From Sphingobium yanoikuyae (GTDB taxonomy: Bacteria; Pseudomonadota; Alphaproteobacteria; Sphingomonadales; Sphingomonadaceae): a DNA stretch of 64,000 nucleotides. Positions 1 to 64,000 of the stretch are shown piece by piece. The notes beneath the pieces were generated by a model, which worked only from the letters and a program-made list of their open reading frames with translations, did no database searches and had not been told where the DNA came from. The DNA is taken from the NCBI RefSeq assembly GCF_013001025.1, contig NZ_CP053021.1, positions 1,753,501 to 1,817,500 of the forward strand. Direction: 5' to 3'. The stretch's first letter is position 1, and each line of letters begins with the position of its first letter. Both the position numbers and the translations under genes were made by a program.

Positions 1-948
1 CTGCGAAAAAGCATCGGCACAGGCGAACGCGGCCAAATTTATCAGCACATCCTTGTCCGGCGCATCGGTGTCGAGCGCTCGCGCGGCAGCCCGCGCGGCA
101 GATGTTGCAGACTCCACCTCGATCAACAGGTCTGCCGCTATATGTTTGATCGCCTGAAATCCGCCGATCGGCCGGCCGAACTGCACGCGTGTCTTGAGAT
201 AATCGACGGTGATGTCGAATATCCTCCGGCACGCACCGGCCTGTTCGCCAGCCAGCGCGACCCGCGCGACATCGAGCGTCTGTTCGAACGTGGCGTGGTC
301 GACGCCTGCAATATGCACCGCTTGCGTCTGGTCGAACATGATCTTCGAAAGGCGCAAGGACGGATCCCAGCTTTGTAGCGGTTCGATCTGCACATGGGCG
401 GAATCGACCTCGAAACAACCAAGCCCGCCGGGGGTCTGCGCAAAGACGAGCAGCACGTTGGCAAGATTGGCCGACAGAACGAAGGACGCCGCGCCGTTCA
501 ATATCCATTGATTGTCCTGCGGTTGCGCCGTCGCCGTCACACCGGCTACGTCCCAGCTTCCGCTGTCGCCGGTAAATGCGACCGTCGCGATCTTCTCGCC
601 TGAAGCGATGGCGGGCAACAGCCGTGCCTTGGCATCGGCATCGTGCGAAAGGCCGATCAGGCTCGCCGCGACGAAAGCGCTGGACAGAAGGGGGCCAGCT
701 AGCAACGCGGCGCCAGCCTCCTCCATAATCTCTTCTATTTCGACCATACCCGCGCCGATGCCGCCATGGTCGTCCGATACCATCAATGCGGTGATTCCCA
801 TGTCCGCCATGGCGGTCCACAGGGCAGGGTCGTTGCCGCTTTGCGTGGCCATCACGCGGCGAATATCTGCCTCAGCGCACTTCTCGGCGAGCAGTCGCCC
901 AAACCCTTCGCGCATAGCCGCCCGTTCTTCGGGACTAATCATGGTCAT
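1..948 (-). CDS. acyl-CoA dehydrogenase, small-subunit type (C-terminus cut by window edge)
   Basis: Flavin enzyme that introduces an alpha,beta double bond into an acyl-CoA. 316 codons are visible and the frame runs off the left edge. The ATG at 948 is preferred because AGGAG lies about 9 bases upstream; a second in-frame ATG is at 942. Residues 1-115 form the N-terminal helical domain, 120-215 the central beta domain (VAFTG at 123-127), and FGRPIGGFQAIKH at 257-269 is the usual signature of the second helical domain. The short, poorly conserved N-terminus resembles subunits that pair with a larger acyl-CoA dehydrogenase, as at 14.9 and 38.6 kb; the partner may lie left of the window. The gene is divergent from the TetR gene at 1029, which may control it. 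Confidence 0.88.
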   Translation of the reverse strand, partial: MTMISPEERAAMREGFGRLLAEKCAEADIRRVMATQSGNDPALWTAMADMGITALMVSDDHGGIGAGMVEIEEIMEEAGAALLAGPLLSSAFVAASLIGLSHDADAKARLLPAIASGEKIATVAFTGDSGSWDVAGVTATAQPQDNQWILNGAASFVLSANLANVLLVFAQTPGGLGCFEVDSAHVQIEPLQSWDPSLRLSKIMFDQTQAVHIAGVDHATFEQTLDVARVALAGEQAGACRRIFDITVDYLKTRVQFGRPIGGFQAIKHIAADLLIEVESATSAARAAARALDTDAPDKDVLINLAAFACADAFSQ

Positions 949-1028
949 GCCGCCGCTCTCCTGCTATTTCAGACTTCTGCAATTACCAGACGGATATCGT
1001 CGGTATATGATTCGAGGGGTTTGTTCAA

Positions 1029-1664
1029 GTGACCTTAGATGCCGGTGACGCCTCTGAACGTCCTGGTCGCGGGAGGCCTAGGAACCCCGCGATCGAGATA
1101 AAGATCATGGAAGCGGCGCTGCGCCTTTACGGGCAGGTCGGGTGGCAGGGGTTCAACCTGGACGGGGTGGCGCGGGGTGCGAATGTCAGCAAGGACGCGC
1201 TCTATCGACGCTGGAAATCGCGCGAGTCTCTGTTGGAAGCGGCTTTGGTGCAGCGCTTTGACTGGATCATCGCCATCGACAATGGAAATATCCGGGACGA
1301 TCTACTTACGCTCGCGACACGTACGTTTGATATTTTTGCCGGCAACTATGGCGAGGTGGCTCTCCAATTGCGAACAGATGCCCGACGGTTCCAGGAGGTC
1401 CAAGCATTTGCCGCACCTTATCGAGAATTGATGGTGCTGCAGGGGAGGCGCATCGTTAGGCGTGCGCTCGATAGGGGAGAATTACCTGCTGAAGCGAAGC
1501 CGGGCCTCATCATGGACTTGCTGATCGGTGGAATAACTAATCGCATAATCTCGACGCCGCCACAGTTGCGAAATAAAATGCTGGCAAATTCGAAAATATT
1601 TATCAAAGAAACCGTCGATGTGATTTTGTCGGGCGCGCGGCTTTTGAAGACATCAGATAGTTGA
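1029..1664 (+). CDS. TetR family transcriptional regulator
   Basis: DNA-binding repressor-type protein of 211 residues, usual length for TetR. The N-terminal helix-turn-helix is plain at about residues 20-70 (GVARGANVSKDALYRRW with SRESLL after it); the remaining 140 residues would be the ligand-binding and dimer domain. The start is GTG, preceded by GAGGGGT with 8 bases of spacing; no in-frame ATG lies close upstream. It is divergent from the acyl-CoA dehydrogenase ending at the left edge, with an 80-base shared promoter region, so control of that gene is the simplest inference. The ligand cannot be told. Downstream lies only insertion-sequence debris. Confidence 0.87.
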   Translation: MTLDAGDASERPGRGRPRNPAIEIKIMEAALRLYGQVGWQGFNLDGVARGANVSKDALYRRWKSRESLLEAALVQRFDWIIAIDNGNIRDDLLTLATRTFDIFAGNYGEVALQLRTDARRFQEVQAFAAPYRELMVLQGRRIVRRALDRGELPAEAKPGLIMDLLIGGITNRIISTPPQLRNKMLANSKIFIKETVDVILSGARLLKTSDS

Positions 1665-1715
1665 CCGACAAGTGAAGGTATTGATCTCATCGCTCGATTC
1701 GTAGATTCGCCAATT

Positions 1716-2035
1716 TCAATAATATGTTGCGGTTCGTTGTGGGAGGATGCGAATTGAAGCGATGAGTGCCCCGACGGTGGATGAGACGATAAGGCCTTCC
1801 CACTCTTTGGCGAGACAATAGCACCTGTCGAGCCAAGCGAGTGCGTTCGACCACCCACGGATGGGGCAAGACCGCCTCGCCAGTAGCCCCGTCGGATCGT
1901 TTAGCGATTTTGGTGGTCCAGCCCCCTTTTGTGGCAAGCAAATCAAGCTTGGCTCCGGCGTAGCCCTCGTTGTCGAAGATATACTGCATCCGCGGGAACC
2001 GCTTGCGGATTGCGACCAAAACATCAATGGCATCG
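1716..2035 (-). pseudogene. IS5-family transposase remnant, frameshifted
   Basis: The minus strand encodes the C-terminal part of an IS5-type DDE transposase in two frames. One frame carries DNEGYAGAKLDLLATKGGW and continues to PHPWVVERT; the reading then shifts to LAWLDRCYCLAKEWE, the usual WVVERTxAWLxRxRRLxKDxE segment ending in the catalytic Glu region. There is no start and no N-terminal half. A dead fragment, part of the scar between the TetR gene at 1029 and the truncated peptidase at 3380. Confidence 0.75.
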
Positions 2036-2065
2036 TCTCAGCGTCGGTCAGGTTTCAGGCTGCCG

Positions 2066-2285
2066 ATTTGACCATGGCCCTGGCGTGTAGTTTCTCAAAC
2101 TGGACCGGGCGCAAATAGCCAAAGCGCAATGCAGTCGGCGTCGATTGCAGACGCCGTCGATGAACGGATGAAGAGGGGGGACATCCTGAAAAGTCTCGAG
2201 CGCAACCGAGTAAACCGCCTCGACCTTGAGCGTTTTCGTGATGCTTTCCGCCTTAGCGTTATCGAATGGATGTCTCCCGCTTATT
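2066..2285 (-). pseudogene. IS3-family transposase (orfB integrase) C-terminal remnant
   Basis: Read on the minus strand, this gives HPFDNAKAESITKTLKVEAV, then SVALETFQD and RRRLHCAL, the end of the rve integrase core of IS3-group orfB (DNAxAExxxxTLKxE with the catalytic Glu). The frame then shifts, and LSPVQFE-like residues appear in another frame before the stop. Only about 70 residues remain. It abuts the IS5 remnant on one side and the IS110 remnant on the other, so these elements inserted into or recombined with one another. Confidence 0.75.
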
Positions 2286-2325
2286 GCCTTCTCATGAGCA
2301 CATGTTTCGGTGAGAAGCAGGGGGA

Positions 2326-2995
2326 AGTGAGACGCAGGTGCTGGCTATCGACCTGGCGAAGCAGTCATTCCACGCGCACGGAATCAACTTGAACGAGCAG
2401 GTTATATCGCGGCGTTTCGGCCGACAGGGATTGCCGGCGCTGTTCGGGAAGTTTGATCCGAAGTTTTTCGCAATGGAGGCATGTGCGACCACTGAGCATT
2501 GTTGGAGGCGGTTGTTCATCGTAGAAGTCGAGAGGTGCGATTGATCATTCCACAATGGACGCAGCGCTCCTTTTATCACGGTCCGTGTCGCGCTCGGCGA
2601 CGCCAGGATTTCGGCGATGGCCCACGAGACTTTTAAAGAGCAGGAGAGGGTGAAGGGGCGAATAGAGAGGGTCTACAAGAGGCTTGTCGCCCGCATAGGC
2701 GACCCGCATCAGTTCCGAACCGGACGCGAGATGGTGGCTTGGATCGGCCCCGTTCCATGATAGTATTCTCCCGGCGGAAAATCTTGCCTCGGCGGTGTCG
2801 GTCGGCGCGCGACCCATTCTTTACGCCGACTGTTGGTACCTGGGGCCCGCGCTGTGGCTTCGCGCTTGAAGACGAAGACCGATGCGCGATCACTCTGGTT
2901 CCAGACCGATATCGACCGACGGGGTTTACCAAGAATATCGTTGCCATGGCTAATCAGGCGGTTCGGTCCGTCTTGACTAAGCTGAACGGGCAGAA
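2326..2995 (+). pseudogene. IS110-family transposase remnant, several frameshifts and a deletion
   Basis: At 2338-2544 the plus strand reads MLAIDLAKQSFHAHGINLNE and later FAMEACATTEHCW, the RuvC-like N-terminus of IS110 transposases (D-L-A-K and MEAC motifs). After a missing middle part, GDPHQFRTGREMVAWIG (around 2700-2750), then SPGGK...LGGVGRR, then NIVAMANQAVRSVL in another frame match the C-terminal transposase_20 region. Stops and frame changes show it is dead. Terminal structures typical of IS110 could not be defined. Confidence 0.7.
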
Positions 2996-3379
2996 GAGAT
3001 TGGCGTGGAAGAGGCGATGCCTGCGAGACGAAGGTTGATGGCGAGATGGTAGGAACCGCGTTCTTGACCCTGACCTACGACATGGCCCTCAACGCCGATC
3101 GCGTTATGATGGCGGGGTCGCAGATCCCGTTGGCCAGGTGGGTGATCGCCCCGGCAACGGGCCATATTAATTTCTGCACCCGAAGCTGGGTTCGACATCA
3201 ATAAGAATCTTGCGCAGGAGGCGTCCATAGATTGTCGTAAGGATTTCCGCGTCGCTTCATCGATAGGTGATGCCATTGTCGGGCGTGTCCCTCCTTCCTG
3301 GCCGCGATGTTGTCGACGATATCCAGTCCTGCGGCTCGGATGGTAATTCAACTTTTCGAAGGCGGGCCGTTCGCTTCTG
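2996..3379. other. gene-free stretch between IS debris and truncated peptidase
   Basis: No frame here shows a recognisable protein, ribosome site or conserved motif. It sits between the end of the IS110 remnant and the point where peptidase homology begins, and most likely represents further mobile-element debris. The join with peptidase sequence falls close to 3380-3420. Confidence 0.4.
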
Positions 3380-4366
3380 GTGCAGACGTCCTATTTAGCC
3401 CGCTCGCAGGAAATAGTGGACGGCAAGCCGCAGCCGACAGCACATAGCTGCGGTCATGACGCCCACATGACCTGGTGGGTCGGCACTGCGCAGGCGCTGC
3501 TGGCGATGAAGGATCAGTGGAAGGGCACGCTGATGTTTGTCGGCCAGCCGGCCGAAGAGACGGTGGGCGGTGCGAAGGCGATGCTGGACGACAAGCTGTT
3601 CGAACGCTTCCCCAAGCCCGACATCGGCTTCGCCGCGCATGTCGGCCCGTTTCCCGCCGGCAGCGTCAAGCTGAAAGAAGGCGTCAGCACCTCCGCCTCC
3701 GACGCGCTGGAAATCATCTTCAAAGGGCGCGGCGGCCATGGCTCCATGCCGTCGGCGACGATCGACCCGGTGGTCATGGGCGCGCATTTCGTCTCTGACG
3801 TCCAGACGGTGATCAGCCGCGAGAAGGACGCTGGAGCCTTCGGCGTCATTACGGTGGGCGCGTTCAACGCGGGGACGGTGGGCAACATCATCCCGGATTC
3901 GGCAAACCTGAAACTGTCGCTGCGGTCCTTCTCGGCGGTCAATCGCACAATACTGAACGATGGCGTGCGCCGGACGGCAAAGGCGGTGTCAGACATGGCG
4001 GGCGCGCCCGCGCCGGAGATCAACTATCTCAGCGGCACCGCGGCCGTGGTCAACGATCCCGCGATGATCCGTCGCCTGGGCGCCATCCTGACGCCCATCT
4101 GGGGCGAAAAGGTGGAAGTCGCGCCCGCCAGCGCGCCGGGCGGGGCGGCGAGCGAGGACTTTTCCGTCTTCATCGACGCCGGGGTCCCGTCGGTCATGAT
4201 CGGGATCGGATCATTCTCCCCGGACATGATCGCTGACTACAAGAAGCACGGCGCACCACTGCCGGTCAATCACTCCCCCTATTTCGCGCCCGATCCCGTC
4301 TCGGCAATCCGCACGGGGGTGACGGTCCTGACTCTCGCCGTGCTGGATGCTGCGCAGCCGAAATAG
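3380..4366 (+). pseudogene. M20-family metallopeptidase/amidohydrolase, N-terminus missing
   Basis: M20D proteins hydrolyse N-acyl amino acids or related amides with two metal ions. The visible 328 residues keep the metal-binding HSCGHDAH (Cys24, His26), the GQPAEE pair (Glu59-60), His87 in FAAHVGP, and the late NHSPYF histidine, plus a dimerisation domain around residues 110-220. Family members are about 420-440 residues, usually with a signal peptide, so roughly 100 N-terminal residues are absent. Clear homology starts near residue 14, directly after insertion-sequence debris; the first dozen residues are probably fortuitous. There is no convincing ribosome site. Most likely a gene beheaded by an IS event; whether any product is made is doubtful. 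Confidence 0.75.
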
Positions 4367-4396
4367 GCAGCACGGCCATCCGAAAAAATGATCTAC

Positions 4397-4420
4397 GCGG
4401 AGGCGGAATGCCGCCTCCGC
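4397..4420. other. perfect 10-bp hairpin between peptidase remnant and serine dehydratase
   Basis: GCGGAGGCGG at 4397-4406 and CCGCCTCCGC at 4411-4420 form a perfect stem with an AATG loop. No T-run follows on the plus strand, but A-residues at 4383-4388 give a T-run on the minus strand. It may act as a weak terminator or transcript-stabilising element for the upstream gene. Confidence 0.4.
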
Positions 4421-4456
4421 ACGCGGGCCAGCGCGCCCGTGCGTGGGAGTGACATC

Positions 4457-5554
4457 ATGGACCATCTGTTTTGCGATCCGCCCCGTCCTGCGCGCGCCTG
4501 CAGTACGCGCGCTCTGGGCTTGACCGACCTGTTCGCGGTCGGTATCGGCCCATCCAGTTCCCACACGGTCGGACCGATGCGTGCGGCCTGGCGCTTTGCC
4601 GAATTTCTGGCGCATTCGTACCTGCGCCCGGCACGGATCGAATGCACGCTCTTCGGCTCGCTGGCGCTGACCGGCAGGGGCCATTTGAGCAATGTCGGCG
4701 TACTGCTTGGGCTTTCCGGCTGGACACCCGATTGCGTCGACCCGGACGAGATTGCGAACATCGTCGCATCGGCACGGCGCGGTAAATGCCTGGCGCTGGG
4801 TGGCCGGCAATCAGTCGCCTTTTGCGAGAGCAGCGATTTGCGCTTTGATCCCCATTTTCTGCCCGAACATCTCAACGGGCTGCGCTTCATCGCCTGGCTG
4901 CCGGACGGCAAGACGATCGAGAAACGCTATTTCTCGATCGGCGGCGGAACGGTGATCGGCGAGGCCGATGAGGCTACGGCGCGTCCGGTGGCGCTGGCCG
5001 TCAACGAAGAAAATGCCGCCGGCGGCCGCGTCGTTACGGCGCCCACCAATGGCGCAGCCGGGGTCCTGCCCGCGGTCATCCGCTATTATCGCCATTTCAT
5101 TGCCGGAGCGGATGATCGCGGCGCCCGATACATGCTGTATACCGCGGCGGCGATCGGGATGCTCTACAAGACGAATGCGTCCATCTCGGCGGCGGAGATG
5201 GGATGCCAAGGCGAAGTCGGAGTTGCCTGTTCCATGGCGGCGGCGGCGCTGGCGGCCGCTATGGGCGGTTCCAACGCACAGATCGAAAATGCTGCGGAAA
5301 TCGGCATGGAGCATAATCTTGGCCTGACCTGCGATCCCATCGGGGGCCTCGTCCAGATTCCCTGCGTCGAACGCAATACCATGGGTGCGATCAAGGCGAT
5401 CAACGCCGCCTATCTCGCGTTGCGCGGCAATGGCGCCCACCATGTCAGCCTAGACGCGGTGATCGAAACGATGCGCCAGACAGGCGAAGACATGAAATCC
5501 CAGTATAAGGAGACCAGTCTGGGCGGCCTCGCCCTCAATGCCGCCGTATGTTAA
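4457..5554 (+). CDS. sdaA: L-serine ammonia-lyase (serine dehydratase) with internal in-frame deletion
   Basis: Iron-sulfur enzyme that deaminates L-serine to pyruvate. The ATG at 4457 follows GTGGGAG with suitable spacing. The N-terminal [17 protein letters not shown] (28-44) and [10 protein letters not shown] (160-169) belong to the beta domain; [22 protein letters not shown] and Cys250, Cys292 and Cys303 (GCQGEVG, LTCDP, IPCVE) are the catalytic domain and 4Fe-4S ligands. At 365 residues it is about 90 short of the usual 455-460. The gap lies at residues 172-180, where the linker and the region ending in DWVN should be. The frame is unbroken, so the deletion is in frame. Activity is doubtful, but the cluster ligands remain. 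It stands apart from the catabolic genes. Confidence 0.8.
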
Positions 5555-5683
5555 TATGAGAGCATTGAAAGGCGTGAGATTTTTCGTCCTTGGAATGTCG
5601 CAGCAGCGCTAATGTGATAGTAGCCGGCTCTTCTCAGAAAAGCAGGCCGGCATTTAGATCGCCTTGGGCTCCCCTCGCGTGGT

Positions 5684-6430
5684 CTAGGGCTTGCGGATCA
5701 TACCCCCGTCGACGCAGAGCGTTTGGCCGGTGATGAAGGAAGCTTCGTCAGACAACAGGAACAATACGGCATTGGCCTGTTCGTCGGTTTCGCCAATGCG
5801 CCCGAGTGGCATCTGGGCGACGATGCCTGCGATCACTTTTTCGTCGACCTGCTGCATTGCACCGGTCATCGTCGGTCCGGGCGCGACGCCGTTGACGCGG
5901 ATATTCTTGGGCCCAAGTTCCGCCGCCAGACTCATGGTAAGTCCATTGGTGCCGAGCTTGGATATACCGTAATAGGCACCGACGCTGCCTGACAGATAGG
6001 CGGCGGTGGAGGACTGGTTGACGATCGCGCCGCCGCCGCGGGCCTCCATCAACGGCACGATCGCGCGGGTGACGAACAGCGCGCCGTGCAAGTTCACCGC
6101 CATGAATTTCATATAATAGTCGATGTCGACGCTCATCAGCGGTTCGTAACGCATTCCGGCAAAGATCGCAGCGTTGTTGATTAGATAGTCAACCCCGCCA
6201 AACGCGGCCATGGCGGCATCCGCGAGCGCCTGGCAGGATGCGGGATCGGATACGTCGGTCTTGACGAAGATCGCCGCCTCGCCGATCTCGCTGGCGACCC
6301 GCCGGCCCTGTTCCTCGTTCAGTTCAGCGATGACGACTTTTGCCCTCTCGGAGGCCATCCGCTTGGCATAGGTCTCGCCGATGCCCTGTCCCGCGCCGGT
6401 GATGACTGCGACCTTGTTTTCGAAACGCAT
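5684..6430 (-). CDS. short-chain dehydrogenase/reductase (SDR)
   Basis: NAD(P)-dependent oxidoreductase of 248 residues, classical SDR length. It shows the nucleotide-binding TGAGQGIG (11-18), NNAA at 85-88, Ser140/141 and the catalytic Tyr154-Lys158 (YGISK). The start follows GGAGAG with good spacing. It is the last gene of the ferredoxin, aldehyde dehydrogenase, VOC, P450, SDR operon, 27 bases behind the P450 stop. Oxidation of the alcohol made by the P450 is the likely task; the substrate is not evident. A short CGATATATCG palindrome (6444-6453) lies between P450 and SDR. Confidence 0.88.
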   Translation of the reverse strand: MRFENKVAVITGAGQGIGETYAKRMASERAKVVIAELNEEQGRRVASEIGEAAIFVKTDVSDPASCQALADAAMAAFGGVDYLINNAAIFAGMRYEPLMSVDIDYYMKFMAVNLHGALFVTRAIVPLMEARGGGAIVNQSSTAAYLSGSVGAYYGISKLGTNGLTMSLAAELGPKNIRVNGVAPGPTMTGAMQQVDEKVIAGIVAQMPLGRIGETDEQANAVLFLLSDEASFITGQTLCVDGGMIRKP

Positions 6431-6457
6431 ACACTCTCCTTTTCGATATATCGATTA

Positions 6458-7726
6458 TTACCAGGTCAGGTCCAGATGCGAGACCGATAGCAGCCCTGGG
6501 AGTACTTCCCGTCTGTCGCCATCGGCGATACTGAACATCGGCACGCGCGCGAGCCAATGTTCCAGCGCGATTTTCATTTCTTGTCGGGCCAGATGGGCTC
6601 CCATGCACAGATGTGCCCCGCTCGCGAGGGTGAAATGCCGGTTCGCCTTGCGCTCAGGATCAAAGTCGCGCGGGCATCGGAAGGCTTCTGGATCGAAATT
6701 GCTCACGGAGGTCAGAGCCTGCACCCAGTCGCCTTCCTTCATCGCGACGCCATGCAGGATCTGGTCCTTCTTGAGTTGGCGGAAGGAGAAGACCAGAGGC
6801 TGGACGCGCAGAAATTCCTCGATTGCGCCGGGGATCAGCGCGATATTATCGCGCAGCCGCTGCTGGAGGGCATGGTCGAGCGCTAGCCTGCGGAACATTT
6901 GTCCCAGCGTCGATGCGACCGTGTCCAGCCCGCCCAGCCACAAGAAGAACATGGTGCCGATTTTCTCGTCGGCGGTCAGTGGGCGACCCTCGATCTCGCC
7001 GTTTACGATCTTCGATGACAGGCTGTCATCGGGCAGTTTCTCCTTCTGTGCGATGAAGTCACGCAGCCATGCCAGCACGGCTGCCACCGCCGCGCCCATT
7101 TTCGCGAAATCGCGCGAATGAAGGATGTCATATTCCCAGGCGAGAAACTCTTCGAGTACCGCATGGGGGAACCCCATGAGATTGAAGAACACCTTGACCG
7201 GGAAGACGCGGGCAAAGTCATAGGCGAAATCGCCACCGCCCTTAGCCAGAAACGCGTCAATCATCTCGTCACACAGCGCGCGGACGTCTGCGTCCATCTC
7301 GGCCACAGCCTTGACGGTGAACCAGGGATTGAGGAAGCGGCGATAGGACATATGAGCCGCGCCGTCGAAGGACAGCGGAATGCATTTGAAGGTTTCGCCT
7401 AGTAGCTTCTGGAAGTCCGCCTGACCGTGCGATCCATAGGTTGCGCTGTCCTGATAGACTTTCGCACAATCCTTGTACTGGGTCAGCACCCAGTAGCCGC
7501 TGGTGATCCATGTGGCAGGGAAGGGCGACCACATTACCGGGGGAATATCCGCCGCCCGGAGCCTTTCGGTATGGGCATAGGGTTCAGGGCAGGTATTGGG
7601 CAATTGCCCCTGATAGGCGCGCAAGTCGTAGATGAGTTCGCGCGGCACATGGTCGGGTGCGGGCACGTCGATCCGCACCGGCTCTTGGGGCGGTTGGCTC
7701 AGCATGATAGCGGCAAGTTCAGCCAT
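6458..7726 (-). CDS. cytochrome P450 (bacterial class I type)
   Basis: Heme monooxygenase that would hydroxylate the carbon skeleton. 422 residues, normal for soluble bacterial P450s, with no membrane anchor. The I-helix motif is GGLDT (usually AGxDT), the ExxR motif appears in EEFLRV, and Cys374 in ASGAHLCMG is the heme thiolate. The usual FGxGxHxCxG is altered: F and the first G are L and A. The ATG at 7726 with AGAGGAA upstream is preferred to a TTG at 7744. Electron supply probably comes from the ferredoxin at 9.7-10.0 kb of the same operon; no ferredoxin reductase is in the window. The following SDR and the upstream aldehyde dehydrogenase would oxidise the product further. The CYP family could not be assigned. 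Confidence 0.92.
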   Translation of the reverse strand: MAELAAIMLSQPPQEPVRIDVPAPDHVPRELIYDLRAYQGQLPNTCPEPYAHTERLRAADIPPVMWSPFPATWITSGYWVLTQYKDCAKVYQDSATYGSHGQADFQKLLGETFKCIPLSFDGAAHMSYRRFLNPWFTVKAVAEMDADVRALCDEMIDAFLAKGGGDFAYDFARVFPVKVFFNLMGFPHAVLEEFLAWEYDILHSRDFAKMGAAVAAVLAWLRDFIAQKEKLPDDSLSSKIVNGEIEGRPLTADEKIGTMFFLWLGGLDTVASTLGQMFRRLALDHALQQRLRDNIALIPGAIEEFLRVQPLVFSFRQLKKDQILHGVAMKEGDWVQALTSVSNFDPEAFRCPRDFDPERKANRHFTLASGAHLCMGAHLARQEMKIALEHWLARVPMFSIADGDRREVLPGLLSVSHLDLTW

Positions 7727-7750
7727 GATGGAGTTCCTCTGCAAAAGCGC

Positions 7751-8176
7751 TCATTGTCCCGGTAGCGTCAGGCCGCCATCGGAACCGATCGGCATCTGCG
7801 GGCTCCATACGACTTCCCAGCCATTACCTTCCGGGTCGGCGAAATAGCCAGAATAGAGGCCCATATCGCGGTCGCGCACCGGACTGGCGACGGTAGCGCC
7901 GGCATCGATCGCCTTCTGGAAGACGCGATCGACCGCCTCCTTGGATTCGACGAAGATCGCCCAGATCGACTTGACGCCGTCGGCCTTGGGCAGGCCGCTT
8001 TCCTGCGCCTGATAGTCAGCGTTCAGGAAGACCAGAATGGACGTCCCGACCTTGTAGAGCACCGACATGTCGGAAGCCGGTCCCCAGGCGGTCCATCCCA
8101 GTCCCTGTTCATAGAATCGCCGTAGCGCAGGTACATTTTCTGCGGCGGTCATGATCATGTTGATGCGCGGCTGCAT
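7751..8176 (-). CDS. VOC (glyoxalase/bleomycin-resistance/dioxygenase fold) protein
   Basis: Small protein of 141 residues, one vicinal-oxygen-chelate domain made of two beta-alpha-beta3 halves. The second half ends with the typical GLYSGYFADPEGNGWEVV around residues 106-123, whose late Glu is a possible metal ligand; the N-terminal half is INMIMTAAENVPALRRFYEQ with no obvious metal His. It lies in a tight operon, 3 bases after the aldehyde dehydrogenase and 24 before the P450. A role as a lyase, isomerase or binding protein for a pathway intermediate is possible; no specific function is claimed. Confidence 0.8.
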   Translation of the reverse strand: MQPRINMIMTAAENVPALRRFYEQGLGWTAWGPASDMSVLYKVGTSILVFLNADYQAQESGLPKADGVKSIWAIFVESKEAVDRVFQKAIDAGATVASPVRDRDMGLYSGYFADPEGNGWEVVWSPQMPIGSDGGLTLPGQ

Positions 8177-8179
8177 CGC

Positions 8180-9655
8180 TCATCCTCCCTTGAAGCTGAT
8201 TGTCTTGATGTTCGTGAATTCGTTGATGCCCTCATAGCCATATTCGCGTCCGTAACCCGATCGCTTGATGCCGCCGAACGGCGCGTAGCTGGACATCTTG
8301 CCACCGCCGCCATTGACGGCGACTCCGCCGGTGCGCAGTTGCAGCGCGATCTCATAGGCCTTGCCGACGTCGGCGGAAAAGACCGCACCAGACAGGCCGA
8401 AATCGCTGTCGTTGGCGATGGTGATCGCTTCCTCGTCCGTATCGTAGCCGATGACCACGCCGATCGGGCCGAACACCTCTTCCTGCGCGATGCGATGGTG
8501 GTTTTCCACGTCGGTGAATAAGGTCGGTTCGTAGAAGAAGCCCTTGTCCAGGCCTGCGGGGCGTTTGCCCCCCGTGACCAACCTGGCGCCCTGAGACAGC
8601 GCGATGTCGACATAATTCTGGGTGCGCGTCCGCGCGACTTCACGGATCAGCGGACCCATGGTGCTGGTCGGATCAGCCGGATCGCCGACTTTTACATGGG
8701 CGACCATCGCCTTCAATGTCTCGATATATTGCGCCTTGACCGAATTATGGACCAGATGGCGGGTTAGCAATGCGCAGCCCTGGCCGCAATGAACGGTAAA
8801 GCCCATCAAGCCGTTCATCGCCGCGCCCTGAAGATCGGCATCGGGGCGGACGATCAGTGCGGACTTACCGCCCAGTTCCATCACCAGCCGTTTCAATGTC
8901 GGCGCCGCCTGCGCTTGGATCAGTGACCCGACCTTGTCCGACCCAGTGAAACTCACCAGATCGATCCGCTTGTCGGTCGTCAGCACCTCACCCGCCGCGA
9001 CATCGCCGGTGACGATGTTGAAAACGCCCCTGGGCAGGCCGACTTCGTCGGCGATCTCGCCCAGGATCAACGCTTCGAACGGGGTGTAGGGTGACGGCTT
9101 GAGGATGACCGTGTTGCCCATCAGAAGGGCAGGTACGACCTTGCCGACATTCAGGAAGAAAGGGAAATTATAGGGGGTGATCGCGGACACGACGCCAACA
9201 GGATCGCGCACCATGACGCCTGCGCCAAGCGTGGTCGTGCCTTGCGAATTGGGCGTGGTCTCAACCGGCAGGGGCGTGATCGCAGGGCGGCCCGACAACT
9301 CGATCGCGGCCCGTGCATGTTGCATCGGGATGCCATATTGCAGGAATTGCGCGAGCATCTGGGTCGAACCGGCTTCCGCGACGATCAGAGCGATGATTTC
9401 TTGGGCGCGTCGGTCGATGGCGTCGAGAAATTCGCTCATCTTGACCTGGCGTTCCCGCTGCGAAAGGCGCGGCCACGGACCTTTGTGAAAGGCGCCATGG
9501 GCCGCTGCGATCGCCGCTTCGACATGGGCAGGCGTGCCGACCGGCGCATCGCCGATATTGTCCTCCGTCGCGGGATTGATGACCGCTTCCGTGTGGGTGG
9601 TCGTCACCCATTCGCCGTTGATGTAAAGCGTGTTCTTATTCTTGAGAATTGTCAT
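8180..9655 (-). CDS. NAD(P)-dependent aldehyde dehydrogenase
   Basis: Oxidises an aldehyde to the carboxylic acid. From the ATG at 9655 the protein has 491 residues, the standard length; upstream in-frame sequence lacks family similarity. Key residues are present: Asn163 in PYNFPF (oxyanion), FTGSDKVG (236-243, coenzyme loop), Glu260 in MELGGKS (general base) and nucleophile Cys294 in GQGC. It lies 35 bases after the ferredoxin stop and upstream of VOC and P450 in the same operon. In context it would convert the aldehyde made by P450 and SDR into an acid for CoA activation. The ribosome site is weak (AAGAG). Confidence 0.92.
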   Translation of the reverse strand: MTILKNKNTLYINGEWVTTTHTEAVINPATEDNIGDAPVGTPAHVEAAIAAAHGAFHKGPWPRLSQRERQVKMSEFLDAIDRRAQEIIALIVAEAGSTQMLAQFLQYGIPMQHARAAIELSGRPAITPLPVETTPNSQGTTTLGAGVMVRDPVGVVSAITPYNFPFFLNVGKVVPALLMGNTVILKPSPYTPFEALILGEIADEVGLPRGVFNIVTGDVAAGEVLTTDKRIDLVSFTGSDKVGSLIQAQAAPTLKRLVMELGGKSALIVRPDADLQGAAMNGLMGFTVHCGQGCALLTRHLVHNSVKAQYIETLKAMVAHVKVGDPADPTSTMGPLIREVARTRTQNYVDIALSQGARLVTGGKRPAGLDKGFFYEPTLFTDVENHHRIAQEEVFGPIGVVIGYDTDEEAITIANDSDFGLSGAVFSADVGKAYEIALQLRTGGVAVNGGGGKMSSYAPFGGIKRSGYGREYGYEGINEFTNIKTISFKGG

Positions 9656-9690
9656 CCGATATACTCTTGAAAGGGCGATATTTTCGGGGA

Positions 9691-10014
9691 TCAGTCTTCC
9701 GGCGCGATTGTCACGCGCAGGGTGTCGAGCGCGTCGTCCAGCCTGATCTGGCATGACAGGCGAGATGTGGCGGTGCGATGGTCGCTGCTGTCAAGCAGGT
9801 CGTTCTCGTCGGCATTTGCCTGGCCGACACGGTCGATCCAGTCATCATCGACGATTATATGACAGGTCGCACAGCTCAGGGAGCCGCCGCATAGGGCCAG
9901 CATCTCGTCGACGCCCGAGTCGCGCAGTGCTTCCATCAGGCTCGTTCCCGGCGGCGCATCCAGTTGATGCAGATCGCCACCACGAAGAACGGCTCGAACT
10001 TTGACCACGAACAT
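9691..10014 (-). CDS. [2Fe-2S] ferredoxin, adrenodoxin/putidaredoxin type
   Basis: Small electron carrier, about 107 residues, with the four cluster cysteines Cys42, Cys48, Cys51 and Cys88 in the CX5CX2C...C spacing of P450-reducing ferredoxins ([12 protein letters not shown] and LSCQI). First gene of the operon containing the P450, so it is the likely P450 redox partner. Start choice is uncertain: ATG at 10014 has GGGAGA directly against it, whereas the in-frame GTG at 10008 has the same GGGAGA at 6 bases and may be the true start. No reductase gene is nearby. A promoter element at 10078-10098 lies upstream. Confidence 0.9.
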
Positions 10015-10077
10015 TCTCCCACATACGTACCGCCGATCCCGCCGGCGGAACTTATTCATCATTATGTTGCGGATTAT

Positions 10078-10098
10078 GATACAATGAAATATATTTGT
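10078..10098 (-). promoter_or_regulatory. candidate operator in promoter of ferredoxin-P450 operon
   Basis: An AT-rich imperfect palindrome, ACAATGAAATATATTTGT at 10081-10098. Its reverse complement, extended to 21 bases, agrees at 17 positions with 51556-51576, upstream of the TetR gene ending at 50784. The shared half is ATTGTATC. The position, about 65 bases before the ferredoxin start, suits an operator. Confidence 0.5.
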
Positions 10099-10305
10099 TT
10101 CAAGTCGATATTGGTCGGTGATCGGACGACAATCGGATTTTGGAAAATACCTTGCTGAATGTGCTGCCGCGCAGCCTGCTCATTAGGCGTGTGGACAGGG
10201 GGGAGTCGGGTCATCGGCGCGATATTGCGATAGAAATTGCAGACACGCCGGCTGTCGTCTTCGGGATGCGGCGCAGTCCAGCAGGCTGAACATAGGAGAT
10301 GATGC

Positions 10306-11094
10306 ATGACGTTAGAGGGGAGAGTTGCAGTCGTGACTGGAGCATCCAAGGGGATGGGCAGTCACTTCGTCGATGCGCTGGTGGCGGCAGGCGCGCGCGT
10401 GGCGTGCCTGGCCCGCGCGTCGGGTGAACTCGATGCGGTAGTCGCGCGACATGGCGACATGGCAGCGGGATTTGCCTGCGATGTCGGCAACGCGGAGACT
10501 GTCGATGCGGCAATCGCTGCTGCGGCGGATCGTTTCGGACGCATCGACCTGCTGGTCAACAATGCCGCCATCTTTCATCCGTTCCTGGTCGAAAATGCGA
10601 CCATCGATCAGGTGGAACAGCATGTTGCGGTCAACCTGATGGGACCGATCTGGTGCATCCGGGCGGCGATCCCGCACCTGCGCAAATCCCGGGGGCAGAT
10701 CGTGACGATCAGTTCGGAATCGGTGCGAATGCCCTTTCCCTATCTCACCGTCTATGCCGCGACGAAGGCGGCGGTCGAAGCCCTGTCGCAAGGGTTGCGC
10801 GACGAATTGCGCAGTGACGGCATCCGCGTGTCGGTGCTGCGCTCGGGGTCGGTGGCAGGCGGTACCGGAGGCCAGCATTGGGATGGCGAGGTGGCCCAGC
10901 GCTTCTTCGCCAAGATCCAGGAAACCGGACATGCCAGTTTCACCGGCGACTTTGCTGAGCCGACGACTATGGCCCAAACATTGGTGGCCATGGTTTCGCT
11001 GCCCCCCGACATAAATCTTGATCTTGTGGAGGCTCGCTCGGCCAAACCCGCAACGCCCGACTCGCTCAGCAGGTCGGGGGCTAACAGGCACTGA
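10306..11094 (+). CDS. short-chain dehydrogenase/reductase (SDR)
   Basis: 262 residues with TGASKGMG (11-18), NNAA (85-88), Ser136/137 and Tyr150-Lys154 (YAATK): a complete classical SDR. The ATG at 10306 follows TAGGAG with 8 bases of spacing. It is divergent from the ferredoxin-P450 operon across 290 bases and convergent with the crotonase at 11145, a hairpin separating the two stops. Probably oxidises or reduces a hydroxyl or keto group of a pathway intermediate; the direction and substrate are not visible. Confidence 0.87.
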   Translation: MTLEGRVAVVTGASKGMGSHFVDALVAAGARVACLARASGELDAVVARHGDMAAGFACDVGNAETVDAAIAAAADRFGRIDLLVNNAAIFHPFLVENATIDQVEQHVAVNLMGPIWCIRAAIPHLRKSRGQIVTISSESVRMPFPYLTVYAATKAAVEALSQGLRDELRSDGIRVSVLRSGSVAGGTGGQHWDGEVAQRFFAKIQETGHASFTGDFAEPTTMAQTLVAMVSLPPDINLDLVEARSAKPATPDSLSRSGANRH

Positions 11095-11104
11095 CCTTCA
11101 GGAC

Positions 11105-11127
11105 GGCGCCGCAAAAAAGGCGGCGCC
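11105..11127. terminator. bidirectional hairpin terminator candidate
   Basis: GGCGCCGC (11105-11112) and GCGGCGCC (11120-11127) pair perfectly around an AAAAAAG loop. It sits between the convergent stops of the SDR (11094) and crotonase (11145). No T-run follows, so it may stop transcription only weakly. Confidence 0.5.
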
Positions 11128-11144
11128 GCTGGCACTTCTGCCGT

Positions 11145-12029
11145 TCAGCGCCAGGCGGGTTCCTCCCACCAGGGATAGAAGCCCGGCATGTCCTGACTGA
11201 CCTTGTCAGGATAGATTGGCGCGCGCTTTTCCAGGAAGCTTGTGACGCCTTCGCCTGCATCAGCGCTGCGCCCGCGTGCGTAGACGGCGCGGCTGTCGAT
11301 GCGATGGGCCTCCATCGGGTGGCTCATGCCCAGGCCGCGCCACAGCATCTGTCGCATGAGCGACACCGAAACGGCAGCAGTATTCTCGGCGATCTCGCGG
11401 GCGATCTCTCGCGCAATGCCCAGCAGTGCGCCGGGCGCATGGACCGATCGCAACAAGCCGCCGGCCAGTGCCTCGTCCGCCAGCATGACGCGACCGGTCG
11501 CGCACCATTCCATTGCCTTGCTGATGCCGACGAGCCGGGGGAGGAACCAGCTCGACGCCGCTTCCGGCACGATGCCGCGCCTGGCGAAGACGAAACCGAT
11601 CTTGGCGCCATCGGACGCGATGCGGATGTCCATCGGCAATGTCATGGTAATGCCCACACCCACCGCGGGACCATTGATCGCCGCAATGACGGGCTTGAGG
11701 CTGTTGAAGATGCGCAGCGTCACCTGGCCGCCGCTATCCCGCACTTCTGCGTGGGACCAGTCGATACTGCCGTCCGCGCTGATGGGCCCGCCGTCGCGGA
11801 CGGCATAGTTGAAGGTGTCGGCGCCCGCCTCCAGATCTGCGCCGGCACAGAAGCCCCGGCCCTTGCCGGTAACAATGACCACACGCACCAGATCATCCGC
11901 ATCGCTGCGGTCGAACGCGGCGATCAGTTCCTGCGCCATGGTCGGATTGAAGGCGTTGAGCCGATCGGGCCGGTTGAGCGTAATGGTGGCGATTCCGTCG
12001 GCCACGTCATAGCGGATCGTTTCGAACAT
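11145..12029 (-). CDS. enoyl-CoA hydratase/isomerase family protein (crotonase)
   Basis: Crotonase-fold protein of 294 residues that would hydrate or isomerise an enoyl-CoA. Oxyanion-hole segments are GFCAGADL (59-66) and NGPAVGVG (119-126); Glu156 in IVPEAASSW occupies the second catalytic position, while the first (GITMTL) has no acidic residue, so isomerase or another reaction is possible. The start follows AAGGAG. It is transcribed toward the SDR at 10306 and lies 30 bases downstream of the GntR gene, so probably in that operon (SDR 13672, GntR 12839, crotonase 12029). Confidence 0.88.
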   Translation of the reverse strand: MFETIRYDVADGIATITLNRPDRLNAFNPTMAQELIAAFDRSDADDLVRVVIVTGKGRGFCAGADLEAGADTFNYAVRDGGPISADGSIDWSHAEVRDSGGQVTLRIFNSLKPVIAAINGPAVGVGITMTLPMDIRIASDGAKIGFVFARRGIVPEAASSWFLPRLVGISKAMEWCATGRVMLADEALAGGLLRSVHAPGALLGIAREIAREIAENTAAVSVSLMRQMLWRGLGMSHPMEAHRIDSRAVYARGRSADAGEGVTSFLEKRAPIYPDKVSQDMPGFYPWWEEPAWR

Positions 12030-12059
12030 AAGGCTTTTCTCTCCTTATGCGCTAATATT

Positions 12060-12839
12060 TCAGCGTGCGCCGCGATCGCCGATCACGTCGATGACGGCAT
12101 GGCGATCCTCATCCTTGAGCCAATAGTCATTGGCGCGTTCGACGTGCAAGCGCCAATGGACTTCAGCCGCATTGGCTTCGCCTGCCTCTACCAGCGCGAT
12201 CAGACGCGCGACCGATCGGACGCCAAGGCCGCGGAAGGCCAGCCAGGACGCATCTGGATCGGCCGGCTCGTGCAGGGCGGCATTGCGGTTTCGCTGGTGC
12301 CGTTCGAGCAGGGTCGCGATGGTATCGGCAGTCAGGGTGAGCATCTGGTTGCCGGTTAGTTCGACCAGCAGATGATGGAAACGGGCCATCGCTGCGCCGA
12401 GCGCAGGCCAGGCCCTGGCCTCCAGCAGTCCGTCGAGATCGGCATGGGCGCCCCGCAGGCGACCGATATCGCGCCGGTCGCAGCGCTGCGCGACCAGCCG
12501 CGCGGCAAAGGGTTCGAAGGCTAGACGGGCCTCGTAAAGCTGTTCGATCGTCGTGCCAGCCGCTTGCAACGTCTGGCCTGTCATCCGCACCGCGCCTTCG
12601 CCACTTGGTTGCCGGACGCGGACACCCGTGCGGCTGCCGTGGCGCACCTCGATCAGCCGCTCGCTTTCCAAGATGCGGAATGCTTCCCGCAAGGTGGGGC
12701 GCGACACGCCGAAGCGCTGCATCAGTTGCGGCGTAGGATCAAGCAGGCCGTCGGCAAAAGCGCCAGCCGCGATTTCGCGCCGCAACTGATCGGCGATCGC
12801 GTCGGACGCGCGTTGGCGGATCGGGGCGTGGTCAGTCAT
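12060..12839 (-). CDS. GntR family (FadR subfamily) transcriptional regulator
   Basis: 259 residues. N-terminal winged helix at about 8-75, with QLMQRFGVSRPTLREAFRILESERLIEVRHG typical of GntR (given here only for its VSRPTLREAFRILE core), and a C-terminal FCD-type helical ligand domain. The ATG at 12839 overlaps the TGA of the preceding SDR (ATGA), which decides the start and implies translational coupling. The perfect inverted repeat at 13699-13745 in front of this operon is a plausible target. FadR-type proteins usually respond to acyl-CoAs or organic acids; the effector here is unknown. Confidence 0.88.
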   Translation of the reverse strand: MTDHAPIRQRASDAIADQLRREIAAGAFADGLLDPTPQLMQRFGVSRPTLREAFRILESERLIEVRHGSRTGVRVRQPSGEGAVRMTGQTLQAAGTTIEQLYEARLAFEPFAARLVAQRCDRRDIGRLRGAHADLDGLLEARAWPALGAAMARFHHLLVELTGNQMLTLTADTIATLLERHQRNRNAALHEPADPDASWLAFRGLGVRSVARLIALVEAGEANAAEVHWRLHVERANDYWLKDEDRHAVIDVIGDRGAR

Positions 12840-13672
12840 GGCGCGCCCCTGTCGGCGCTGCGTGCGAACGCTTCCTGGCTGCGCTTGTGGAGATAGGTCA
12901 ATGCCCCCACCGGAATGCGGCTGCCCCCCGTCACCTGTACCACCGTGCCCGACGTCCAACTGCTTTCGTCGGCGGCGAAATATACGGCGAGTGGGCCGAC
13001 ATCGTCGACCACGCCCAGCCGCAGCAGGGGTACGGTCTCGATCTGGCGGCGGCGGCGATTCTCGCTATCCATCGCCGAGGAGCTTTCGGTCAGAACAACA
13101 CCGGGCGCAATGGCATTCACGCGGATATTGAGATGCCCCCATTCGACCGCCATGGTCGCGGTGAGGCTTTCCACGCCCGCCTTTGCCGCGCCGTAATTGC
13201 CGGTCATCGGGCAAGGCTGAGAGCCGGAGCGCGAGGAGATATTGACGATCGATCCCCCGATGTCCCGCATCGCGCGCGCGGCAGCCTGCGCGGCGAAGAA
13301 GGTCCATTTGAGGTTGAGGTCGACGACCCGGTCCCATTGCCCTTCGTCCATGTCGATCAGCGGGCCGACATCGGCAGGCGTCGCGCTGCCGGCATTGTTG
13401 ACCCAGCAGTCGATGCGCCCGCGCCCCTTGAGCGCCAGCGCTGCGGCGACCAGGTCGGCTATGCCCCGATGGCTCATGATGTCGCCGGGAGCGACAACGA
13501 CATGGACACCTAATGCGCGTAATTCTGTGGCTGTCTCCTCCAGCGGACACAGGCTGCGGCCGCTAATCACGATATCGGCACCCGCCATTGCCATGGCGCG
13601 GGCGATCCCGCGTCCGATACCCCGGCCACCACCCGTCACCACCACGGTCTTGCCCGTCAGGTCGAACATCAT
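12836..13672 (-). CDS. short-chain dehydrogenase/reductase (SDR)
   Basis: 278 residues with VTGGGRGIG near 13-21, VNNAG near 92, NISSRSG and YGAAK as catalytic Ser and Tyr-Lys. The C-terminus is about 25 residues longer than a minimal SDR (after GGSRIPVG). Two adjacent ATGs (13672 and 13669) follow GGAGAGAGGA; either may be used. First gene of an operon with the GntR regulator, divergent from the acyl-CoA dehydrogenase at 13786. Likely acts on a hydroxyacyl or ring hydroxyl of an intermediate. Confidence 0.88.
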   Translation of the reverse strand: MMFDLTGKTVVVTGGGRGIGRGIARAMAMAGADIVISGRSLCPLEETATELRALGVHVVVAPGDIMSHRGIADLVAAALALKGRGRIDCWVNNAGSATPADVGPLIDMDEGQWDRVVDLNLKWTFFAAQAAARAMRDIGGSIVNISSRSGSQPCPMTGNYGAAKAGVESLTATMAVEWGHLNIRVNAIAPGVVLTESSSAMDSENRRRRQIETVPLLRLGVVDDVGPLAVYFAADESSWTSGTVVQVTGGSRIPVGALTYLHKRSQEAFARSADRGAP

Positions 13673-13698
13673 TCCTCTCTCCGTGCCACTTATCAAGG

Positions 13699-13745
13699 AA
13701 CCCATCTGATATTGACATGGAAACCCTGTCAATATCAGATGGGTT
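13699..13745. promoter_or_regulatory. perfect 19-bp inverted repeat in divergent promoter
   Basis: AACCCATCTGATATTGACA (13699-13717) is repeated exactly in inverted form at 13727-13745, with a 9-base spacer. TTGACA at the inner end of each arm could serve as -35 box in both directions. It lies between the divergent starts of the SDR-GntR-crotonase operon (13672) and the acyl-CoA dehydrogenase pair (13786), so it is a strong candidate operator, most simply for the GntR protein. Confidence 0.65.
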
Positions 13746-13785
13746 CAGGGTCGGCATGAATCGGCCACGGCAGGAGAAGATGGCC

Positions 13786-14925
13786 ATGGAGTTCGCCTGG
13801 ACCGACGACCAGCGGGCGTATCGCGAGCGGGTGCGGGGTGCGCTCGAAGAATTGCTCCCGGCGGACTGGGACAGCCATTATGCGCCCCAGGGCTATGGAT
13901 CGGCCGACCAGATCGCCTTCAGCCGGACATTCTGCCCGCAACTGGCCGAACGCGACCTGCTGGTGCGTCACTGGCCCGAACAATGGGGCGGCCGAAGCGC
14001 CGATCCATGGGAACAGTTCATACTGGCCGAAGAGATGAAACAGCGCGGGGAACCGCGCGGCCCCCAATATATGAACGTCAACTGGCTTGGGCCGACGCTC
14101 ATGAAATATGGCACGCCCCGGCAGCAGGCCGAGCATCTGGGCCGGATCGCGCGGGGTGAGGTAATCTGGTGCCAGGGCTATTCAGAGCCGGGGGCGGGCA
14201 CCGATCTGGCCGCGCTCCAGACCCGCGCGCAGAAGGTGGAGGGCGGCTATGTCGTCAACGGCCAGAAAATCTGGACCAGTTATGCGGGGAAGGCCGATTT
14301 CTGTTTCCTGCTCGCGCGCACAGGCGCGGAGCGCAAGGCGATTTCCATCTTCCTGGTACCGATGGATTCAGCCGGGATAGAGGTGAAGCCTTTTCCGGGG
14401 CTCGTGAGCGAAGGGCATCTCAACGAGATGTTCTTTACCGACCTGTTCGTGCCCGACAGCGCCCGGGTGGGGGAAGAGGGCAAGGCCTGGGACATCATCA
14501 CTTATGCGCTCGGCTTCGAGCGGGTCGGCATTCCGCGCTATCATGTAGGCAGAAAGCTGCTCGATCGCGCCATCGCACGATTGGCAGCGGAGGGGCGCGG
14601 CGATGATCCGATCATCAAGGCGAGGGTCGGCCGTATCCATGCCAAGTTCGAGGCAGCCCGCCTGTTGACCTATGTCGTCGTCGACGAACGCGCCAGGCAG
14701 GCGCCGCCCAGCGTCAACGGCAATATCAGCCGCATCGCCGCGTCTGAGGCCTGCACGGATCTCACCCATTTCCTGATGGAGTATCTGCCCGACATATTGG
14801 CGGGCGGCGACGCGATCCTGCGCGAATTCCATCGGGGCAACATCGCTGCGACCATCGCGGCAGGCACCTACGAGTTGCAACTCAACCTGATAGCGCGCGG
14901 CGCGCTTGACCTGCCGAAGGGGTAG
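13786..14925 (+). CDS. acyl-CoA dehydrogenase, large subunit of a likely heteromeric pair
   Basis: 379 residues. Shows the FAD/substrate segment CQGYSEPGAGTDLAAL near 125-140, NGQKIWTS, and a C-terminus ending in GTYELQLNLIARGALDLP, as in acyl-CoA dehydrogenases that work as alpha2beta2 complexes (ChsE-type in steroid side-chain oxidation). It lacks the GGxGxxxE catalytic segment, which the next gene supplies. ATG 13786 has GGAG at 9 bases; ATG 13780 is also in frame but too close. Three bases separate it from the next gene. The inverted repeat at 13699-13745 lies in its promoter. Confidence 0.9.
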   Translation: MEFAWTDDQRAYRERVRGALEELLPADWDSHYAPQGYGSADQIAFSRTFCPQLAERDLLVRHWPEQWGGRSADPWEQFILAEEMKQRGEPRGPQYMNVNWLGPTLMKYGTPRQQAEHLGRIARGEVIWCQGYSEPGAGTDLAALQTRAQKVEGGYVVNGQKIWTSYAGKADFCFLLARTGAERKAISIFLVPMDSAGIEVKPFPGLVSEGHLNEMFFTDLFVPDSARVGEEGKAWDIITYALGFERVGIPRYHVGRKLLDRAIARLAAEGRGDDPIIKARVGRIHAKFEAARLLTYVVVDERARQAPPSVNGNISRIAASEACTDLTHFLMEYLPDILAGGDAILREFHRGNIAATIAAGTYELQLNLIARGALDLPKG

Positions 14926-14928
14926 ACC

Positions 14929-15849
14929 ATGGACATGGAACTGAACGGCGACCAGCAGATGCTGGTGGATGCGGTCCGTACTCTGGGGGCGAAATGGCGC
15001 GACATGCCGATGGGGCATGAGCGCGACTATAGCCATTTTGCCGCTGACCTTCAGGATGCGCTCGATGTGCACGGTTTTATGCGCGTCGGGGTGGATTGGG
15101 GAATGCTGGAGGCGGCGCTGGTGGTGCTGGAAATATCGCAGCTGCCGGTCGTGACAAGCGCCGGCGCGTCCGCGCTGGTGGCACCTGCATTGCTGGGCGG
15201 GACGCTCGACGATCCGATAGCGTTGCTGTCAGGCGACCTTGGCAAGGCGCAGCGGCTGCTGCCGGTGGCGCGCCATGGCCTGGCCGAGCGAAAAGGGCAG
15301 GCGGTTCTGCTCGATCTTTCAGGGATGGTCGTGGAGCCGGTCGAGTCCATCTTCGCCTATCCCTATGGCCGCTTCGTCACCGTACCGGATATGTCCGTGG
15401 CACGGCCCGTCGGGGATGCCGCCCGGCTGCGTCAATGGCATCGCGTCGCCATCGCTGTCGAATGTGCTGGCGCGGCGAAGGCTGCGATAACCCTGACCGT
15501 TCAGCATGTGAAGGACCGTATGGTGTTTGGCCGGCCGGTCGGATCGTTCCAGGCGGTGCAGCACCGGCTCGCCCAATGTCACCAGATCGCCTGCGCGATG
15601 CGGATGCTGGCCCTGTACGCTGCCTGGTCGGGCGAGGCGGTCGCGGCGGACATTGCGGCGACCTATGCGCAGGATCATGTCGGCAAGCTTGCCTTCGATC
15701 TGCACCAGTTCAACGGCGGCATGGGAGTGACGGCCGAGCATAAGCTGCATTTCTTCACCTATCGCCTGCGTGCGCTCCAGGCAGAACTGGGCGGTGCGGA
15801 TGCGGCCGCCGGTGCGGTGTACGACGCGCTCTGGGACAGGGCCGCCTAG
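14929..15849 (+). CDS. acyl-CoA dehydrogenase, small subunit of a likely heteromeric pair
   Basis: 306 residues, shorter than normal acyl-CoA dehydrogenases (about 380) with a reduced beta domain. The second helical domain is recognisable: DRMVFGRPVGSFQAVQH near 198-214 and FNGGMGVTAEHKLHFF near 262-277, where the Glu is the expected catalytic base. It starts 3 bases after the larger subunit's stop, so equimolar expression is likely. The large subunit has the FAD segment but not this Glu; the two complement one another, as known for heterotetrameric acyl-CoA dehydrogenases. Substrate chain length is unknown. Confidence 0.87.
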   Translation: MDMELNGDQQMLVDAVRTLGAKWRDMPMGHERDYSHFAADLQDALDVHGFMRVGVDWGMLEAALVVLEISQLPVVTSAGASALVAPALLGGTLDDPIALLSGDLGKAQRLLPVARHGLAERKGQAVLLDLSGMVVEPVESIFAYPYGRFVTVPDMSVARPVGDAARLRQWHRVAIAVECAGAAKAAITLTVQHVKDRMVFGRPVGSFQAVQHRLAQCHQIACAMRMLALYAAWSGEAVAADIAATYAQDHVGKLAFDLHQFNGGMGVTAEHKLHFFTYRLRALQAELGGADAAAGAVYDALWDRAA

Positions 15850-15866
15850 CTTTCTGCGCGCGTTCT

Positions 15867-16520
15867 TCAGGCTGGCGGAAAGCCTACGCTGGTCGCAACC
15901 TGTTGCGCGCAAGCGGCGATCATGCCTTCCAGGGTCACATCACTGCGCGCGCGATGGACATCCATCAGGGCGCCCAGTCGCTCCAGCATCATCATGATCG
16001 TGCCCGACATTGCGGCGGCAGGAGCGAAAGAAGGCGTGCGCCCCGCCTGCTGCGCCGCAACGATACGGTCGGCGAGCGCAACGAGCAGGGGCCTGACAGA
16101 ATCCTCGCGCACTTGGACGAATCGCACGTCGCCCTCCTCGGCGGCGAGATTGCGGGTGCGCAGCAGTGCCCGATGTCCGTCCCAGAAGGCGATGTACAGC
16201 CTGACGAGGCTGATGGCCTTTTCCATGCTGTTGTCCTGGGTCCATTCGCTGTCGAACAGTGCCATGATCTGCGGGGTGCTCTGCACCAGTTCCGCGCTTG
16301 CGGCGCAAACCACTTCAATTACGCTGTCGAAATAAAGATAAAAGGTGGCCGATGCGGTTTTAGCGCGCGCAGCGATATCCACGACCTTGATGTCGCGGAT
16401 CGGAATGCCGTTTAGCAGATCTACGGTTGCGTCGATCAGCCGGCGGCGGGTCTTCAGACCTTTGGCGCCCATGCGTTGTCCGCTTTGATTCTCTTTCGGT
16501 TGCGCAAGCGCGGTTTTCAT
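15867..16520 (-). CDS. TetR family transcriptional regulator
   Basis: 217 residues. Helix-turn-helix near 25-70: TRRRLIDATVDLLN, then VVDIAARAKTASATFYLYF. The rest is a helical ligand domain. ATG 16520 is preferred because AGGA lies 6 bases upstream; another ATG (16526) overlaps that site. Convergent with the acyl-CoA dehydrogenase pair, divergent from the crotonase operon beginning at 16699; the AAATGC/GCATTT palindrome between them is its probable operator. Target is probably the 16.7-21.8 kb operon and itself. Confidence 0.86.
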   Translation of the reverse strand: MKTALAQPKENQSGQRMGAKGLKTRRRLIDATVDLLNGIPIRDIKVVDIAARAKTASATFYLYFDSVIEVVCAASAELVQSTPQIMALFDSEWTQDNSMEKAISLVRLYIAFWDGHRALLRTRNLAAEEGDVRFVQVREDSVRPLLVALADRIVAAQQAGRTPSFAPAAAMSGTIMMMLERLGALMDVHRARSDVTLEGMIAACAQQVATSVGFPPA

Positions 16521-16600
16521 ATTCATTCCTGCGGCGTCGGTACTGGCGGTTCGAAGTCCGTCCCTGACATTCGTTCGTCTTTGCAGAAGCATCGGATTCT

Positions 16601-16625
16601 TGCAAATGCACAAGGCATTTCCTTT
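16601..16625. promoter_or_regulatory. palindrome between divergent TetR and crotonase genes
   Basis: AAATGC (16604-16609), ACAAG, GCATTT (16615-16620) form a perfect inverted repeat, with TGC before and further TTTGC after. It is centred in the 180-base gap between the TetR start at 16520 and the crotonase start at 16699, where an autoregulatory TetR operator is expected. Confidence 0.45.
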
Positions 16626-16698
16626 GCAGCGTGGGCGCCACCCATCATGCTGGCGCCTGCGCAAGGCGATGGGTAGGATCGTGGTCATGGAAGATGCT

Positions 16699-17700
16699 AT
16701 GACTGATCATCTGGCCGCAGAGACTTTCGGCCCGCTTGGCGACCGGCCGATCATGTGGGTCGATTGCGCAACGGCCAGCGCAGAAGGGACTGCGCGCCGA
16801 TATCGGCAAGATATGCGGGCGATCGTCGTCGGGGTCGATCTGGTCGGGGCGTGTCCGTCGCTTGATCCTGCGTTTTTCGACATGTTGCTGACCACCGTCG
16901 AGGCGCCGCCATCGCCATGGGTCGGCGTGGCGGTGAGTCGGATGAACGATCGGCGGCGGGCGATCGAAGCGCGCGTGGCCAAGGCGCCGATGGCGGCCGG
17001 GATAGCGATGGATGTTGCTCGCGCCTGCGATCATCTGCCTTTCGACCTTGGAATTACGGTGGAGTCGCTTGGCTACTCGACACTCCTGGCCGGGGGTGAA
17101 TTTCGCACGTGGCGGCATGGCCGCGGGAGGCCGAGCGCAATTGTCGATGAAGTCGATCGGCCGCAGGTCCGCGTCGAGCGCGAGGACGATCATGTCACCA
17201 TCACATTGGCCCGGCCCGATACGCGCAACGCGATGCGTGCGCCGATGCGGGATGCACTGCACGAGGCGCTATGCGCCGTGCTGGACGATCCGAGCCGTCC
17301 TGGCATGACGCTGCGCGGTGAGGGCGACTGCTTCTCGACCGGTGGCGACCTCGCCGAGTTCGGCATCGCAGACGACATGGCGAAGGCCCACGCGATCCGC
17401 ACGCTACGATCCTGCGCGGCGCGTCTCCATGCATTGGGAGCGCGCGCGCGCGTCGAACTGCACGGTGCCTGCATCGGGTCCGGCATTGAAATCGCAGCCG
17501 CCGCAACGTACCGCTCCGCCCGGCCAGGCACCTTCTTTTTGTTGCCGGAACTGGACATGGGACTAATCCCCGGAGCGGGCGGTACAGTCTCCTTGGCCCG
17601 TGCCATAGGGCGGCATCGCGCCAGCTATATGCTGCTCAGCGGTCGGCGGATCGGCCTGGCCGAGGCGGTGCAATGGGGTCTGGTAGAGGAGGTGGCATGA
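16699..17700 (+). CDS. crotonase-family protein with N-terminal extension
   Basis: 333 residues. The C-terminal part from about 155 is a crotonase domain: ITLARPDTRNAM, CFSTGGDLAEFG (oxyanion hole), HGACIGSGIEIAAA and LPELDMGLIPGAGGT, with Glu at both usual catalytic positions. The first 150 residues are a separate degenerate domain ending in LGYSTLLAGGEFRTW; similar extended crotonases accompany family III CoA-transferases in actinobacteria (from memory). ATG 16699 follows GGAAGA; ATG 16687 is possible. Its stop overlaps the next start (ATGA), so it is coupled to the CoA-transferase. Reaction unknown. Confidence 0.82.
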   Translation: MTDHLAAETFGPLGDRPIMWVDCATASAEGTARRYRQDMRAIVVGVDLVGACPSLDPAFFDMLLTTVEAPPSPWVGVAVSRMNDRRRAIEARVAKAPMAAGIAMDVARACDHLPFDLGITVESLGYSTLLAGGEFRTWRHGRGRPSAIVDEVDRPQVRVEREDDHVTITLARPDTRNAMRAPMRDALHEALCAVLDDPSRPGMTLRGEGDCFSTGGDLAEFGIADDMAKAHAIRTLRSCAARLHALGARARVELHGACIGSGIEIAAAATYRSARPGTFFLLPELDMGLIPGAGGTVSLARAIGRHRASYMLLSGRRIGLAEAVQWGLVEEVA

Positions 17701-18701
17701 ACGCGGCCCGGCGTGCCGCCGTCCTGCTGGCCGAACGGATCGAGACGGCGACGGCCGCCTTTGGCAGGCGCGTGTCGCTTGATCCGCAGGCCGTGCTGGA
17801 TCGTAGCGGCGACATAGACCTTGGAGAACCGGGGTTGGTATCGCCCAACGGCTATTGCCGAATGCTGGCGGCAGTGGACGGATGGGTCGCCCTCAATCTC
17901 GCGCGGCCCAGCGACCTGGAGCTGGTCCCGGCCTGGATCGGCGCAGAAATCGACGACGATCCATGGCAGGCGGCCCGCAATCATGCGGCGGTGACGACCG
18001 CCGCGCAGTTAATCGAAACGGGCCTCTTGCTCGGTCTGCCCGTGGCGCGTGTCGGCGAAGTTGGGAAAGGTAGTTTGTCGCCCGCTCTCGTCACCATAGG
18101 CGCTGGCGGCAGCCCGAAGGCGGCGCCGGTTGTTCTCGACCTGTCGAGCCTTTGGGCCGGGCCGCTGTGCGGGGCCATATTGGCGGAGATGGGCGCGCCA
18201 GTGACGCGCATCGAGGATCCGGCACGGGCCGATCCTACCCGCGTCACGACGCCGCATCATTTCGAGCGGCTGAACTGGAGGAAAAGGGAACGGACCTTCT
18301 CCTTTGGGACAGAGGCTGGACGCGCCCGGCTTCTTGCATTAGCCAGCGCCGCCGATGTCCTCATCACTAATGCCCGGCCGCGCGCCTTTGAAAGCCTCGG
18401 CCTGGCGCCGGCGCGGCTGTTCGCCGCAAATCCCGCGCTTATTTGGGTCGCTATAACTGGCCATGGCTGGACCGGCAAAGGGGGGAGCAGGGTCGCCTTC
18501 GGCGACGATGCCGCCGCGGCCGGGGGACTGGTCGACTGGGTCGAGGGCGGGCCGCAATTTATAGGCGACGCGTTGGCCGATCCGCTGACCGGCATGGCCG
18601 CGGCATTGGCGACGATCAGGGCGATGCAAATGGGCGGTGGCATTCTGGTGGATGCAGCCATGGCGCAGGTCGCAGCCGGTGCCGTGGACATGGTGGCATG
18701 A
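17697..18701 (+). CDS. family III CoA-transferase, domain order apparently permuted
   Basis: 334 residues, shorter than the usual 380-410. The segment that normally opens CaiB/BaiF proteins (VVLDLSSLWAGPLCGAILAE) starts only near residue 143. Before it, GWVALNLARPSDLELVPAW and the next 60 residues look like the part that normally closes the fold (DGxWVALxLxxxxxW). The protein ends at ILVDAAMAQVAAG, where the usual protein continues. This order equals a circular permutation or a slice of a tandem two-domain CoA-transferase. ATGA overlaps couple it to both neighbours. It may transfer CoA to an acid intermediate; activity depends on whether the permuted fold closes. Confidence 0.72.
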   Translation: MNAARRAAVLLAERIETATAAFGRRVSLDPQAVLDRSGDIDLGEPGLVSPNGYCRMLAAVDGWVALNLARPSDLELVPAWIGAEIDDDPWQAARNHAAVTTAAQLIETGLLLGLPVARVGEVGKGSLSPALVTIGAGGSPKAAPVVLDLSSLWAGPLCGAILAEMGAPVTRIEDPARADPTRVTTPHHFERLNWRKRERTFSFGTEAGRARLLALASAADVLITNARPRAFESLGLAPARLFAANPALIWVAITGHGWTGKGGSRVAFGDDAAAAGGLVDWVEGGPQFIGDALADPLTGMAAALATIRAMQMGGGILVDAAMAQVAAGAVDMVA

Positions 18702-20086
18702 GAATGCTGCTACGGTCGGTCGCGCTTGACGGCGATCTCGTCGATGTGCGGATCGCAGATGGCCGCATCGCGCAAATTGGACGGGGATTGAGCGCGCACG
18801 AGGTGATCGTCGACGGGGACGGCGGGGCGCTGATCCCCGGTCTGGCCGATCATCATCTTCATATTCTCGCGACCGCAGCGCGGCGATCATCGGTCGTCAT
18901 CGACGATGTTGTCGGGATGGACGATATCGCGGTGCGACTGGCGAAGGTCGAGGGGCGGGGATGGATCCGCGCGGTCGGCTGTCCGGCAACGCTGGCCGAC
19001 ACGATGACGTGCGACGATCTGGACGCGATACTGCCCGATCGGCCGTTGCGGATGCAGGACCAGACCGGCGCGCTGTGGCTGTTGAACGGCGTGGCGCTTG
19101 ATCGGGTGCTGGGTGGCGTGGACGCCGACGGCTGGCCTGCCAGCGTCGAGCGCGATGGCGCGGGACGACCGACCGGGCGTATCTGGCGCGGCGATGATTG
19201 GCTGCGCGGCCGCCTAGTGGCTGAACCGCCCGACCTGGCGCCGCTGGGCCGCGAACTGGCGCGCTATGGCGTCACGGCGCTGGCCGATGCGAGCGTTTCC
19301 AATGATCCGCAGTCTGCCATACTGCTGGCCCATGCGGTGCGGACGGGCGCATTGCCTCAAAAGCTGATGCTGATGAGTGGTGGGCCGTTGGAGGCGCCGG
19401 CGGACCTCGCCTTTACGGTCGGGCCGGTCAAGATATTGATCGATGCGAGTGCGTTGCCGCCCTTCGACATCATGGTGGCAAAGATCGCCGATGCCCATGA
19501 AAATGGCCGGATGGTAGCGGTTCATTGCGTCACCGCGACGGAACTGGCCTTTACCCTCGCCGCCTTCGCCGAAGCGGGATGTCGAGATGGCGACCGGATC
19601 GAGCATGGCAGCGTCATTCCGCCTGATGCAATTGGCGCGATCCGCGATGCGGGCCTCCGGGTTGTGACCCAGGCGGGTTTCATCGCCGCGCGGGGCGACC
19701 GATATCTGCGCGACGTGGCAACGCAGGATCAGCCAGATCTCTATCGGTCTGCGTCTTTGCTACGCGGCGGCGTCAGGGTAGCGGGCAGTAGCGACGCGCC
19801 TTATGGACCGCTTGATCCATGGATCAGCATGGCGACTAGTATCGATCGCAGAGCGCCGTCAGGGGCGGTGGTCGGGGCAAACGAGATGCTGACGCCGAGA
19901 GCCGCGCTGGATCGCTATTTGTCGCCGCTCGATGATCCGGGCGGGACGCCGCGCCATATCGCGATCGGCGAGCCGGCCGACCTGTGCCTGCTCGACCGGC
20001 CATTGGACCGAGTGCTTGCCGCGCCATCATCGACCTACGTTAAAATGACCATGCGAGATGGCAGAATACTCTATCATCGCGACTAG
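18698..20086 (+). CDS. amidohydrolase family protein (YtcJ-like)
   Basis: 462 residues. N-terminal small beta domain, then ALIPGLADHHLH (44-55) with the metal-binding HxH (His53, His55), VAVHCVTATEL, RIEHGSVIP and VAGSSDAPYGPLDPW, the metal ligands of the amidohydrolase TIM barrel, and a C-terminal return to the beta domain (IGEPADLCLLDRPL). Its ATG overlaps the CoA-transferase stop. Such enzymes hydrolyse amides, lactams or related bonds, and some open rings; the pathway role is not known. The last gene of a coupled trio; 77 bases follow before the SDR. Confidence 0.82.
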   Translation: MRMLLRSVALDGDLVDVRIADGRIAQIGRGLSAHEVIVDGDGGALIPGLADHHLHILATAARRSSVVIDDVVGMDDIAVRLAKVEGRGWIRAVGCPATLADTMTCDDLDAILPDRPLRMQDQTGALWLLNGVALDRVLGGVDADGWPASVERDGAGRPTGRIWRGDDWLRGRLVAEPPDLAPLGRELARYGVTALADASVSNDPQSAILLAHAVRTGALPQKLMLMSGGPLEAPADLAFTVGPVKILIDASALPPFDIMVAKIADAHENGRMVAVHCVTATELAFTLAAFAEAGCRDGDRIEHGSVIPPDAIGAIRDAGLRVVTQAGFIAARGDRYLRDVATQDQPDLYRSASLLRGGVRVAGSSDAPYGPLDPWISMATSIDRRAPSGAVVGANEMLTPRAALDRYLSPLDDPGGTPRHIAIGEPADLCLLDRPLDRVLAAPSSTYVKMTMRDGRILYHRD

Positions 20087-20163
20087 GTTTGACACTCCGG
20101 TGCCAAGATGACATTGCGTCAGTTAATGAAAGCCGACAAGGCGTCCTTAGCCGGAGAGGTGGC

Positions 20164-21021
20164 ATGACCCTATTGATCGACCTGAGCGGCAGAACAGCTG
20201 TGGTCACGGGCGGTGGCGGCGGTATCGGACGGGCGATCGCGATTCGCCTGGCGGAAGCCGGTGCGCATGTAGCGATCGGCGACATCGTCACTGAACGCTG
20301 CGAGGAAACCGCTGCACGTATTCGCGAATCAGGCCGGGAGGCGCTGGCCTTTCCCCTGGACGTGATGGATGACGATCAGGTTCGAGCGCTGGTAGCCGCC
20401 GTCGATGCGCAATTCGGCAGGGTCGACATATTGGTGAACAATGCCGGCGGTGTCTCGCGTCGAATGTTCGCCGACCAGTCTCAGCGAAGCTGGCAGCGCC
20501 ATATCGATATCAACTTTACCAGCATGTTGACCGCTACCCATGCCGTCATCCCGATCATGCGGCGCGGCGGGCAGGGCGGCGCGATCGTCGGCGTCAGCAG
20601 TATGGGAGGGTCACGCGCCGCCCCCGGTTTTGCGGTTTATGCCGCATGCAAGGCCGCGATGGAAAGCTTCACCAAGTCGATGGCGCTGGAGCTGTCGGCC
20701 GACGGCATCCGGGTAAACTGCATCGCGCCAGACCACACGGTGACGCCGGGCAATCGCGGCAATCGGTCCGGGCCGGTCGATCCGACCAGTTGGGCCCAGC
20801 CCAGCCCTCAAATAGAGGACGCGATGTGCCGCGCCATACCGCTGGGTCGCGAGGGCGTGGACATGGAGTGTGGCGACGCGGTTGCCTTCCTCTGTTCGGA
20901 TCTTGCGAGCTATATCACCGGCGTTACCCTGCCGGTTGATGGCGGGACGATGGCGGCGTCTGGATGGCACCGAGGCACACGGGGCAACTGGACCTTGGCG
21001 GAAGGACTGAATTTTGACTGA
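20164..21021 (+). CDS. short-chain dehydrogenase/reductase (SDR)
   Basis: 285 residues with VTGGGGGIG (15-23), VNNAGG, VSSMGG and YAACK as catalytic Ser and Tyr-Lys. The C-terminal part carries an insert (PGNRGNRSGPVDPTSW) before the last beta strand, common in SDRs for larger substrates. ATG 20164 follows GGAGAGG; earlier in-frame residues are unrelated. The stop overlaps the next gene by 8 bases. Probably oxidises a hydroxyl of a CoA-linked or cyclic intermediate. Confidence 0.87.
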   Translation: MTLLIDLSGRTAVVTGGGGGIGRAIAIRLAEAGAHVAIGDIVTERCEETAARIRESGREALAFPLDVMDDDQVRALVAAVDAQFGRVDILVNNAGGVSRRMFADQSQRSWQRHIDINFTSMLTATHAVIPIMRRGGQGGAIVGVSSMGGSRAAPGFAVYAACKAAMESFTKSMALELSADGIRVNCIAPDHTVTPGNRGNRSGPVDPTSWAQPSPQIEDAMCRAIPLGREGVDMECGDAVAFLCSDLASYITGVTLPVDGGTMAASGWHRGTRGNWTLAEGLNFD

Positions 21022-21829
21022 GAGCACGACAAGGCCGCCGATGATCGTCGAGCGGCCCGGCGAAATCGCCATCCTGACCCTCGACCGTCCCGACGCGATG
21101 AACCCGCTCGGACACAAGGGCGACGGCGCGGCGATCGAGGCGATCTGCGAGGATCTCAACGCCGATCTGCCAGTTCGCCGCGCGATCCTGACCGGCGCGG
21201 GGCGGGCCTTTTCCGTTGGCGGCGATGTCAAGGCGATGGCAGATTCGGAGAGCGCCTTTTCGCGTGGTGGCCTCATCACCCGCGATCATTACCGTAACAA
21301 TATCCATGGCGCGGCGCGGGCGATCCATGGCCTTGACCTGCCGCTTATCGCAGCGGTCAACGCTGCCGCCATCGGCCTGAGCTGTGACGTTGCCTGCATG
21401 GCCGACATCCGCATCGCGTCTGACCGGGCGAAATTCGGCGTCACCTTCCTCAAGCTGGGACTTGTACCGGGCGATGGCGGCGCCTGGCTGCTGCCGCGCA
21501 CCATCGGCATGAGCCGCGCGTCGGAATTGTTCTTCACCGGCGACCTGATCGACGCGGATACCGCCATGGCATGGGGGCTGCTCAGCCGGGTAGTTGTGCA
21601 TGAAAGGCTGATGGACGAGGCACTTTCGCTGGCCGGACGGATTTGCGCGCAGCCGCCCCATTCTCTGCGCCTCACCAAATCGCTGCTGCGTCAGGGGCAG
21701 AGCGCCACCTAAGACGCGGCGCTGGAAGATGCGGCAACGGCGCAGGTGATGAGCCATGCCACCGCCGACTATCGCGAAGGGGTAAGCGCTCTGATCGAAA
21801 AACGCGCTCCTCAGTTCAAGGGAGAATGA
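21014..21829 (+). pseudogene. crotonase (enoyl-CoA hydratase/isomerase) with in-frame TAA
   Basis: A complete crotonase frame of 271 codons is interrupted by TAA at 21710-21712; downstream, the same frame continues with 38 family-like residues (YREGVSALIEKRAPQFKGE at the end) to TGA at 21827. Before the stop: FSVGGDVKAM and NAAAIGLSCDVA as oxyanion segments, and LVPGDGGAWLLPR at the second catalytic position. The start is TTG, with AAGGA about 8 bases upstream, inside the SDR end. The product without readthrough loses the C-terminal helices used for trimer packing. Either a young nonsense mutation or a base-call error. Confidence 0.8.
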
Positions 21830-21830
21830 G

Positions 21831-22886
21831 ATGACCGCCGACCCGCACCTGGCCTTCATGCCGGAAGATGATTGCTATCACCAACTGTCGGACGATCCCT
21901 ATGAGACGGAAACCAACTGGTGGTCGTTCAATATACCCGAGCGCAAGATCGGCTGCTGGATCCACACGCCCTATTATCCCAACCGCAAGACGGTGACCTG
22001 GCGCATCTTCGTCTGGGACGATCAGGGGATCGAGCCGGGACGGCTGGCCTATTACAAGAAGGTCGAGGAAGCGCCGATGCCGGACGACCCGGACCTGCGC
22101 GACATCAGCTTCCCGAAGGGCGGCTACAGCCTCAAGATGCTGGAGCCCGGGATGAAATATCATCTGGCCTATGAGGACAAGGAGCGCGGCTTCGCGCTCG
22201 ATTTCATACATAGCGGCGTCCATCCGCCGCACCGCTTCCAGCCGGGCGAGCCGCCATTCATGCAGACGCCGCATTTCGACCAGCTGGGCCATGTCATGGG
22301 CACTATGACCTTGCGCGGCGAGAAGATCGCGATCGACGGCGTGGGCGTGCGGGATCGGACCTGGGGACCGCGCGGCGGCCCGTATCAGACCAGTCAGAAG
22401 AGACATGCCGACGACAGCCAGCGGGTGAAGCATCCGGGTGGGCCGCTCTGGCGCCAGATCGAGCGCGAGCGCGGGCGGGGACGGATCGACTATATTTATG
22501 GCCACAGCCTCGACTTCCAGACCGGCTTTCTCGGCTTCGTGCGGATGCAGGATGGCGATGCGAAAGGGTGGGCGCCAATGAATGTCGGCTGGTTGCTCAA
22601 GGACGGCGTGTTCGGAGAGATCGACAAGACGAAATCGCGGATGCTCAATTTCCGCGATCCCGTCGCGGGCTGGAACAGCCATATGTTGGTCGATCTCGCC
22701 GATACCACCGGTCGCACGCTTGAAGCCGAAGGCCAATCGGTCAGCCGGATGAGCGAGGGCGGCTACGGTCTCAACCAGTTGATGCGGTGGGAGATGGACG
22801 GCAAGATCGGCTGGGGCGAGGATCAGGACGTATGGGTGGGCGACCATTTCGCGCGAATGTTGAATGCGCTGAGGACGACGCGGTGA
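21831..22886 (+). CDS. uncharacterised protein, DUF7064/DUF7065-like (CrtC/AttH-type lipocalin fold likely)
   Basis: 351 residues, rich in Trp, Tyr and Phe, without signal peptide or membrane segment. Landmarks are ETETNWWSFNIPE near 26-38, GFALDFIHSG near 140, HFDQLGHVMGTM near 148-159 and DGVGVRDRTWGPR near 169-181. This layout matches proteins I recall as DUF7064/7065 and the broader hydroxyneurosporene-synthase/AttH group, which bind or modify hydrophobic isoprenoids. It starts one base after the previous stop and its TGA overlaps the GTG of the phosphotransferase. No catalytic activity can be claimed. Confidence 0.6.
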   Translation: MTADPHLAFMPEDDCYHQLSDDPYETETNWWSFNIPERKIGCWIHTPYYPNRKTVTWRIFVWDDQGIEPGRLAYYKKVEEAPMPDDPDLRDISFPKGGYSLKMLEPGMKYHLAYEDKERGFALDFIHSGVHPPHRFQPGEPPFMQTPHFDQLGHVMGTMTLRGEKIAIDGVGVRDRTWGPRGGPYQTSQKRHADDSQRVKHPGGPLWRQIERERGRGRIDYIYGHSLDFQTGFLGFVRMQDGDAKGWAPMNVGWLLKDGVFGEIDKTKSRMLNFRDPVAGWNSHMLVDLADTTGRTLEAEGQSVSRMSEGGYGLNQLMRWEMDGKIGWGEDQDVWVGDHFARMLNALRTTR

Positions 22887-24253
22887 GCGATCCCAAGGCG
22901 CTTCTCCCCCAAGGTCTGGGCGATGCGGTGGAGCGGGCCGCCAGCGCCATCATCACGCAGGTGGTGCCGCGCGGCGGCGGCGGGGCGTCGCGCTCCGGCG
23001 CCGAGCTATCCCTGCAATGGCCCGATGGGACAGTCCGTCACGCCTATATGAATCACGATGTCGATCGGGCGGGAGCGGGCGACGATGCCGCTTTCCTGCG
23101 CGAGGCCGGCATATTGCGGGCCTTGTCTGGACCTCTCCGCGATGCTGGCGTCCGAACGGCTCCTTACATCACCAGCGTGCCCGAACTGCGCGCGCTTGTG
23201 ACGGAAAAGGTGGCAGGCGAAGCCAATTTTCATACCGTTCGTGATCCCGCGCTGCGCTCTGCCATCGCGGCCGACCTGATGGGCCAGCTGGCGGCGCTTC
23301 ATCGCATCGATGCCGCGAGCGTGGAGGGGCTGGGCGCCGTGCGGACCGTGCGTGACGAGATATTGACGCGGACGCAGGCGATCCGCGCGCATGTGCGCGC
23401 TCATGGCGACGACCCGCTGATCCATCTTGCGCTTGACTGGCTGGAAAACAACGTGCCACCCGAACCCGCCCGCGTTGTCGTCGTTCATGGCGACTGGGGG
23501 GCAGGCAATTTCATGTTCGAGGGCGACCGGGTGACGGCGCTGCTCGACTGGGAGCTGGTCCATTTCGGCGATCCGATGGCGGACATGGCGATGCTGTGCC
23601 TGCGCGGGCTGTTCCAGCCGCTGGTGCCGCTGCCCGAAGCCTTCGCCGCCTATGAGGCTGCCGGCGGCGAGACGGTCGATCTCGATCGGGTGCGGTACTG
23701 GCGTCTCTTGTTCCAGACCTGTTTCGCCAGTCGCGCCCGCCATGAGGATCCGGACGCGCCGCCGCCGCCCAACCTTGGCATGAACATGGTCTATTCGATG
23801 GTCCATCGTCGCGTGCTGGCGCAAGCGCTGGCGGAAGCGAGCGGCATCGACCTGCCCGAAGTCGAGATGCCCGATGCCGCGCCCGGCGCGCTCGATCGGT
23901 CTTTCAACATCGCCCTTGACGATCTGCGCGATATCATCGTGCCGCGCATTGCCGACCAGCAGGCGTCGGTCAAGGCCAAGGGACTCGCCCGGCTCGTCAA
24001 ATGGTGGCAGGCCCATGCCCGCTACGGCCCTTGCTATGACGCGGCCGAGCGCAACGAACTGGCGCGGGCGCTGGGGCGATCCTTCGCAACTCGGACCGAA
24101 GGTCGTGAGGCGCTGCGCGACGCGGTGCTGGCCGGGACGATCGACAGGGCGGTTGCGATCTCGCTGGTCCATGCCCGCGTCGTTCGGGAGAATGCCCTGA
24201 TGGCCGACGCCATGGGCAGCCTGGCAACAACCCACTTCGCGCCGCTGGAATAG
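22883..24253 (+). CDS. aminoglycoside phosphotransferase (APH)/choline-kinase-fold protein
   Basis: 456 residues. Kinase-like catalytic residues are intact: VHGDWGAGNFMF (201-212) with catalytic Asp204 and Asn209, and LLDWE (220-224) with metal-binding Asp222. An N-terminal lobe with FLREAGILRAL precedes them, and an extra helical C-terminal region of about 150 residues follows. GTG start at 22883 overlaps the previous TGA, so the gene is translationally coupled to the DUF7064-like protein. In a catabolic operon a role in antibiotic resistance is unlikely; phosphorylating a hydroxylated intermediate is a reasonable but untested inference. Confidence 0.8.
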   Translation: MSDPKALLPQGLGDAVERAASAIITQVVPRGGGGASRSGAELSLQWPDGTVRHAYMNHDVDRAGAGDDAAFLREAGILRALSGPLRDAGVRTAPYITSVPELRALVTEKVAGEANFHTVRDPALRSAIAADLMGQLAALHRIDAASVEGLGAVRTVRDEILTRTQAIRAHVRAHGDDPLIHLALDWLENNVPPEPARVVVVHGDWGAGNFMFEGDRVTALLDWELVHFGDPMADMAMLCLRGLFQPLVPLPEAFAAYEAAGGETVDLDRVRYWRLLFQTCFASRARHEDPDAPPPPNLGMNMVYSMVHRRVLAQALAEASGIDLPEVEMPDAAPGALDRSFNIALDDLRDIIVPRIADQQASVKAKGLARLVKWWQAHARYGPCYDAAERNELARALGRSFATRTEGREALRDAVLAGTIDRAVAISLVHARVVRENALMADAMGSLATTHFAPLE

Positions 24254-24278
24254 CATAGAGGCAGGGCTTGTCTGGACC

Positions 24279-24302
24279 CGCCCGGCCGCGTCGCGCCGGG
24301 CG
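24279..24302 (+). terminator. GC-rich hairpin after the phosphotransferase gene
   Basis: CGCCCGG (24279-24285) pairs with CCGGGCG (24296-24302). No T-run follows. It lies 26 bases after the stop of the phosphotransferase and before a new promoter region, so partial termination is possible. Confidence 0.35.
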
Positions 24303-24396
24303 ACCTTGAACCATGTCCTCGAATTTTGCGCCCCACGCGCCCGTTTGGGCAGATATCGGATGACGGTTTACATGCGTCCCATCGCACGATAAAAGA

Positions 24397-24411
24397 CTGA
24401 CACAATGTCAG
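24397..24411 (+). promoter_or_regulatory. palindrome upstream of CoA-transferase
   Basis: CTGACA-CAA-TGTCAG is a perfect 6-bp inverted repeat about 80 bases before the CoA-transferase start at 24491, in the only sizeable gap (24254-24490) of the plus-strand block. It could be an operator. Its TGACA/TGTCA half-sites recall those at 13699-13745, but the spacing differs. Confidence 0.4.
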
Positions 24412-24490
24412 CTATTGATCTCCGCATTGGGCGGAGGCGTGGCGCGATAGGGAGATGGACGATGCCGGACCGGCTGATTGGAAGCGCGCA

Positions 24491-25720
24491 ATGACCAGGG
24501 TCATGGAGGGCGTGCGTGTTCTGGAAGTAGCGCAATTCACTTATGTGCCGGCAGCCGGCGCGGTGCTGGCCGATTGGGGCGCCGACGTGATCAAGATCGA
24601 GCATCCGGTGCGCGGAGACGCCCAGCGCGGCATCCAGATGCTGGCGCGTCTCGCAGTCAACCCGCAGCGCAGCAGCCTGATGCAGCATCCCAATCGCGGC
24701 AAGCGCTCCGTCGGGATCGATGTGTCCACGCCCGAAGGACAGGAGCTGATCTACGAACTCGCCAGGAACTGCGATGTGTTCCTGACCAACTACCTGCCCC
24801 AGCAGCGGCAGAAGCTGCAGATCGACCTGGAGCATATCCGGGCGGCCAATCCGGATATCATTTATGTGCGCGGGTCGGCCTTTGGCGAAAAGGGGCCGGA
24901 GCGGGAGAAGGGTGGTTTCGATTCCACGGCTTTCTGGGCGCGGGGTGGTTCGGCCAAGCTGGTCAGTCCGCCCGAACTGGGTGGTCCGCTACTCCAGCCC
25001 GGCCCGGCCTATGGCGACACGATTGGTGGCATGAACCTGGCGGGCGGGATCGCTGCTGCGCTGTTCCATCGTGAACGGACCGGCGAGGCGACGGAGGTCG
25101 ATGTGTCGCTGCTCTCCTCCGGCATTTGGGCCACGGCGTGCAGCATCGATGTCGCGATGGAGCTGGACACGGTTCCGTTCCGGTCGGCCATGCCCGGCCA
25201 AGAGGACGCGGGCACCAACCCCTTTGTCGGTGTATTCGAAACCGCCGATGGCGGACACATCAATCTGACCGTTCTTAAGCCGGGTCCGTTCATCCAGGAT
25301 GTCTTCGAGCATCTGCATATCGCCGAACATGCAAGCGATCCCCGCTTCGCGACCGATGTCGAACTGATGGCCCATGCAGCCGATGCGCAGGCGCTGGTGC
25401 GCGAAGCTTTCAAGCAGCATCCGTTCAAATATTGGCTGGAGCGCCTGAAGACGATGAGGGGCCAGTGGGCTGCCTACCAGACGGTGCTCGATGTCGCGAC
25501 CGACGAACAGGTGCTGGCCAACGACCTGATCTTCGAAGTGGAATCCGCCGATGGCGGCGCGCCCATCCGGCTCGTCGCCAATCCGGTCCAGTTCAACAAG
25601 GCGGGCGTCCAGACCACCCGCGCGCCCGAACCCGGCGAACATACCGAATTGGTGCTGATGGAACTGGGCCTGGACTGGGACAGGATCGAGGAACTGAAGA
25701 ACAAGGGCGCGATCGCCTGA
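24491..25720 (+). CDS. family III CoA-transferase (CaiB/BaiF)
   Basis: 409 residues with the family's opening [32 protein letters not shown] segment (residues about 9-36, named only by its ADVIKIEHP end), [15 protein letters not shown], and the conserved Asp in [17 protein letters not shown] 24491 is chosen because GGAAG is 6 bases upstream; ATG 24455 has no spaced ribosome site. It transfers CoA between a donor thioester and a carboxylic acid in the cytoplasm. Followed by a 102-residue protein and an acyl-CoA ligase, so this operon holds two routes to CoA activation. Confidence 0.88.
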
Positions 25721-25744
25721 TCGCCCTTTCCAGGAGGAAAAGAC

Positions 25745-26053
25745 ATGCAGTTGAAGCCGGGATCGCGCTGGAAAAGTGCGGTATGCGATACCGAAGTCGT
25801 CGTGGTGCGCCCTCCCAAGGGTGATGTGGTGCTGGAATGCGGCGGGGCACCGATGGTCGCGAAGGACGCGCCCGTGCCGGAGGGGCTGGAACTGTCCGCC
25901 GATCTGGCCGGCGGCACGTCGGTCGGCAAACGCTATTTCAGCGATGCGATCGGCATCGAGGTACTGGGCAGCAAGGCCGGCAAAGGGTCGCTCTCCGCCA
26001 ATGGCGTGCCGCTCGCACTCAAGGAAGCCAAGGCGCTTCCTGCGTCCGACTGA
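25745..26053 (+). CDS. small conserved hypothetical protein
   Basis: 102 residues beginning MQLKPGSRWKSAVCDTEVVVV, with a CG pair in LECGGAPMV and a glycine-rich middle (AGGTSVGKRYFSD). No signal peptide or membrane segment. The start follows AGGAGG. It sits between a CoA-transferase (24 bases before) and an acyl-CoA ligase (18 bases after), so it belongs to that operon. The pattern of a short beta-rich protein with CxxC-like Cys14 and Cys37 is visible, but I do not recognise a named family. Confidence 0.7.
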   Translation: MQLKPGSRWKSAVCDTEVVVVRPPKGDVVLECGGAPMVAKDAPVPEGLELSADLAGGTSVGKRYFSDAIGIEVLGSKAGKGSLSANGVPLALKEAKALPASD

Positions 26054-26071
26054 TAGGGATCCGATAAAGCC

Positions 26072-27574
26072 ATGCAGACGCATCTTCTGCTCGAAATGGG
26101 GGCGGACAGTTTCCCCGACCGGATCGCCATGTCAGGCGCCGGGACGACCATGGATTATGGCGAGTTGCTGGCGCGCGCACGCGCCGGCGCCGCCTGGGTG
26201 AGTGCGCAGGCGGGCGAACGGCTGGTGTTCGTCGGCCTCAACGGACCCACGCTGCCCGTTGCCCTGTTCGCCAGCGGCCTTGCAGGCAAGCCGTTCGTTC
26301 CGCTCAACTACCGTCTTTCGGATGCCGACCTGTGCAAGCTGCTGGCCCGCACCGCGCCGTCGATCGCTGTGGTCGATGCCGATATGCTGCCGCGCGTCCG
26401 GGGCGTGGATGGCGTGACTTTCATCGCCCGCGCCGCATTCGACGCCGCCTGTGTCGATCCTCTCTGGCGCAAGGCCGACCTGGACTATGCCGACGAGGAC
26501 ATCGCTGTGCTTCTGTTCACCAGCGGCACGACTGGCGAACCCAAGGCAGCGGTGCTGCGCCACGCCAATCTGACCTCCTATGTCATCTCGACCGTCGAGT
26601 TCATGGACGCGGATGATGGGGAGGCCGCGCTGGTCAGTGTGCCACCCTACCATATTGCGGGCATTTCGGCGATCCTGACCAATATCTACAATGGCCGTCG
26701 GCTCGTCTATCTCGACGCCTTTACGCCGGAAGCCTGGGTCGACCGTGTCCAGGCGGAAAAGGTGACGCACGCCATGGTGGTGCCGACAATGCTCGGCCGC
26801 ATCCTCGACATACTGGATGTGCGCGGCGAACATCTGCCGAACCTGCGGGCACTGTCCTATGGCGGCGGCCGTATGCCGCAACCGGTGATCGAACGCGCGC
26901 TCGCCCACATGCCCCATGTCGATTATGTCAACGCGTATGGCCTGACGGAGACCAGTTCGACTATCGCGGTGCTGGGGCCGCAGGATCATCGCGATGCGAT
27001 CGGGTCGGATGATCCGGCCTTGCGTCGGCGCCTGGGATCGGTCGGTCGGCCACTGCCAGCGCTGGAACTGGAGATACGCTGTCCCGAGGGACGGGTCGTG
27101 GCAGCCGGCGAGTCTGGCGAGATTCACGTCCGCGGCGAGCAGGTCGCGGGCGAATATACCCACAAGAGCGTGCTGAGCGCCGATGGCTGGTTCGCCACCA
27201 ATGATGCGGGCTGGCTCGACGAGGATGGCTATCTCTATGTCGAGGGACGGCTGGACGATGTGATCGTGCGCGGCGGCGAGAATATCTCGCCTGGCGAGAT
27301 TGAGGACGTGCTGCGCCAGCATCCTGGGGTCGCTGATGTCGCGGTGCTGGGCCTACCCGACGACCAGTGGGGGGAGCGGGTCGCTGCGGTCATCGTGCCC
27401 CATGATCCGGCGCCCAGCATACAGGAACTGGCTGACTGGGTGAAGGTGCGGTTGCGTTCCACCAAAACGCCGGAAAGCTGGGATTTTCGCGCGGAGCTCC
27501 CCTATAACGACACCGGGAAGCTGCTGCGCCGCGTGCTCAAAGCCGAGCTGGCGAAGGCGGCAGCCAGGGTCTGA
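26072..27574 (+). CDS. acyl-CoA synthetase (AMP-forming, ANL superfamily)
   Basis: Activates a carboxylic acid with ATP and CoA through an acyl-adenylate. 500 residues. Core motifs in order: LLFTSGTTGEPKAAVL (P-loop, near 147-162), YGLTETSSTIAV (near 289), DAGWLDEDGYLYVEGR, VIVRGGENISPGEIE (hinge) and NDTGKLLRRVL with the catalytic Lys near the end. It is the final gene of the CoA-transferase operon, followed by a hairpin and the convergent thiolase-like gene. Specificity cannot be read from the sequence. Confidence 0.9.
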   Translation: MQTHLLLEMGADSFPDRIAMSGAGTTMDYGELLARARAGAAWVSAQAGERLVFVGLNGPTLPVALFASGLAGKPFVPLNYRLSDADLCKLLARTAPSIAVVDADMLPRVRGVDGVTFIARAAFDAACVDPLWRKADLDYADEDIAVLLFTSGTTGEPKAAVLRHANLTSYVISTVEFMDADDGEAALVSVPPYHIAGISAILTNIYNGRRLVYLDAFTPEAWVDRVQAEKVTHAMVVPTMLGRILDILDVRGEHLPNLRALSYGGGRMPQPVIERALAHMPHVDYVNAYGLTETSSTIAVLGPQDHRDAIGSDDPALRRRLGSVGRPLPALELEIRCPEGRVVAAGESGEIHVRGEQVAGEYTHKSVLSADGWFATNDAGWLDEDGYLYVEGRLDDVIVRGGENISPGEIEDVLRQHPGVADVAVLGLPDDQWGERVAAVIVPHDPAPSIQELADWVKVRLRSTKTPESWDFRAELPYNDTGKLLRRVLKAELAKAAARV

Positions 27575-27589
27575 GCAGTTGTTGGGAGG

Positions 27590-27611
27590 GGGCGGGCCTT
27601 GGTGCCCGCCC
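27590..27611. terminator. bidirectional hairpin terminator candidate
   Basis: GGGCGGGC (27590-27597) pairs with GCCCGCCC (27604-27611) around CTTGGT, between convergent stops at 27574 and 27620. It lacks a T-run but is strongly base-paired. Confidence 0.55.
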
Positions 27612-27619
27612 GGCCGTCC

Positions 27620-28798
27620 TCATACCGTCAGGAGCAGGCACCCGGCGATCGGTCCGCCCCCATTGGCGACCACGGCCACGTCCATGGGCTTGGAAACCTG
27701 CCGCGCGCCGCCCTGCCGGCGCAGCTGCACGCAGGCTTCGTGCAATATCCAATAGCCATGCATACGCCCTGCCGAAAGCTGGCCGCCATAGGTGTTGAGC
27801 GGCATTTCCCCGTCCAGCGCGATCCGGCTCGCGCCCTCCACGAACGGTCCGGCCTCACCATCCTTGCAGATACCCAGCGCTTCCAGCCAGGCGAAGGTCA
27901 GGAAGGTGAAACCGTCATAGAGCTGGGCGATGTCGATGTCGGATGGGCGAAGCGCCGTCTTGCTCCACATTTCCGCGGCCGCATCGACCGATGCCATCTT
28001 GGGATAATCGGACCGCATCGTCCAGGCGCCCTGGCCCCTGCTGCCGCCAAAGGCTTCTATGCGGATCGGCGGTTGGGGGCATTCCGCCGCATAATCGGGA
28101 TGGGAAACGACCACCGCAATCGATCCATCGATCGGAATGTCGCAGTCGAGCAGGCCGAACGGCGTGGAGATCATGCGTGCATTCATGTAGTCGTCGAGCG
28201 TGAAGGGGTCGCGAAATACCGCCTGGGGATTGCGCGCTGCATTATGGCGAGTATTGACCGCCAGCCAGCCCAACTGCTCTTTGGTGGTGCCATATAATTC
28301 CATATGCCGCCGGCAATGCATACTGAGCCAGTTGGTAGCGGCATAGGCATGATAGGCGATCAGTTGCGGTGCATCGGCCATACCGTGGGGCATTTGCACC
28401 TGCGCGGCGGAGACGGCAGGCCCGGCACTGAACAGCCCGGTCTTGTCATTCTCCAGCAGGTTGCCGCCCATCATCTTGACCGTGCGATAGACCAGTACAT
28501 GGCGCGCCTGGCCCGCCTCGACCGCTTCGGCCGCCGCCATGACATAAGATAGCAGGCCACCGCGGTCATAGCCCTGCCCGGCATAAGGCGGGTCGATACC
28601 GAGCGCTGCGCAGGCGGTGGCGCGCGGGGTGTCCCCCAGCGTCGCGACACCGTCCAGATCGGCCGCGGTCAGTCCCGCGTCCGCGATCGCCAAGCGGCTC
28701 GACTGGAGCGTGAGGTCGAGATCGCTGATCGCCGTCTTGCGACCGATGTCGGAAATACCGATGCCGGAAATCACGGCTTTCTTGCTCGACATCATCAT
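27620..28798 (-). CDS. thiolase-like protein (SCP2/lipid-transfer type) without nucleophilic Cys, possible retro-aldolase
   Basis: 392 residues with the thiolase fold (VISGIGISDIG at the start, AVVANGGGPIAGCLLLT at the end). Where thiolases carry the nucleophilic Cys, this has DRGGLLSYV, so normal thiolysis is unlikely. QLYDGFTFLTF and NTYGGQLSAGRMHG are the residues that in Ltp2-type steroid aldolases hold catalytic tyrosines. Ltp2 partners with a DUF35 protein to cleave C-C bonds in beta-hydroxyacyl-CoAs; a DUF35 gene is divergent 70 bases away. By inference it cleaves a branched hydroxyacyl-CoA. A paralogue is at 34640. Confidence 0.83.
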   Translation of the reverse strand: MMMSSKKAVISGIGISDIGRKTAISDLDLTLQSSRLAIADAGLTAADLDGVATLGDTPRATACAALGIDPPYAGQGYDRGGLLSYVMAAAEAVEAGQARHVLVYRTVKMMGGNLLENDKTGLFSAGPAVSAAQVQMPHGMADAPQLIAYHAYAATNWLSMHCRRHMELYGTTKEQLGWLAVNTRHNAARNPQAVFRDPFTLDDYMNARMISTPFGLLDCDIPIDGSIAVVVSHPDYAAECPQPPIRIEAFGGSRGQGAWTMRSDYPKMASVDAAAEMWSKTALRPSDIDIAQLYDGFTFLTFAWLEALGICKDGEAGPFVEGASRIALDGEMPLNTYGGQLSAGRMHGYWILHEACVQLRRQGGARQVSKPMDVAVVANGGGPIAGCLLLTV

Positions 28799-28869
28799 CT
28801 CCTGTCTGTCGTTGAATCACTGGACAAAGTCTCTCCTAGAGCTAGGGTCGCGCCCTTGTCACGGGAGAA

Positions 28870-29292
28870 ATGACAATGAGTCAGTTACAGGCTGCCGAGC
28901 CCGCGCCCAGGATGCTGGACATGTTACCCCAAACCTATCGCAGCTTCTGGACTGGCGGGCAGGACGGTGTGCTCCACCTGTTGCGCAATCGCCAGACCGG
29001 CCGTTTCGTCCACCCCTTCTGGCCAGTGGCAGACAATGACCCGCTGCTGGAAAGCGTGCCCGTGAGCGGTCGCGGGACGGTCTTTACCTACACCGTCAAC
29101 CATCAGGCTTATAATCCTGCGGTCCAGCCGCCCTACGTGATCGCCATCGTGCAGTTGGAGGAACAGGAGGATCTGCGGATCGCCACCAACATCGTGAACT
29201 GCGATCCGCAGGATGTCACGATCGGTATGGCGGTGCAGGTGCGGTTCGAGCAGCAGGGCGGCCTGTTCGTGCCCGTGTTCGCACCGGCCTGA
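28870..29292 (+). CDS. DUF35 OB-fold protein lacking the zinc ribbon cysteines
   Basis: 140 residues. The C-terminal OB fold is clear: GRGTVFTYTVNHQAYNP, PPYVIAIVQLEE and IGMAVQVRFEQQ. In the N-terminal rubredoxin-like ribbon, where the paralogue at 35824 has four cysteines, this has HLLRNRQTGRFVHPFWPV and no Cys, so it cannot bind zinc in the same way. DUF35 proteins bind thiolase-like aldolases or hydratases and present acyl-CoA. It is divergent from the thiolase-like gene at 27620-28798 and likely its partner. Confidence 0.82.
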   Translation: MTMSQLQAAEPAPRMLDMLPQTYRSFWTGGQDGVLHLLRNRQTGRFVHPFWPVADNDPLLESVPVSGRGTVFTYTVNHQAYNPAVQPPYVIAIVQLEEQEDLRIATNIVNCDPQDVTIGMAVQVRFEQQGGLFVPVFAPA

Positions 29293-29520
29293 CGCGCGAG
29301 CCGGTAGCGCGTGCACCGGTTCGGTTAATTCTTCACCGTCGATACACGCTGCCAATATTCTCGGCAGGGCGTTGAGCGCCTCGTTAAGAACCGCGCGATT
29401 GCGCGGCTCGCCACATGCAGCATGACAATGAAACCCGCAATTCGCCGCTTGCAAAATCACGTGGGCGGGCATAAAAATGACAAAATATCAGTTTTAAGAA
29501 TGGCGCGAGGAGTTTTGAGG

Positions 29521-30831
29521 ATGCAACTGGAAGACATGATCATCGTCAGCGTTGACGATCACGCCGTCGAATCCCCGGAAGCCTTCGTCCGCCACTATCC
29601 GGCGGACAAGAAGCCCCGCGCACCCAAGATTATCGATAAGGACGGCAAGGACGTATGGCTGTGGGATGGGAAGATCTACCCGACCATAGGCCTCAACGCC
29701 GTCGTCGGTCGTCCGCGCAGCGAATATGGCATGGAGCCGACGCGCTTCGAGCAACTGCGCCCCGGCTGCTTCGATCCCAAGGCGCGGGTCGACGACATGA
29801 ACGTCAATGGCGTGCTGGGGTCGCTCAACTTCCCTACCATGCCGGGCTTTGCCGGCGGCACCTTCATCGCCAACCCGAACCGTGAAGAGGCTTTGCTCGC
29901 CATTCGGGCGTGGAACGACTGGCATGTGCTGGAATGGTGCGAAATCGGCAAGCATCGTCTGATCCCGATGATTATCCTGCCGCTTTGGGACATGGACCTT
30001 ACCATCGCCGAAATGCGCCGGATGTCAAAATATGGCGTCCACAATATCGCCTTCCCGGACAATCCCGCGCGCGGCGGACTGCCCAGCATTCATAACGACT
30101 ATTGGACGTCGTTCTGGAAGGAATGCTGCGACCTCAAGATGCTGCTCAACTGCCATATCGGCACTGGCAGCCGCGCGGAACATGCCTCTGACGAGACGCC
30201 GATCGACGCCTGGATCACGACCATGCCGATGGCGATCGCCAATTCCGCGGCGGACTGGTTGTTCGGCCGCTTCTGGAAGGATTTTCCGGACTTGCGCATG
30301 GCCCTGTCGGAAGGGGGCATCGGCTGGATTCCCTATTTCCTGGAACGGGCCGACTTCACCAATGAACATCATCATGAGTGGACCTTTACCGACTTCGCCA
30401 ATGGCGAACGCCCGTCGGACGTGTTCAAACGCCATATCGTCACCTGCTTCATCGACGACCAGTTCGGACTGAAGAGCATGGAATATATGAACCCGGATAT
30501 GGTTTGCTATGAAGCAGACTATCCACATTCCGACACTTTGTGGCCCAACTGCCCGGAACATCTATGGCTGTCGGTTCAAGGTCTTAGCGACGGGGTGATT
30601 AACAAGGTCACGCACGAAAATGCCATGCGGGTGATGAATTTCAACCCGATTGAGGCGCTGGGCGGCCGCCAGAACTGCACCGTCGGGCATCTGCGCGAAT
30701 TGGGTAAGGACGTCGATGTCAGCCCGCGCCAGGGGCTGGGTGGGTTGAAGACGGACAGTATGCACACCGTCGGCGATGCCCGCCGTCCGGTCACGTCGGG
30801 CGAGATCATGGCGATGTTCGCTGCGGCCTGA
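29521..30831 (+). CDS. amidohydrolase-2 family metal-dependent hydrolase
   Basis: 436 residues. Starts MQLEDMIIVSVDDHAVESP: the first metal site is DDH in place of HxH, as in many ACMSD-like members. LNCHIGTGSRAEH, LSEGGIGWIPYFLERAD and YEADYPHSDTLWPN supply the later His, Glu and Asp residues. ATG 29521 follows AGGAG at 9 bases; upstream in-frame ATGs lack similarity. Such proteins act as decarboxylases or hydrolases, and in catabolic clusters may hydrolyse or hydrate cyclic intermediates; the reaction is unknown. It stands alone after a 228-base gap, with 400 empty bases downstream. Confidence 0.85.
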   Translation: MQLEDMIIVSVDDHAVESPEAFVRHYPADKKPRAPKIIDKDGKDVWLWDGKIYPTIGLNAVVGRPRSEYGMEPTRFEQLRPGCFDPKARVDDMNVNGVLGSLNFPTMPGFAGGTFIANPNREEALLAIRAWNDWHVLEWCEIGKHRLIPMIILPLWDMDLTIAEMRRMSKYGVHNIAFPDNPARGGLPSIHNDYWTSFWKECCDLKMLLNCHIGTGSRAEHASDETPIDAWITTMPMAIANSAADWLFGRFWKDFPDLRMALSEGGIGWIPYFLERADFTNEHHHEWTFTDFANGERPSDVFKRHIVTCFIDDQFGLKSMEYMNPDMVCYEADYPHSDTLWPNCPEHLWLSVQGLSDGVINKVTHENAMRVMNFNPIEALGGRQNCTVGHLRELGKDVDVSPRQGLGGLKTDSMHTVGDARRPVTSGEIMAMFAAA

Positions 30832-31232
30832 GGAGCGGCCGAAAAGATGAAGTCGCGGGGACAAGGCGAGCCGTCGCCATGGCCCCGCCCCGTTTTTTTT
30901 GGGGGGGGGCGGCGTGGGCAACTGGACCATGGCGCGGATCGTCGCAGCGCGAGCAGCGCGGGGTTGCCTTGGGCCGGGATCCGTCCGGTTGCCGCTTGCT
31001 CACGGGTTAAGCCTGCAAGTTTGGCAACATAGGAAGGGTCTTTCGTCTGACCGCGACGCCTTCCGCCCGACGGCAATAGCGTCGGTAGGGCCGCTCCAGC
31101 AGCGCCTGATCCGTCCCCCGGCCCGCTTGACCAAGAGACGTGTCTGTCCGCGATGACGACCGCGCCGTCGGGACAGGCGCCGCCTCCGGTAACCCGTTCG
31201 ATTGGTCCCAGCGCGCTGTCCGGCCGGATACC
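30832..31232. other. 400-base gene-free stretch with T8G9 homopolymer junction
   Basis: No frame has recognisable homology. It contains eight T (30893-30900) followed directly by nine G (30901-30909), preceded by CCCCGCCCCG that can pair with the G-run. That could act as a terminator of the amidohydrolase transcript. Nothing else was seen. Confidence 0.5.
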
Positions 31233-32036
31233 TCACATCGCCGAAATGCCGCCATCCAGCTTGAGTTCGGCGCCCGTCATCATCCGGCTTTCGTCGGACG
31301 CGAGATAGAGGACGGCATAGGCGACATCATCGGGTTCCCCGACACGACCAATCGGGATCTGCCGCGCGAGCTTGGCGAGCCGCTCTTCCTGCGTCCCACG
31401 CCCGATGCCGTCCAGCAACGGCGTGTTGACAAAGGTAGGGTGCACTGAGTTGCACCGTATATCGAGGCCTTCGCGTGCACAGTAGAGGGCAATGGATTTG
31501 CTGAGCATCCACACGGCCGCCTTGGACGTATTGTAGCCTACGAAGTTGGCGCTCGCGATCATCCCCGCGATCGACGAGATATTGACGATCGATCCGGGCA
31601 TATGGTCACGCATCACGCGCAGTGCGGCGCGACTGCCGAAGAAGACGCTGTCGACATTAATCGCCATGGTCCGGTCCCAAAGGTCGGTCGGCATATCCTC
31701 GATCGTGCCCATGGGCGCGATGCCGGCGTTGTTGACCAGTACTGACAGGCCGCCCATCGCCGCCGCCGCCGCGTCGATGACCGGTCGCCACCCTTCCTCG
31801 TCCGTGACGTCGAGGAAGAAGGCGCAGGCTGTGCCGGTGCCCAGTTCCACATTGATCGCGTCCGCCAGGGCGGCGGCGCCGGACAGGTTCAGGTCAGCGA
31901 TTGCGACCTTGGCACCATGGCGCGCGAGCATCCAGGCGCTCGCCGCGCCCAGGCCTTGCGCACCGCCGGTGACCAGTGCCTTTTTGCCGGCGACACGCCC
32001 CGATCTGTCGGTCGACGCGCTCAGCGAATTTCCCAC
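31233..32036 (-). CDS. short-chain dehydrogenase/reductase (SDR)
   Basis: 267 residues from a GTG at 32036, which overlaps the end of the upstream crotonase by 16 bases; there is no ATG before the cofactor motif, which decides this start. Motifs are LVTGGAQGLG (20-29), VNNAG, NISSIAG and YNTSK. The end GAELKLDGG is typical. Co-transcribed with the crotonase, so it probably oxidises the hydroxyacyl-CoA that the crotonase forms, as a 3-hydroxyacyl-CoA dehydrogenase of SDR type. Confidence 0.85.
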   Translation of the reverse strand: MGNSLSASTDRSGRVAGKKALVTGGAQGLGAASAWMLARHGAKVAIADLNLSGAAALADAINVELGTGTACAFFLDVTDEEGWRPVIDAAAAAMGGLSVLVNNAGIAPMGTIEDMPTDLWDRTMAINVDSVFFGSRAALRVMRDHMPGSIVNISSIAGMIASANFVGYNTSKAAVWMLSKSIALYCAREGLDIRCNSVHPTFVNTPLLDGIGRGTQEERLAKLARQIPIGRVGEPDDVAYAVLYLASDESRMMTGAELKLDGGISAM

Positions 32037-32815
32037 TTCTTGGCATTGTTCATGATTGCCCAGCGATCGACCTGCGCGGTCCCGATGGGGTTGCCGAGAA
32101 AACAATATTTGAGACCCGTCTGGAGCGCGCCGGTACGGGTCTGGTCCAGCGACTCCCAGATCGCACGCACTGTGCCCTGCGTGGCAGCGGGCGGCTTGGC
32201 TGCGATCTGCCGCCCCAGTTCGTCAGCCCGCTCCCAAAGCCGCTCCAGGGTGACGACTTCGCTCACCAATCCGATCCGCTTGGCGGTCTCCGCGCCGATC
32301 CGCTCGTCATTGCCGAGGAGGGCCATGCGCAGTACGTCGCCCAATGGCATCCGATAGGTCGCACCGATGGGTTCCAGCGCCGACGTCATGCCATAGGTGA
32401 CATGGGGGTCAAAGAAGGTCGCTTCGTCCGAGCAGATGATGATGTCGCTCTCGTTGATCCAGTAGAAGGCGCCGCCCGCAGCCATGCCGTGCACGGCGCA
32501 GACCACTGGCTTCCAGCAGCGATTGGCCTTGGGGCCCAGGAAGTCACCAGGATCCTGCGCGGTCCAGATATTGTCGTGCATGATCTTGCCTTCGGGCGTC
32601 TGGCTGTCCTTGACGTCCACGCCCGTCGAGAAAGCCCGCCCCTTCGCTGCCCGCAGCACGACGCAATGGACATCATCGTCGGCCGATATATCCTTCCACA
32701 GATAGTCGAACTCTTCCAGCATCCGTTTGGTAAAGGAGTTCAGCGCTTCGGGTCGGTTGATCGTGACGGTGGCCACATGATCGGTCTTTGTGACGATGAT
32801 AGTTTCATATTCCAT
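32021..32815 (-). CDS. enoyl-CoA hydratase/isomerase family protein
   Basis: 264 residues with GRAFSTGVDV (oxyanion) and HGMAAGGAFYWINESD, followed by FFDPHVTYGMTSALEP. No acidic residue at the usual first catalytic place (GGAFYW), so hydratase activity is unsure. The long C-terminal tail (NPIGTAQVDRWAIMNNAKKW) is unusual. Led by the promoter element at 32827-32850 and followed by the overlapping SDR. Divergent from the GntR regulator at 32929. Confidence 0.86.
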   Translation of the reverse strand: MEYETIIVTKTDHVATVTINRPEALNSFTKRMLEEFDYLWKDISADDDVHCVVLRAAKGRAFSTGVDVKDSQTPEGKIMHDNIWTAQDPGDFLGPKANRCWKPVVCAVHGMAAGGAFYWINESDIIICSDEATFFDPHVTYGMTSALEPIGATYRMPLGDVLRMALLGNDERIGAETAKRIGLVSEVVTLERLWERADELGRQIAAKPPAATQGTVRAIWESLDQTRTGALQTGLKYCFLGNPIGTAQVDRWAIMNNAKKWEIR

Positions 32816-32826
32816 CGGGACGTTCC

Positions 32827-32850
32827 CCTATAACTAGGTTAGATAGGCCT
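32827..32850 (-). promoter_or_regulatory. recurring promoter element (site A)
   Basis: Contains TATAACTAGGTT (32829-32840), reverse complement of AACCTAGTTATA, identical over 12 bases to the element at 47186, plus an extra TTAGATAGG half. It lies 12-35 bases before the crotonase start at 32815, where repressor binding would block transcription. Confidence 0.6.
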
Positions 32851-32903
32851 TATTCCGCCGTGCCGATATGTGCAAGCTTGCCAAGCTCCCGCCGCCGGTT
32901 TTA

Positions 32904-32914
32904 GAACAAGGTTC
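32904..32914 (+). promoter_or_regulatory. GAAC-AAG-GTTC palindrome before GntR gene
   Basis: An 11-base perfect inverted repeat with a 3-base spacer, ending 14 bases before the regulator's start. Its place suits an autoregulatory site. Confidence 0.35.
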
Positions 32915-32928
32915 ACCTTTTTGGGGAG

Positions 32929-33735
32929 ATGAATTTGTCCCGCGTGCGTAACGAGATGACAACTGACCAGGCGCCGCCGGCAGCCGGGCCTATTCGCGTG
33001 CCCAAGACATCCGAAGTTGTTGCTGATCATATTCGCAAGCGCATTGTGCGCGGCGAGCTGAAGGAGGGCGATTTTCTACCGCCCGAAGGCCAATTGATGG
33101 TGACGCTGGGTATATCCCGCCCCACGTTGCGAGAGGCGTTTCGCATCCTTGAAGCCGAAATGCTCATCAGCGTCGGTCGCGGGTCGCGTACCGGTGCCCG
33201 GGTTCATGCGCCGCGCGTCGAAAGCGTGTCGCGTTACGCAGGATTCGTTTTGCAGTCCCAGGGTACGACCGTCGGCGACATCTACGAGGCGCGGCTCGCG
33301 ATTGAGCCTTATATTGCACGGCGCCTGGCGGAAAAGCCGCCCAAGGATGTCGTCGGCCGACTGACGAGTGAAATCGATCGTTTGCAGGCGATGGTCGAGG
33401 AAGCCCGCTATGTCGATTTCATGATCGGTCTGGCTGAGTTCCATCGTATTCTGGTCGAGTTGGGGGGCAATCAGACGCTGCTGTTCCTCACGACCATCCT
33501 GCATGGCGTGGTGGCCCGGTATCAGGTCGAGCATCTCGAGAGGCGCGCCGTTTCGGACGAGATCCAGCGCAAGCGATCGCTGGGCGGTATTCGGTCCTTC
33601 CGCAAGCTGGTGGCGCTGATCGAAGCAGGCGATGGCGACAAAGCGGAAGCGCATTGGCGTCTGCATGTTATCAATGCAAACAAGTCCTGGCTGGAGCCTG
33701 ACCAAGCCGACAGCCTGATCGAAGTGTTGGATTAG
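32929..33735 (+). CDS. GntR family (FadR subfamily) transcriptional regulator
   Basis: 268 residues. Winged helix near 25-90 (SEVVADHIRKRIVRGELKEG, GISRPTLREAFRILE) and an FCD-type ligand domain with repeated Arg/His residues that normally bind a metal or acid (LAEFHRILVELGGNQ). The paralogue is at 12060. GGGGAG abuts the ATG at 32929, so the true start could be TTG 32935 or ATG 32956. Followed by the CitE-like gene after 6 bases, and divergent from crotonase/SDR; likely controls one or both. Confidence 0.87.
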   Translation: MNLSRVRNEMTTDQAPPAAGPIRVPKTSEVVADHIRKRIVRGELKEGDFLPPEGQLMVTLGISRPTLREAFRILEAEMLISVGRGSRTGARVHAPRVESVSRYAGFVLQSQGTTVGDIYEARLAIEPYIARRLAEKPPKDVVGRLTSEIDRLQAMVEEARYVDFMIGLAEFHRILVELGGNQTLLFLTTILHGVVARYQVEHLERRAVSDEIQRKRSLGGIRSFRKLVALIEAGDGDKAEAHWRLHVINANKSWLEPDQADSLIEVLD

Positions 33736-33741
33736 CCGATC

Positions 33742-34626
33742 ATGGCTGCGTCCCTTTTGCCGATGCGGTCCTGGCTATTCGTGCCGGGCGATGATGATCG
33801 CAAAATGGCTAAGGCGGTGGACAGTGCGGCCGACATCGTCCTGTTCGACCTGGAAGATGCTGTCGCGACCGAAAAAAAGGCTATCGCTCGTCAAACTGTT
33901 TGCGCCGTTCTGAAGACGCGGGCGGACGGGCACGAAAGATTGTGGGTCCGGGTCAATCCGCTGGATGGACCTTATACACTTGATGATCTGGTTGCGATCA
34001 TGCCCGAACGGCCCGGCGGGATCATGCTGCCCAAGGTTCACGGACGGCAGGATGTGGAAAGGCTGGACCATTATCTCTCTGCGTTGGAGGCGGTGAATGG
34101 CATCGCGCCGGGATCGACCCCGGTGATCGCGCTGGTGACTGAAACTGCCCAAGCGATGTTCCATACCGGCGACTATAAGGGGGCGCCGCGTGTCGTGGCG
34201 CTGACATGGGGCAGTGAGGATCTGGCTGATTCGCTCGGCGCGACCACGAATCGAAATTCCGACGGCAGCTATGGTTTTACCTATGAACTGGCGCGGTCCT
34301 TATGTCTTTTGGGCGTGGCTGCGGCTGGGGTGACGGCGATAGATACGATACAGAGCGATTTTCGCGATCTTGACGGCCTGAAGATGCGGGCGGAAAGTGT
34401 GCGACGCGAAGGGTATCGAGGCATGTTGGCGATCCATCCTGCACAGGTGGATGTGATCAACGCAGCGTTCAGCCCAACAGACGCGGAAATCGCGGAAGCG
34501 CAAGCGATCGTTGATCTTTTCTCTGCCAGTCCGGGCACCGGCGCCATAGGTTACAGGGGCGGGATGCTCGACCGGCCCTTTCTGTCGCGCGCTCAGAAAT
34601 TGCTTGAACAGGCCGGCCTTCGCTGA
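33742..34626 (+). CDS. HpcH/HpaI aldolase / citrate lyase beta-like (CitE) protein
   Basis: 294 residues, TIM-barrel C-C lyase. Motifs are SWLFVPGDDDRK, DIVLFDLEDAV (metal-binding Glu/Asp), LPKVHG, LVTETAQAMF, TWGSEDLADSLGA and AIHPAQVDVIN. Stand-alone members cleave malyl-, citramalyl- or other beta-hydroxyacyl-CoAs to acetyl- or propionyl-CoA plus a keto acid. It follows the GntR gene by 6 bases, so it is probably under its control. In context it may release a short fragment late in the pathway. Exact substrate unknown. Confidence 0.85.
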   Translation: MAASLLPMRSWLFVPGDDDRKMAKAVDSAADIVLFDLEDAVATEKKAIARQTVCAVLKTRADGHERLWVRVNPLDGPYTLDDLVAIMPERPGGIMLPKVHGRQDVERLDHYLSALEAVNGIAPGSTPVIALVTETAQAMFHTGDYKGAPRVVALTWGSEDLADSLGATTNRNSDGSYGFTYELARSLCLLGVAAAGVTAIDTIQSDFRDLDGLKMRAESVRREGYRGMLAIHPAQVDVINAAFSPTDAEIAEAQAIVDLFSASPGTGAIGYRGGMLDRPFLSRAQKLLEQAGLR

Positions 34627-34639
34627 TCGCAGGTGCGGC

Positions 34640-35827
34640 TCAATTGGCACGCACCAACAGGAAACATCCCGCCAGAGGCCCGCCAGCGGTTGATAGCGCT
34701 GTGACGCGTGGCGTGCCATTGACCTGTCGGTTGCCACCCAGTCCTCGCAACTGCACGCACGCTTCATGCACCTGCCCATAGGCGTGCATCCGTCCGGCGG
34801 ACAGCGCGCCGCCGTTGGTGTTGATCGGGAGATCGCCCTCGAGCGCGATGCGGCTGCCGTCGCCGATGAAGTCACCCGCTTCATACCGACCGCAAAAGCC
34901 GAAATTTTCCAACCAGTTGATAGTATGGAAGCTGAATCCGTCGTAAAGTTCAGCGACGTCGACGTCGGCGGGCTTGAGGTCGGTGCGGTTCCACATCATT
35001 TGCGCCACTTTGGGCTGGGCCTGGGTGGCGAGTGCGTCGAGTTGGGTCCAGCTGTTGCGATACTGCATGGAACTGCCGATCGCTTCTATATGGGTAACGG
35101 GATGTGGCCCGTCGCGCGCCGCGTCGATGTGACTCAGGATTATGGCCGTCGAACCGTCGATCGGGACGTCGCAGTCGAACAAGCGCAACGGCGTGGAGAT
35201 GATCGGAGAGGCGAAATAATCATCCATGTCGATCGGCGTACGATAGATGGCCGCAGGATTGCGGCTCGCATTGCGCCGGCCGTTGATCGCGATCTGTGCG
35301 ACCTGCTCGGGCTTGATACCCGATTCATGGACGTAACGCTGAAACATGAGCGCCTGCTGGGCCGCGGCGGCATAGGTGTGATAGGGCGCATACCAGGCGA
35401 AGGGGCCGCGCACTCGATCGCCAGGCCTATTCAGCGCGTTGGCAAAACCCGCCTTGCGCGCGGTTGCTTCATACATGGTGCGGAATATGAGTATGTGGCG
35501 GCATAGTCCGGATGCGATCGCGCCGATCGCGTTGAACAGCGCGCCGAACTGCCCCGACGTTTCGGCAGCGTTGGAATACCAGCCCAGCTTGAGCCGCAGC
35601 GCATCCTGCAAGGCTGGAATGCCGACATCGGAAAAGCCCGATCCATCCGCCCGGTCCCCTGGCCAGGTAGCCATGCCGTCTATGTGGGCGCGGGTCAGGC
35701 CTGCGTCCGCGATCGCCTCCAGAGCCGCGTCGATCGTCAGGCCAAGCGCAGACTTGTCCGCCCCGCGCGATATTTTCGACTGCCCGATTCCTGTAATCGC
35801 AGTCTCTTTTTCGGCATAGGCGGTCAT
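34640..35827 (-). CDS. thiolase-like protein (SCP2/lipid-transfer type) without nucleophilic Cys, possible retro-aldolase
   Basis: 395 residues, paralogue of the protein at 27620. The nucleophile position reads AAETSGQFGAL with no Cys; ELYDGFSFHTINW and NTNGGALSAGRMHA match the aldolase-type active site, and the final GGPLAGCFLL is the usual closing loop. Its ATG overlaps the TGA of the DUF35 gene (ATGA), so the two are made together as in the Ltp2-DUF35 pair of steroid side-chain cleavage. By inference it cleaves a beta-hydroxyacyl-CoA to a ketone and a short acyl-CoA. Confidence 0.84.
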   Translation of the reverse strand: MTAYAEKETAITGIGQSKISRGADKSALGLTIDAALEAIADAGLTRAHIDGMATWPGDRADGSGFSDVGIPALQDALRLKLGWYSNAAETSGQFGALFNAIGAIASGLCRHILIFRTMYEATARKAGFANALNRPGDRVRGPFAWYAPYHTYAAAAQQALMFQRYVHESGIKPEQVAQIAINGRRNASRNPAAIYRTPIDMDDYFASPIISTPLRLFDCDVPIDGSTAIILSHIDAARDGPHPVTHIEAIGSSMQYRNSWTQLDALATQAQPKVAQMMWNRTDLKPADVDVAELYDGFSFHTINWLENFGFCGRYEAGDFIGDGSRIALEGDLPINTNGGALSAGRMHAYGQVHEACVQLRGLGGNRQVNGTPRVTALSTAGGPLAGCFLLVRAN

Positions 35828-36255
35828 GCGTCATGCTCCACCGAAGCGGATATGGGCGCAAATAGCGGCACCCAAAGATCATCCACCTGCTCGAAGCGCA
35901 CCGTGACCGGCATGTTGATCTCCACCTCGTGCGGCGCACAACCGACGATATTGGTGGCGAGTCGTACCTCGGGACTTTCCTCCAGCGCGACGAGCGCCAG
36001 CACATAGGGCACGGTGAGGCCGGGCATCCATTGCTTGTGATTGACCGTGAAGCTCTCGATCGTGGCGCGCCCGGACACCGCATGGGGCGCCGTATCGCGC
36101 CCTTCGCATTGGGGGCAGAAGCCGGTCGGCGGATGAATGAGATGATGGCAATCATTACATCGTTCGATCAGCAGCCTGCCATCCTTCCCGCCGGTCCAGA
36201 AGGGCAGGGTGTCGCGATCGGTCGCGGGCAGCGGACGGAGGATCTTATCGGTCAT
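35824..36255 (-). CDS. DUF35 OB-fold protein with zinc ribbon, partner of thiolase-like protein
   Basis: 143 residues. The rubredoxin-like ribbon has Cys33, Cys36, Cys47 and Cys50 (ERCNDCHHLIHPP, GFCPQC), then an OB fold (ATIESFTVNHKQW, VPYVLALVALEE, NMPVTVRFEQVD). ATG 36255 gives the usual family start, although its ribosome site is weak; an upstream in-frame TTG has none of the family's features. DUF35 proteins scaffold acyl-CoA for thiolase-like aldolases. Translationally coupled with the gene at 34640. Confidence 0.88.
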   Translation of the reverse strand: MTDKILRPLPATDRDTLPFWTGGKDGRLLIERCNDCHHLIHPPTGFCPQCEGRDTAPHAVSGRATIESFTVNHKQWMPGLTVPYVLALVALEESPEVRLATNIVGCAPHEVEINMPVTVRFEQVDDLWVPLFAPISASVEHDA

Positions 36256-36395
36256 CGCGCGCCCGCCCCATTTGCGCCAAAAGCAGTTTGTCGCAAATCC
36301 CGTCGCCAAGCAGGACCATCGTGCACGATGGTTTGTGCGTCATCGCCGTCAAATTCCCCTCCCGCGAACCAAGTATCTTGCGCTTTATGCTGTAT

Positions 36396-36413
36396 CACCT
36401 AGTGAACCATGAT
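36396..36413 (+). promoter_or_regulatory. recurring promoter element (site F)
   Basis: CACCTAGTGAACCATGAT agrees at 14-15 of 18 positions with the reverse strand of site C (44783-44800) and keeps the ACCTAGT core. It lies ahead of the crotonase at 36451 and overlaps an in-frame ATG at 36409, which argues that translation starts further downstream. Confidence 0.5.
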
Positions 36414-36450
36414 AGGCATCGACCGTCAAATCATATGGAGACCCGGACGC

Positions 36451-37257
36451 GTGGCAGAGATGGACGAAGCACAGGCCCCCGAGGTGCTGGTGGATAATGA
36501 GGGCGGCGTTCGCATCATCACGTTGAACCGGCCCGACAAACTCAATGCGCTCGCCGACGGCATCATGACCTTGCTGGCCGACGCGACCGCCGATGCGGCG
36601 CGCGATCCCACGGTGGGCTGTGTGGTCGTAACGGGGGCGGGGCGCGGCTTCTGCGCAGGAGGCGATCTCAAGGGGGGCGGGCACAAGCCGCTTCCCGCGA
36701 ACAATGATGTGGGCGGCCGCGTGGAGCAGGGGTTCGCCCGCCTGCGCGGTTACATGGAAACCTCCCGCCTGCTGCATGAAATGCCCAAGCCGACGATCGC
36801 GATGGTGAACGGCCCGGTGGCAGGCGCGGGGATCGGCATCGCCGGGGCTTGCGATTTGCGGTTCGCCGGCCGATCGGCCACCTTCCTGTCTGCATTCGAC
36901 CGGATCGGCGCCGGTGGCGATTTCGGCTCCAGCTATTTCTGGACCAAGATAGTGGGTTCGGGCGTCGCGCGTGAAATCTTTTTCCTGGGCGAGAAATATG
37001 ACGCCGAATCCGCGCTGGCCAAGGGCATCTACACCCGTCTCTTCGACGATGCCGTGCTGCGTGCGGAAACGCTCAAGGCGGCGCACCGTCTCGCCAACGG
37101 TCCGCGCATGGGGTATCGGTACATGAAGTCGAACCTCAATATCGCCGAGGACAGCGCGTTCGAAACCGCGCTGGATCATGAGGCTCTGAACATGGGGCTG
37201 TCTACCACCGTCACGGCGCAGATCTATAAGGCGATGCAGGAGGCAAAGGGCGCCTGA
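36451..37257 (+). CDS. enoyl-CoA hydratase/isomerase family protein
   Basis: 268 residues if read from GTG 36451, which has GGAGA at 9 bases; ATG 36460 and 36409 are in frame, but the latter overlaps the promoter element. Oxyanion segments GFCAGGDLKGGG and NGPVAGAGIGIAGACDLRFA, then FDRIGAGGDFGSSYF in place of the usual Glu/Asp loop, which suggests isomerase-like or unusual chemistry. Single-gene unit between the DUF35/thiolase operon and the acyl-CoA dehydrogenase pair. Confidence 0.86.
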   Translation: MAEMDEAQAPEVLVDNEGGVRIITLNRPDKLNALADGIMTLLADATADAARDPTVGCVVVTGAGRGFCAGGDLKGGGHKPLPANNDVGGRVEQGFARLRGYMETSRLLHEMPKPTIAMVNGPVAGAGIGIAGACDLRFAGRSATFLSAFDRIGAGGDFGSSYFWTKIVGSGVAREIFFLGEKYDAESALAKGIYTRLFDDAVLRAETLKAAHRLANGPRMGYRYMKSNLNIAEDSAFETALDHEALNMGLSTTVTAQIYKAMQEAKGA

Positions 37258-37343
37258 CCGCCGGAGACCGCAATCAGGTCAGCCATGCGTGGCGTGGTAG
37301 CCCTGCATCGCCGACTTTCCTGTCGGCTCGTGCAGAGCTATTT

Positions 37344-37361
37344 GACTAAGTTGTATAAGAA
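37344..37361 (+). promoter_or_regulatory. recurring promoter element (site G, weak)
   Basis: GACTAAGTTGTATAAGAA matches the consensus at about 11 of 18 positions, keeping AGTT-TATA. It overlaps a TTGACT that may act as -35 and lies 57 bases before the acyl-CoA dehydrogenase start. Confidence 0.35.
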
Positions 37362-37417
37362 GTGTCATGGCAGACGTGGCAACGCGATTGAACGACAGCC
37401 CTGGGAGAATGGGTCAG

Positions 37418-38614
37418 ATGGATTTGAGCTATGGGGAAGGCGCCGAGACCTTTCGCCGGGAGGTGCGCAGCTTCCTGAAAGGCGCATGGCAGCCAGGCGA
37501 ACGGCGCAAGGATGAGTTGAAGGCCTTCATCCGCGATTTCCGGACCAAGGCGACGGACGCGGGCTATCTCTATCGCGCGATTCCAAAACAATATGGCGGG
37601 TCGGAGCAGCCGGCCGACGTGGTCAAGGCGCAGGTCATCCGCGAAGAGTTCGCCCGCGCCCGTGCTCCGATGGAGATTGGCGGCAACGGCATGTCGATGC
37701 TGGTCCCAACCTTGCTGGAAAAGGGCACGCCCGAGCAGAAGGACATGTTCATCCGTCAGACGATGTCCGGCGACATGATGTGGGGGCAGGGCTATTCCGA
37801 GCCCGCCACCGGGTCCGACCTGGCGTCGGTCCGCACGCGGGCCGAACTGGTCGGTGACGAATGGGTCATCAACGGGCAGAAGATCTGGACGAGCCAGGGC
37901 GACCGCGCGACTCACATGTTCGGCCTGTTTCGCACGGAGCCCAACGCGTCCAAGCATGGCGGCATTTCCTATCTGATGCTGGACTTGAATCAGCCCGGCG
38001 TCACCCGCCGGCCGATCCGCCAGATGACGGGCGAGGCGGGCTTCTACGAATTTTTCTTCGACAATGCCCGGACCCCGGCGAGTTGGATCGTTGGCGAGCG
38101 GGGCGATGGTTGGAATGTCTCGCGCACCACGCTCAAACATGAGCGCGCGTCCATCGGCTCGGCTGATGCGCTGGGTGGCACCTTCCGCAAGCTGGTCGAG
38201 CTGGCGCAGGAGATGGAGATTGACGGCCAGCCTGCGATCAAGGACGCGAAGGTGCGTGATGCGCTGACGAAGATCGAAGGCTGGGTGATGGCGCACCGCT
38301 ATTCCAGCTTTCGTCTGTTCAGTCTTGCCGCCGCGCAGGAACAACCCGGCCTCGTCGGCCTCATGATGAAGTTGCTGCTGACTGAAACCGGGCATGAGAT
38401 GGCGCTGCTGGCGCAGGAGCTGATCGGTGATCATGCGCTGATCGAACCCGCTTCTGCGGGCACCCGTGGCCGTGGCCCGGAAAAATGGCTGGACCAGATC
38501 ATGGGCACGCTTGGCAATTCCATTGCCGGCGGCACAACCAATATTCAACGCAACATCATCGCGGAGCGTGGCCTTGGCCTGCCGCGCGACCTGGCCATGG
38601 AGGCGGACAAGTGA
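37418..38614 (+). CDS. acyl-CoA dehydrogenase, large subunit of a likely heteromeric pair
   Basis: 398 residues. QGYSEPATGSDLASV (FAD/substrate loop), NGQKIWTSQGD and the ending GGTTNIQRNIIAERGLGLPRDL are the classical acyl-CoA dehydrogenase features. ATG 37418 is preferred since GGGAGA lies 9 bases upstream; ATGs at 37367 and 37409 lack spaced sites. Its stop overlaps the next GTG (GTGA). Paralogous to the pair at 13786/14929. Introduces the double bond in a CoA thioester; partner gene supplies a GGxGxxxE segment. Confidence 0.9.
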   Translation: MDLSYGEGAETFRREVRSFLKGAWQPGERRKDELKAFIRDFRTKATDAGYLYRAIPKQYGGSEQPADVVKAQVIREEFARARAPMEIGGNGMSMLVPTLLEKGTPEQKDMFIRQTMSGDMMWGQGYSEPATGSDLASVRTRAELVGDEWVINGQKIWTSQGDRATHMFGLFRTEPNASKHGGISYLMLDLNQPGVTRRPIRQMTGEAGFYEFFFDNARTPASWIVGERGDGWNVSRTTLKHERASIGSADALGGTFRKLVELAQEMEIDGQPAIKDAKVRDALTKIEGWVMAHRYSSFRLFSLAAAQEQPGLVGLMMKLLLTETGHEMALLAQELIGDHALIEPASAGTRGRGPEKWLDQIMGTLGNSIAGGTTNIQRNIIAERGLGLPRDLAMEADK

Positions 38615-39681
38615 GGTTCCATCCGACCGAAGAGCAACTGGCGATCCAGGACGCGCTCAAGGGCACGCTGGAGGATGCGATGCCGCGCGAACGACTTGAA
38701 AAGATCGTCAATGGCGGCGGCGATTTCGATCGCGAGAGCTGGAACGCATTGATGGCGCTGGGCCTTGGAGGCCTCGCTTTGCCCGAAAGCGTGGGCGGCG
38801 CGGGGCTGGGCCTGGTCGATCTCGCCATGGGCATCGAAGTTTTGGGCCAGGGCGGTGTGGTAGGCCCCGTTCTTCAGCATTGCCTCGCGGGGCTGGCGCT
38901 CAATCTGGCCGATGACGCGGACGCCAGGGAGACCTGGCTCGGCAAGATCGCCAGTGGCGAAACCGTAGCGACCGTGGCGTTCGGCGGCAATTGGCTGCCC
39001 GACAGCTGGGCCGTGACAGTGGCGGGCGGCAAGGCGAGCGGCGTTATCGGTTTCGTGCCCGGCGCGGATGCGGCGGATCTGATCCTGGTTGGCACGCAGG
39101 GCGGCGGGCTGGCGCTGATCGAAAAGGGTGCCGGAGTCGTCGTGGAGGCCGTGCAGTCCGCTGATCGCACGCGCCGACTGTCCGCCGTGACGTTCGACGG
39201 CGCGCCTGCTTCCGTCCTGTTCGAACCCGGAGATGCGCGCATTGCGCGCATTTTCGATGCGGCCCTGGTGCTGACCTCGGCCGACGCGCTCGGCGGCGCG
39301 CAATATTGCCTCGACCTGTCCGTTGCCTATGCAAAGGAACGTGAACAGTTCGGTGTCGCGATCGGCCGCTTTCAGGCGCTCAAGCACCAGTTGGCGCAGA
39401 TGGCGCTGGAGGTCGAGCCTGCCCGCGCCCTGATGTGGTATGCCGCTTATGCCTGGGATAGCCAGCAGGACGATGCCGCACGCGCGGCGGCGATGGCCAA
39501 GGCGCATATCGCCGATCGCTACGTGTCCGTGGCCCGCGCCGCGGTGGCGGCGCATGGCGGCATCGGCTATACGTGGGAATATAGCCTCAACACTTGGTTC
39601 CGCCGCTCGCTCTTCGATCGCGCTTATCTGGGCAGTCCCACCGTGCATCGCGCGCGAGCGGCCGATCTGGCGGGCTGGTGA
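38611..39681 (+). CDS. acyl-CoA dehydrogenase, small subunit of a likely heteromeric pair
   Basis: 356 residues, read from GTG 38611 that overlaps the previous stop. FHPTEEQLAIQDALK begins the helical domain; EQFGVAIGRFQALKHQLAQM and HGGIGYTWEYSLNTWFRRS, with the catalytic Glu in WEY, form the C-terminal domain. The beta domain is compact. GTGA overlaps on both sides couple it to the large subunit and to the DUF2889 gene, so the three are probably one functional set. Confidence 0.88.
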   Translation: MRFHPTEEQLAIQDALKGTLEDAMPRERLEKIVNGGGDFDRESWNALMALGLGGLALPESVGGAGLGLVDLAMGIEVLGQGGVVGPVLQHCLAGLALNLADDADARETWLGKIASGETVATVAFGGNWLPDSWAVTVAGGKASGVIGFVPGADAADLILVGTQGGGLALIEKGAGVVVEAVQSADRTRRLSAVTFDGAPASVLFEPGDARIARIFDAALVLTSADALGGAQYCLDLSVAYAKEREQFGVAIGRFQALKHQLAQMALEVEPARALMWYAAYAWDSQQDDAARAAAMAKAHIADRYVSVARAAVAAHGGIGYTWEYSLNTWFRRSLFDRAYLGSPTVHRARAADLAGW

Positions 39682-40757
39682 GCGACATCGCCATTGAACC
39701 GGGGGCCCACGGCGTGGCGCTCTCGGGCGCGCCGTTGCCGCTGTTCGACGTTCCAGTCAGCCAGCCCTGGGGGCCGTCTCCCCTGCGCCGGCCGGGATCG
39801 GTGCGCCGCACGATGACGCTCGACGCGACCTGGCCGGATGGCCAGGATGGCGACGTGATTTTTGCCGGTGATGCGCGCGATATCGTTACGGAATGGCAGG
39901 GAGGCGGGCCTGTCCCAAAGCCGGCCATCGTCGCGACGGCCCACATCGACGTGGTCGCCGAACACCGGGTGATGCTTTCGGTGACCAGTACGCCGCCGCG
40001 TCCCGAACTTGCCCAATTGTCCGGCGCACGAGCGGGCGGCTATCTGCGCGCGGAAATCGACAAGGCGCTACCTGGCGAAAAGCGGGGCGGCACACCGCTC
40101 TACCTGCTGCTCGACGATCTGGCGGGCGCGTCGCTGGTGGGCGGCTGGGCCTGGTCGCGCTGGACCCAGGACTGGATGTCGCGTCTTTCGGTGCAGGAAC
40201 GAGCAGACCATGCGGCGCGCATGGAAGGCATCTGCATCGGCTTCCGGCCGGGTTCGGACGCCCTGTCCATCGTCGGCAGGCCCGTTCCGGACCAGAATGC
40301 CTCGCGCGTTCCATCGCTGGTCAACCCTGAAGATCCCGATGGCTGGCATCCGCTGATCGATCGGGGTGGGGTGAACTTTCGCCGTGCCCGGCGCATCGAC
40401 GTCTGGCGCGAAGGCGATGTCATTCACGTCGAATCCGGCTTTCAGGACAGCGCCAGCGCGCCCGATGGCGGGGACCGGATCGCGATTCACGAATATCGAC
40501 TCACTGCGACGGCCGACGCCGCAACCCAGTGCTTGCGCAGCGTCGTCGCGCGACCGGGCACCCTGCCGTACAAGGAGTGTCGCGCCGCGCCGGTCAATGT
40601 CGACGCACTTGTAGGCGTGCCGCTCGTTGATCTGCGCAATGAAGTGTTGCTTACGTTGCGCAAGACCGCGGGCTGCACACATCTCAACGACATGCTGCGC
40701 GCGTTGGCCGAAGTGCCGACGCTGGCGAGCCATCTGCCCGATCCCCTGGAAGGCTGA
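39678..40757 (+). CDS. DUF2889 domain protein
   Basis: 359 residues. The central region TMTLDATWPDGQDGDVIFAG-like opening (about residues 45-60, RRTMTLDATWPD), RVMLSVTSTPPRPELAQLSG and RAGGYLRAEI, then CIGFRPGSDAL, followed by KECRAAPVNVDALVG and KTAGCTHLNDMLRAL near the end, match DUF2889 as I remember it. No signal peptide. The conserved Cys/His residues near the end could bind a metal. GTG start overlaps the acyl-CoA dehydrogenase stop. Function unknown; a role with the dehydrogenase pair is suggested by coupling. Confidence 0.75.
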   Translation: MSDIAIEPGAHGVALSGAPLPLFDVPVSQPWGPSPLRRPGSVRRTMTLDATWPDGQDGDVIFAGDARDIVTEWQGGGPVPKPAIVATAHIDVVAEHRVMLSVTSTPPRPELAQLSGARAGGYLRAEIDKALPGEKRGGTPLYLLLDDLAGASLVGGWAWSRWTQDWMSRLSVQERADHAARMEGICIGFRPGSDALSIVGRPVPDQNASRVPSLVNPEDPDGWHPLIDRGGVNFRRARRIDVWREGDVIHVESGFQDSASAPDGGDRIAIHEYRLTATADAATQCLRSVVARPGTLPYKECRAAPVNVDALVGVPLVDLRNEVLLTLRKTAGCTHLNDMLRALAEVPTLASHLPDPLEG

Positions 40758-40762
40758 AATGG

Positions 40763-41551
40763 TCAGCCCGTGGCCAGGAACCTGTTGATATCGGCCGCAA
40801 CGCGATTGGAGGCCTCCAGCATCAGCATATGGCCGCAGCCGGGATAGTCGAGCCGCTGGACTTGGTCCGACAGCACAGGCAGCAGGTCGGCGATCTCGCG
40901 CAGGTCGGTCACGTCCTGCTCGCCTGTGAGCAACAGACAGGGCATGGCAAGTATGTCTATCCGTTCAAGGTCGGAACCCGTTGGCCGCTGCCCATTTGCC
41001 TCGACCCATTGGCGGCCGGGGAACAGGGCGATTTCTTCGCGCATGATTGCAGCGTGTCCAGGATTGCACATTGCCGCGGTGAACATCGGGTGCGCGAGCC
41101 ATCGACGGCGCGCGCGCTCCATATCGCCGGCCCGCGCGTGAGTCGTGACTGCCCGCCATTCGGATCGCCACGCCTCCGACCAGTCCCAGCCGAACAGCGC
41201 AGGCGCGATCAGCACCAGTCGGCGCACCCGTTCGGGATGATCGAGAGCAAATTGCAGAGATACCGCACCCCCCAGCGAAAATCCGATCAGGTCGCATCGC
41301 GCAACACCGGCATCGTCCATCAGCGCCAGCAGATCGTCGGCGTGGCTATAGTCCACAGCAGCGCTCGCGATCGACTCGCCGAAGCCGCGCTGGTCGAGCC
41401 TCAGTCCCCGCCGACCGGCAGTGATGGTCCGCCATATCGGCTCCCAGCTTGCCCGGCTGCCGCCAAAGCCATGAACGCACAGAAGCGGATCGCCGCTACC
41501 CACATCTTCATAGACCAGCCTCGCGCCCTCTACCGCGATCGTGCGGATCAT
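40763..41551 (-). CDS. alpha/beta hydrolase
   Basis: 262 residues. HGFGGSRASW (27-36, oxyanion), GFSLGG with nucleophile Ser92, LLTGEQDVTDL (acid) and GCGHMLMLE (His) complete the catalytic triad. Cytoplasmic, no signal peptide. Its start overlaps the upstream MDR gene by 4 bases, placing it last in the minus-strand operon that runs from 44727 (NMO, SnoaL, crotonase, MDR, hydrolase). It may hydrolyse a lactone, ester or C-C bond of an intermediate; a thioesterase is another possibility. Confidence 0.85.
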   Translation of the reverse strand: MIRTIAVEGARLVYEDVGSGDPLLCVHGFGGSRASWEPIWRTITAGRRGLRLDQRGFGESIASAAVDYSHADDLLALMDDAGVARCDLIGFSLGGAVSLQFALDHPERVRRLVLIAPALFGWDWSEAWRSEWRAVTTHARAGDMERARRRWLAHPMFTAAMCNPGHAAIMREEIALFPGRQWVEANGQRPTGSDLERIDILAMPCLLLTGEQDVTDLREIADLLPVLSDQVQRLDYPGCGHMLMLEASNRVAADINRFLATG

Positions 41552-42537
41552 TGTGGCGCGGCCATGGTGATGACGATGCGCCCGGCGGTGACGCCGCGCT
41601 GGGCTTCCTCCATTGCAGCGACGAAATCGTCGATCGGATAGGTGCGGGCGATGGGTGGGTGCAGCTTGCCCTGTGCGAAAAGGGCGAGCAGCGCCTGCAC
41701 ATTGGCCTCCGCCAGCGCGTGCTCATAATTCCCGAACTGGCGCACATCGACGCCGATCAGCGAAGCGCCCTTCAGCAGCGCGAGATTGACCGGCAGCCTT
41801 GGGATCGAGCCGCCGGCAAAGCCAATGACCAGATGCCGCCCGTTCCAGGCCAGGGAGCGGAAGGCCGGTTCGGTCGCTTCACCCCCCACCGGATCGACGA
41901 TCACGTCCACCGGCTTGCCCGCATTGGCTGCCTTCAGGTCGTCGCGCCAGCTGGGCGACGCCGCATCGATCACCGCGTCAGCCCCGCCCCGCGTCGCCAA
42001 CGCGCGTTTGTCTGCGGTCGAAGCCGATCCGATCACCCTGGCGCCCAGCGCCTTGGCGACTTCGATCGCGGCATAGCCGACCGCGCCGCCTGCACCTAGC
42101 ACGCAGACCGTTTCTTCTGGTTGCAGCCGCGCGCGTTGCACCAGCGCATGATAGGCGGTGGCGTAGCTGACCCGAAACACCGACGCAGTCACGAAATCCA
42201 TCGCGTCGGGGAGCGGCAGGGCGAGCTTGGCTGGAATGACGCAAGCTTCACCGATGGCCGCGCCGAAGGCGCTGCCCAGCACCCGCTCGCCGATACGTGC
42301 GGGATCGACGCCCTCGCCGACGGCCTCGATCACCCCGGAAAACTCGCTGCCAGGGACGAAGGGAAGGGTGGGCTTCAACTGGTACAGCCCCGCCGCGACC
42401 AGGACGTCGACGTAACTGATGCCCGCCGCGCGGATGGCGATGCGGACCCTTCCGGGTCCCGGTACGCCGGGATCATGCTCCTCCAGCGAAAAGCCCGAGG
42501 GCGGCCCGAACGCCCGGATGACGACGGCCCGGCTCAT
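41548..42537 (-). CDS. zinc-free MDR oxidoreductase (quinone reductase / enoyl reductase type)
   Basis: 329 residues. N-terminal GroES-like domain and Rossmann domain with VLGAGGAVGYAAIEVAKALG, then GSASTADKRALA. No zinc ligands, as in NADPH:quinone reductases and crotonyl-CoA-like reductases. ATG 42537 shares one base with the crotonase TGA; AAGGG lies upstream. Probably reduces an alpha,beta-unsaturated carbonyl using NADPH. Second to last in its operon. Confidence 0.86.
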   Translation of the reverse strand: MSRAVVIRAFGPPSGFSLEEHDPGVPGPGRVRIAIRAAGISYVDVLVAAGLYQLKPTLPFVPGSEFSGVIEAVGEGVDPARIGERVLGSAFGAAIGEACVIPAKLALPLPDAMDFVTASVFRVSYATAYHALVQRARLQPEETVCVLGAGGAVGYAAIEVAKALGARVIGSASTADKRALATRGGADAVIDAASPSWRDDLKAANAGKPVDVIVDPVGGEATEPAFRSLAWNGRHLVIGFAGGSIPRLPVNLALLKGASLIGVDVRQFGNYEHALAEANVQALLALFAQGKLHPPIARTYPIDDFVAAMEEAQRGVTAGRIVITMAAPQ

Positions 42538-43316
42538 CAGCATCCCTTCCACTGTGGTGCGCGCTTCTGTGCGAAGGCGAGCGGCCCTTCCTTCGTGTCC
42601 TCCGCCTCGCGCCAGGCGACATAGGCAGGATAATCGGCCTGGTTGGCCAGCGCGGCGGCCAGGCTCGCTTCATCCAGCCCGCGATGGACGACCTGCTTGG
42701 ACGCGCGCACCGCCATGGGGGAGGCACGCAAAATCTCCGCGACCCAGCGATGTGTCGTTGCCATCAACGCCTCTGGCGGCGCGACCTCGTTCACGAAGCC
42801 CATCCTTAGTCCCTCCTGCGCGCTCACCCGCCGCGATGTCAGGATCATGCCCAGCGCCTGCTTCGTACCGACCTCGCGTGCCAGTCGGTGCAGTCCGCCG
42901 CCAAAGGCGATCGCGCCGACGAGCGGTTCGGGCAGGCCGAAGCTCGCATGGTCCGCCGCGATGATGATGTCGCAGGCCAGCGCCACCTCGAACCCGCCGC
43001 CCAGCGCCAGCCCGTTGACCGCCGCGATGATCGGCTTGTCGCAGTCGAACCGTTCGATCAGCCCGGCATAGCCGCTGGCCGGATAGACCGGATGCTCGCC
43101 GTGCTCGGCCACGGCCTTCAGGTCCGATCCAGCGCAAAAGGCGCGCTCGCCCGCGCCTGTTACGATGCAAACGAACTGTTCGTAGTCGCTGGCGAAATCA
43201 TCGAACGCGGCCTGCAATTCATGATGCATCCGACCGTTGATGGCATTCATTACCTCTGGGCGGTTCAGGGTCACTGTGGTCACGCGATCGGCCTTGTCGA
43301 CGGTGATGAACTCCAT
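42537..43316 (-). CDS. enoyl-CoA hydratase
   Basis: 259 residues, the most canonical hydratase in the window: AFCAGSDLKA, then NGLALGGGFEVALACD with the first catalytic Glu and GLPEPLVGAIAFGGG with the second. C-terminus EGPLAFAQKRAPQWKG. ATG 43316 follows GGAG; earlier in-frame codons are unrelated. It hydrates trans-2-enoyl-CoA to 3-hydroxyacyl-CoA. Third in the NMO-led operon, 11 bases after the SnoaL-like gene. Confidence 0.9.
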   Translation of the reverse strand: MEFITVDKADRVTTVTLNRPEVMNAINGRMHHELQAAFDDFASDYEQFVCIVTGAGERAFCAGSDLKAVAEHGEHPVYPASGYAGLIERFDCDKPIIAAVNGLALGGGFEVALACDIIIAADHASFGLPEPLVGAIAFGGGLHRLAREVGTKQALGMILTSRRVSAQEGLRMGFVNEVAPPEALMATTHRWVAEILRASPMAVRASKQVVHRGLDEASLAAALANQADYPAYVAWREAEDTKEGPLAFAQKRAPQWKGC

Positions 43317-43327
43317 GGTTCGTCTCC

Positions 43328-43759
43328 TTAGCGTTTCGGGAAGGGCGGGTAGAGCGAGTCGGGCGATTGCCAGTCGATCCGCACTTGGCGATGTGCGATC
43401 CTCCAACCCGCGCCCGTCCGCTCGAAACGATCGGCATAATGGCCGTGATGATCGAGGCCGATGTCGGTCATGACCTGGAAATAGGTTCGGCCTGTCGCGG
43501 TTTCGCCCGCCAGTTCCACAAGCGAGCTGGTCAGATTGTGCCGGGTGAAGCTGTGCTGCGGGTCACGCGGTCGGTCCGGCGTCCCCAACCGTTGCGCAAT
43601 CGCGCTCCGTCCGTGGCTCTGTTCGCCCGAAAACTCCAATATGCCATCATCGGCGAAGGCATCGACCAGCCCGTCGATGCGGCCCCGATCGCCGTTGATC
43701 GTATAGGTCGCCATCAGCAGGCGGATCGCCTCGCGGTCCAGCATCTCCTCGATGGTCAT
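43328..43759 (-). CDS. SnoaL-like / NTF2-fold protein
   Basis: 143 residues, an alpha+beta barrel. MLDREAIRLLMATYTINGDRG and VDAFADDGILEFSG are typical openings, and RHNLTSSLVEL, ATGRTYFQV and DHHGHYADRFERTGAGWRI follow. Members include ketosteroid isomerase-like and dehydratase-like enzymes; the His/Asp residues in the cavity might be catalytic, but this cannot be decided. ATGA overlap with the NMO gene fixes the start at 43759. Confidence 0.82.
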   Translation of the reverse strand: MTIEEMLDREAIRLLMATYTINGDRGRIDGLVDAFADDGILEFSGEQSHGRSAIAQRLGTPDRPRDPQHSFTRHNLTSSLVELAGETATGRTYFQVMTDIGLDHHGHYADRFERTGAGWRIAHRQVRIDWQSPDSLYPPFPKR

Positions 43760-44727
43760 GTCAGGCTCCGCGCCAGCGCCGCGCGCCAGTCGCCAGGGTG
43801 GCGCGCCGCCGCAAATTCCTGCCCCAGCCGCCCGACCAGGTCCGCAACGCTCGGCACGTCGTCGATCAGTCCTGTGGAATGTCCGCCTGACCAGATATGC
43901 TTCCATGCGCGCAGTCCTTCGGGCAGGTCGGGCTTGTGCATCCCCTTGGGCGGCGGCAGCTTGTCCGGGTCCAGTCCGTTGGCGATCATCGACGGGCGCA
44001 GAAAGCTCGCCGGCATCCCGGCGATGGCGTCGGTGAACAGCACGTCCTCAGCGCGCGACTCGACCAGCATAGTCTTGTGCGCGTCGAACGTCCCTGATTC
44101 CTTCGTTGCGATGAATCGCGTGCCCATCACCACCAGGTCCGCGCCCAGCGCCAGCGCTGCCGCGATCCCGTTGCCGTCGGCGATGCCGCCCGCCAGCATG
44201 ATCGTGCCGTCGAACATGCGCCGCACCTGCGGCAGAAAGGAAAAGGGGTTGAGCGTGCCGGCATGGCCGCCCGCACCGCCGCTGACCAGCATCAACCCAT
44301 CGACGCCCGATGCGATTGCCTTTTCCGCGAACTTCATGGTGGTCACATCGTGGAAAACGATGCCGCCCCATTCGTGCGCGGCTTCGACTTCGGCGCGGGG
44401 GTCGCCCAGATTGGTCAGGATCAGTGGCACCCTGGCCTTGCGGCAGGTCGCGAGCCGGTCGGCGCGGGTCTTCTGGTCGATCGCGCGGCTGGCGAGCAGA
44501 TTGACGCAGAAGGGGGCGAAGCGCTCGCCCTTGTCCAGCGATTCGGCCTCCGCTTCGCGAATCGCCGACAGCCAGCTGTCGAGACTATGACCGCCGCGCG
44601 GGTTGCCGCTCGGAAAGGCTCCGATAATTCCTGCGCGACACGACGCAATCACCAGTTCCAGGCTGGAACAGATCAGCATCGGTGCCTGCATCACCGGCAA
44701 TGCCAGTTGTGACCAGTCGATGGACAT
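43756..44727 (-). CDS. nitronate monooxygenase-like FMN flavoprotein
   Basis: 323 residues, TIM barrel. LPVMQAPMLICSS at the start, FHDVTTMKFAEKAIASGVDG, LMLVSGGAGGHAGTL with the conserved His, and ALALGADLVVMGTRFIAT (FMN phosphate loop). ATG 44727 has AAGGA 8 bases upstream. Family enzymes oxidise nitronates, but cluster members can be flavin-dependent CoA-thioester dehydrogenases or reductases. First gene of its operon and divergent from the second NMO-like gene; the shared promoter contains site C. Confidence 0.86.
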   Translation of the reverse strand: MSIDWSQLALPVMQAPMLICSSLELVIASCRAGIIGAFPSGNPRGGHSLDSWLSAIREAEAESLDKGERFAPFCVNLLASRAIDQKTRADRLATCRKARVPLILTNLGDPRAEVEAAHEWGGIVFHDVTTMKFAEKAIASGVDGLMLVSGGAGGHAGTLNPFSFLPQVRRMFDGTIMLAGGIADGNGIAAALALGADLVVMGTRFIATKESGTFDAHKTMLVESRAEDVLFTDAIAGMPASFLRPSMIANGLDPDKLPPPKGMHKPDLPEGLRAWKHIWSGGHSTGLIDDVPSVADLVGRLGQEFAAARHPGDWRAALARSLT

Positions 44728-44782
44728 GCCGTCATCCTTCCCCATTGTCGTGGCGCACCAAAGTGGCTAGCGCTTTTTCCAC

Positions 44783-44800
44783 ATCATAGGTAACTAGGTG
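44783..44800. promoter_or_regulatory. recurring promoter element (site C) between divergent NMO-like genes
   Basis: On the minus strand CACCTAGTTACCTATGAT, sharing ACCTAGTTA with sites A and B. It is centred in the 127-base gap between starts at 44727 and 44855, so it could control both directions. Confidence 0.55.
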
Positions 44801-44854
44801 CGATAAGCCCGTCGAGGGGCTTTGCAGCAAAAGTGGAGCGGGGCGGGCAAACAT

Positions 44855-45838
44855 ATGGCTTTCAAGACACGTATCACCGAGATGCTCGGCATCGAACATC
44901 CTATCGTTCAGGGCGGTATGCAGGGCGTGGGCCGCGCAGAACTGGCGTCCGCGGTGTCCAATGCGGGCGGCTTCGGGATCCTGACCGGCCTTACCCAACC
45001 CACGCCCGATGACCTCAAGAAGGAGATCGAGCGTTGCCGGTCGATGACCGACAAGCCCTTCGGCGTGAACATGACCGTCTTCCCGACGATCAACGCACCT
45101 GATTACAAGGCCTATGCGAAGGCGATCATCGACATGGGGATCAAGGCGGTCGAAACTGCCGGCACGCCTGCGGTCGCGGAAATCTGGGAAATGTTCAAGG
45201 CGGCAGATGTTCGTATCATCCACAAATGCACGGCCGTGCGTCATGCCGTGTCCGCCCAGAAGAAGGGTGTGGACGCGATCTCGATCGACGGTTTCGAATG
45301 TGCAGGGCATCCGGGCGAGGATGACATTCCCGGCCTGATCCTGATCCCCGCCGCAGCCGACAAGGTTACGATCCCCATGCTCGCATCGGGCGGTTTTGGC
45401 GACGGGCGTGGCCTGGTCGCAGCGCTGGCGCTGGGTGCGGAGGGCATCAACATGGGTACGCGCTTCTGCGCCACTGTCGAGGCGCCAATCCATCCCAATG
45501 TGAAGCAGGCCTATATCGATAATGACGAGCGCGGCACGAATCTGATTTTCCGCAAGCTCCACAACACCGCCCGCGTCGGCAAGAGCGCGGTGTCGGACAA
45601 GGTTGTCGAAATCCTGGCGCAGCCGGACGCGACCTTCAAGGACGTGCAGGCTTATGTGGCCGGGGCCAAGGGCCGGGTGGTCCTGGAAGAGGGTGACATG
45701 GATGCCGGCATCTTCTGGGCCGGCATGATCCAAGGCCTGATCCACGACATCCCGACCTGTCGGGAACTGATCGACCGTATCGTGGCTGACGCCACGGCGA
45801 TCGTGAACACTCGCCTGTCGGGCATGTTGGCGGGCTGA
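44855..45838 (+). CDS. nitronate monooxygenase-like FMN flavoprotein (IpdC-like)
   Basis: 327 residues. MLGIEHPIVQGGMQGVG, DGFECAGHPGEDDIPG, LASGGFGDGRGLVAALALGA (about residues 185-204) and INMGTRFCAT show an FMN barrel. The C-terminal HDIPTCRELIDRIVADA resembles what I remember of mycobacterial IpdC, a flavin dehydrogenase of the steroid C/D-ring pathway, more than true nitronate monooxygenases. Followed by a thiolase after 50 bases. Function as a flavin-dependent CoA-ester oxidoreductase is inferred. Confidence 0.84.
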   Translation: MAFKTRITEMLGIEHPIVQGGMQGVGRAELASAVSNAGGFGILTGLTQPTPDDLKKEIERCRSMTDKPFGVNMTVFPTINAPDYKAYAKAIIDMGIKAVETAGTPAVAEIWEMFKAADVRIIHKCTAVRHAVSAQKKGVDAISIDGFECAGHPGEDDIPGLILIPAAADKVTIPMLASGGFGDGRGLVAALALGAEGINMGTRFCATVEAPIHPNVKQAYIDNDERGTNLIFRKLHNTARVGKSAVSDKVVEILAQPDATFKDVQAYVAGAKGRVVLEEGDMDAGIFWAGMIQGLIHDIPTCRELIDRIVADATAIVNTRLSGMLAG

Positions 45839-45888
45839 CCGCCGACGTCCCATCCTATTCCATCCCATCCCTTTCAGGAGCAAGTGAA

Positions 45889-47052
45889 GTGGCAGAAGCA
45901 TATATCGTAGCCGCCGTCCGTACCGCCGGTGGACGTCGCCGTGGCCGCCTTGCCGGCTGGCACCCGGTCGATCTCGGCGCAAAGGTCCTCGACGCGGTCG
46001 TCGCGCGGGCCGGCGTGCCGGGCGAAGCTGTGGACGACGTCATCGTTGGTTGCGTTACCCAGGCGGGCGAGCAGGCTCTGCATGTCGGCCGACACTGCGT
46101 GCTGGCGTCCGGCCTGCCGCTCAGCGTGCCGGCGGTCACCATTGATCGCCAGTGCGGTTCCTCGCAACAGGCGATCCAGTTTGCGGCGCAGGCGGTCATG
46201 TCGGGCACGCAGGACATCGTCATCGCGGCAGGCACCGAAAGCATGACGCGTGTGCCCATGGGGTCGGCCGCCCTCTCGCCCGAAGGATCCGACCCGCTCC
46301 CGGCCTCGATCAAGGACCGGTTCGGCATCCAGAACTTCAGCCAGTTCGGCGGTGCGGAGATGATCGCGAAGAAATGGGGCTTCACCCGTGACATGCTGGA
46401 CGCCTATGGTCTGGAAAGCCACTTGCGCGCCCAGCGCGCGACCAAGGCGGGGGCGTTCGATGCGGAAATTCTGCCGCTGGAGATAGTCGGCGCCGATGGC
46501 GTCAGCGAAATGCACACGATCGACGAAGGCATCCGCTGGGACGCCTCGCCAGAAGGTATGGCGGCGGTCAAGCTGTTGGTCGAAGGCGGCGTCATTACCG
46601 CCGCGACGTCGAGCCAGATCACCGACGGCGCATCGGCGGTGATGATCGCATCTGAAAAGGCGGTCAAGGAATATGGCCTGACCCCGCTGGCGCGCATTGT
46701 GAACATGACCGTGACCGCCGGCGACCCGGTGGTCATGCTCGAAGAGCCGCTGTTCGCGACCGACAAGGCTTTTGCCCGCTCGGGTCTCAAGATCGGCGAC
46801 ATCGACCTGTATGAAGTCAACGAAGCCTTCGCCCCGGTGCCGATGGCCTGGCTCAAGCACCAGGATGCCGACCCCGCCAAGCTCAACGTCAATGGTGGCG
46901 CGATCGCGCTGGGCCACCCGCTGGGCGCGTCGGGTACGAAATTGATGACGACGCTCGTTTACGCGCTCAAGGCGCAGGGCAAGAAATACGGGCTCCAGAC
47001 GATGTGCGAAGGCGGCGGTGTCGCCAACGTCACCATCGTCGAGGCGCTCTGA
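45889..47052 (+). CDS. acetyl-CoA acyltransferase (thiolase)
   Basis: 387 residues, a true thiolase with nucleophilic Cys89 in DRQCGSSQQA, NGGAIALGHPLGASG (His) and TMCEGGGVAN (second Cys). GTG start with AGGAG at 9 bases. It performs CoA-dependent cleavage of a 3-ketoacyl-CoA. Transcribed with the preceding IpdC-like gene and ended by a clear terminator at 47097. Contrast with the Cys-less thiolase-like pair at 27.6 and 34.6 kb. Confidence 0.92.
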   Translation: MAEAYIVAAVRTAGGRRRGRLAGWHPVDLGAKVLDAVVARAGVPGEAVDDVIVGCVTQAGEQALHVGRHCVLASGLPLSVPAVTIDRQCGSSQQAIQFAAQAVMSGTQDIVIAAGTESMTRVPMGSAALSPEGSDPLPASIKDRFGIQNFSQFGGAEMIAKKWGFTRDMLDAYGLESHLRAQRATKAGAFDAEILPLEIVGADGVSEMHTIDEGIRWDASPEGMAAVKLLVEGGVITAATSSQITDGASAVMIASEKAVKEYGLTPLARIVNMTVTAGDPVVMLEEPLFATDKAFARSGLKIGDIDLYEVNEAFAPVPMAWLKHQDADPAKLNVNGGAIALGHPLGASGTKLMTTLVYALKAQGKKYGLQTMCEGGGVANVTIVEAL

Positions 47053-47096
47053 ACGGGAGGGAGAACGGCCTGGCCATATCTCCTCTCCCAAAGCTG

Positions 47097-47133
47097 AGCC
47101 GGCGCTCCGGTGCAAGGGAGCGTCGGCTTTTTT
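47097..47133 (+). terminator. Rho-independent terminator after the thiolase gene
   Basis: AGCCGGCGCTCC (47097-47108) pairs with GGGAGCGTCGGCT (47116-47128) with one mismatch or G-T pair, followed by a run of six T. Confidence 0.85.
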
Positions 47134-47185
47134 ACAAGGTGCGATGACTTTGAGGGGCTGGTCTGAGCAGGCTTTACCAGTAGCA

Positions 47186-47203
47186 AACCTAGTTATATAG
47201 GTT
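47186..47203 (+). promoter_or_regulatory. recurring promoter element (site B), best palindrome
   Basis: AACCTAGTTATATAGGTT: arms AACCTA and TAGGTT are perfectly inverted around GTTATA. It lies 34 bases before the SDR start at 47238, just after the thiolase terminator, and is the most symmetric copy of the element. Confidence 0.65.
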
Positions 47204-47237
47204 GTTGATAGATTCTTACGAAAAGGGGCGTTTCGCC

Positions 47238-48032
47238 ATGCAGATCACGAATGAATTGGCCGCAATTGTTACCGGCGGCGCATCAGGCTTGGGCAAGGCA
47301 TCGGCCAAGGCGCTCGCCGATGCGGGTATGAAGGTTGCGATCTTCGATCTGAACGAGGAAGCGGGTGAGGCCGTCGCGCGCGACATCGGCGGCCTGTTCT
47401 GCAAGGTGAACATTCTGGACGAGGATTCGGTGCTGGCCGGCTTTGAAAAGGCGCGCGCCGCCCATGGGCAGGAGCGGGCGCTGATTCATTGCGCGCAGGT
47501 GTCGAAGGGCGGCAAGACGGTTGCCCGCGACCGCGACACCGGTGGCTTCAAGCGGCTGTCGACGGAAGATTATGCGTTTGGCGCGCAGGGCATCCTGATC
47601 GCCAGCTATCGCATGGCGTCGATTTCGGCGTTGGGCATGGCCTCCGCCGAGCCGCTGAACGAAGATGGCGAGCGCGGCGCGATCGTGCTGACCAGCTCGG
47701 CAGCGGCGCAGGACGGTCAGGTTGGTCAGGTGGCCTATGGGTCGCTCAAGGCTGGCGTCAATGGCCTGGTCCTGCCGATGGCGCGTGACCTGATGGAACT
47801 GGGCATCCGCGTCAATTCGGTCATGCCGGGCATCTTTGCCACCCCGCCCATGTTGGGGGTCAAGGACACGGCGCCGCAGATCTTCGACAATCTGGAAAAG
47901 TCGGTGCCCTTCCCCAAGCGTCTCGGCAAGCCGGAAGAGTTTGGTTCGCTGATCGTCGAACTGGTCAGGAACAGCTATTTCAACGGCCAGAACCTGCGCA
48001 TTGATGGCGCCATCCGAATGCCGCCGCGCTAA
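47238..48032 (+). CDS. short-chain dehydrogenase (HSD10-like 3-hydroxyacyl-CoA dehydrogenase type)
   Basis: 264 residues. IVTGGASGLG (10-19), SSAAAQDGQVGQVAYGSLK with Ser153/154, Tyr167 and Lys171, and the late DLMELGIRVNSVMPG resemble type-2 3-hydroxyacyl-CoA dehydrogenases. The usual NNAG is replaced by HCAQ (84-87), and the helix that should contain the conserved Asn is lengthened (GGKTVARDRDTGGF). AAGGGG precedes the ATG. First of a three-gene operon with two thioesterases. Confidence 0.87.
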   Translation: MQITNELAAIVTGGASGLGKASAKALADAGMKVAIFDLNEEAGEAVARDIGGLFCKVNILDEDSVLAGFEKARAAHGQERALIHCAQVSKGGKTVARDRDTGGFKRLSTEDYAFGAQGILIASYRMASISALGMASAEPLNEDGERGAIVLTSSAAAQDGQVGQVAYGSLKAGVNGLVLPMARDLMELGIRVNSVMPGIFATPPMLGVKDTAPQIFDNLEKSVPFPKRLGKPEEFGSLIVELVRNSYFNGQNLRIDGAIRMPPR

Positions 48033-48045
48033 GCGCCCCGTCCCT

Positions 48046-48525
48046 ATGGCGCAAAGCTTGCAGGAAAGGGCGGCGGCGCAAGATCCGCCGCCCGGTTTCG
48101 TCCCTATATCCTTTTCCGATGGCTTTCTGGGCCATAACGGTCCGGTCTATGCACGCCGTGCCGATGGCGAAGTCACGTTCGGGTGCCGCATCCTGCCGCA
48201 TCTGTGCAATCCCATGGGTATCGCGCATGGCGGATGGGTGGCGACGATGTTCGACATCGTGCTGCCACTGACGGCGCGCTATGTGGCGGGGTTCGAGGAA
48301 CGCTTCCTGCTGACCGTTCAGATGGGCATCGACTATCTGACCGGTCCGAAGCTGGGAGATTGGGTCGAAGGACGGGCGCAGGTCTTGCGCACGACCAAGC
48401 GCATGGTCTTCATTCAAGGGACGCTGGAGGTGAATGGCGAATTGACCGCGCGCGGCAGCGGCATATTCCGCATCGGCCCCCCTGCACCGCCCATCGACCT
48501 CGAGCAGACCGGCCCGCTGCCATGA
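48046..48525 (+). CDS. PaaI-type hotdog thioesterase
   Basis: 159 residues. The hotdog helix motif HLCNPMGIAHGGWVATMFD contains the Asn and HGG typical of PaaI-like acyl-CoA thioesterases; TGPKLGDWVEGRAQVLRTTK and MVFIQGTLEVNGEL are the beta sheet. It starts 13 bases after the SDR stop. It would release CoA from stalled or final intermediates. A weak ribosome site suggests translational coupling. Confidence 0.86.
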   Translation: MAQSLQERAAAQDPPPGFVPISFSDGFLGHNGPVYARRADGEVTFGCRILPHLCNPMGIAHGGWVATMFDIVLPLTARYVAGFEERFLLTVQMGIDYLTGPKLGDWVEGRAQVLRTTKRMVFIQGTLEVNGELTARGSGIFRIGPPAPPIDLEQTGPLP

Positions 48526-48538
48526 TGCCGAGCGCTGC

Positions 48539-49351
48539 ATGAGCCGTTCGCTTGTTGAAATATTGACGCTCGAACCCTGTGGGCACGACAGCTTCCGCGG
48601 GTGGCCGCCTGAGCCTGACGCGTCACGCATCTTCGGCGGCAGTGTGGTGGCCCTGGCCCTCATGGCTGCCGCCGCAACGGTCGCAGGGCGAGCGTGCCAT
48701 TCGCTGCACGCCTATTTCATCCATCCCGGCGATGTCACGAAGCCGATCCTGTTCGAGGTTGATCGCGCGCGCGACGGTGGCATGTTCGCGACGCGGCGGG
48801 TTATCGCGCTTCAGGACGGACGGCAGATATTGAACCTGGCGGCGTCCTTTCAGGCGCCGGCCGATGGCACATTCGACCATCAATTCACGCGCGCCGCTGA
48901 CCTGCCCGATGCGGACGACCTGTATGACGACGACCTGCGGGGCGAGGCCGTCGGCCTGCAACTGCGCAACATCCGGGTGCCGCGCCCCGGCATGGAAGAC
49001 GGAATTCGCCCGCCCCGCCACGCCATGTGGTTCCGCAGTGCCTTGCCGCTGGGGAACGATATCGCGATGCACCAGGCGGCGCTCGCCTATGCGTCGGACT
49101 TCCCCCAACTGCCCACCATCGTCCAGCCGCATCCTGTGACCTGGCGCACGCCCGGCTTTCAATTCACCAGCCTCGACCATAGCCTCTGGTTCCATCGCCC
49201 GTTCGACTTCACGCGCTGGCATCTGTGTGAGCTGGATACGCCCATCAGCGCGGGCGAGCGTGGCCTCAGCCGGGGCACGATTTACGACGGCGACGGCCTG
49301 CTGGTCGCATCGGTCGCACAGGAAGCCATGATCCGGATGCGCGGCGCCTGA
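48539..49351 (+). CDS. acyl-CoA thioesterase II (TesB-like)
   Basis: 270 residues, a double hotdog. ASRIFGGSVVALAL and RRVIALQDGRQILNLAASFQ in the first half; SLDHSLWFHRPFDF and GERGLSRGTIYDGDGLLVAS in the second, which supply the Asp, Ser/Thr and Gln catalytic set known for TesB. Last gene of the SDR/thioesterase operon, convergent with the crotonase at 49358. It hydrolyses medium- or long-chain acyl-CoA, in the cytoplasm. Confidence 0.88.
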   Translation: MSRSLVEILTLEPCGHDSFRGWPPEPDASRIFGGSVVALALMAAAATVAGRACHSLHAYFIHPGDVTKPILFEVDRARDGGMFATRRVIALQDGRQILNLAASFQAPADGTFDHQFTRAADLPDADDLYDDDLRGEAVGLQLRNIRVPRPGMEDGIRPPRHAMWFRSALPLGNDIAMHQAALAYASDFPQLPTIVQPHPVTWRTPGFQFTSLDHSLWFHRPFDFTRWHLCELDTPISAGERGLSRGTIYDGDGLLVASVAQEAMIRMRGA

Positions 49352-49357
49352 CGACTG

Positions 49358-50146
49358 TCAGGTGCCGCGGAACACCGGCTTGCGTTTTTCCAGGAACGCA
49401 GCGACGCCCTCGGCATGATCGGCGGTCCGCCCCGCCTCGCGCTGGTGAATGCGTTCCATCCGCAGCGTATCCGTCAGTGACTGGTTCATAGCCATTGCGA
49501 TCCCCCTGCGCATCAGGCCATAGGCGACGGTGGGGCCGGTCGCCAGCCGCGCGGCGATCAATCGGGCCGTTTCCATCAGCGCCGCATCCTCGACCACCTG
49601 ATAGATCAACCCCCATTCCAGTGCGAGGTCGGCTGGAATACGCTCGCCCAGCATCATCATCGCGGTCGCCCTTGCCTTGCCGGCCAGGCGTGGCAGCAAC
49701 CATGTCGCCCCGACGTCGGGCACCAGCCCGATATTGGCGAAGGGCTGCAGGAAATAGGCCGATCGCCCGGCGATGACGATGTCGCCAGCCAGCGCATAGC
49801 CGCATCCTCCGCCCGCCGCCGCGCCGTTCACTGCGGTCACCAGCGGACAGGGCAGGCGCACGAGCCGCTCGAGCACGGGATTGAACCCGCTTTCCAGTCC
49901 GGCGCCCATGTCGCGCGCGGCATCCCCGCCGCCGCGCCCGCCGGCAGACAGATCCGCGCCCGAACAGAAAGCCCGGCCGTTCCCGCTCATCAGCAGAACG
50001 CGCGCGCCTTCATCCGCGACGCGATCTAGCGCGTGCATCATCTCGTCGAGCGATTGTTGCGACAGCGCATTGAGCTTTTCCGGCCGGTTGATTGCCAGCG
50101 TGGCGATGCCGTCGGTGATGGCGAAGTCGATATGTTCGTAAGCCAT
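49358..50146 (-). CDS. enoyl-CoA isomerase-like crotonase
   Basis: 262 residues. AFCSGADLSAGGRGG, NGAAAGGGCGYALAGD and NIGLVPDVGATWLLPRL: the Asp of LVPDVG is at the second catalytic position, as in PaaG and 2,3-isomerases, and the first has no acid, so isomerase is likelier than hydratase. C-terminal AEGVAAFLEKRKPVFRGT. ATG 50146 is 12 bases upstream of the stop of the GST gene read in the same direction. Third in the TetR-GST-crotonase run. Confidence 0.86.
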   Translation of the reverse strand: MAYEHIDFAITDGIATLAINRPEKLNALSQQSLDEMMHALDRVADEGARVLLMSGNGRAFCSGADLSAGGRGGGDAARDMGAGLESGFNPVLERLVRLPCPLVTAVNGAAAGGGCGYALAGDIVIAGRSAYFLQPFANIGLVPDVGATWLLPRLAGKARATAMMMLGERIPADLALEWGLIYQVVEDAALMETARLIAARLATGPTVAYGLMRRGIAMAMNQSLTDTLRMERIHQREAGRTADHAEGVAAFLEKRKPVFRGT

Positions 50147-50157
50147 GCGGGTCCCGA

Positions 50158-50787
50158 TCAACGCGAAATAGGCAGCAGCCATGGACCGCCCTTTTCGACG
50201 GCGGCAATATAGGCCGGGCGGGCAGTCACTCGCGCCAGCCAGGCGCGCAGCCGTGGCCGGTCGCCCACCGCGCCGAACTGGTCAGCTACCGCCACGACAT
50301 AGCCGAATTGAATGTCGGCGGCGCTGAAGCCGGACGCCAGCAGATAATCTCGCCCGTCGAGCTTGGCCTCGATCTCCGCCATCGCCCCGTCGACGACTTC
50401 CAGCCCATAGGCGCTCGCGCGTGACGTCTTGTCGCAGCCGCGCACCAGCATCAGCATGACAACGCCCATCATGGCGGTGCCTTCGCCCGCGTGCAGCCAT
50501 TCCAGATATTCCCCCCAGTCAGCGTCGGCGGGCGACCTGCCCAACCGTCCGTCGCCCAGTTTTGCGGCAAGATATTCCAGGATAGCCCCCGATTCCGCGA
50601 TCACTGCGCCGTCATGCTCGATGACGGGTGACTTACCCAGCGGGTGTGCCTGTTTGAGTTCGGCTGGCGCTCGAAACGTGCTGGGATCGCGGTGGTAGGT
50701 CGTCAGTTCATAAGGTTCGCCCAATTCCTCCAGCAACCAGAGGATGCGGGTCGAGCGCGAATAGTCGAGGTGGTGGACCTTAATCAT
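50158..50787 (-). CDS. glutathione S-transferase
   Basis: 209 residues. Thioredoxin-like N-terminus with YSRSTRILWLLEEL (Ser near the active site), GKSPVIEHDGAVIAES (glutathione-binding cis-Pro and Glu-Ser), then an all-helical C-terminal domain (FSAADIQFGY with the N-capping Asp). It may detoxify epoxides or act as an isomerase/dehalogenase. Its ATG overlaps the TetR stop (ATGA), so it is coupled to the regulator. Confidence 0.9.
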   Translation of the reverse strand: MIKVHHLDYSRSTRILWLLEELGEPYELTTYHRDPSTFRAPAELKQAHPLGKSPVIEHDGAVIAESGAILEYLAAKLGDGRLGRSPADADWGEYLEWLHAGEGTAMMGVVMLMLVRGCDKTSRASAYGLEVVDGAMAEIEAKLDGRDYLLASGFSAADIQFGYVVAVADQFGAVGDRPRLRAWLARVTARPAYIAAVEKGGPWLLPISR

Positions 50788-51509
50788 GCACCCTTCTCCA
50801 TCAAAATGTCGATTTTGCGTTCAATGGCATCGAGCCGCTCATGCATGGCGGCAACCGGGGGTTCGCAGGCAGCGGTCAGCACAGGCATCACGAAGTAGCG
50901 CAGCCGGCTCCGTAATCTCTCTTCGTCCCACATCTCGCCGCTGGCGAGGACGATCATCTGGTCGGTGATCCACCCGGTCAGATCGTCCAGCGTCACCCCC
51001 GCAGCCGTCGCCCGTTCGTCGATCAACGACGCCAGCACCGAAGCGATGCTGCCGGTCGATCCGTCCGCCTGCGCGGCTCGGAACAATCGGGCACTTGCGG
51101 GCGACATGCCCGAATGCAGGCTGCGATCGAGCCACCCGACATGCTGCATTTCCAGGATGGCGTGCGCCAGTACCGTTTCCAGTCGGTCCGCTACGGACCC
51201 GGGACCGATCAGAATTTTGTGCGACCATTCGCGAAACGGCTTTGCGCCCTCCATCAGCAACGCTGTGAACAGGGACTCGCGATTGCCGAACCGGCGGTAC
51301 AGGGTCGTGCGGGACACGCCGGCCTCCGCAGCCACTTCCTCCAATGACACATTGTCGATGCCTTTGCGCCGAATGCAACTCGCCGCGGCATTCAGGACCG
51401 GGTCCGCGATCGGCTGGGCGCCCATGGCCGGTCGGCCGAATGCGCCCGTTTCGATGCTGCGACTATTGTCCGACGGCGGCGACATGACGTCTATCTGTTT
51501 CTTCCCCAT
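50784..51509 (-). CDS. TetR family transcriptional regulator
   Basis: 241 residues. A 35-residue N-terminal arm precedes the helix-turn-helix (NVSLEEVAAEAGVSRTTLYRR, read here through SLEEVAAEAGVSRTTLY) and RESLFTALL; a helical ligand domain follows. The gene leads a GST-crotonase operon. The AT-rich palindrome at 51556-51576 lies 47 bases before its start and is nearly the same as one upstream of the ferredoxin-P450 operon, so it may regulate itself and the P450 genes. Confidence 0.86.
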   Translation of the reverse strand: MGKKQIDVMSPPSDNSRSIETGAFGRPAMGAQPIADPVLNAAASCIRRKGIDNVSLEEVAAEAGVSRTTLYRRFGNRESLFTALLMEGAKPFREWSHKILIGPGSVADRLETVLAHAILEMQHVGWLDRSLHSGMSPASARLFRAAQADGSTGSIASVLASLIDERATAAGVTLDDLTGWITDQMIVLASGEMWDEERLRSRLRYFVMPVLTAACEPPVAAMHERLDAIERKIDILMEKGA

Positions 51510-51555
51510 GATCCTCGCATAGCAGGATATTCCCTGGCTCGTATCGGCAATCGCT

Positions 51556-51576
51556 ACAAATTTATGATATTGTATC
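51556..51576 (-). promoter_or_regulatory. candidate TetR operator, shared with P450 operon
   Basis: ACAAATTTATGATATTGT (51556-51573), followed by ATC, is an imperfect palindrome (ACAAAT/ATTGT) and agrees with the reverse complement of 10078-10098 at 17 of 21 positions. Confidence 0.5.
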
Positions 51577-52635
51577 AGCTTCCCCGACCCAATGATGCCA
51601 TATCGATGACGAAGCGATATTTGACGTCGGCCTTCTCCATACGTTCGAAGGCGTGGTTTATGTCCTGGATGGCGATGGTTTCGGTTTCGGGCAGGATGGT
51701 CTTGGCAGCGCAGAAGTTCAGTAATTCCTGCGTTTCGGGCAGGCCGCCAATCGCCGACCCCGCCACCGATTTCTGCCCGCCGACCAGCAGGCCGCTATGG
51801 AGCGAGGGTACCATGTCGATTGCGCCAACGGTCACATGAACGCTCCGGGCGCCAGCAGCATCAGATAGCGGCTGATGTCGTGCGCCACTGGGATCGTGTC
51901 GAGCACCAGGTCGAAACTGCCCCTGGCTGCCTTCATCGCCTCTTTGTCCGATGCGATCAGAACCTAGTGCGCGCCCAGCGCCAGAGCATCGGCCGACTTG
52001 GCGGGGGATGTCGTCACGACGGTCACTTCGGCGCCCAGCCCGACGGCCAGTTTGACGCCCATATGGCCCAGGCCACCTAGTCCTGCGACCGCCACCCGGC
52101 TTCCCGGACCGACTTTCCAGTGCCGCAGCGGCGACCAGGTCGTGATGCCCGCGCAGAGCAGCGGTGCGGCGCGCTCGGGATCCAGACCTTCGGGCAGTTT
52201 CAGCACGAACTGTTCGCGCGCGACGATATGGTCGGAATAGCCGCCATAGGTCGGCGATCCGTCCATCCGGTCCTTGCCATTATAGGTCGGCGTGGAACGC
52301 TTGACGCAATATTGCTCCGGCCCGCGCACGCATTCTGGACATGCCATGCAACTATCGACCATGCAGCCGATCGCTGCCAAGTCGCCAATCTGGAACCGCG
52401 TGACGTCCGGGCCGACCTCGGTGACCGTCCCGATGATCTCATGCCCTGGCACGCACGGACAGACGCTGTTATGCCAATCGTCACGCGCCTGGTGCAAGTC
52501 GAAATGGCATACGCCACAATAGCGGATGTCCAGCCGCACGTCGTCGGCGCGCAGCGCGCGCCGCTCGAAGGTGAATGGCGCCATTGGGCTTTCGGCCGAC
52601 AGGGCGGCATAGCCCGTCGCATGGGTCATGGTCAT
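51575..52635 (-). pseudogene. zinc-dependent alcohol dehydrogenase (CAD/YahK-like), broken
   Basis: The first 223 codons are intact: YCGVCHFDLHQ and GHEI (catalytic zinc), SCMACPECVRGPEQYC (structural zinc) and VAGLGGLGHMGVKLA (cofactor). Then TAG at 51964-51966 interrupts LGAH-VLIASDKEAM, where a Glu is expected. Near 51835-51840 a frameshift follows, after which TVGAIDMVPSLHSGLLVGG to DVKYRFVIDMASL is read in another frame. Two lesions make a dead gene. It would have oxidised or reduced a primary alcohol/aldehyde. Separated from the crotonase at 52662 by 26 bases. Confidence 0.85.
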
Positions 52636-52661
52636 TCTCCCGATTTGGTGGACAGGTACAG

Positions 52662-53444
52662 CTACGCGCCGCGGAACGCCGGCTTGCGCCGCTCCAGGAA
52701 GGCGGCGACGCCCTCCTGAGCATCCGCGCCGGCCATTGCAATGGCGATCGCCGCAGCTTCGGCATCCAGATGATCGTGCAGGGTCGCCTCATAGCTTCGC
52801 GCCAATAGTCGCTTCACGCCGCCAAAGGCGCCGGTCGGCCCTGCTGCGATCCGGGTGGCCACGACAGTGGCCTCGTCCGCCAGCGCTTCGTCGGCGACCA
52901 TGCGGGTTGCCAGGCCCAGATCCACTGCCTCCTGCGCGGTCAGCCGCCGCCCCAGATAGGCCAGTTCCTGCGTTGCGCGCAGTCCGATCAGCCGCGGCAA
53001 CAGCCAGGTCGCGCCGCCATCGGCGGTCAGGCCGATCCCGGTATAGGCCATGGCAAAGGAAGCGGATTGTCCCACCAGCACGATATCCCCGCTGGCAACA
53101 AGGCTCAGGCCCGCACCCGCGGCCGCCCCCTGGGCTGCGATGACCAGCGGGGCTGGATGTGCGGCAAGCAGGGCGAGGCCGACGTGCAGACGCCGCGCCA
53201 GACGCCCGATGAAGTCGGCAGGGTCGCTTTCGCTGGCAAAGCTGCGAATGTCGCCGCCGACGCAGAAATTTTTGCCTTCCCCCCGGATCAGGAACGCGCG
53301 CACGGCCGGCGTCGCCGTCAGCCGCTCGACTACCGCGCTGAACGTATCGACCAACTCCCAGCTCATCGCGTTGCCCGCTTCGGGCCGGTCGAGTGTGATG
53401 GTGGCAAGCCCGCCTTCAAGCGTTCCGGTGACGAGATCGGTCAT
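52662..53444 (-). CDS. enoyl-CoA isomerase-like crotonase
   Basis: 260 residues. NFCVGGDIRSF, QGAAAGAGLSLVASGD and GIGLTADGGATWLLPRL: the PaaG-like Asp loop without the first Glu, so an isomerase is favoured. DAQEGVAAFLERRKPAFRGA is the usual end. ATG 53444 follows CAGGAG; the upstream in-frame sequence crosses the promoter element and is not coding. Upstream site D (53484) suggests membership in the recurring regulon. Confidence 0.87.
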   Translation of the reverse strand: MTDLVTGTLEGGLATITLDRPEAGNAMSWELVDTFSAVVERLTATPAVRAFLIRGEGKNFCVGGDIRSFASESDPADFIGRLARRLHVGLALLAAHPAPLVIAAQGAAAGAGLSLVASGDIVLVGQSASFAMAYTGIGLTADGGATWLLPRLIGLRATQELAYLGRRLTAQEAVDLGLATRMVADEALADEATVVATRIAAGPTGAFGGVKRLLARSYEATLHDHLDAEAAAIAIAMAGADAQEGVAAFLERRKPAFRGA

Positions 53445-53483
53445 GGCATGGCACTCCTGTCGATGGCTGCGCTGCTCTTGCCC

Positions 53484-53501
53484 GACATAGTTAGATAGGT
53501 C
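53484..53501 (-). promoter_or_regulatory. recurring promoter element (site D)
   Basis: GACATAGTTAGATAGGTC matches AACCTAGTTATATAGGTT at 14 of 18 positions and shares GTTAGATAGG exactly with part of site A. It is 40-57 bases before the crotonase start at 53444 and after the convergent/tandem thioesterase end at 53548. Confidence 0.6.
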
Positions 53502-53547
53502 CAGCGGGAACATATATCTTCGTGCTGCGGTGGTGCAAAAAGCGTCC

Positions 53548-54324
53548 TCATCCGCGCGCCGCGATGAAAAGGGTCTGGTGCGCCCGCGCGAACGGCCCGT
53601 CACGATCGGCCAGAACCATGTCGGACCGGCCCACCCCCTGTCCTGCGCTCGCGGTACGCGCGTCGATCAACAGCCATTCGCCCACCGGCTCGCGTACCAG
53701 ATGGACCGCAATGTCGAGATTGGCGTAGGTCCAGACCTCGCTGTCGATCTCGCTGCCCAGGCCCCCGCCGAAATCCCCCAATATGGCCGTGCGCAGCAGA
53801 GGCGAAAGCGTCACGCCTTTTACATGTTCATGGGCGAATCGGACCCATAGCGTGCCTGGTCCGCGCGTTCGCAATCCGCCCCGCACCAGCCGCGTCTCCA
53901 TCGATCCGCCGAAAGCTCTGTTGCCCATGAAATCGCTGGGCGCGACATCTTCCGGCGGCGGATAGGGATTGGGAGTGGCGATCATGGGCGTATCGGCCTT
54001 GCGCACGCGCAGCGCCGTCGCGCGCGCCACGACGCGATCTCCCGTCAACAGTTCGGCCTCCACCATCTGGATTCGTCGACCTTCGCGGACGGTCCTGGCG
54101 TGACCGATCGTTGGCGCGAAATCGGCGGCGGACAATATATCGATGGTCAGCCGCGCCGTCGTCATCGCGACTGTGGCGGGCACCTGCTCGACCAGATGGG
54201 TCAGCAGCCCGCCCAATGCCACGCCATTCTGCTTGCCTCGTTCCCACGGACTGGCCGCCAGCCCCGTGGGCGTAAAGGCGTCGCCGTCGGCGGCGTAGAA
54301 GAAGGGCGCTGGCCGTTCAGTCAT
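53548..54324 (-). CDS. acyl-CoA thioesterase-like double-hotdog protein
   Basis: 258 residues. PFFYAADGDAFTPTGLAASPW, then KQNGVALGGLLTHLVEQ (first hotdog helix), TTARLTIDILSAADFAP, and EWLLIDARTASAGQGVGRSD with LADRDGPFARAHQTLFI in the second half. The arrangement follows the acyl-CoA thioesterase 4HBT_3 family. ATG 54324 is the first that fits. Divergent from the SDR at 54556; site E is between them. Likely trims or recovers CoA. Confidence 0.84.
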   Translation of the reverse strand: MTERPAPFFYAADGDAFTPTGLAASPWERGKQNGVALGGLLTHLVEQVPATVAMTTARLTIDILSAADFAPTIGHARTVREGRRIQMVEAELLTGDRVVARATALRVRKADTPMIATPNPYPPPEDVAPSDFMGNRAFGGSMETRLVRGGLRTRGPGTLWVRFAHEHVKGVTLSPLLRTAILGDFGGGLGSEIDSEVWTYANLDIAVHLVREPVGEWLLIDARTASAGQGVGRSDMVLADRDGPFARAHQTLFIAARG

Positions 54325-54446
54325 GCTCTGAATGCGCGCATCTGGCAACGCGGCTACGGCGCGATGTCCCATTGATAAAGGTCGTCAGCCGCTTGATCCC
54401 CTCCATTTTCACCCGCGTTCCTGCAAGCCGATCCCTCGATAAGGTC

Positions 54447-54466
54447 TACTACGTTATCTATGTTTC
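54447..54466 (+). promoter_or_regulatory. recurring promoter element (site E)
   Basis: CTACTACGTTATCTATGTTT: GTTATCTATGTT agrees with GTTATATAGGTT at 10 of 12 positions; the left CTA half is displaced by a base. It is between the divergent thioesterase (54324) and SDR (54556). Confidence 0.45.
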
Positions 54467-54555
54467 GCTGATGCGCAAGTTTTACCTTGTGGTCGGATGG
54501 TGGGCCGGTTTACCGCGGTGTCACAAGACGACAGGTTTCCCCGGAAAGGACGATA

Positions 54556-55332
54556 ATGATCGCAGCGCCCATATTTGATCTGACCGGCCGGGTCGCGCTG
54601 GTAACCGGCGCGTCGTCGGGATTAGGCGAGCGTTTCGCGCACATCCTTTCCGACGCGGGGGCTGCGGTCGTGCTGGCGGCACGGCGTACCGAACGGCTGG
54701 AGGCGACCAGGACGGCGATCGAGGCCAAAGGCGGCCGCGCCATCGCGGTCGCCATGGATGTCGCTGACGAGGCATCGACCATCGCCGCCTATGATGCTGC
54801 CGAGGGTGCGTTCGGAACCGTCGATACGATCATCGCCAATGCCGGCATGAACAGTGAAGGGATGACGACCGAATTACCGGTGGCGGAATTTGACCGGGTC
54901 ATGGCGGTCAACCTGCGGGGGCCTTTCCTGACCGCGCGCGAAGGCGCGCGTCGACTCATCGCGGCGGGCAGTCCCGAAAAACAGCATGGTCGCATCGTCA
55001 TCACCTCCTCGATCACCGCGCACAAGGTGGACGCCGGCCTTGCCGTCTATTCCGGGTCGAAGGCCGGCGTGCTACAGATGGGCCGGGTCATGGCGCGCGA
55101 CTGGATTCGCAAGGGCATCAACGTCAATATGATCTGCCCCGGCTATATCAAGACGGAAATCAACGGCGAATGGTTCGATACCGATGCAGGGGAGCGCCAG
55201 ATCCAGAAATTTCATCGCCGCCGCCTGATGGAGGAGGGCGATCTGGATTCGATCTTGCTGTTTCTCGCGTCCGATGCCTCCCGCGCGGTTACCGGTACGC
55301 ATTTCACGATCGACGACGGCCAGTCGCTCTGA
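54556..55332 (+). CDS. short-chain dehydrogenase/reductase (SDR)
   Basis: 258 residues. LVTGASSGLG (15-24), ANAGMN, SSITAHKVDAGLAVYSGSK with Ser and Tyr-Lys, and VMARDWIRKGINVNMICPG. ATG 54556 follows AAGGA. First of the operon with a thioesterase and an alpha-methylacyl-CoA racemase. Likely a hydroxyacyl-CoA or hydroxy-ring dehydrogenase. Confidence 0.87.
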   Translation: MIAAPIFDLTGRVALVTGASSGLGERFAHILSDAGAAVVLAARRTERLEATRTAIEAKGGRAIAVAMDVADEASTIAAYDAAEGAFGTVDTIIANAGMNSEGMTTELPVAEFDRVMAVNLRGPFLTAREGARRLIAAGSPEKQHGRIVITSSITAHKVDAGLAVYSGSKAGVLQMGRVMARDWIRKGINVNMICPGYIKTEINGEWFDTDAGERQIQKFHRRRLMEEGDLDSILLFLASDASRAVTGTHFTIDDGQSL

Positions 55333-55357
55333 CTTACGGCTGAAGGAGCTTTCATCC

Positions 55358-55801
55358 ATGGGTCGTCCCGATCCCGCCCTTCTCGATTTAACGCGCTATC
55401 CGTTCCGCCACGTCATCACGACGCGCTTTGCGGATATCGACCCCAATCGCCACATCAACAACGTGGCGATGGCCGCTGCGTTCGAAGATGCCCGCGCCCG
55501 TTTCGACGTGGCGCAGGGTCATTTGGAAACGATGGGCCATATGCGCACGATGATAGCCGCAAACCATATCGATTATGTCGGTGAGGCCCATTATCCCGCC
55601 CCGCTCGACATGTATGTGGGCGTTCTGGACTTGGGCCGGTCGAGTTGGACGCTCGCCTGTCTCGCCACGCAAGATGGACGGGCCTGTGCCTTCGCGCGGG
55701 CCGTGCTTGTCGGGACGGTGGATGGCAAGGCCGCGCCCTTGCCCGACAGCTTCCGTGCCGGGCTGGACCGGATGCGCGTGCGCCGCGATGCCGCGGCATG
55801 A
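55358..55801 (+). CDS. 4HBT-type acyl-CoA thioesterase
   Basis: 147 residues, single hotdog. TRFADIDPNRHINNVAMA contains the catalytic Asp and the HxNN of 4-hydroxybenzoyl-CoA thioesterase-like enzymes; HIDYVGEAHYPAPL and WTLACLATQDGRACAFAR form the sheet. AAGGAG precedes the start, 25 bases after the SDR stop. The stop overlaps the racemase start (ATGA). May remove CoA from a branched product. Confidence 0.87.
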   Translation: MGRPDPALLDLTRYPFRHVITTRFADIDPNRHINNVAMAAAFEDARARFDVAQGHLETMGHMRTMIAANHIDYVGEAHYPAPLDMYVGVLDLGRSSWTLACLATQDGRACAFARAVLVGTVDGKAAPLPDSFRAGLDRMRVRRDAAA

Positions 55802-56940
55802 GCGGCCCGCTCACCGGCGTCCGCATCATCGAATTTGCCGGTCTTGGCCCCGGCCCTTTCTGCGGCATGATGCTGGCGGATCATGGGGCGCAGGTGATCC
55901 GGATCGCCCGACCCCGAGCGGAGCTGTTCGATGGGTTTGACCGCTATGATGTACTTGCCCGCTCGCGCAGCCTGCTCACCATAGATATGAAGGCCGACGC
56001 CGGCATGGCTGTGGTGCGCGATCTCTGCCGTTCGGCCGATGCTATTATCGAAGGCTACCGACCCGGCGTCATGGAAAGGCTCGGCCTTGGCCCGGACGTG
56101 CTGATCGCGGACAATCCCGCGCTGGTCTATGGTCGCATCACCGGCTGGGGGCAGGATGGCCCGCTGGCCCATGCCGCAGGCCACGACATCAACTATATCG
56201 CCATCAACGGCGTCCTTCATACGATCGGGCGCCAGGGAGGCAAGCCGACCCCGCCGGTCAATTATGTCGGCGATTTCGGTGGCGGCGGCATGTTGCTCGC
56301 CTTCGGCATGGTCGCCGCACTGCTTGCGGTGAAAAATGGAGCGGCAGGACAGGTGGTTGATGCCGCCATGGTCGATGGGTCCGCCTTGCTTGCCTCTATG
56401 GTATGGCAGCTCAAGGGCGCGGGCATGTGGGATGAGCGCACCGGCGCCAACTGGCTCGATTCCGGCGCGCATTTCTATGACACCTATGCTTGCGCCGATG
56501 GCAGGTTCGTCGCGTTCGGATCGATCGAGCCGCAATTCTATGCCCTGCTGCGCCAGATGCTGGGCGTCGCTGACGATCGGGATTTCGACGCGCAGATGGA
56601 CCGTGCCGCCTGGCCGGCGCTCAAGAGCCGGGTCGCTGCGATCATCGCCACCCGAACCCGTGCGCAATGGTGCGAGGTCATGGAAGGCACCGACATCTGC
56701 TTTGCCCCTGTCTTGTCGCCCGATGAGGCGCTCGATCATCCGCATATCCAGGCGCGCGGCACTTTCATCGATGTGGGCGGCCAGCCCCAGCCCGCGCCCG
56801 CGCCCCGCTTCTCCGGCGCTCCGGCCGACCCGCCGCGGCCGCCCCGGCCTGCCGGTGCGGACGCAAGGACCATATTGGCGTCAATCGGCTATGACGAAGC
56901 CCGGGTCGATGCGTTGCTGGAATCGGGCATCATTGTCTGA
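55798..56940 (+). CDS. alpha-methylacyl-CoA racemase
   Basis: 380 residues. The four active-site residues known from mycobacterial MCR are all present with a shift of 3: Arg94, His129 (AGHDINY), Asp159 (VGDFGGG) and Glu244 (SIEPQFY). DAAMVDGSALL and GANWLDSGAHFYDTY are further family marks. It interconverts (R)- and (S)-2-methylacyl-CoA, needed when a methyl-branched isoprenoid or sterol-like chain enters beta-oxidation, because the dehydrogenase accepts one isomer. Coupled with the thioesterase and SDR; convergent with the amidohydrolase at 56959. Confidence 0.92.
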   Translation: MSGPLTGVRIIEFAGLGPGPFCGMMLADHGAQVIRIARPRAELFDGFDRYDVLARSRSLLTIDMKADAGMAVVRDLCRSADAIIEGYRPGVMERLGLGPDVLIADNPALVYGRITGWGQDGPLAHAAGHDINYIAINGVLHTIGRQGGKPTPPVNYVGDFGGGGMLLAFGMVAALLAVKNGAAGQVVDAAMVDGSALLASMVWQLKGAGMWDERTGANWLDSGAHFYDTYACADGRFVAFGSIEPQFYALLRQMLGVADDRDFDAQMDRAAWPALKSRVAAIIATRTRAQWCEVMEGTDICFAPVLSPDEALDHPHIQARGTFIDVGGQPQPAPAPRFSGAPADPPRPPRPAGADARTILASIGYDEARVDALLESGIIV

Positions 56941-56958
56941 CAACTGGACCGTGCGGTT

Positions 56959-58173
56959 TCAAGCGGCCTCTGTCTGCCGGGCGCGCGCTTCGACCTTGTG
57001 CTTCAGGTTGGCGCGCACGAACAGGCTGGCGGCATTGCCGCCCAGCACCGCGACGAAATCTTCCTGAGAACAGGCTGGATTTTCCGCGATCATCCGTGCG
57101 ACCACATTGCGCGAATAGGGGAAAGTGCCCTCGGAATGAGGATAGTCGGTGGCGAACAATAGCGCACCGATACCTACCCCATCGCGTGTCCTCAGCGCGC
57201 CTACGTCGTTCTGAAGCGCGCAGTGGACCTGATCCCGCACGATCTGGCTGGGCAGCCGTGACAGCTTGGGCGTAATAGCCGGCGCATGGCCGTGATAGAC
57301 CTCGTCCATCCGCTCTGCCAGGCCCATCAGCCAACCGGCGCTATGTTCGGCAAACAGAATATGGGCTCCCGGATTGCGGTCCAGGACGCCGCCGCCGACG
57401 AGCTGGGTGATGATGTCGACTGCATCGTTCATCTGGCGGGTGTAGTTGAACATTGCGGCCCCCGGTCCCCGGAGCGCGCGAATATTGATGTCGCCCACGC
57501 CGGTATGAAATACGATCGGGATATGGCGCTCGGCGGCAAGCGCAAAGATCGGATCCCAGCGCGCGTCGTTATAATTGTTCAACCCTTCCCACAGGCAGTA
57601 GGCGGCATAGCCAAGTTCTGCGGTCCGCAAGCATTCCGTCAGAGCGTCATCGAAGTCGAAACAGGGGATCATGGCGGCGGGAATCAACCGGTCGCGGACC
57701 GGGGCGGTATAGTCCCATGCCCAGTCATTATAGATGCGGCAGGCGACTTGCTGGCCTTCGCGGTCGTCGATGCGCGGCAGCATCAGGCCCAGGGACGGGA
57801 AGACAAGTTCGGCATCCACACCGTCGCGGTCCATGTCGGCCAGTCGCAAAGCGAGGTCGCGTGCGCCGCGCCGCCGCGTGTCGACGGCGCAGTCGCTCAC
57901 GAAATGCTCGCGCGCATCGACGCACGCTCGGTCGGGCGAAGGCGTATCGCCGCTGCTCTGCTGCTGGAACGCCTTGTCGTCGGCACCGGTCTTATGGGCA
58001 TGGAAATTGGTGTTGATCTTGAGGATGACCTTTTCGCCGATGCGGGTGATGCGGACATCGCCATCGGCCTGGGAAGAAATAGCGAACTGCCGCAGATGAT
58101 CGGGCATCCGGCTGGTGAACAGGTCGGCGGGCTCGGCGATATGCGCGTCGCAACTGAAGACGAAGGGCTGCAT
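56959..58173 (-). CDS. amidohydrolase-2 family metal-dependent hydrolase
   Basis: 404 residues. SCDAHIAEPADLF gives the first metal site (DAH instead of HxH), then VFHTGVGDIN, LFAEHSAGWLMGLAERMDE and FATDYPHSEGTFPYSR supply His, Glu/His and Asp ligands, as in the protein at 29521. Both belong to a subgroup found in catabolic clusters, where some members are CoA-independent hydrolases or decarboxylases. Convergent with the racemase gene (18 bases). The promoter region to its right holds the repeat at 58292. Confidence 0.84.
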   Translation of the reverse strand: MQPFVFSCDAHIAEPADLFTSRMPDHLRQFAISSQADGDVRITRIGEKVILKINTNFHAHKTGADDKAFQQQSSGDTPSPDRACVDAREHFVSDCAVDTRRRGARDLALRLADMDRDGVDAELVFPSLGLMLPRIDDREGQQVACRIYNDWAWDYTAPVRDRLIPAAMIPCFDFDDALTECLRTAELGYAAYCLWEGLNNYNDARWDPIFALAAERHIPIVFHTGVGDINIRALRGPGAAMFNYTRQMNDAVDIITQLVGGGVLDRNPGAHILFAEHSAGWLMGLAERMDEVYHGHAPAITPKLSRLPSQIVRDQVHCALQNDVGALRTRDGVGIGALLFATDYPHSEGTFPYSRNVVARMIAENPACSQEDFVAVLGGNAASLFVRANLKHKVEARARQTEAA

Positions 58174-58291
58174 CGATTTTCCTCTCTCTGGACATCAGCC
58201 TCGCGCAGAGTTCCACGGTGAGCCAGAAAGAGCTGTATGATAGAGGTGCCTGTTTTGCTTTGACCGGAGTCAAATTCCGGGCTGGGTCCGG

Positions 58292-58398
58292 CTAGAGCGA
58301 TTTCCAATCAGATGGAATCGTCTGATGACTCAGAAATCGCCTGAAACCAATAATCTAGAGCGGTTCATCCGATGCAATCGGAACGCGAACCACTCTAG
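58292..58398. repeat. CTAGAGC-type intergenic hairpin repeat, two units
   Basis: Unit 1: GCGATTT (58297-58303) pairs with AAATCGC (58334-58340), and ATCAGA (58308-58313) with TCTGAT (58321-58326). Unit 2: CTAGAG (58355-58360) with CTCTAG (58393-58398), and CCGAT (58369-58373) with ATCGG (58377-58381). Both begin with CTAGAGCG. Short palindromic elements of this type are scattered in sphingomonad and related genomes (from memory). The right end supplies the TAG stop of the crotonase at 58395. Confidence 0.65.
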
Positions 58399-59213
58399 GC
58401 CCCAATGAAACGGGGCGGGCGCTGCTCACGGAAGCTGGCGATGCCCTCGGCAAAATCCTGCGTGCCGAAACTTTCCTTGAGCAGGTCCCATCCGCGCTGC
58501 GAGGCCGAAACATAATCGCTGGTCGCGCTGTCCCATAATTGCTGCTTTATCAGGCGCGTCGATCGCGGCGACGCAGTCGCCGCCATCTCGCGCGCATAGG
58601 CCAGCACGCTATCCAGGAAATCCGCTTCGATCACGCGCGAGACAAGTCCGATCCGCGCCGCTTCCTCGGCTTCTACCCGCCGCCCCGACAGCAGGATGTC
58701 CGCCGCGATGCCCCGGCCGACGATCCGCGGCAGCAGCCAGTCCAGTCCGAATTCAGCCACGACAGCCCGCTGCGGGAAGGATGCGGAGAACATCGCGGTG
58801 GGGCTGGCGAAGCGAATGTCGCAAGCCGCCGCGATCAGCACGCCCACCCCCACGCACGGTCCGTTGATCGCCGCGATGACCGGCTTGGGGCTGGCCAGCG
58901 GGAAGGTATAGCTCGTCATCAGCGCCGCTGGCGCATCGATTCCGTCAAAGGCGGCTGTGAGCGCGCCGGGCCGGGGAATGTCGAAATCGCCGCCTGCGGC
59001 CAGTCGGTCCAGCCGCTCCATATCGGCGCCGACGGTAAAGGCGCGGCCCGCACCTGTCACCACGATCACCCGCGCATCGCTATGATAGGCATCGACCCAG
59101 GCCGCATCGAGCGCACGATGCATGGCGTCATCGAGCGCATTCAGCCGTTCTGGCCGGTTGAGGGTCAGCAGGCCGACGCCGTCCGTCACCGCGAATGTCA
59201 CCAGAGCCTGCAT
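58395..59213 (-). CDS. enoyl-CoA hydratase/isomerase family protein
   Basis: 272 residues. AFTVGADMERL, NGPCVGVGVLIAAACDIRFA and AVVAEFGLDWLLPRIVG: oxyanion segments and a Glu in the second catalytic position; no acid at the first. The C-terminal FAEGIASFREQRPPRFIGA is normal, and its TAG stop lies within the palindromic repeat. ATG 59213 is 16 bases after the ligase stop; ribosome site AAAGAAA is weak, so coupling is likely. Confidence 0.86.
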   Translation of the reverse strand: MQALVTFAVTDGVGLLTLNRPERLNALDDAMHRALDAAWVDAYHSDARVIVVTGAGRAFTVGADMERLDRLAAGGDFDIPRPGALTAAFDGIDAPAALMTSYTFPLASPKPVIAAINGPCVGVGVLIAAACDIRFASPTAMFSASFPQRAVVAEFGLDWLLPRIVGRGIAADILLSGRRVEAEEAARIGLVSRVIEADFLDSVLAYAREMAATASPRSTRLIKQQLWDSATSDYVSASQRGWDLLKESFGTQDFAEGIASFREQRPPRFIGA

Positions 59214-59229
59214 GGTTTCTTTCACCCAA

Positions 59230-60774
59230 TCAAACTTCGGCCGCCAACGCCTGCGCGCGTTCCCGCAGCACATTCTTCTGGACCTTACCGGCGGCCGACA
59301 GGGGCAGGGCGTCGATAAAATCGAAACTGCGGGGTAACTTGAACCCGGCGATCAGGCCGCGGCAATGGGCGGTGAGTGCTTCGGGCGTGGGGCTGGTGCC
59401 CGGGCGCGGTACGATTACCGCATGGACCCGCTCGCCCCATGTCTCATCGGGGGCAGCGATCACCGCTACGTTGGCAACATCGGGGTGGCTCGAAAGCGCG
59501 TTTTCGACCTCCGCCGAATAGACATTCTCGCCGCCGGTGATGATCATGTCCTTCAGCCGGTCGATCACGGTCACATAGCCATCGGCGTCCATCCGGCCCA
59601 GGTCACCGGTATGCATCCACCCCCCGCGCGTCGCCTCCGCCGTGGCTTCGGGCATGTTCCAATAGCCCAGCATGACGATCGGCCCACGCGCCACGATCTC
59701 GCCGACCTCACCGCGCGACACTTCCCGATCCTCGCCATCGACGATCCGCACCTCGCAGGTCGCGCTAGCCCGGCCGGCCGACCGCAACCGGCCTTTCGCG
59801 CGGGCTTCTGCGCCATGATCCTCATGCCCCAGCACCGTTGCGACCGGCGATAATTCGGTCATCCCATAGGCCTGGCAGAATTGCGCGTTGGGGAAAGCCG
59901 CCATCGCCCGGTCCAGCAGCGCTTCGTCGATCGAGGACGCACCATAGCGGATGCGCTGCACGCCGCCGACGTCGAACTCCGCAAAGCGGGGATGCTGAAC
60001 CATCATGCGCAGCATGGTGGGAACCAGGAAGAACTCGGTCACATCCCAGCGCGCGATCGCCTCGAGCATCGCCAGCGGATCGAACGCTGGCAGGAACAGG
60101 TTGGTGCTGCCCGAATGCAGCGCGATCAGCAGGCCGGACAGAGCGCCGATATGGAAAAGCGGGGCGCTGTGCAGATAACGCGCGCTGGCATGACCCTCGC
60201 CACTGGCCATCGATCCCAGCGCCGACGCCACCAGATTATCGTGGCTCAGCATCACACCCTTGGGAAAGCCCGTGGTGCCGCCCGTGTAGAGGATCGCCGC
60301 CAGATCCTGGCCTCCGCGTAGCGCGTCGTCGACCGGATCAGCCGCCGCCAGCCAGGTCTCCAGCCTCATCCCTTCATCATCGCCCGGCCCGGTCGTCACC
60401 ACGGTTGCGACACAGCCGGAATGGGCGCGAATGGCCGGCACCAACGTTTCGAATAGCGGGTTGACGATCAGGAAACGCGTCTGGCAATTGTCGAGCGAGT
60501 AGCCGATCTCCTGCGGCGTCCAGCGCAGGTTGACCGGATTGATGACGCCGCCGGCCCACCATGTGCCCAACAGATAGACCAGGAAGTCGGTGCCGTTGGG
60601 CGCCATCATCGCCACCCGGTCGCCCGGCTGCAATCCGCTCGCCCGCAGCGCCCCGGCAAGACGCGCGACGCGATCGCGCAGCGCCGTCCAGCTCAAAAGA
60701 CCGTTCCGGTCGCCCGCCGCAGGGGCGTCAGGCGCGCGTTGCACCATCCGGTGCAGGCTTTGGGTCAGGTACAT
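59230..60774 (-). CDS. acyl-CoA synthetase (AMP-forming, ANL superfamily)
   Basis: 514 residues. LYTGGTTGFPKGVMLSH (P-loop), YGMTELSPVATVLG, HTGDLGRMDADGYVTVIDR, DMIITGGENVYSAEVENAL (read as ITGGENVYSAEVE) and LSAAGKVQKNVLRERA with the catalytic Lys. It activates an acid with ATP and CoA. Followed by a crotonase in the same operon; the MFS gene is 86 bases upstream. A second route besides the ligase at 26072; substrates probably differ. Confidence 0.9.
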   Translation of the reverse strand: MYLTQSLHRMVQRAPDAPAAGDRNGLLSWTALRDRVARLAGALRASGLQPGDRVAMMAPNGTDFLVYLLGTWWAGGVINPVNLRWTPQEIGYSLDNCQTRFLIVNPLFETLVPAIRAHSGCVATVVTTGPGDDEGMRLETWLAAADPVDDALRGGQDLAAILYTGGTTGFPKGVMLSHDNLVASALGSMASGEGHASARYLHSAPLFHIGALSGLLIALHSGSTNLFLPAFDPLAMLEAIARWDVTEFFLVPTMLRMMVQHPRFAEFDVGGVQRIRYGASSIDEALLDRAMAAFPNAQFCQAYGMTELSPVATVLGHEDHGAEARAKGRLRSAGRASATCEVRIVDGEDREVSRGEVGEIVARGPIVMLGYWNMPEATAEATRGGWMHTGDLGRMDADGYVTVIDRLKDMIITGGENVYSAEVENALSSHPDVANVAVIAAPDETWGERVHAVIVPRPGTSPTPEALTAHCRGLIAGFKLPRSFDFIDALPLSAAGKVQKNVLRERAQALAAEV

Positions 60775-60859
60775 CCGCGTCTCCGTCCCGCGCCTCTGTC
60801 CGGGCGCGATGATTGCCTCATCTTAGGCACGACCGCTCCGGAAGAGAAGCCCGTCGGCA

Positions 60860-62140
60860 TCATCCTTCGCGCGCCAGGCGGCCCAACACGATATGGCAAT
60901 AGCCTGCCAGTCCCGCCATGACGCCGGCGCACAGCAGATAGGGAAGCGGCTGGCCGATCTGGTACAGGCCGATACCGATCGACGGTCCCAGTACGACGCA
61001 CAGGCCATTCACCGCCGTCACATGGCCCGCGACCAGGCCCTGCTCCTGTTCCCTGACCGCCAGCGATGCGCCGGCGGTGAAGCCTGGCCGCAGGAAGCCG
61101 AAGCCCAGCGAGGCGATGGCGAAGGCGATGGCCAGCGCGTGCAGGTCATGCGCCACTGCGCAGCCCGCAGCACCGGCGGCCGCCATGACCGATCCCCATA
61201 TCACCATCGGCGGCGGCTGCATCCGCAGTCGGGGTATGATACCCCATTGTGCCAGCAGCGCCGCGCCCGCGCCTGCCATCAGAACCATGCCGATCAGCGG
61301 TTGCGCCTCGCGTGGCGAATCGGCCAGACGGTCGATCACCAGGAAGGCCATCGTCTGCCCGGCGATGGCCTGGGCATGTCCCGACACCAGCCCTGCGATG
61401 ATCCACGGCCGGATGCGCGGGTCGAACATGGCGACGCGCGCCGTGCCGGTTGGATCGCCGGTCGCGATCACCGGCGCATCGCTGGGTTCGTAGCCGATCA
61501 CGGGATCGCTCGCCGCAGCGCCCGGTCCGGTTCCCATGCCCTGCGGTAGCCGCAGTTGCACCACGACCAGCATCGCGATGCCGAGCAGCGCGAAGGCATA
61601 GAGCGGTCCGGCCAGACCGACGAAAGGCAGCACGAAAAAGGGCGCCAGCGCCGGGCCGATGATCGTGCCAAGGCCGAAAGCCGAAGCCAGCAGGCTCAGC
61701 GCAGCCGTCCGGTTAGCGCGCGATGTCCGGGCGACGACCATCGCCTGCGCGGCCGGAGGCGCGGCCGCGCCAAACCCGCCATAAAAGCCTCGTCCTATTA
61801 CGAACAGGATGAAGGCCACGCCGGCGGTGATCCAGCCCCTGACACCTGCCGTCAGCGCCAGGGCGCAGATCGTCATCGACAGGGTGAAACCCGCCATGCC
61901 GACCAGGATCATTGGTTTGGCGCGACGGTCGTCAAGCCGCCTGGCCCAGAAGGGCGCGACGACGGCCCAGAGCAGGGCCGACAGCGAAAAGGCGATCGCG
62001 ATCAGTGCGTCCGGCAGCCCGATCGTCCGACCGATCGCGGGGAGTACGGATTGCAGCCCGGTATTGCCGATCGCCACGCACAACATGACGCAGAACAGCA
62101 ATATCTGGTCATGTTGCGCGTCTTTCCGGATGAATGCCAC
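60860..62140 (-). CDS. MFS transporter
   Basis: 426 residues with about 12 hydrophobic segments in two halves, and the MFS cytoplasmic-loop pattern ARRLDDRRAKPMILVG between TM2 and TM3. A charged middle loop (YEPSDAPVIATGDPTGTARV) separates the halves. GTG start at 62140, with GAGAGGA at 9 bases. Next to a ligase and an epoxide-hydrolase frame, so import of the substrate or export of an intermediate through the inner membrane is likely; direction unknown. Confidence 0.88.
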   Translation of the reverse strand: MAFIRKDAQHDQILLFCVMLCVAIGNTGLQSVLPAIGRTIGLPDALIAIAFSLSALLWAVVAPFWARRLDDRRAKPMILVGMAGFTLSMTICALALTAGVRGWITAGVAFILFVIGRGFYGGFGAAAPPAAQAMVVARTSRANRTAALSLLASAFGLGTIIGPALAPFFVLPFVGLAGPLYAFALLGIAMLVVVQLRLPQGMGTGPGAAASDPVIGYEPSDAPVIATGDPTGTARVAMFDPRIRPWIIAGLVSGHAQAIAGQTMAFLVIDRLADSPREAQPLIGMVLMAGAGAALLAQWGIIPRLRMQPPPMVIWGSVMAAAGAAGCAVAHDLHALAIAFAIASLGFGFLRPGFTAGASLAVREQEQGLVAGHVTAVNGLCVVLGPSIGIGLYQIGQPLPYLLCAGVMAGLAGYCHIVLGRLAREG

Positions 62141-62308
62141 GCTGGGGTTCCTCTCTCCGACGCGCGAATCTGTGTCTCGCCCGTGCCGCCGCCTTACCGT
62201 TACACGGGAAGAGGTTGCAAGCGAACGAGGGTTTGAATGGACTGAAATGGTCCATCGGGTCCATTCTGCAGGCCAGCGCTGAGCGATACGGCTCCTTGCA
62301 AACGGGTC

Positions 62309-63472
62309 TCATCGAACCGTTCGAAAGCTGGCGCGAATTTCGTCGACAAAGATTTCGGGTTGCTCGAACGCTGCGAAATGGCCGCCGCGCGCCGGCTACC
62401 CCCAATGGACGAGATTGGGATATTTTCGTTCCGCCCAGCGCCGCGATGCGCGGAAAATCTCTTTGGGAAATATGGTGCAGGCCACAGGGATCGCCACCGG
62501 ATTGGCGGCGAATTTGCGAAAGCTCTCCCAGTAAAGCCGCCCCGCCGACGCGGCAGTTCCCGGCAGCCAGTAGAGCATGATATTGTCGAGCATCTCGTCC
62601 AGCGTCAGATCGCCGCCGCTGTCGGTCCAGGCCATGAACTTCTCGTAAATCCACGCCGCTTGCCCCGCGGGTGAATCGACCAGGCCATAGCCTAGCGTCT
62701 GCGGCCTCGTGCCCTGTTGTCTGGCATAGCCATTGCCGTCCCTGGCGTAGCGCTTCAGATCGGCCAGCGCCGTCTTTTCCGCGTCGGTCAGGTCGGCCAT
62801 GTCTTCAGCCTCCGGCTGGGCGATGACCATGTTGAGATGGATCGCCGTCACCTCCGGCGCGCCGGAGGTTGCGATCGCATTGGTCACGGCAGACCCCCAG
62901 TCTCCGCCTTGAGCCACGAAGCGGTCATAGCCCAGGCGGCGCATCAGCGTGATCCAGGCGGCTGCGATCCGCTCGACCGGCCAGCCCGAGCCAGAGGGCC
63001 GATCGGAAAAGCCATGGCCGGGCAGGGAGGGGGCAACGACATGAAAGGCGTCAGCCGGATCGCCGCCATGACGCGCGGGGTCGGTGAGCGGCCCGATAAC
63101 CTTGTTGAACTCAATCACCGATCCCCGCCACCCATGGGTCAGGATCAGCGGAAGCGCTCGGGGTTCGGGCGAGCGCCGGTGGAGGAAATGAATGCCCAGG
63201 CCGTCGATCGCGGTGCGATACTGGCCAAAACCGTTCAGCATCGCCTCTCAGCGCCGCCAGTCATAGTGATCGCGCCAATGGGCGCACATGTCCTGCATAG
63301 TGAGCAGCGGAACCCCCTGGCTGGCATCGGTCACGGTCTCCTGCTCGGGCCAGCGGGTGCGGTTCAGCCGCTCATGCAGATCGTCCAGATGCGGCTGCGG
63401 AACGGACAGGTCGAGCGGGACGATTTCTTCGCCGCCGGGCATTGGCAGGGTGAAGGGCGCGATCGCGGTCAT
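62309..63472 (-). pseudogene. epoxide hydrolase (EHN + alpha/beta hydrolase) with two in-frame stops
   Basis: One uninterrupted frame of 387 codons encodes the EHN domain (1-74, MCAHWRDHYDWRR at its end) and an alpha/beta hydrolase domain (HGWRG, nucleophile Asp191 in QGGDWGSAVTN, and His in RGGHFAAFEQPE). TGA at 63248-63250 (codon 75) separates the two domains; TAG at 62396-62398 (codon 359) removes the catalytic His. No frameshift is needed. A translated inner piece could begin at ATG 63241 but lacks the His. Its ATG overlaps the TetR stop. It would have opened an epoxide to a diol. Confidence 0.85.
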
Positions 63473-64000
63473 TCTTTGCTTCCCTTGGCTGGTCTGGCTT
63501 CCCCGGCCGGTGGCTGGGCGCCTCGGGTAACGAGGCGCATGATCTCATGCCGGATCAGCTCGAAAGGCATGTCGGGATCCAGCTTGCCCGCCATCTGCAA
63601 CACGACCAACCCGTGGATGCCCGCCCAGTAGACATGGCCCAGGACGGACGGATCGCCCTGCAAAAGGCCCGCAGCGATCATATCCTCGATATAGGCAGTC
63701 AGCGTCCGGCGTGAACGGCACTCGGCGGCGCGCAATTCTTCGGTTTTCTCGGCCTCGGGCTGGGAAAAGGCAAACATCAGCTGATAGGCATGGGGTTCGT
63801 CGAACGCGAAATCGACATAGGCCTGCCCGACCGCACGGGACCGGTCCCAAAGATCCGTCGTGCTGGCATAGGCAGCCTCAACCCGGTCCGAAAAGCGGTC
63901 ATGCGCGGCCGCCCGCGTCAGCGCCAGCAGTTCGCTCTTGTTGCGGAAATAGCGGTAGAGCGACGCGGCGGTCCAGCCCAGTTCCGCCGCGATCGATCGC
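63469..64000 (-). CDS. TetR family transcriptional regulator (N-terminus cut by window edge)
   Basis: 177 codons are visible. At the right edge RSIAAELGWTAASLYRYFRN with KSELLAL is the end of the TetR helix-turn-helix, so about 30 N-terminal residues are missing. The rest is a TetR_C-type ligand domain (YVDFAFDEPHAYQLMF, HVYWAGIHGLVVLQMAG). Its TGA overlaps the start of the epoxide-hydrolase frame (ATGA), so both were co-expressed; it may sense an epoxide or related hydrophobic compound. Confidence 0.87.
   Translation of the reverse strand, partial: RSIAAELGWTAASLYRYFRNKSELLALTRAAAHDRFSDRVEAAYASTTDLWDRSRAVGQAYVDFAFDEPHAYQLMFAFSQPEAEKTEELRAAECRSRRTLTAYIEDMIAAGLLQGDPSVLGHVYWAGIHGLVVLQMAGKLDPDMPFELIRHEIMRLVTRGAQPPAGEARPAKGSKE

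Follow-up and report, generated by a model that had tools for sequence, protein, structure and literature searches.

A 25-bp palindromic element recurring across a catabolic island of Sphingobium yanoikuyae is probably the operator of an FCD-type GntR regulator

NanR of E. coli, a GntR repressor of the FCD type, is reported to control sialic acid genes through several dimers that assemble on repeated half-sites (PMC8012715), and Atu1419 of Agrobacterium fabrum is a GntR protein of the FCD/VanR group that represses hydroxycinnamic acid catabolism from palindromes at promoters (PMC7797058). The latter source assigns seven helices to the FCD domain in the FadR group and six in the VanR group. Control of many beta-oxidation genes by a single regulator, as proposed here, is described for the proteobacterial FadR, PsrA, FadP and LiuR, with PsrA and FadP averaging 11.1 and 17.9 genes per genome (PMC5343134). 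In sphingomonads, two repressors of catabolic clusters have been described, the role also proposed for the regulator below: EdcR of Caenibius tardaugens, whose palindromic operator overlaps the -10 box and which is probably self-repressing (PMC8700777), and PheR of Sphingobium sp. SHPJ-2 (PMC13273656).

The 64,000-nucleotide stretch of S. yanoikuyae DNA analyzed here (the window) encodes g095, a GntR regulator whose closest solved relative by profile is NanR (E 4.8e-23; PDB 6on4, 6wfq, 6wg7). NanR is also its best NCBIfam match (NF003011), at 94.1 bits and thus below the membership cut-off of 260. The three GGTATA repeats that NanR is reported to bind do not occur in the g095 operator logo, a 25-bp palindrome, and the genes under predicted g095 control are CoA-linked catabolic genes instead of sialic acid genes. 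Atu1419 shares with g095 as proposed the FCD type of GntR protein, an alphaproteobacterial host and repression of clustered catabolic genes, but it acts through a 10-bp operator, ATGTATACAT, and controls three genes, in comparison to 25 bp and approximately 41 transcription units here. FadR proteins, also of the GntR family, match the g095 profile at only 1.1e-8 to 6e-6, whereas PsrA and FadP are TetR proteins and LiuR a MerR protein (PMC5343134), as opposed to a GntR protein with approximately 94 candidate target genes. Neither the operator of EdcR, a TetR protein (TnnCnnTACnAnTnGTAnnGnnA), nor the core GCAACG of PheR, discussed as an IclR-family regulator, resembles the element described here. 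A search of the open-licence literature, including literal operator strings, returned no description that we recognised of this operator or regulator.

Sequence and architecture of the element

A recurring 18-mer with seven sites had been reported in a first-pass annotation of the window, and all seven sequences were found at their positions, with weight-matrix scores of 19.7 to 27.7 (Table 1). Each is a copy of a 25-bp near-palindromic operator, ASATATWTAACYWRGTTAWATATST, of which the 18-mer represents the right two thirds. The operator consists of a core, AACYWRGTT, flanked by two outer arms (ASAT/ATST); alternatively, it can be viewed as a pair of 16-bp palindromes that overlap at a spacing of 9 bp. 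GntR operators typically have GT-N-AC polarity, and the AC-N3-GT of this core departs from it, a point against binding by a GntR protein. The perfect 6-bp arms of the site at 47186 and the 14 of 18 identities at 53484 were reproduced, and ACCTAGTTA is indeed shared by the site at 44783, on the opposite strand; the site at 37344, taken for a weaker copy, is among the strongest (26.8). Sites had also been said to follow the direction of the gene or to be symmetric to it. Because the half-sites of the 25-bp palindrome overlap, its orientation relative to a gene carries little meaning.

Since the literal 18-mer, with up to 3 mismatches, has a single copy in the window, a weight matrix was needed. 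A 29-bp matrix was trained on 30 sites of this genome, including one probable false site at C1:1942867 (score 18.6, in AT-rich DNA). An external matrix was built from sites in other genera, and C1:1942867 is absent from its training set. A symmetric model of 35 bp was discarded after drifting towards AT-rich DNA. A TTGACA-like hexamer starting at -15 from the operator centre, present at 22 of 62 non-divergent sites against approximately 3% expected, was likewise set aside, as inspection of these sites revealed only a weak TTG before the ACA arm; the hexamer is largely this arm of the operator itself, and therefore no claim about promoter geometry is made.

Table 1. Putative operators and two regulator genes in the window
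Feature	Position	Strand	Score	Context
Operator	32823..32851	+	21.3	Between divergent g094 (crotonase, -) and g095 (GntR, +); putative autoregulation site
Operator	36387..36415	+	21.9	Before g099 (crotonase, +) and g098-g097 (ChsH2-like OB/zinc-ribbon protein and thiolase-like protein, -)
Operator	37335..37363	+	26.8	Before g100-g102 (two acyl-CoA dehydrogenases and DUF2889 protein)
Operator	44781..44809	-	23.6	Between g107-g103 (nitronate monooxygenase-like and others, -) and g108-g109 (FabK/NMO-like enzyme, thiolase, +)
Operator	47177..47205	+	27.7	Before g110-g112 (SDR and two small proteins); reference site of the first-pass annotation
Operator	53475..53503	+	19.7	44 bp before g118-g117 (crotonase-like; alcohol dehydrogenase-like by eye; -)
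Operator	54438..54466	+	22.7	Between g119 (-) and g120-g122 (SDR, thioesterase-like by eye, CoA-transferase III, +)
g095, FCD-type GntR regulator	32929..33735	+		PF00392 and PF07729 above cut-off; proposed operator binder
g115, TetR-family regulator	50784..51425	-		No operator precedes g115

Distribution along the chromosome

The weight matrix located 29 sites scoring at least 17 in C1:1786323-1919517, all of them preceding gene starts, as had been noted for the first seven. This cluster spans 133 kb, from 32.8 kb in the window to 102 kb beyond its end. The possible regulon suggested earlier is strongly supported and continues well past the window. The remainder of the 284-kb stretch scanned contains one site at or above 17 (C1:1942867), and control stretches of 400 kb from the same genome contain none, their best score being 15.7. 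Positions 1-32,800 of the window reach 11.8 at most and hold no site, in agreement with the earlier remark that the 5-28 kb half has none. With the external matrix, 27 of the 29 sites were recovered and nothing in control DNA scored 12 or more. All 27 of its matches in the 284-kb stretch are intergenic and inside the island, of which intergenic DNA makes up 7.7%; the first-pass annotation had named equal frequency inside genes as the result that would speak against the motif. The same annotation counted six catabolic units behind the sites. Such units do follow them, but divergent gene starts flank 15 of the 29 sites, and thus more than six units are involved. Operator centres lie at a median of 60 bp from the closest gene start in this genome and of 37.5 bp in the other genera.

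Twelve of the 13 genome-wide matches to ACCTAGTTATATAGGT (up to 3 mismatches) fall in C1:1786324-1909246, a range that begins in the window's second half and continues past its end, with 24 matches for the reversed control pattern. The consensus pattern with up to 1 mismatch has 38 matches, 21 in the island (including all five exact ones) and 17 outside, against 67 for its reversed control. As raw counts do not exceed those of the reversed controls, the evidence lies in the clustering and placement of the motif and not in its number. Nineteen stretches around pattern matches outside the island, one of which ends at its match, were rescanned with the matrix, and 13 of these contained no score of 8 or more. 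Four matches (10.2 to 16.5) fall within called genes and one (13.5) in a stretch without any called gene. The remaining site, at C1:4510049, is intergenic, scores 18.9 (16.7 with the external matrix) and lies 34 bp before a gene labelled MarR-like by eye; it was read as a MarR palindrome, and may be a member of the regulon.

Linkage of the element to the GntR regulator

The g095 protein combines an N-terminal GntR winged-helix domain (PF00392; 58.9 bits, cut-off 27) with a C-terminal FCD effector domain (PF07729; 70.5 bits, cut-off 24.3). The gene caller favours a start at 32944 over 32929. Sites are carried by 52 of 57 loci around GntR relatives at least 50% identical to g095, amounting to 105 sites versus 2.4 expected from permuted matrices, in a set that was selected via GntR, was scanned with the matrix derived from this genome's own sites and includes several near-duplicate loci. 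Five loci (L146, L154, L175, L176 and L177) have no site, and in 15 loci the GntR gene itself stands behind one. Additionally, thiolase g171 has the operator directly upstream in all five GntR-bearing genomes scanned and in none of 25 GntR-less genomes (p = 7e-6); in two of those five, thiolase and GntR are on separate contigs. Sites are present in 54 of 59 loci whose GntR has the wing RGSR[ST]GA and in 6 of 19 with other wings, a split that largely follows the one at 50% identity and is thus not independent evidence. Two genomes (G194 and G141) have weak sites only (14.9 and 16.8) upstream of GntR, and one whose GntR is just 35% identical (G163) has two sites (20.9 and 19.0) with a somewhat different palindrome.

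The computations establish the motif and where it is placed, and show that it is conserved in other genera and depends on GntR being present. From these sequence comparisons, we consider the 25-bp element to be the operator of g095 with a probability of about 0.8. The first-pass annotation had named the TetR gene at 50784 or the GntR gene at 32929 as the probable regulator, or else one outside the window; the GntR half of this proposal is favoured by co-occurrence across genera, the thiolase comparison and the sites before its own gene, and the TetR half is not supported, as this protein lacks a convincing relative in six other GntR carriers.

Binding by g095 as an activator instead of a repressor would be compatible with those sites located at least 100 bp upstream of the start codon, but we regard it as rather unlikely. 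The operator-to-start medians speak against activation, many sites serve two divergent genes, GntR has a site of its own, and both NanR and Atu1419 are repressors (PMC8012715, PMC7797058).

MarR proteins often bind AT-rich palindromes, and operators stand before MarR g143 and IclR g189. A different island regulator (TetR g115, MarR g143, IclR g189, MarR g170 or TetR g153), or one encoded elsewhere, might bind the sites, with GntR a mere neighbour. Homologues of g170 and g153 occur in 19 and 14 of the 57 loci, respectively, in a count that took in only regulators homologous to those of the island, so that an unrelated co-occurring regulator would escape it. This explanation is improbable as a whole, and g115, g143 and g189 are not supported by comparison with six other GntR carriers: at E 1e-5, five of them yield nothing for g115 and the sixth a 48-residue partial match, matches to g115 and g189 amount to none, or one partial or 24% match, and g143 reaches at most 38% identity and is absent from G037. 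In two genomes (G120 and G179), GntR is the sole regulator recognised among the genes listed next to the sites, and the sites track GntR even at the unlinked thiolase.

An HxlR-type regulator from outside the island was considered because, in several sphingomonads (G069, G193, G162, G095, G047 and G078), a look-alike palindrome (16.9 to 23.6) separates a gene labelled by eye as HxlR-like from that of a small exported protein. The island has no HxlR gene, the six HxlR matches of this genome lie elsewhere, and G162, G095, G047 and G078 are not among the GntR-bearing genomes and have their single site outside any catabolic cluster, which makes HxlR binding very improbable. Equally hard to sustain is the view that the element belongs to no regulator and is simply widespread among promoters in AT-rich intergenic DNA: the motif is AT-rich, and the drift of the 35-bp model and the raw counts would fit, but the 400-kb controls have promoters of their own and lack sites with either matrix, permuted matrices fall far short of the sites seen, and orthologous thiolase promoters in GntR-less genomes lack the operator.

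Proposed control of the island and its implications

The 29 operators precede approximately 41 predicted transcription units, corresponding to approximately 94 of the 131 island genes and including the unit of GntR and those of two further regulators, MarR g143 and IclR g189. We propose that g095 would bind the 25-bp palindromes directly and repress transcription by covering the promoter until a pathway intermediate, either an acid or a CoA thioester, releases it, and that it would control its own unit through the preceding operator. A more extensive model is put forward tentatively, as one we find possible but hold with less than even confidence. It envisages a regulator-operator pair of sphingomonads that has not been described before, with at least two GntR dimers that would bind cooperatively to the overlapping palindromes 9 bp apart and act as a master switch over a 133-kb mosaic of acquired catabolic operons, together with the MarR and IclR regulators located in it. 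An operon would join the regulon on gaining the operator, which across genomes tracks the regulator rather than the gene.

The families encoded in the island include acyl-CoA dehydrogenases, crotonases, SDRs, thiolases, CoA-transferase III, MaoC, AtuA, HpaB and a TonB receptor, among which an unsystematic look noticed no enzyme diagnostic of a single pathway. Parts of the island recur in Sphingopyxis, Novosphingobium, Altererythrobacter and Pontixanthobacter, amongst others. A large catabolic island thereby gains a candidate regulator, an operator and approximately 94 candidate target genes, and the operator provides a search key for the scattered genes of the pathway. The thiolase comparison suggests that promoters gain or lose the operator along with the regulator, which makes the growth of the regulon directly testable. 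Should the inducer be found, the GntR-operator pair could be used as a substrate sensor.

A palindromic element clustered in a catabolic island

The seven sites that the first-pass annotation had put forward as a recurring promoter element were all present at their positions, with matrix scores of 19.7-27.7. A whole-genome search (5.94 Mb) for ACCTAGTTATATAGGT, allowing 3 mismatches at most, returned 13 matches versus 24 for the reversed control pattern; since the raw total is not above this control, the signal is the clustering, with 12 of the 13 matches falling inside C1:1786324-1909246. A 29-bp matrix, refined from the eight best matches, was applied to 284 kb (the window and its surroundings) and to a control of 20 stretches of 20 kb (400 kb), with genes called by a simple script. 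At scores of at least 17 the matrix identified 29 sites in the island and one further match within the 284 kb, and nothing in the control, where the top score was 15.7. Two or three overlapping 20-bp matches, 9 bp apart, were seen at 18 of the 29 sites (threshold 9). In the pooled logo of 185 oriented windows from this and other genera, in which divergent sites enter twice, the element is a palindrome of 25 bp, with AACYWRGTT at its center and ASAT/ATST as the outer arms.

A start codon lies within 350 bp of every one of the 29 sites (median distance to the nearest, 60 bp), and on both sides in 15. When units were defined by same-strand genes with gaps below 120 bp, the sites headed 41 distinct predicted units that account for 94 of the 131 called island genes; two of these encode other regulators, labeled by eye as MarR (g143) and IclR (g189). 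For the first matrix, intergenic placement is partly built in because it was trained on intergenic sites. A fairer measure is an external matrix from 87 unique sites of other genomes, themselves located using the first matrix and with letters independent of this genome. Within the 284 kb the external matrix did not place the motif equally often inside genes: all 27 sites scoring at least 14 were in the island and intergenic, and no match of at least 12 was found in the 400 kb control. In other genomes, 96 of 98 sites (53 loci) were intergenic, 94 of these 96 within 150 bp of a start.

The window and the whole regulon lie in a stretch of about 191 kb bounded on each side by a 2491-bp element with istA/istB-like genes (labeled by eye). 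The two copies are in inverted orientation and 99.96% identical, and the DNA between them is possibly an island that is mobile or was acquired. A lone intergenic site was also observed elsewhere, 34 bp before a MarR-like gene (18.9 with the first matrix, 16.7 with the external one).

Coordinates of the features discussed
Feature	Coordinates	Remarks
Window	C1:1753501-1817500	
2491-bp element, two copies	C1:1740313-1742803; C1:1934049-1936539	either side of the window
29 sites	C1:1786323-1919517	29-bp matrix, at least 17
Further match	C1:1942867	outside island, AT-rich DNA
Gene-poor stretch, ~5.5 kb	C1:1937500-1943000	almost no genes called; AT-rich spurious matrix matches
Lone site	C1:4510049-4510077 (L232:1050-1078)	far from island
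GntR g095	window 32929-33735 (+)	FCD-type
TetR g115	window 50784-51425 (-)	
GntR g075	window 12060-12839 (-)	FCD-type, operator-free half
Sites flanking the G163 GntR	L118: 2454, 3454	
Look-alike palindrome	L071, L077, L078, L079, L080 near 10000; L072 near 586	beside HxlR-like regulator

Co-occurrence of operator and GntR across genomes

Two candidate regulators had been named initially, and only GntR g095 was favored, as the operator co-occurs with it across genera; for TetR g115, searches of the six other GntR carriers at E 1e-5 were negative in five and gave a 48-residue stretch in the sixth, G056. A 17-mer pattern (up to 2 mismatches) was present in 45 of 199 genomes, mostly as lone scattered matches, with 11 in this genome, 3 on one G056 contig and 1 in each of three genus g38 genomes. 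The stretches read in G056 and genus g38 contained island-gene homologues, operators (five in G056, scores 20.3 to 32.7) and g095-like GntRs. Relatives of g095 (E 1e-30) were found in 10 of the 199 genomes and were at least 50% identical in seven, this genome counted; the 17-mer matched in 6 of these 7 versus 39 of the 192 others (p = 0.0006). The G141 match, on a contig other than its GntR, may be due to chance. Genomes G194 and G141 carry the GntR without an adjoining cluster, with weak sites (14.9, 16.8) immediately before it. No site of at least 17 was detected near the less similar GntRs of G031 and G084. In G163, two sites of at least 17, with a related, somewhat different palindrome, AACTGTATATAYTGGTT, lie on either side of a GntR that shares 35% identity with g095; this GntR may be a sister regulator whose operator has shifted.

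Dependence on the GntR is separated from gene neighborhood by the target thiolase g171, which has homologues (E 1e-120) in 89 of the 199 genomes. Among the best 30 of these 89 loci, one per genome, an operator (21.4 to 28.3) stood directly before the thiolase in 5/5 GntR-bearing genomes versus 0/25 without the GntR (p = 7e-6), the latter giving one 12.2 match 1.1 kb downstream; in G194 and G141, thiolase and GntR are on separate contigs. Beyond the best 30, G179 and G056 were read; each carries the GntR and has an operator at the thiolase (27.2, 30.3).

A profile of six g095-like proteins retrieved at least 78 loci from named genomes, selected via the GntR and including several duplicates of genomes already read; Sphingobium sp. 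TCM1 holds a 20.8-kb locus 99.0% identical, over its full length, to the window region, and the genome studied here probably comes from a near relation of this strain. Among the matches listed, sites of at least 17 occurred in 52 of 57 loci whose GntR is at least 50% identical (105 sites), versus a mean of 2.4 sites in 2.3 loci for column-permuted matrices; below 50%, 8 of 21 listed loci carried 16 sites (4.5 expected). Sites were found in 54 of the 59 listed loci whose GntR has the wing RGSR[ST]GA and in 6 of the 19 with another wing, a split that largely tracks the 50% identity split. The 147 genes directly behind sites (56 of the listed loci) included the GntR itself in 15 loci, a g205-like SDR in 23, an SMP-30-like protein (label by eye) in 20, a g108-like FabK/nitronate-monooxygenase-like enzyme in 13 and a g144-like acyl-CoA dehydrogenase in 9.

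Other regulators and look-alike palindromes

Two further island regulators were not supported: IclR g189 has one match (G056, 24%) in the six other GntR carriers, and MarR g143 is 22-38% identical in five of them and absent from G037. In a tally of regulators homologous to island ones, among the matches listed, MarR g170 homologues were found in 19 and TetR g153 homologues in 14 of the 57 loci. A second FCD-type GntR, g075 (42% identical to g095), may control the operator-free half of the window through another motif. Separately, six sphingomonad genomes have a look-alike palindrome (e.g., ACCTATTTATATAGGT) in the gap that separates the gene for an HxlR-like regulator from one for a small exported protein (labels by eye); the HxlR-like regulator probably uses it as its own operator.

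Proposed mechanism and known relatives

GntR and FCD domains were identified in g095; its top NCBIfam match is NanR, with a score far under the cut-off, and a profile search likewise gives NanR as the nearest relative of solved structure. H172, H242 and H246 are invariant across the 57 listed loci and D117 is found in 56; by our reading of the alignment, the NanR histidine near position 224 is not conserved in the g095 group. NanR is described as repressing through three dimers that bind a set of three GGTATA repeats (PMC8012715), and Atu1419 as acting through a 10-bp palindrome (PMC7797058); both operators, as well as those of the sphingomonad repressors EdcR (PMC8700777) and PheR (PMC13273656), are unlike the present one.

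The sites lie near start codons, are common to divergent genes and also precede the gene of the regulator itself, a pattern consistent with a repressor that limits its own synthesis; g095 would be such a repressor, and an intermediate of the pathway would release it. The overlap of the 16-bp palindromes suggests that more than one dimer may bind per operator, and the pathway, judging by its enzyme families, would work via CoA thioesters.

A published description of this operator was not found in the open-licence papers searched. Altogether, sequence comparison strongly supports a real regulon, of a kind already known (an FCD-GntR regulon), whose interest lies in its size and in the presence or absence of the operator tracking that of the regulator.
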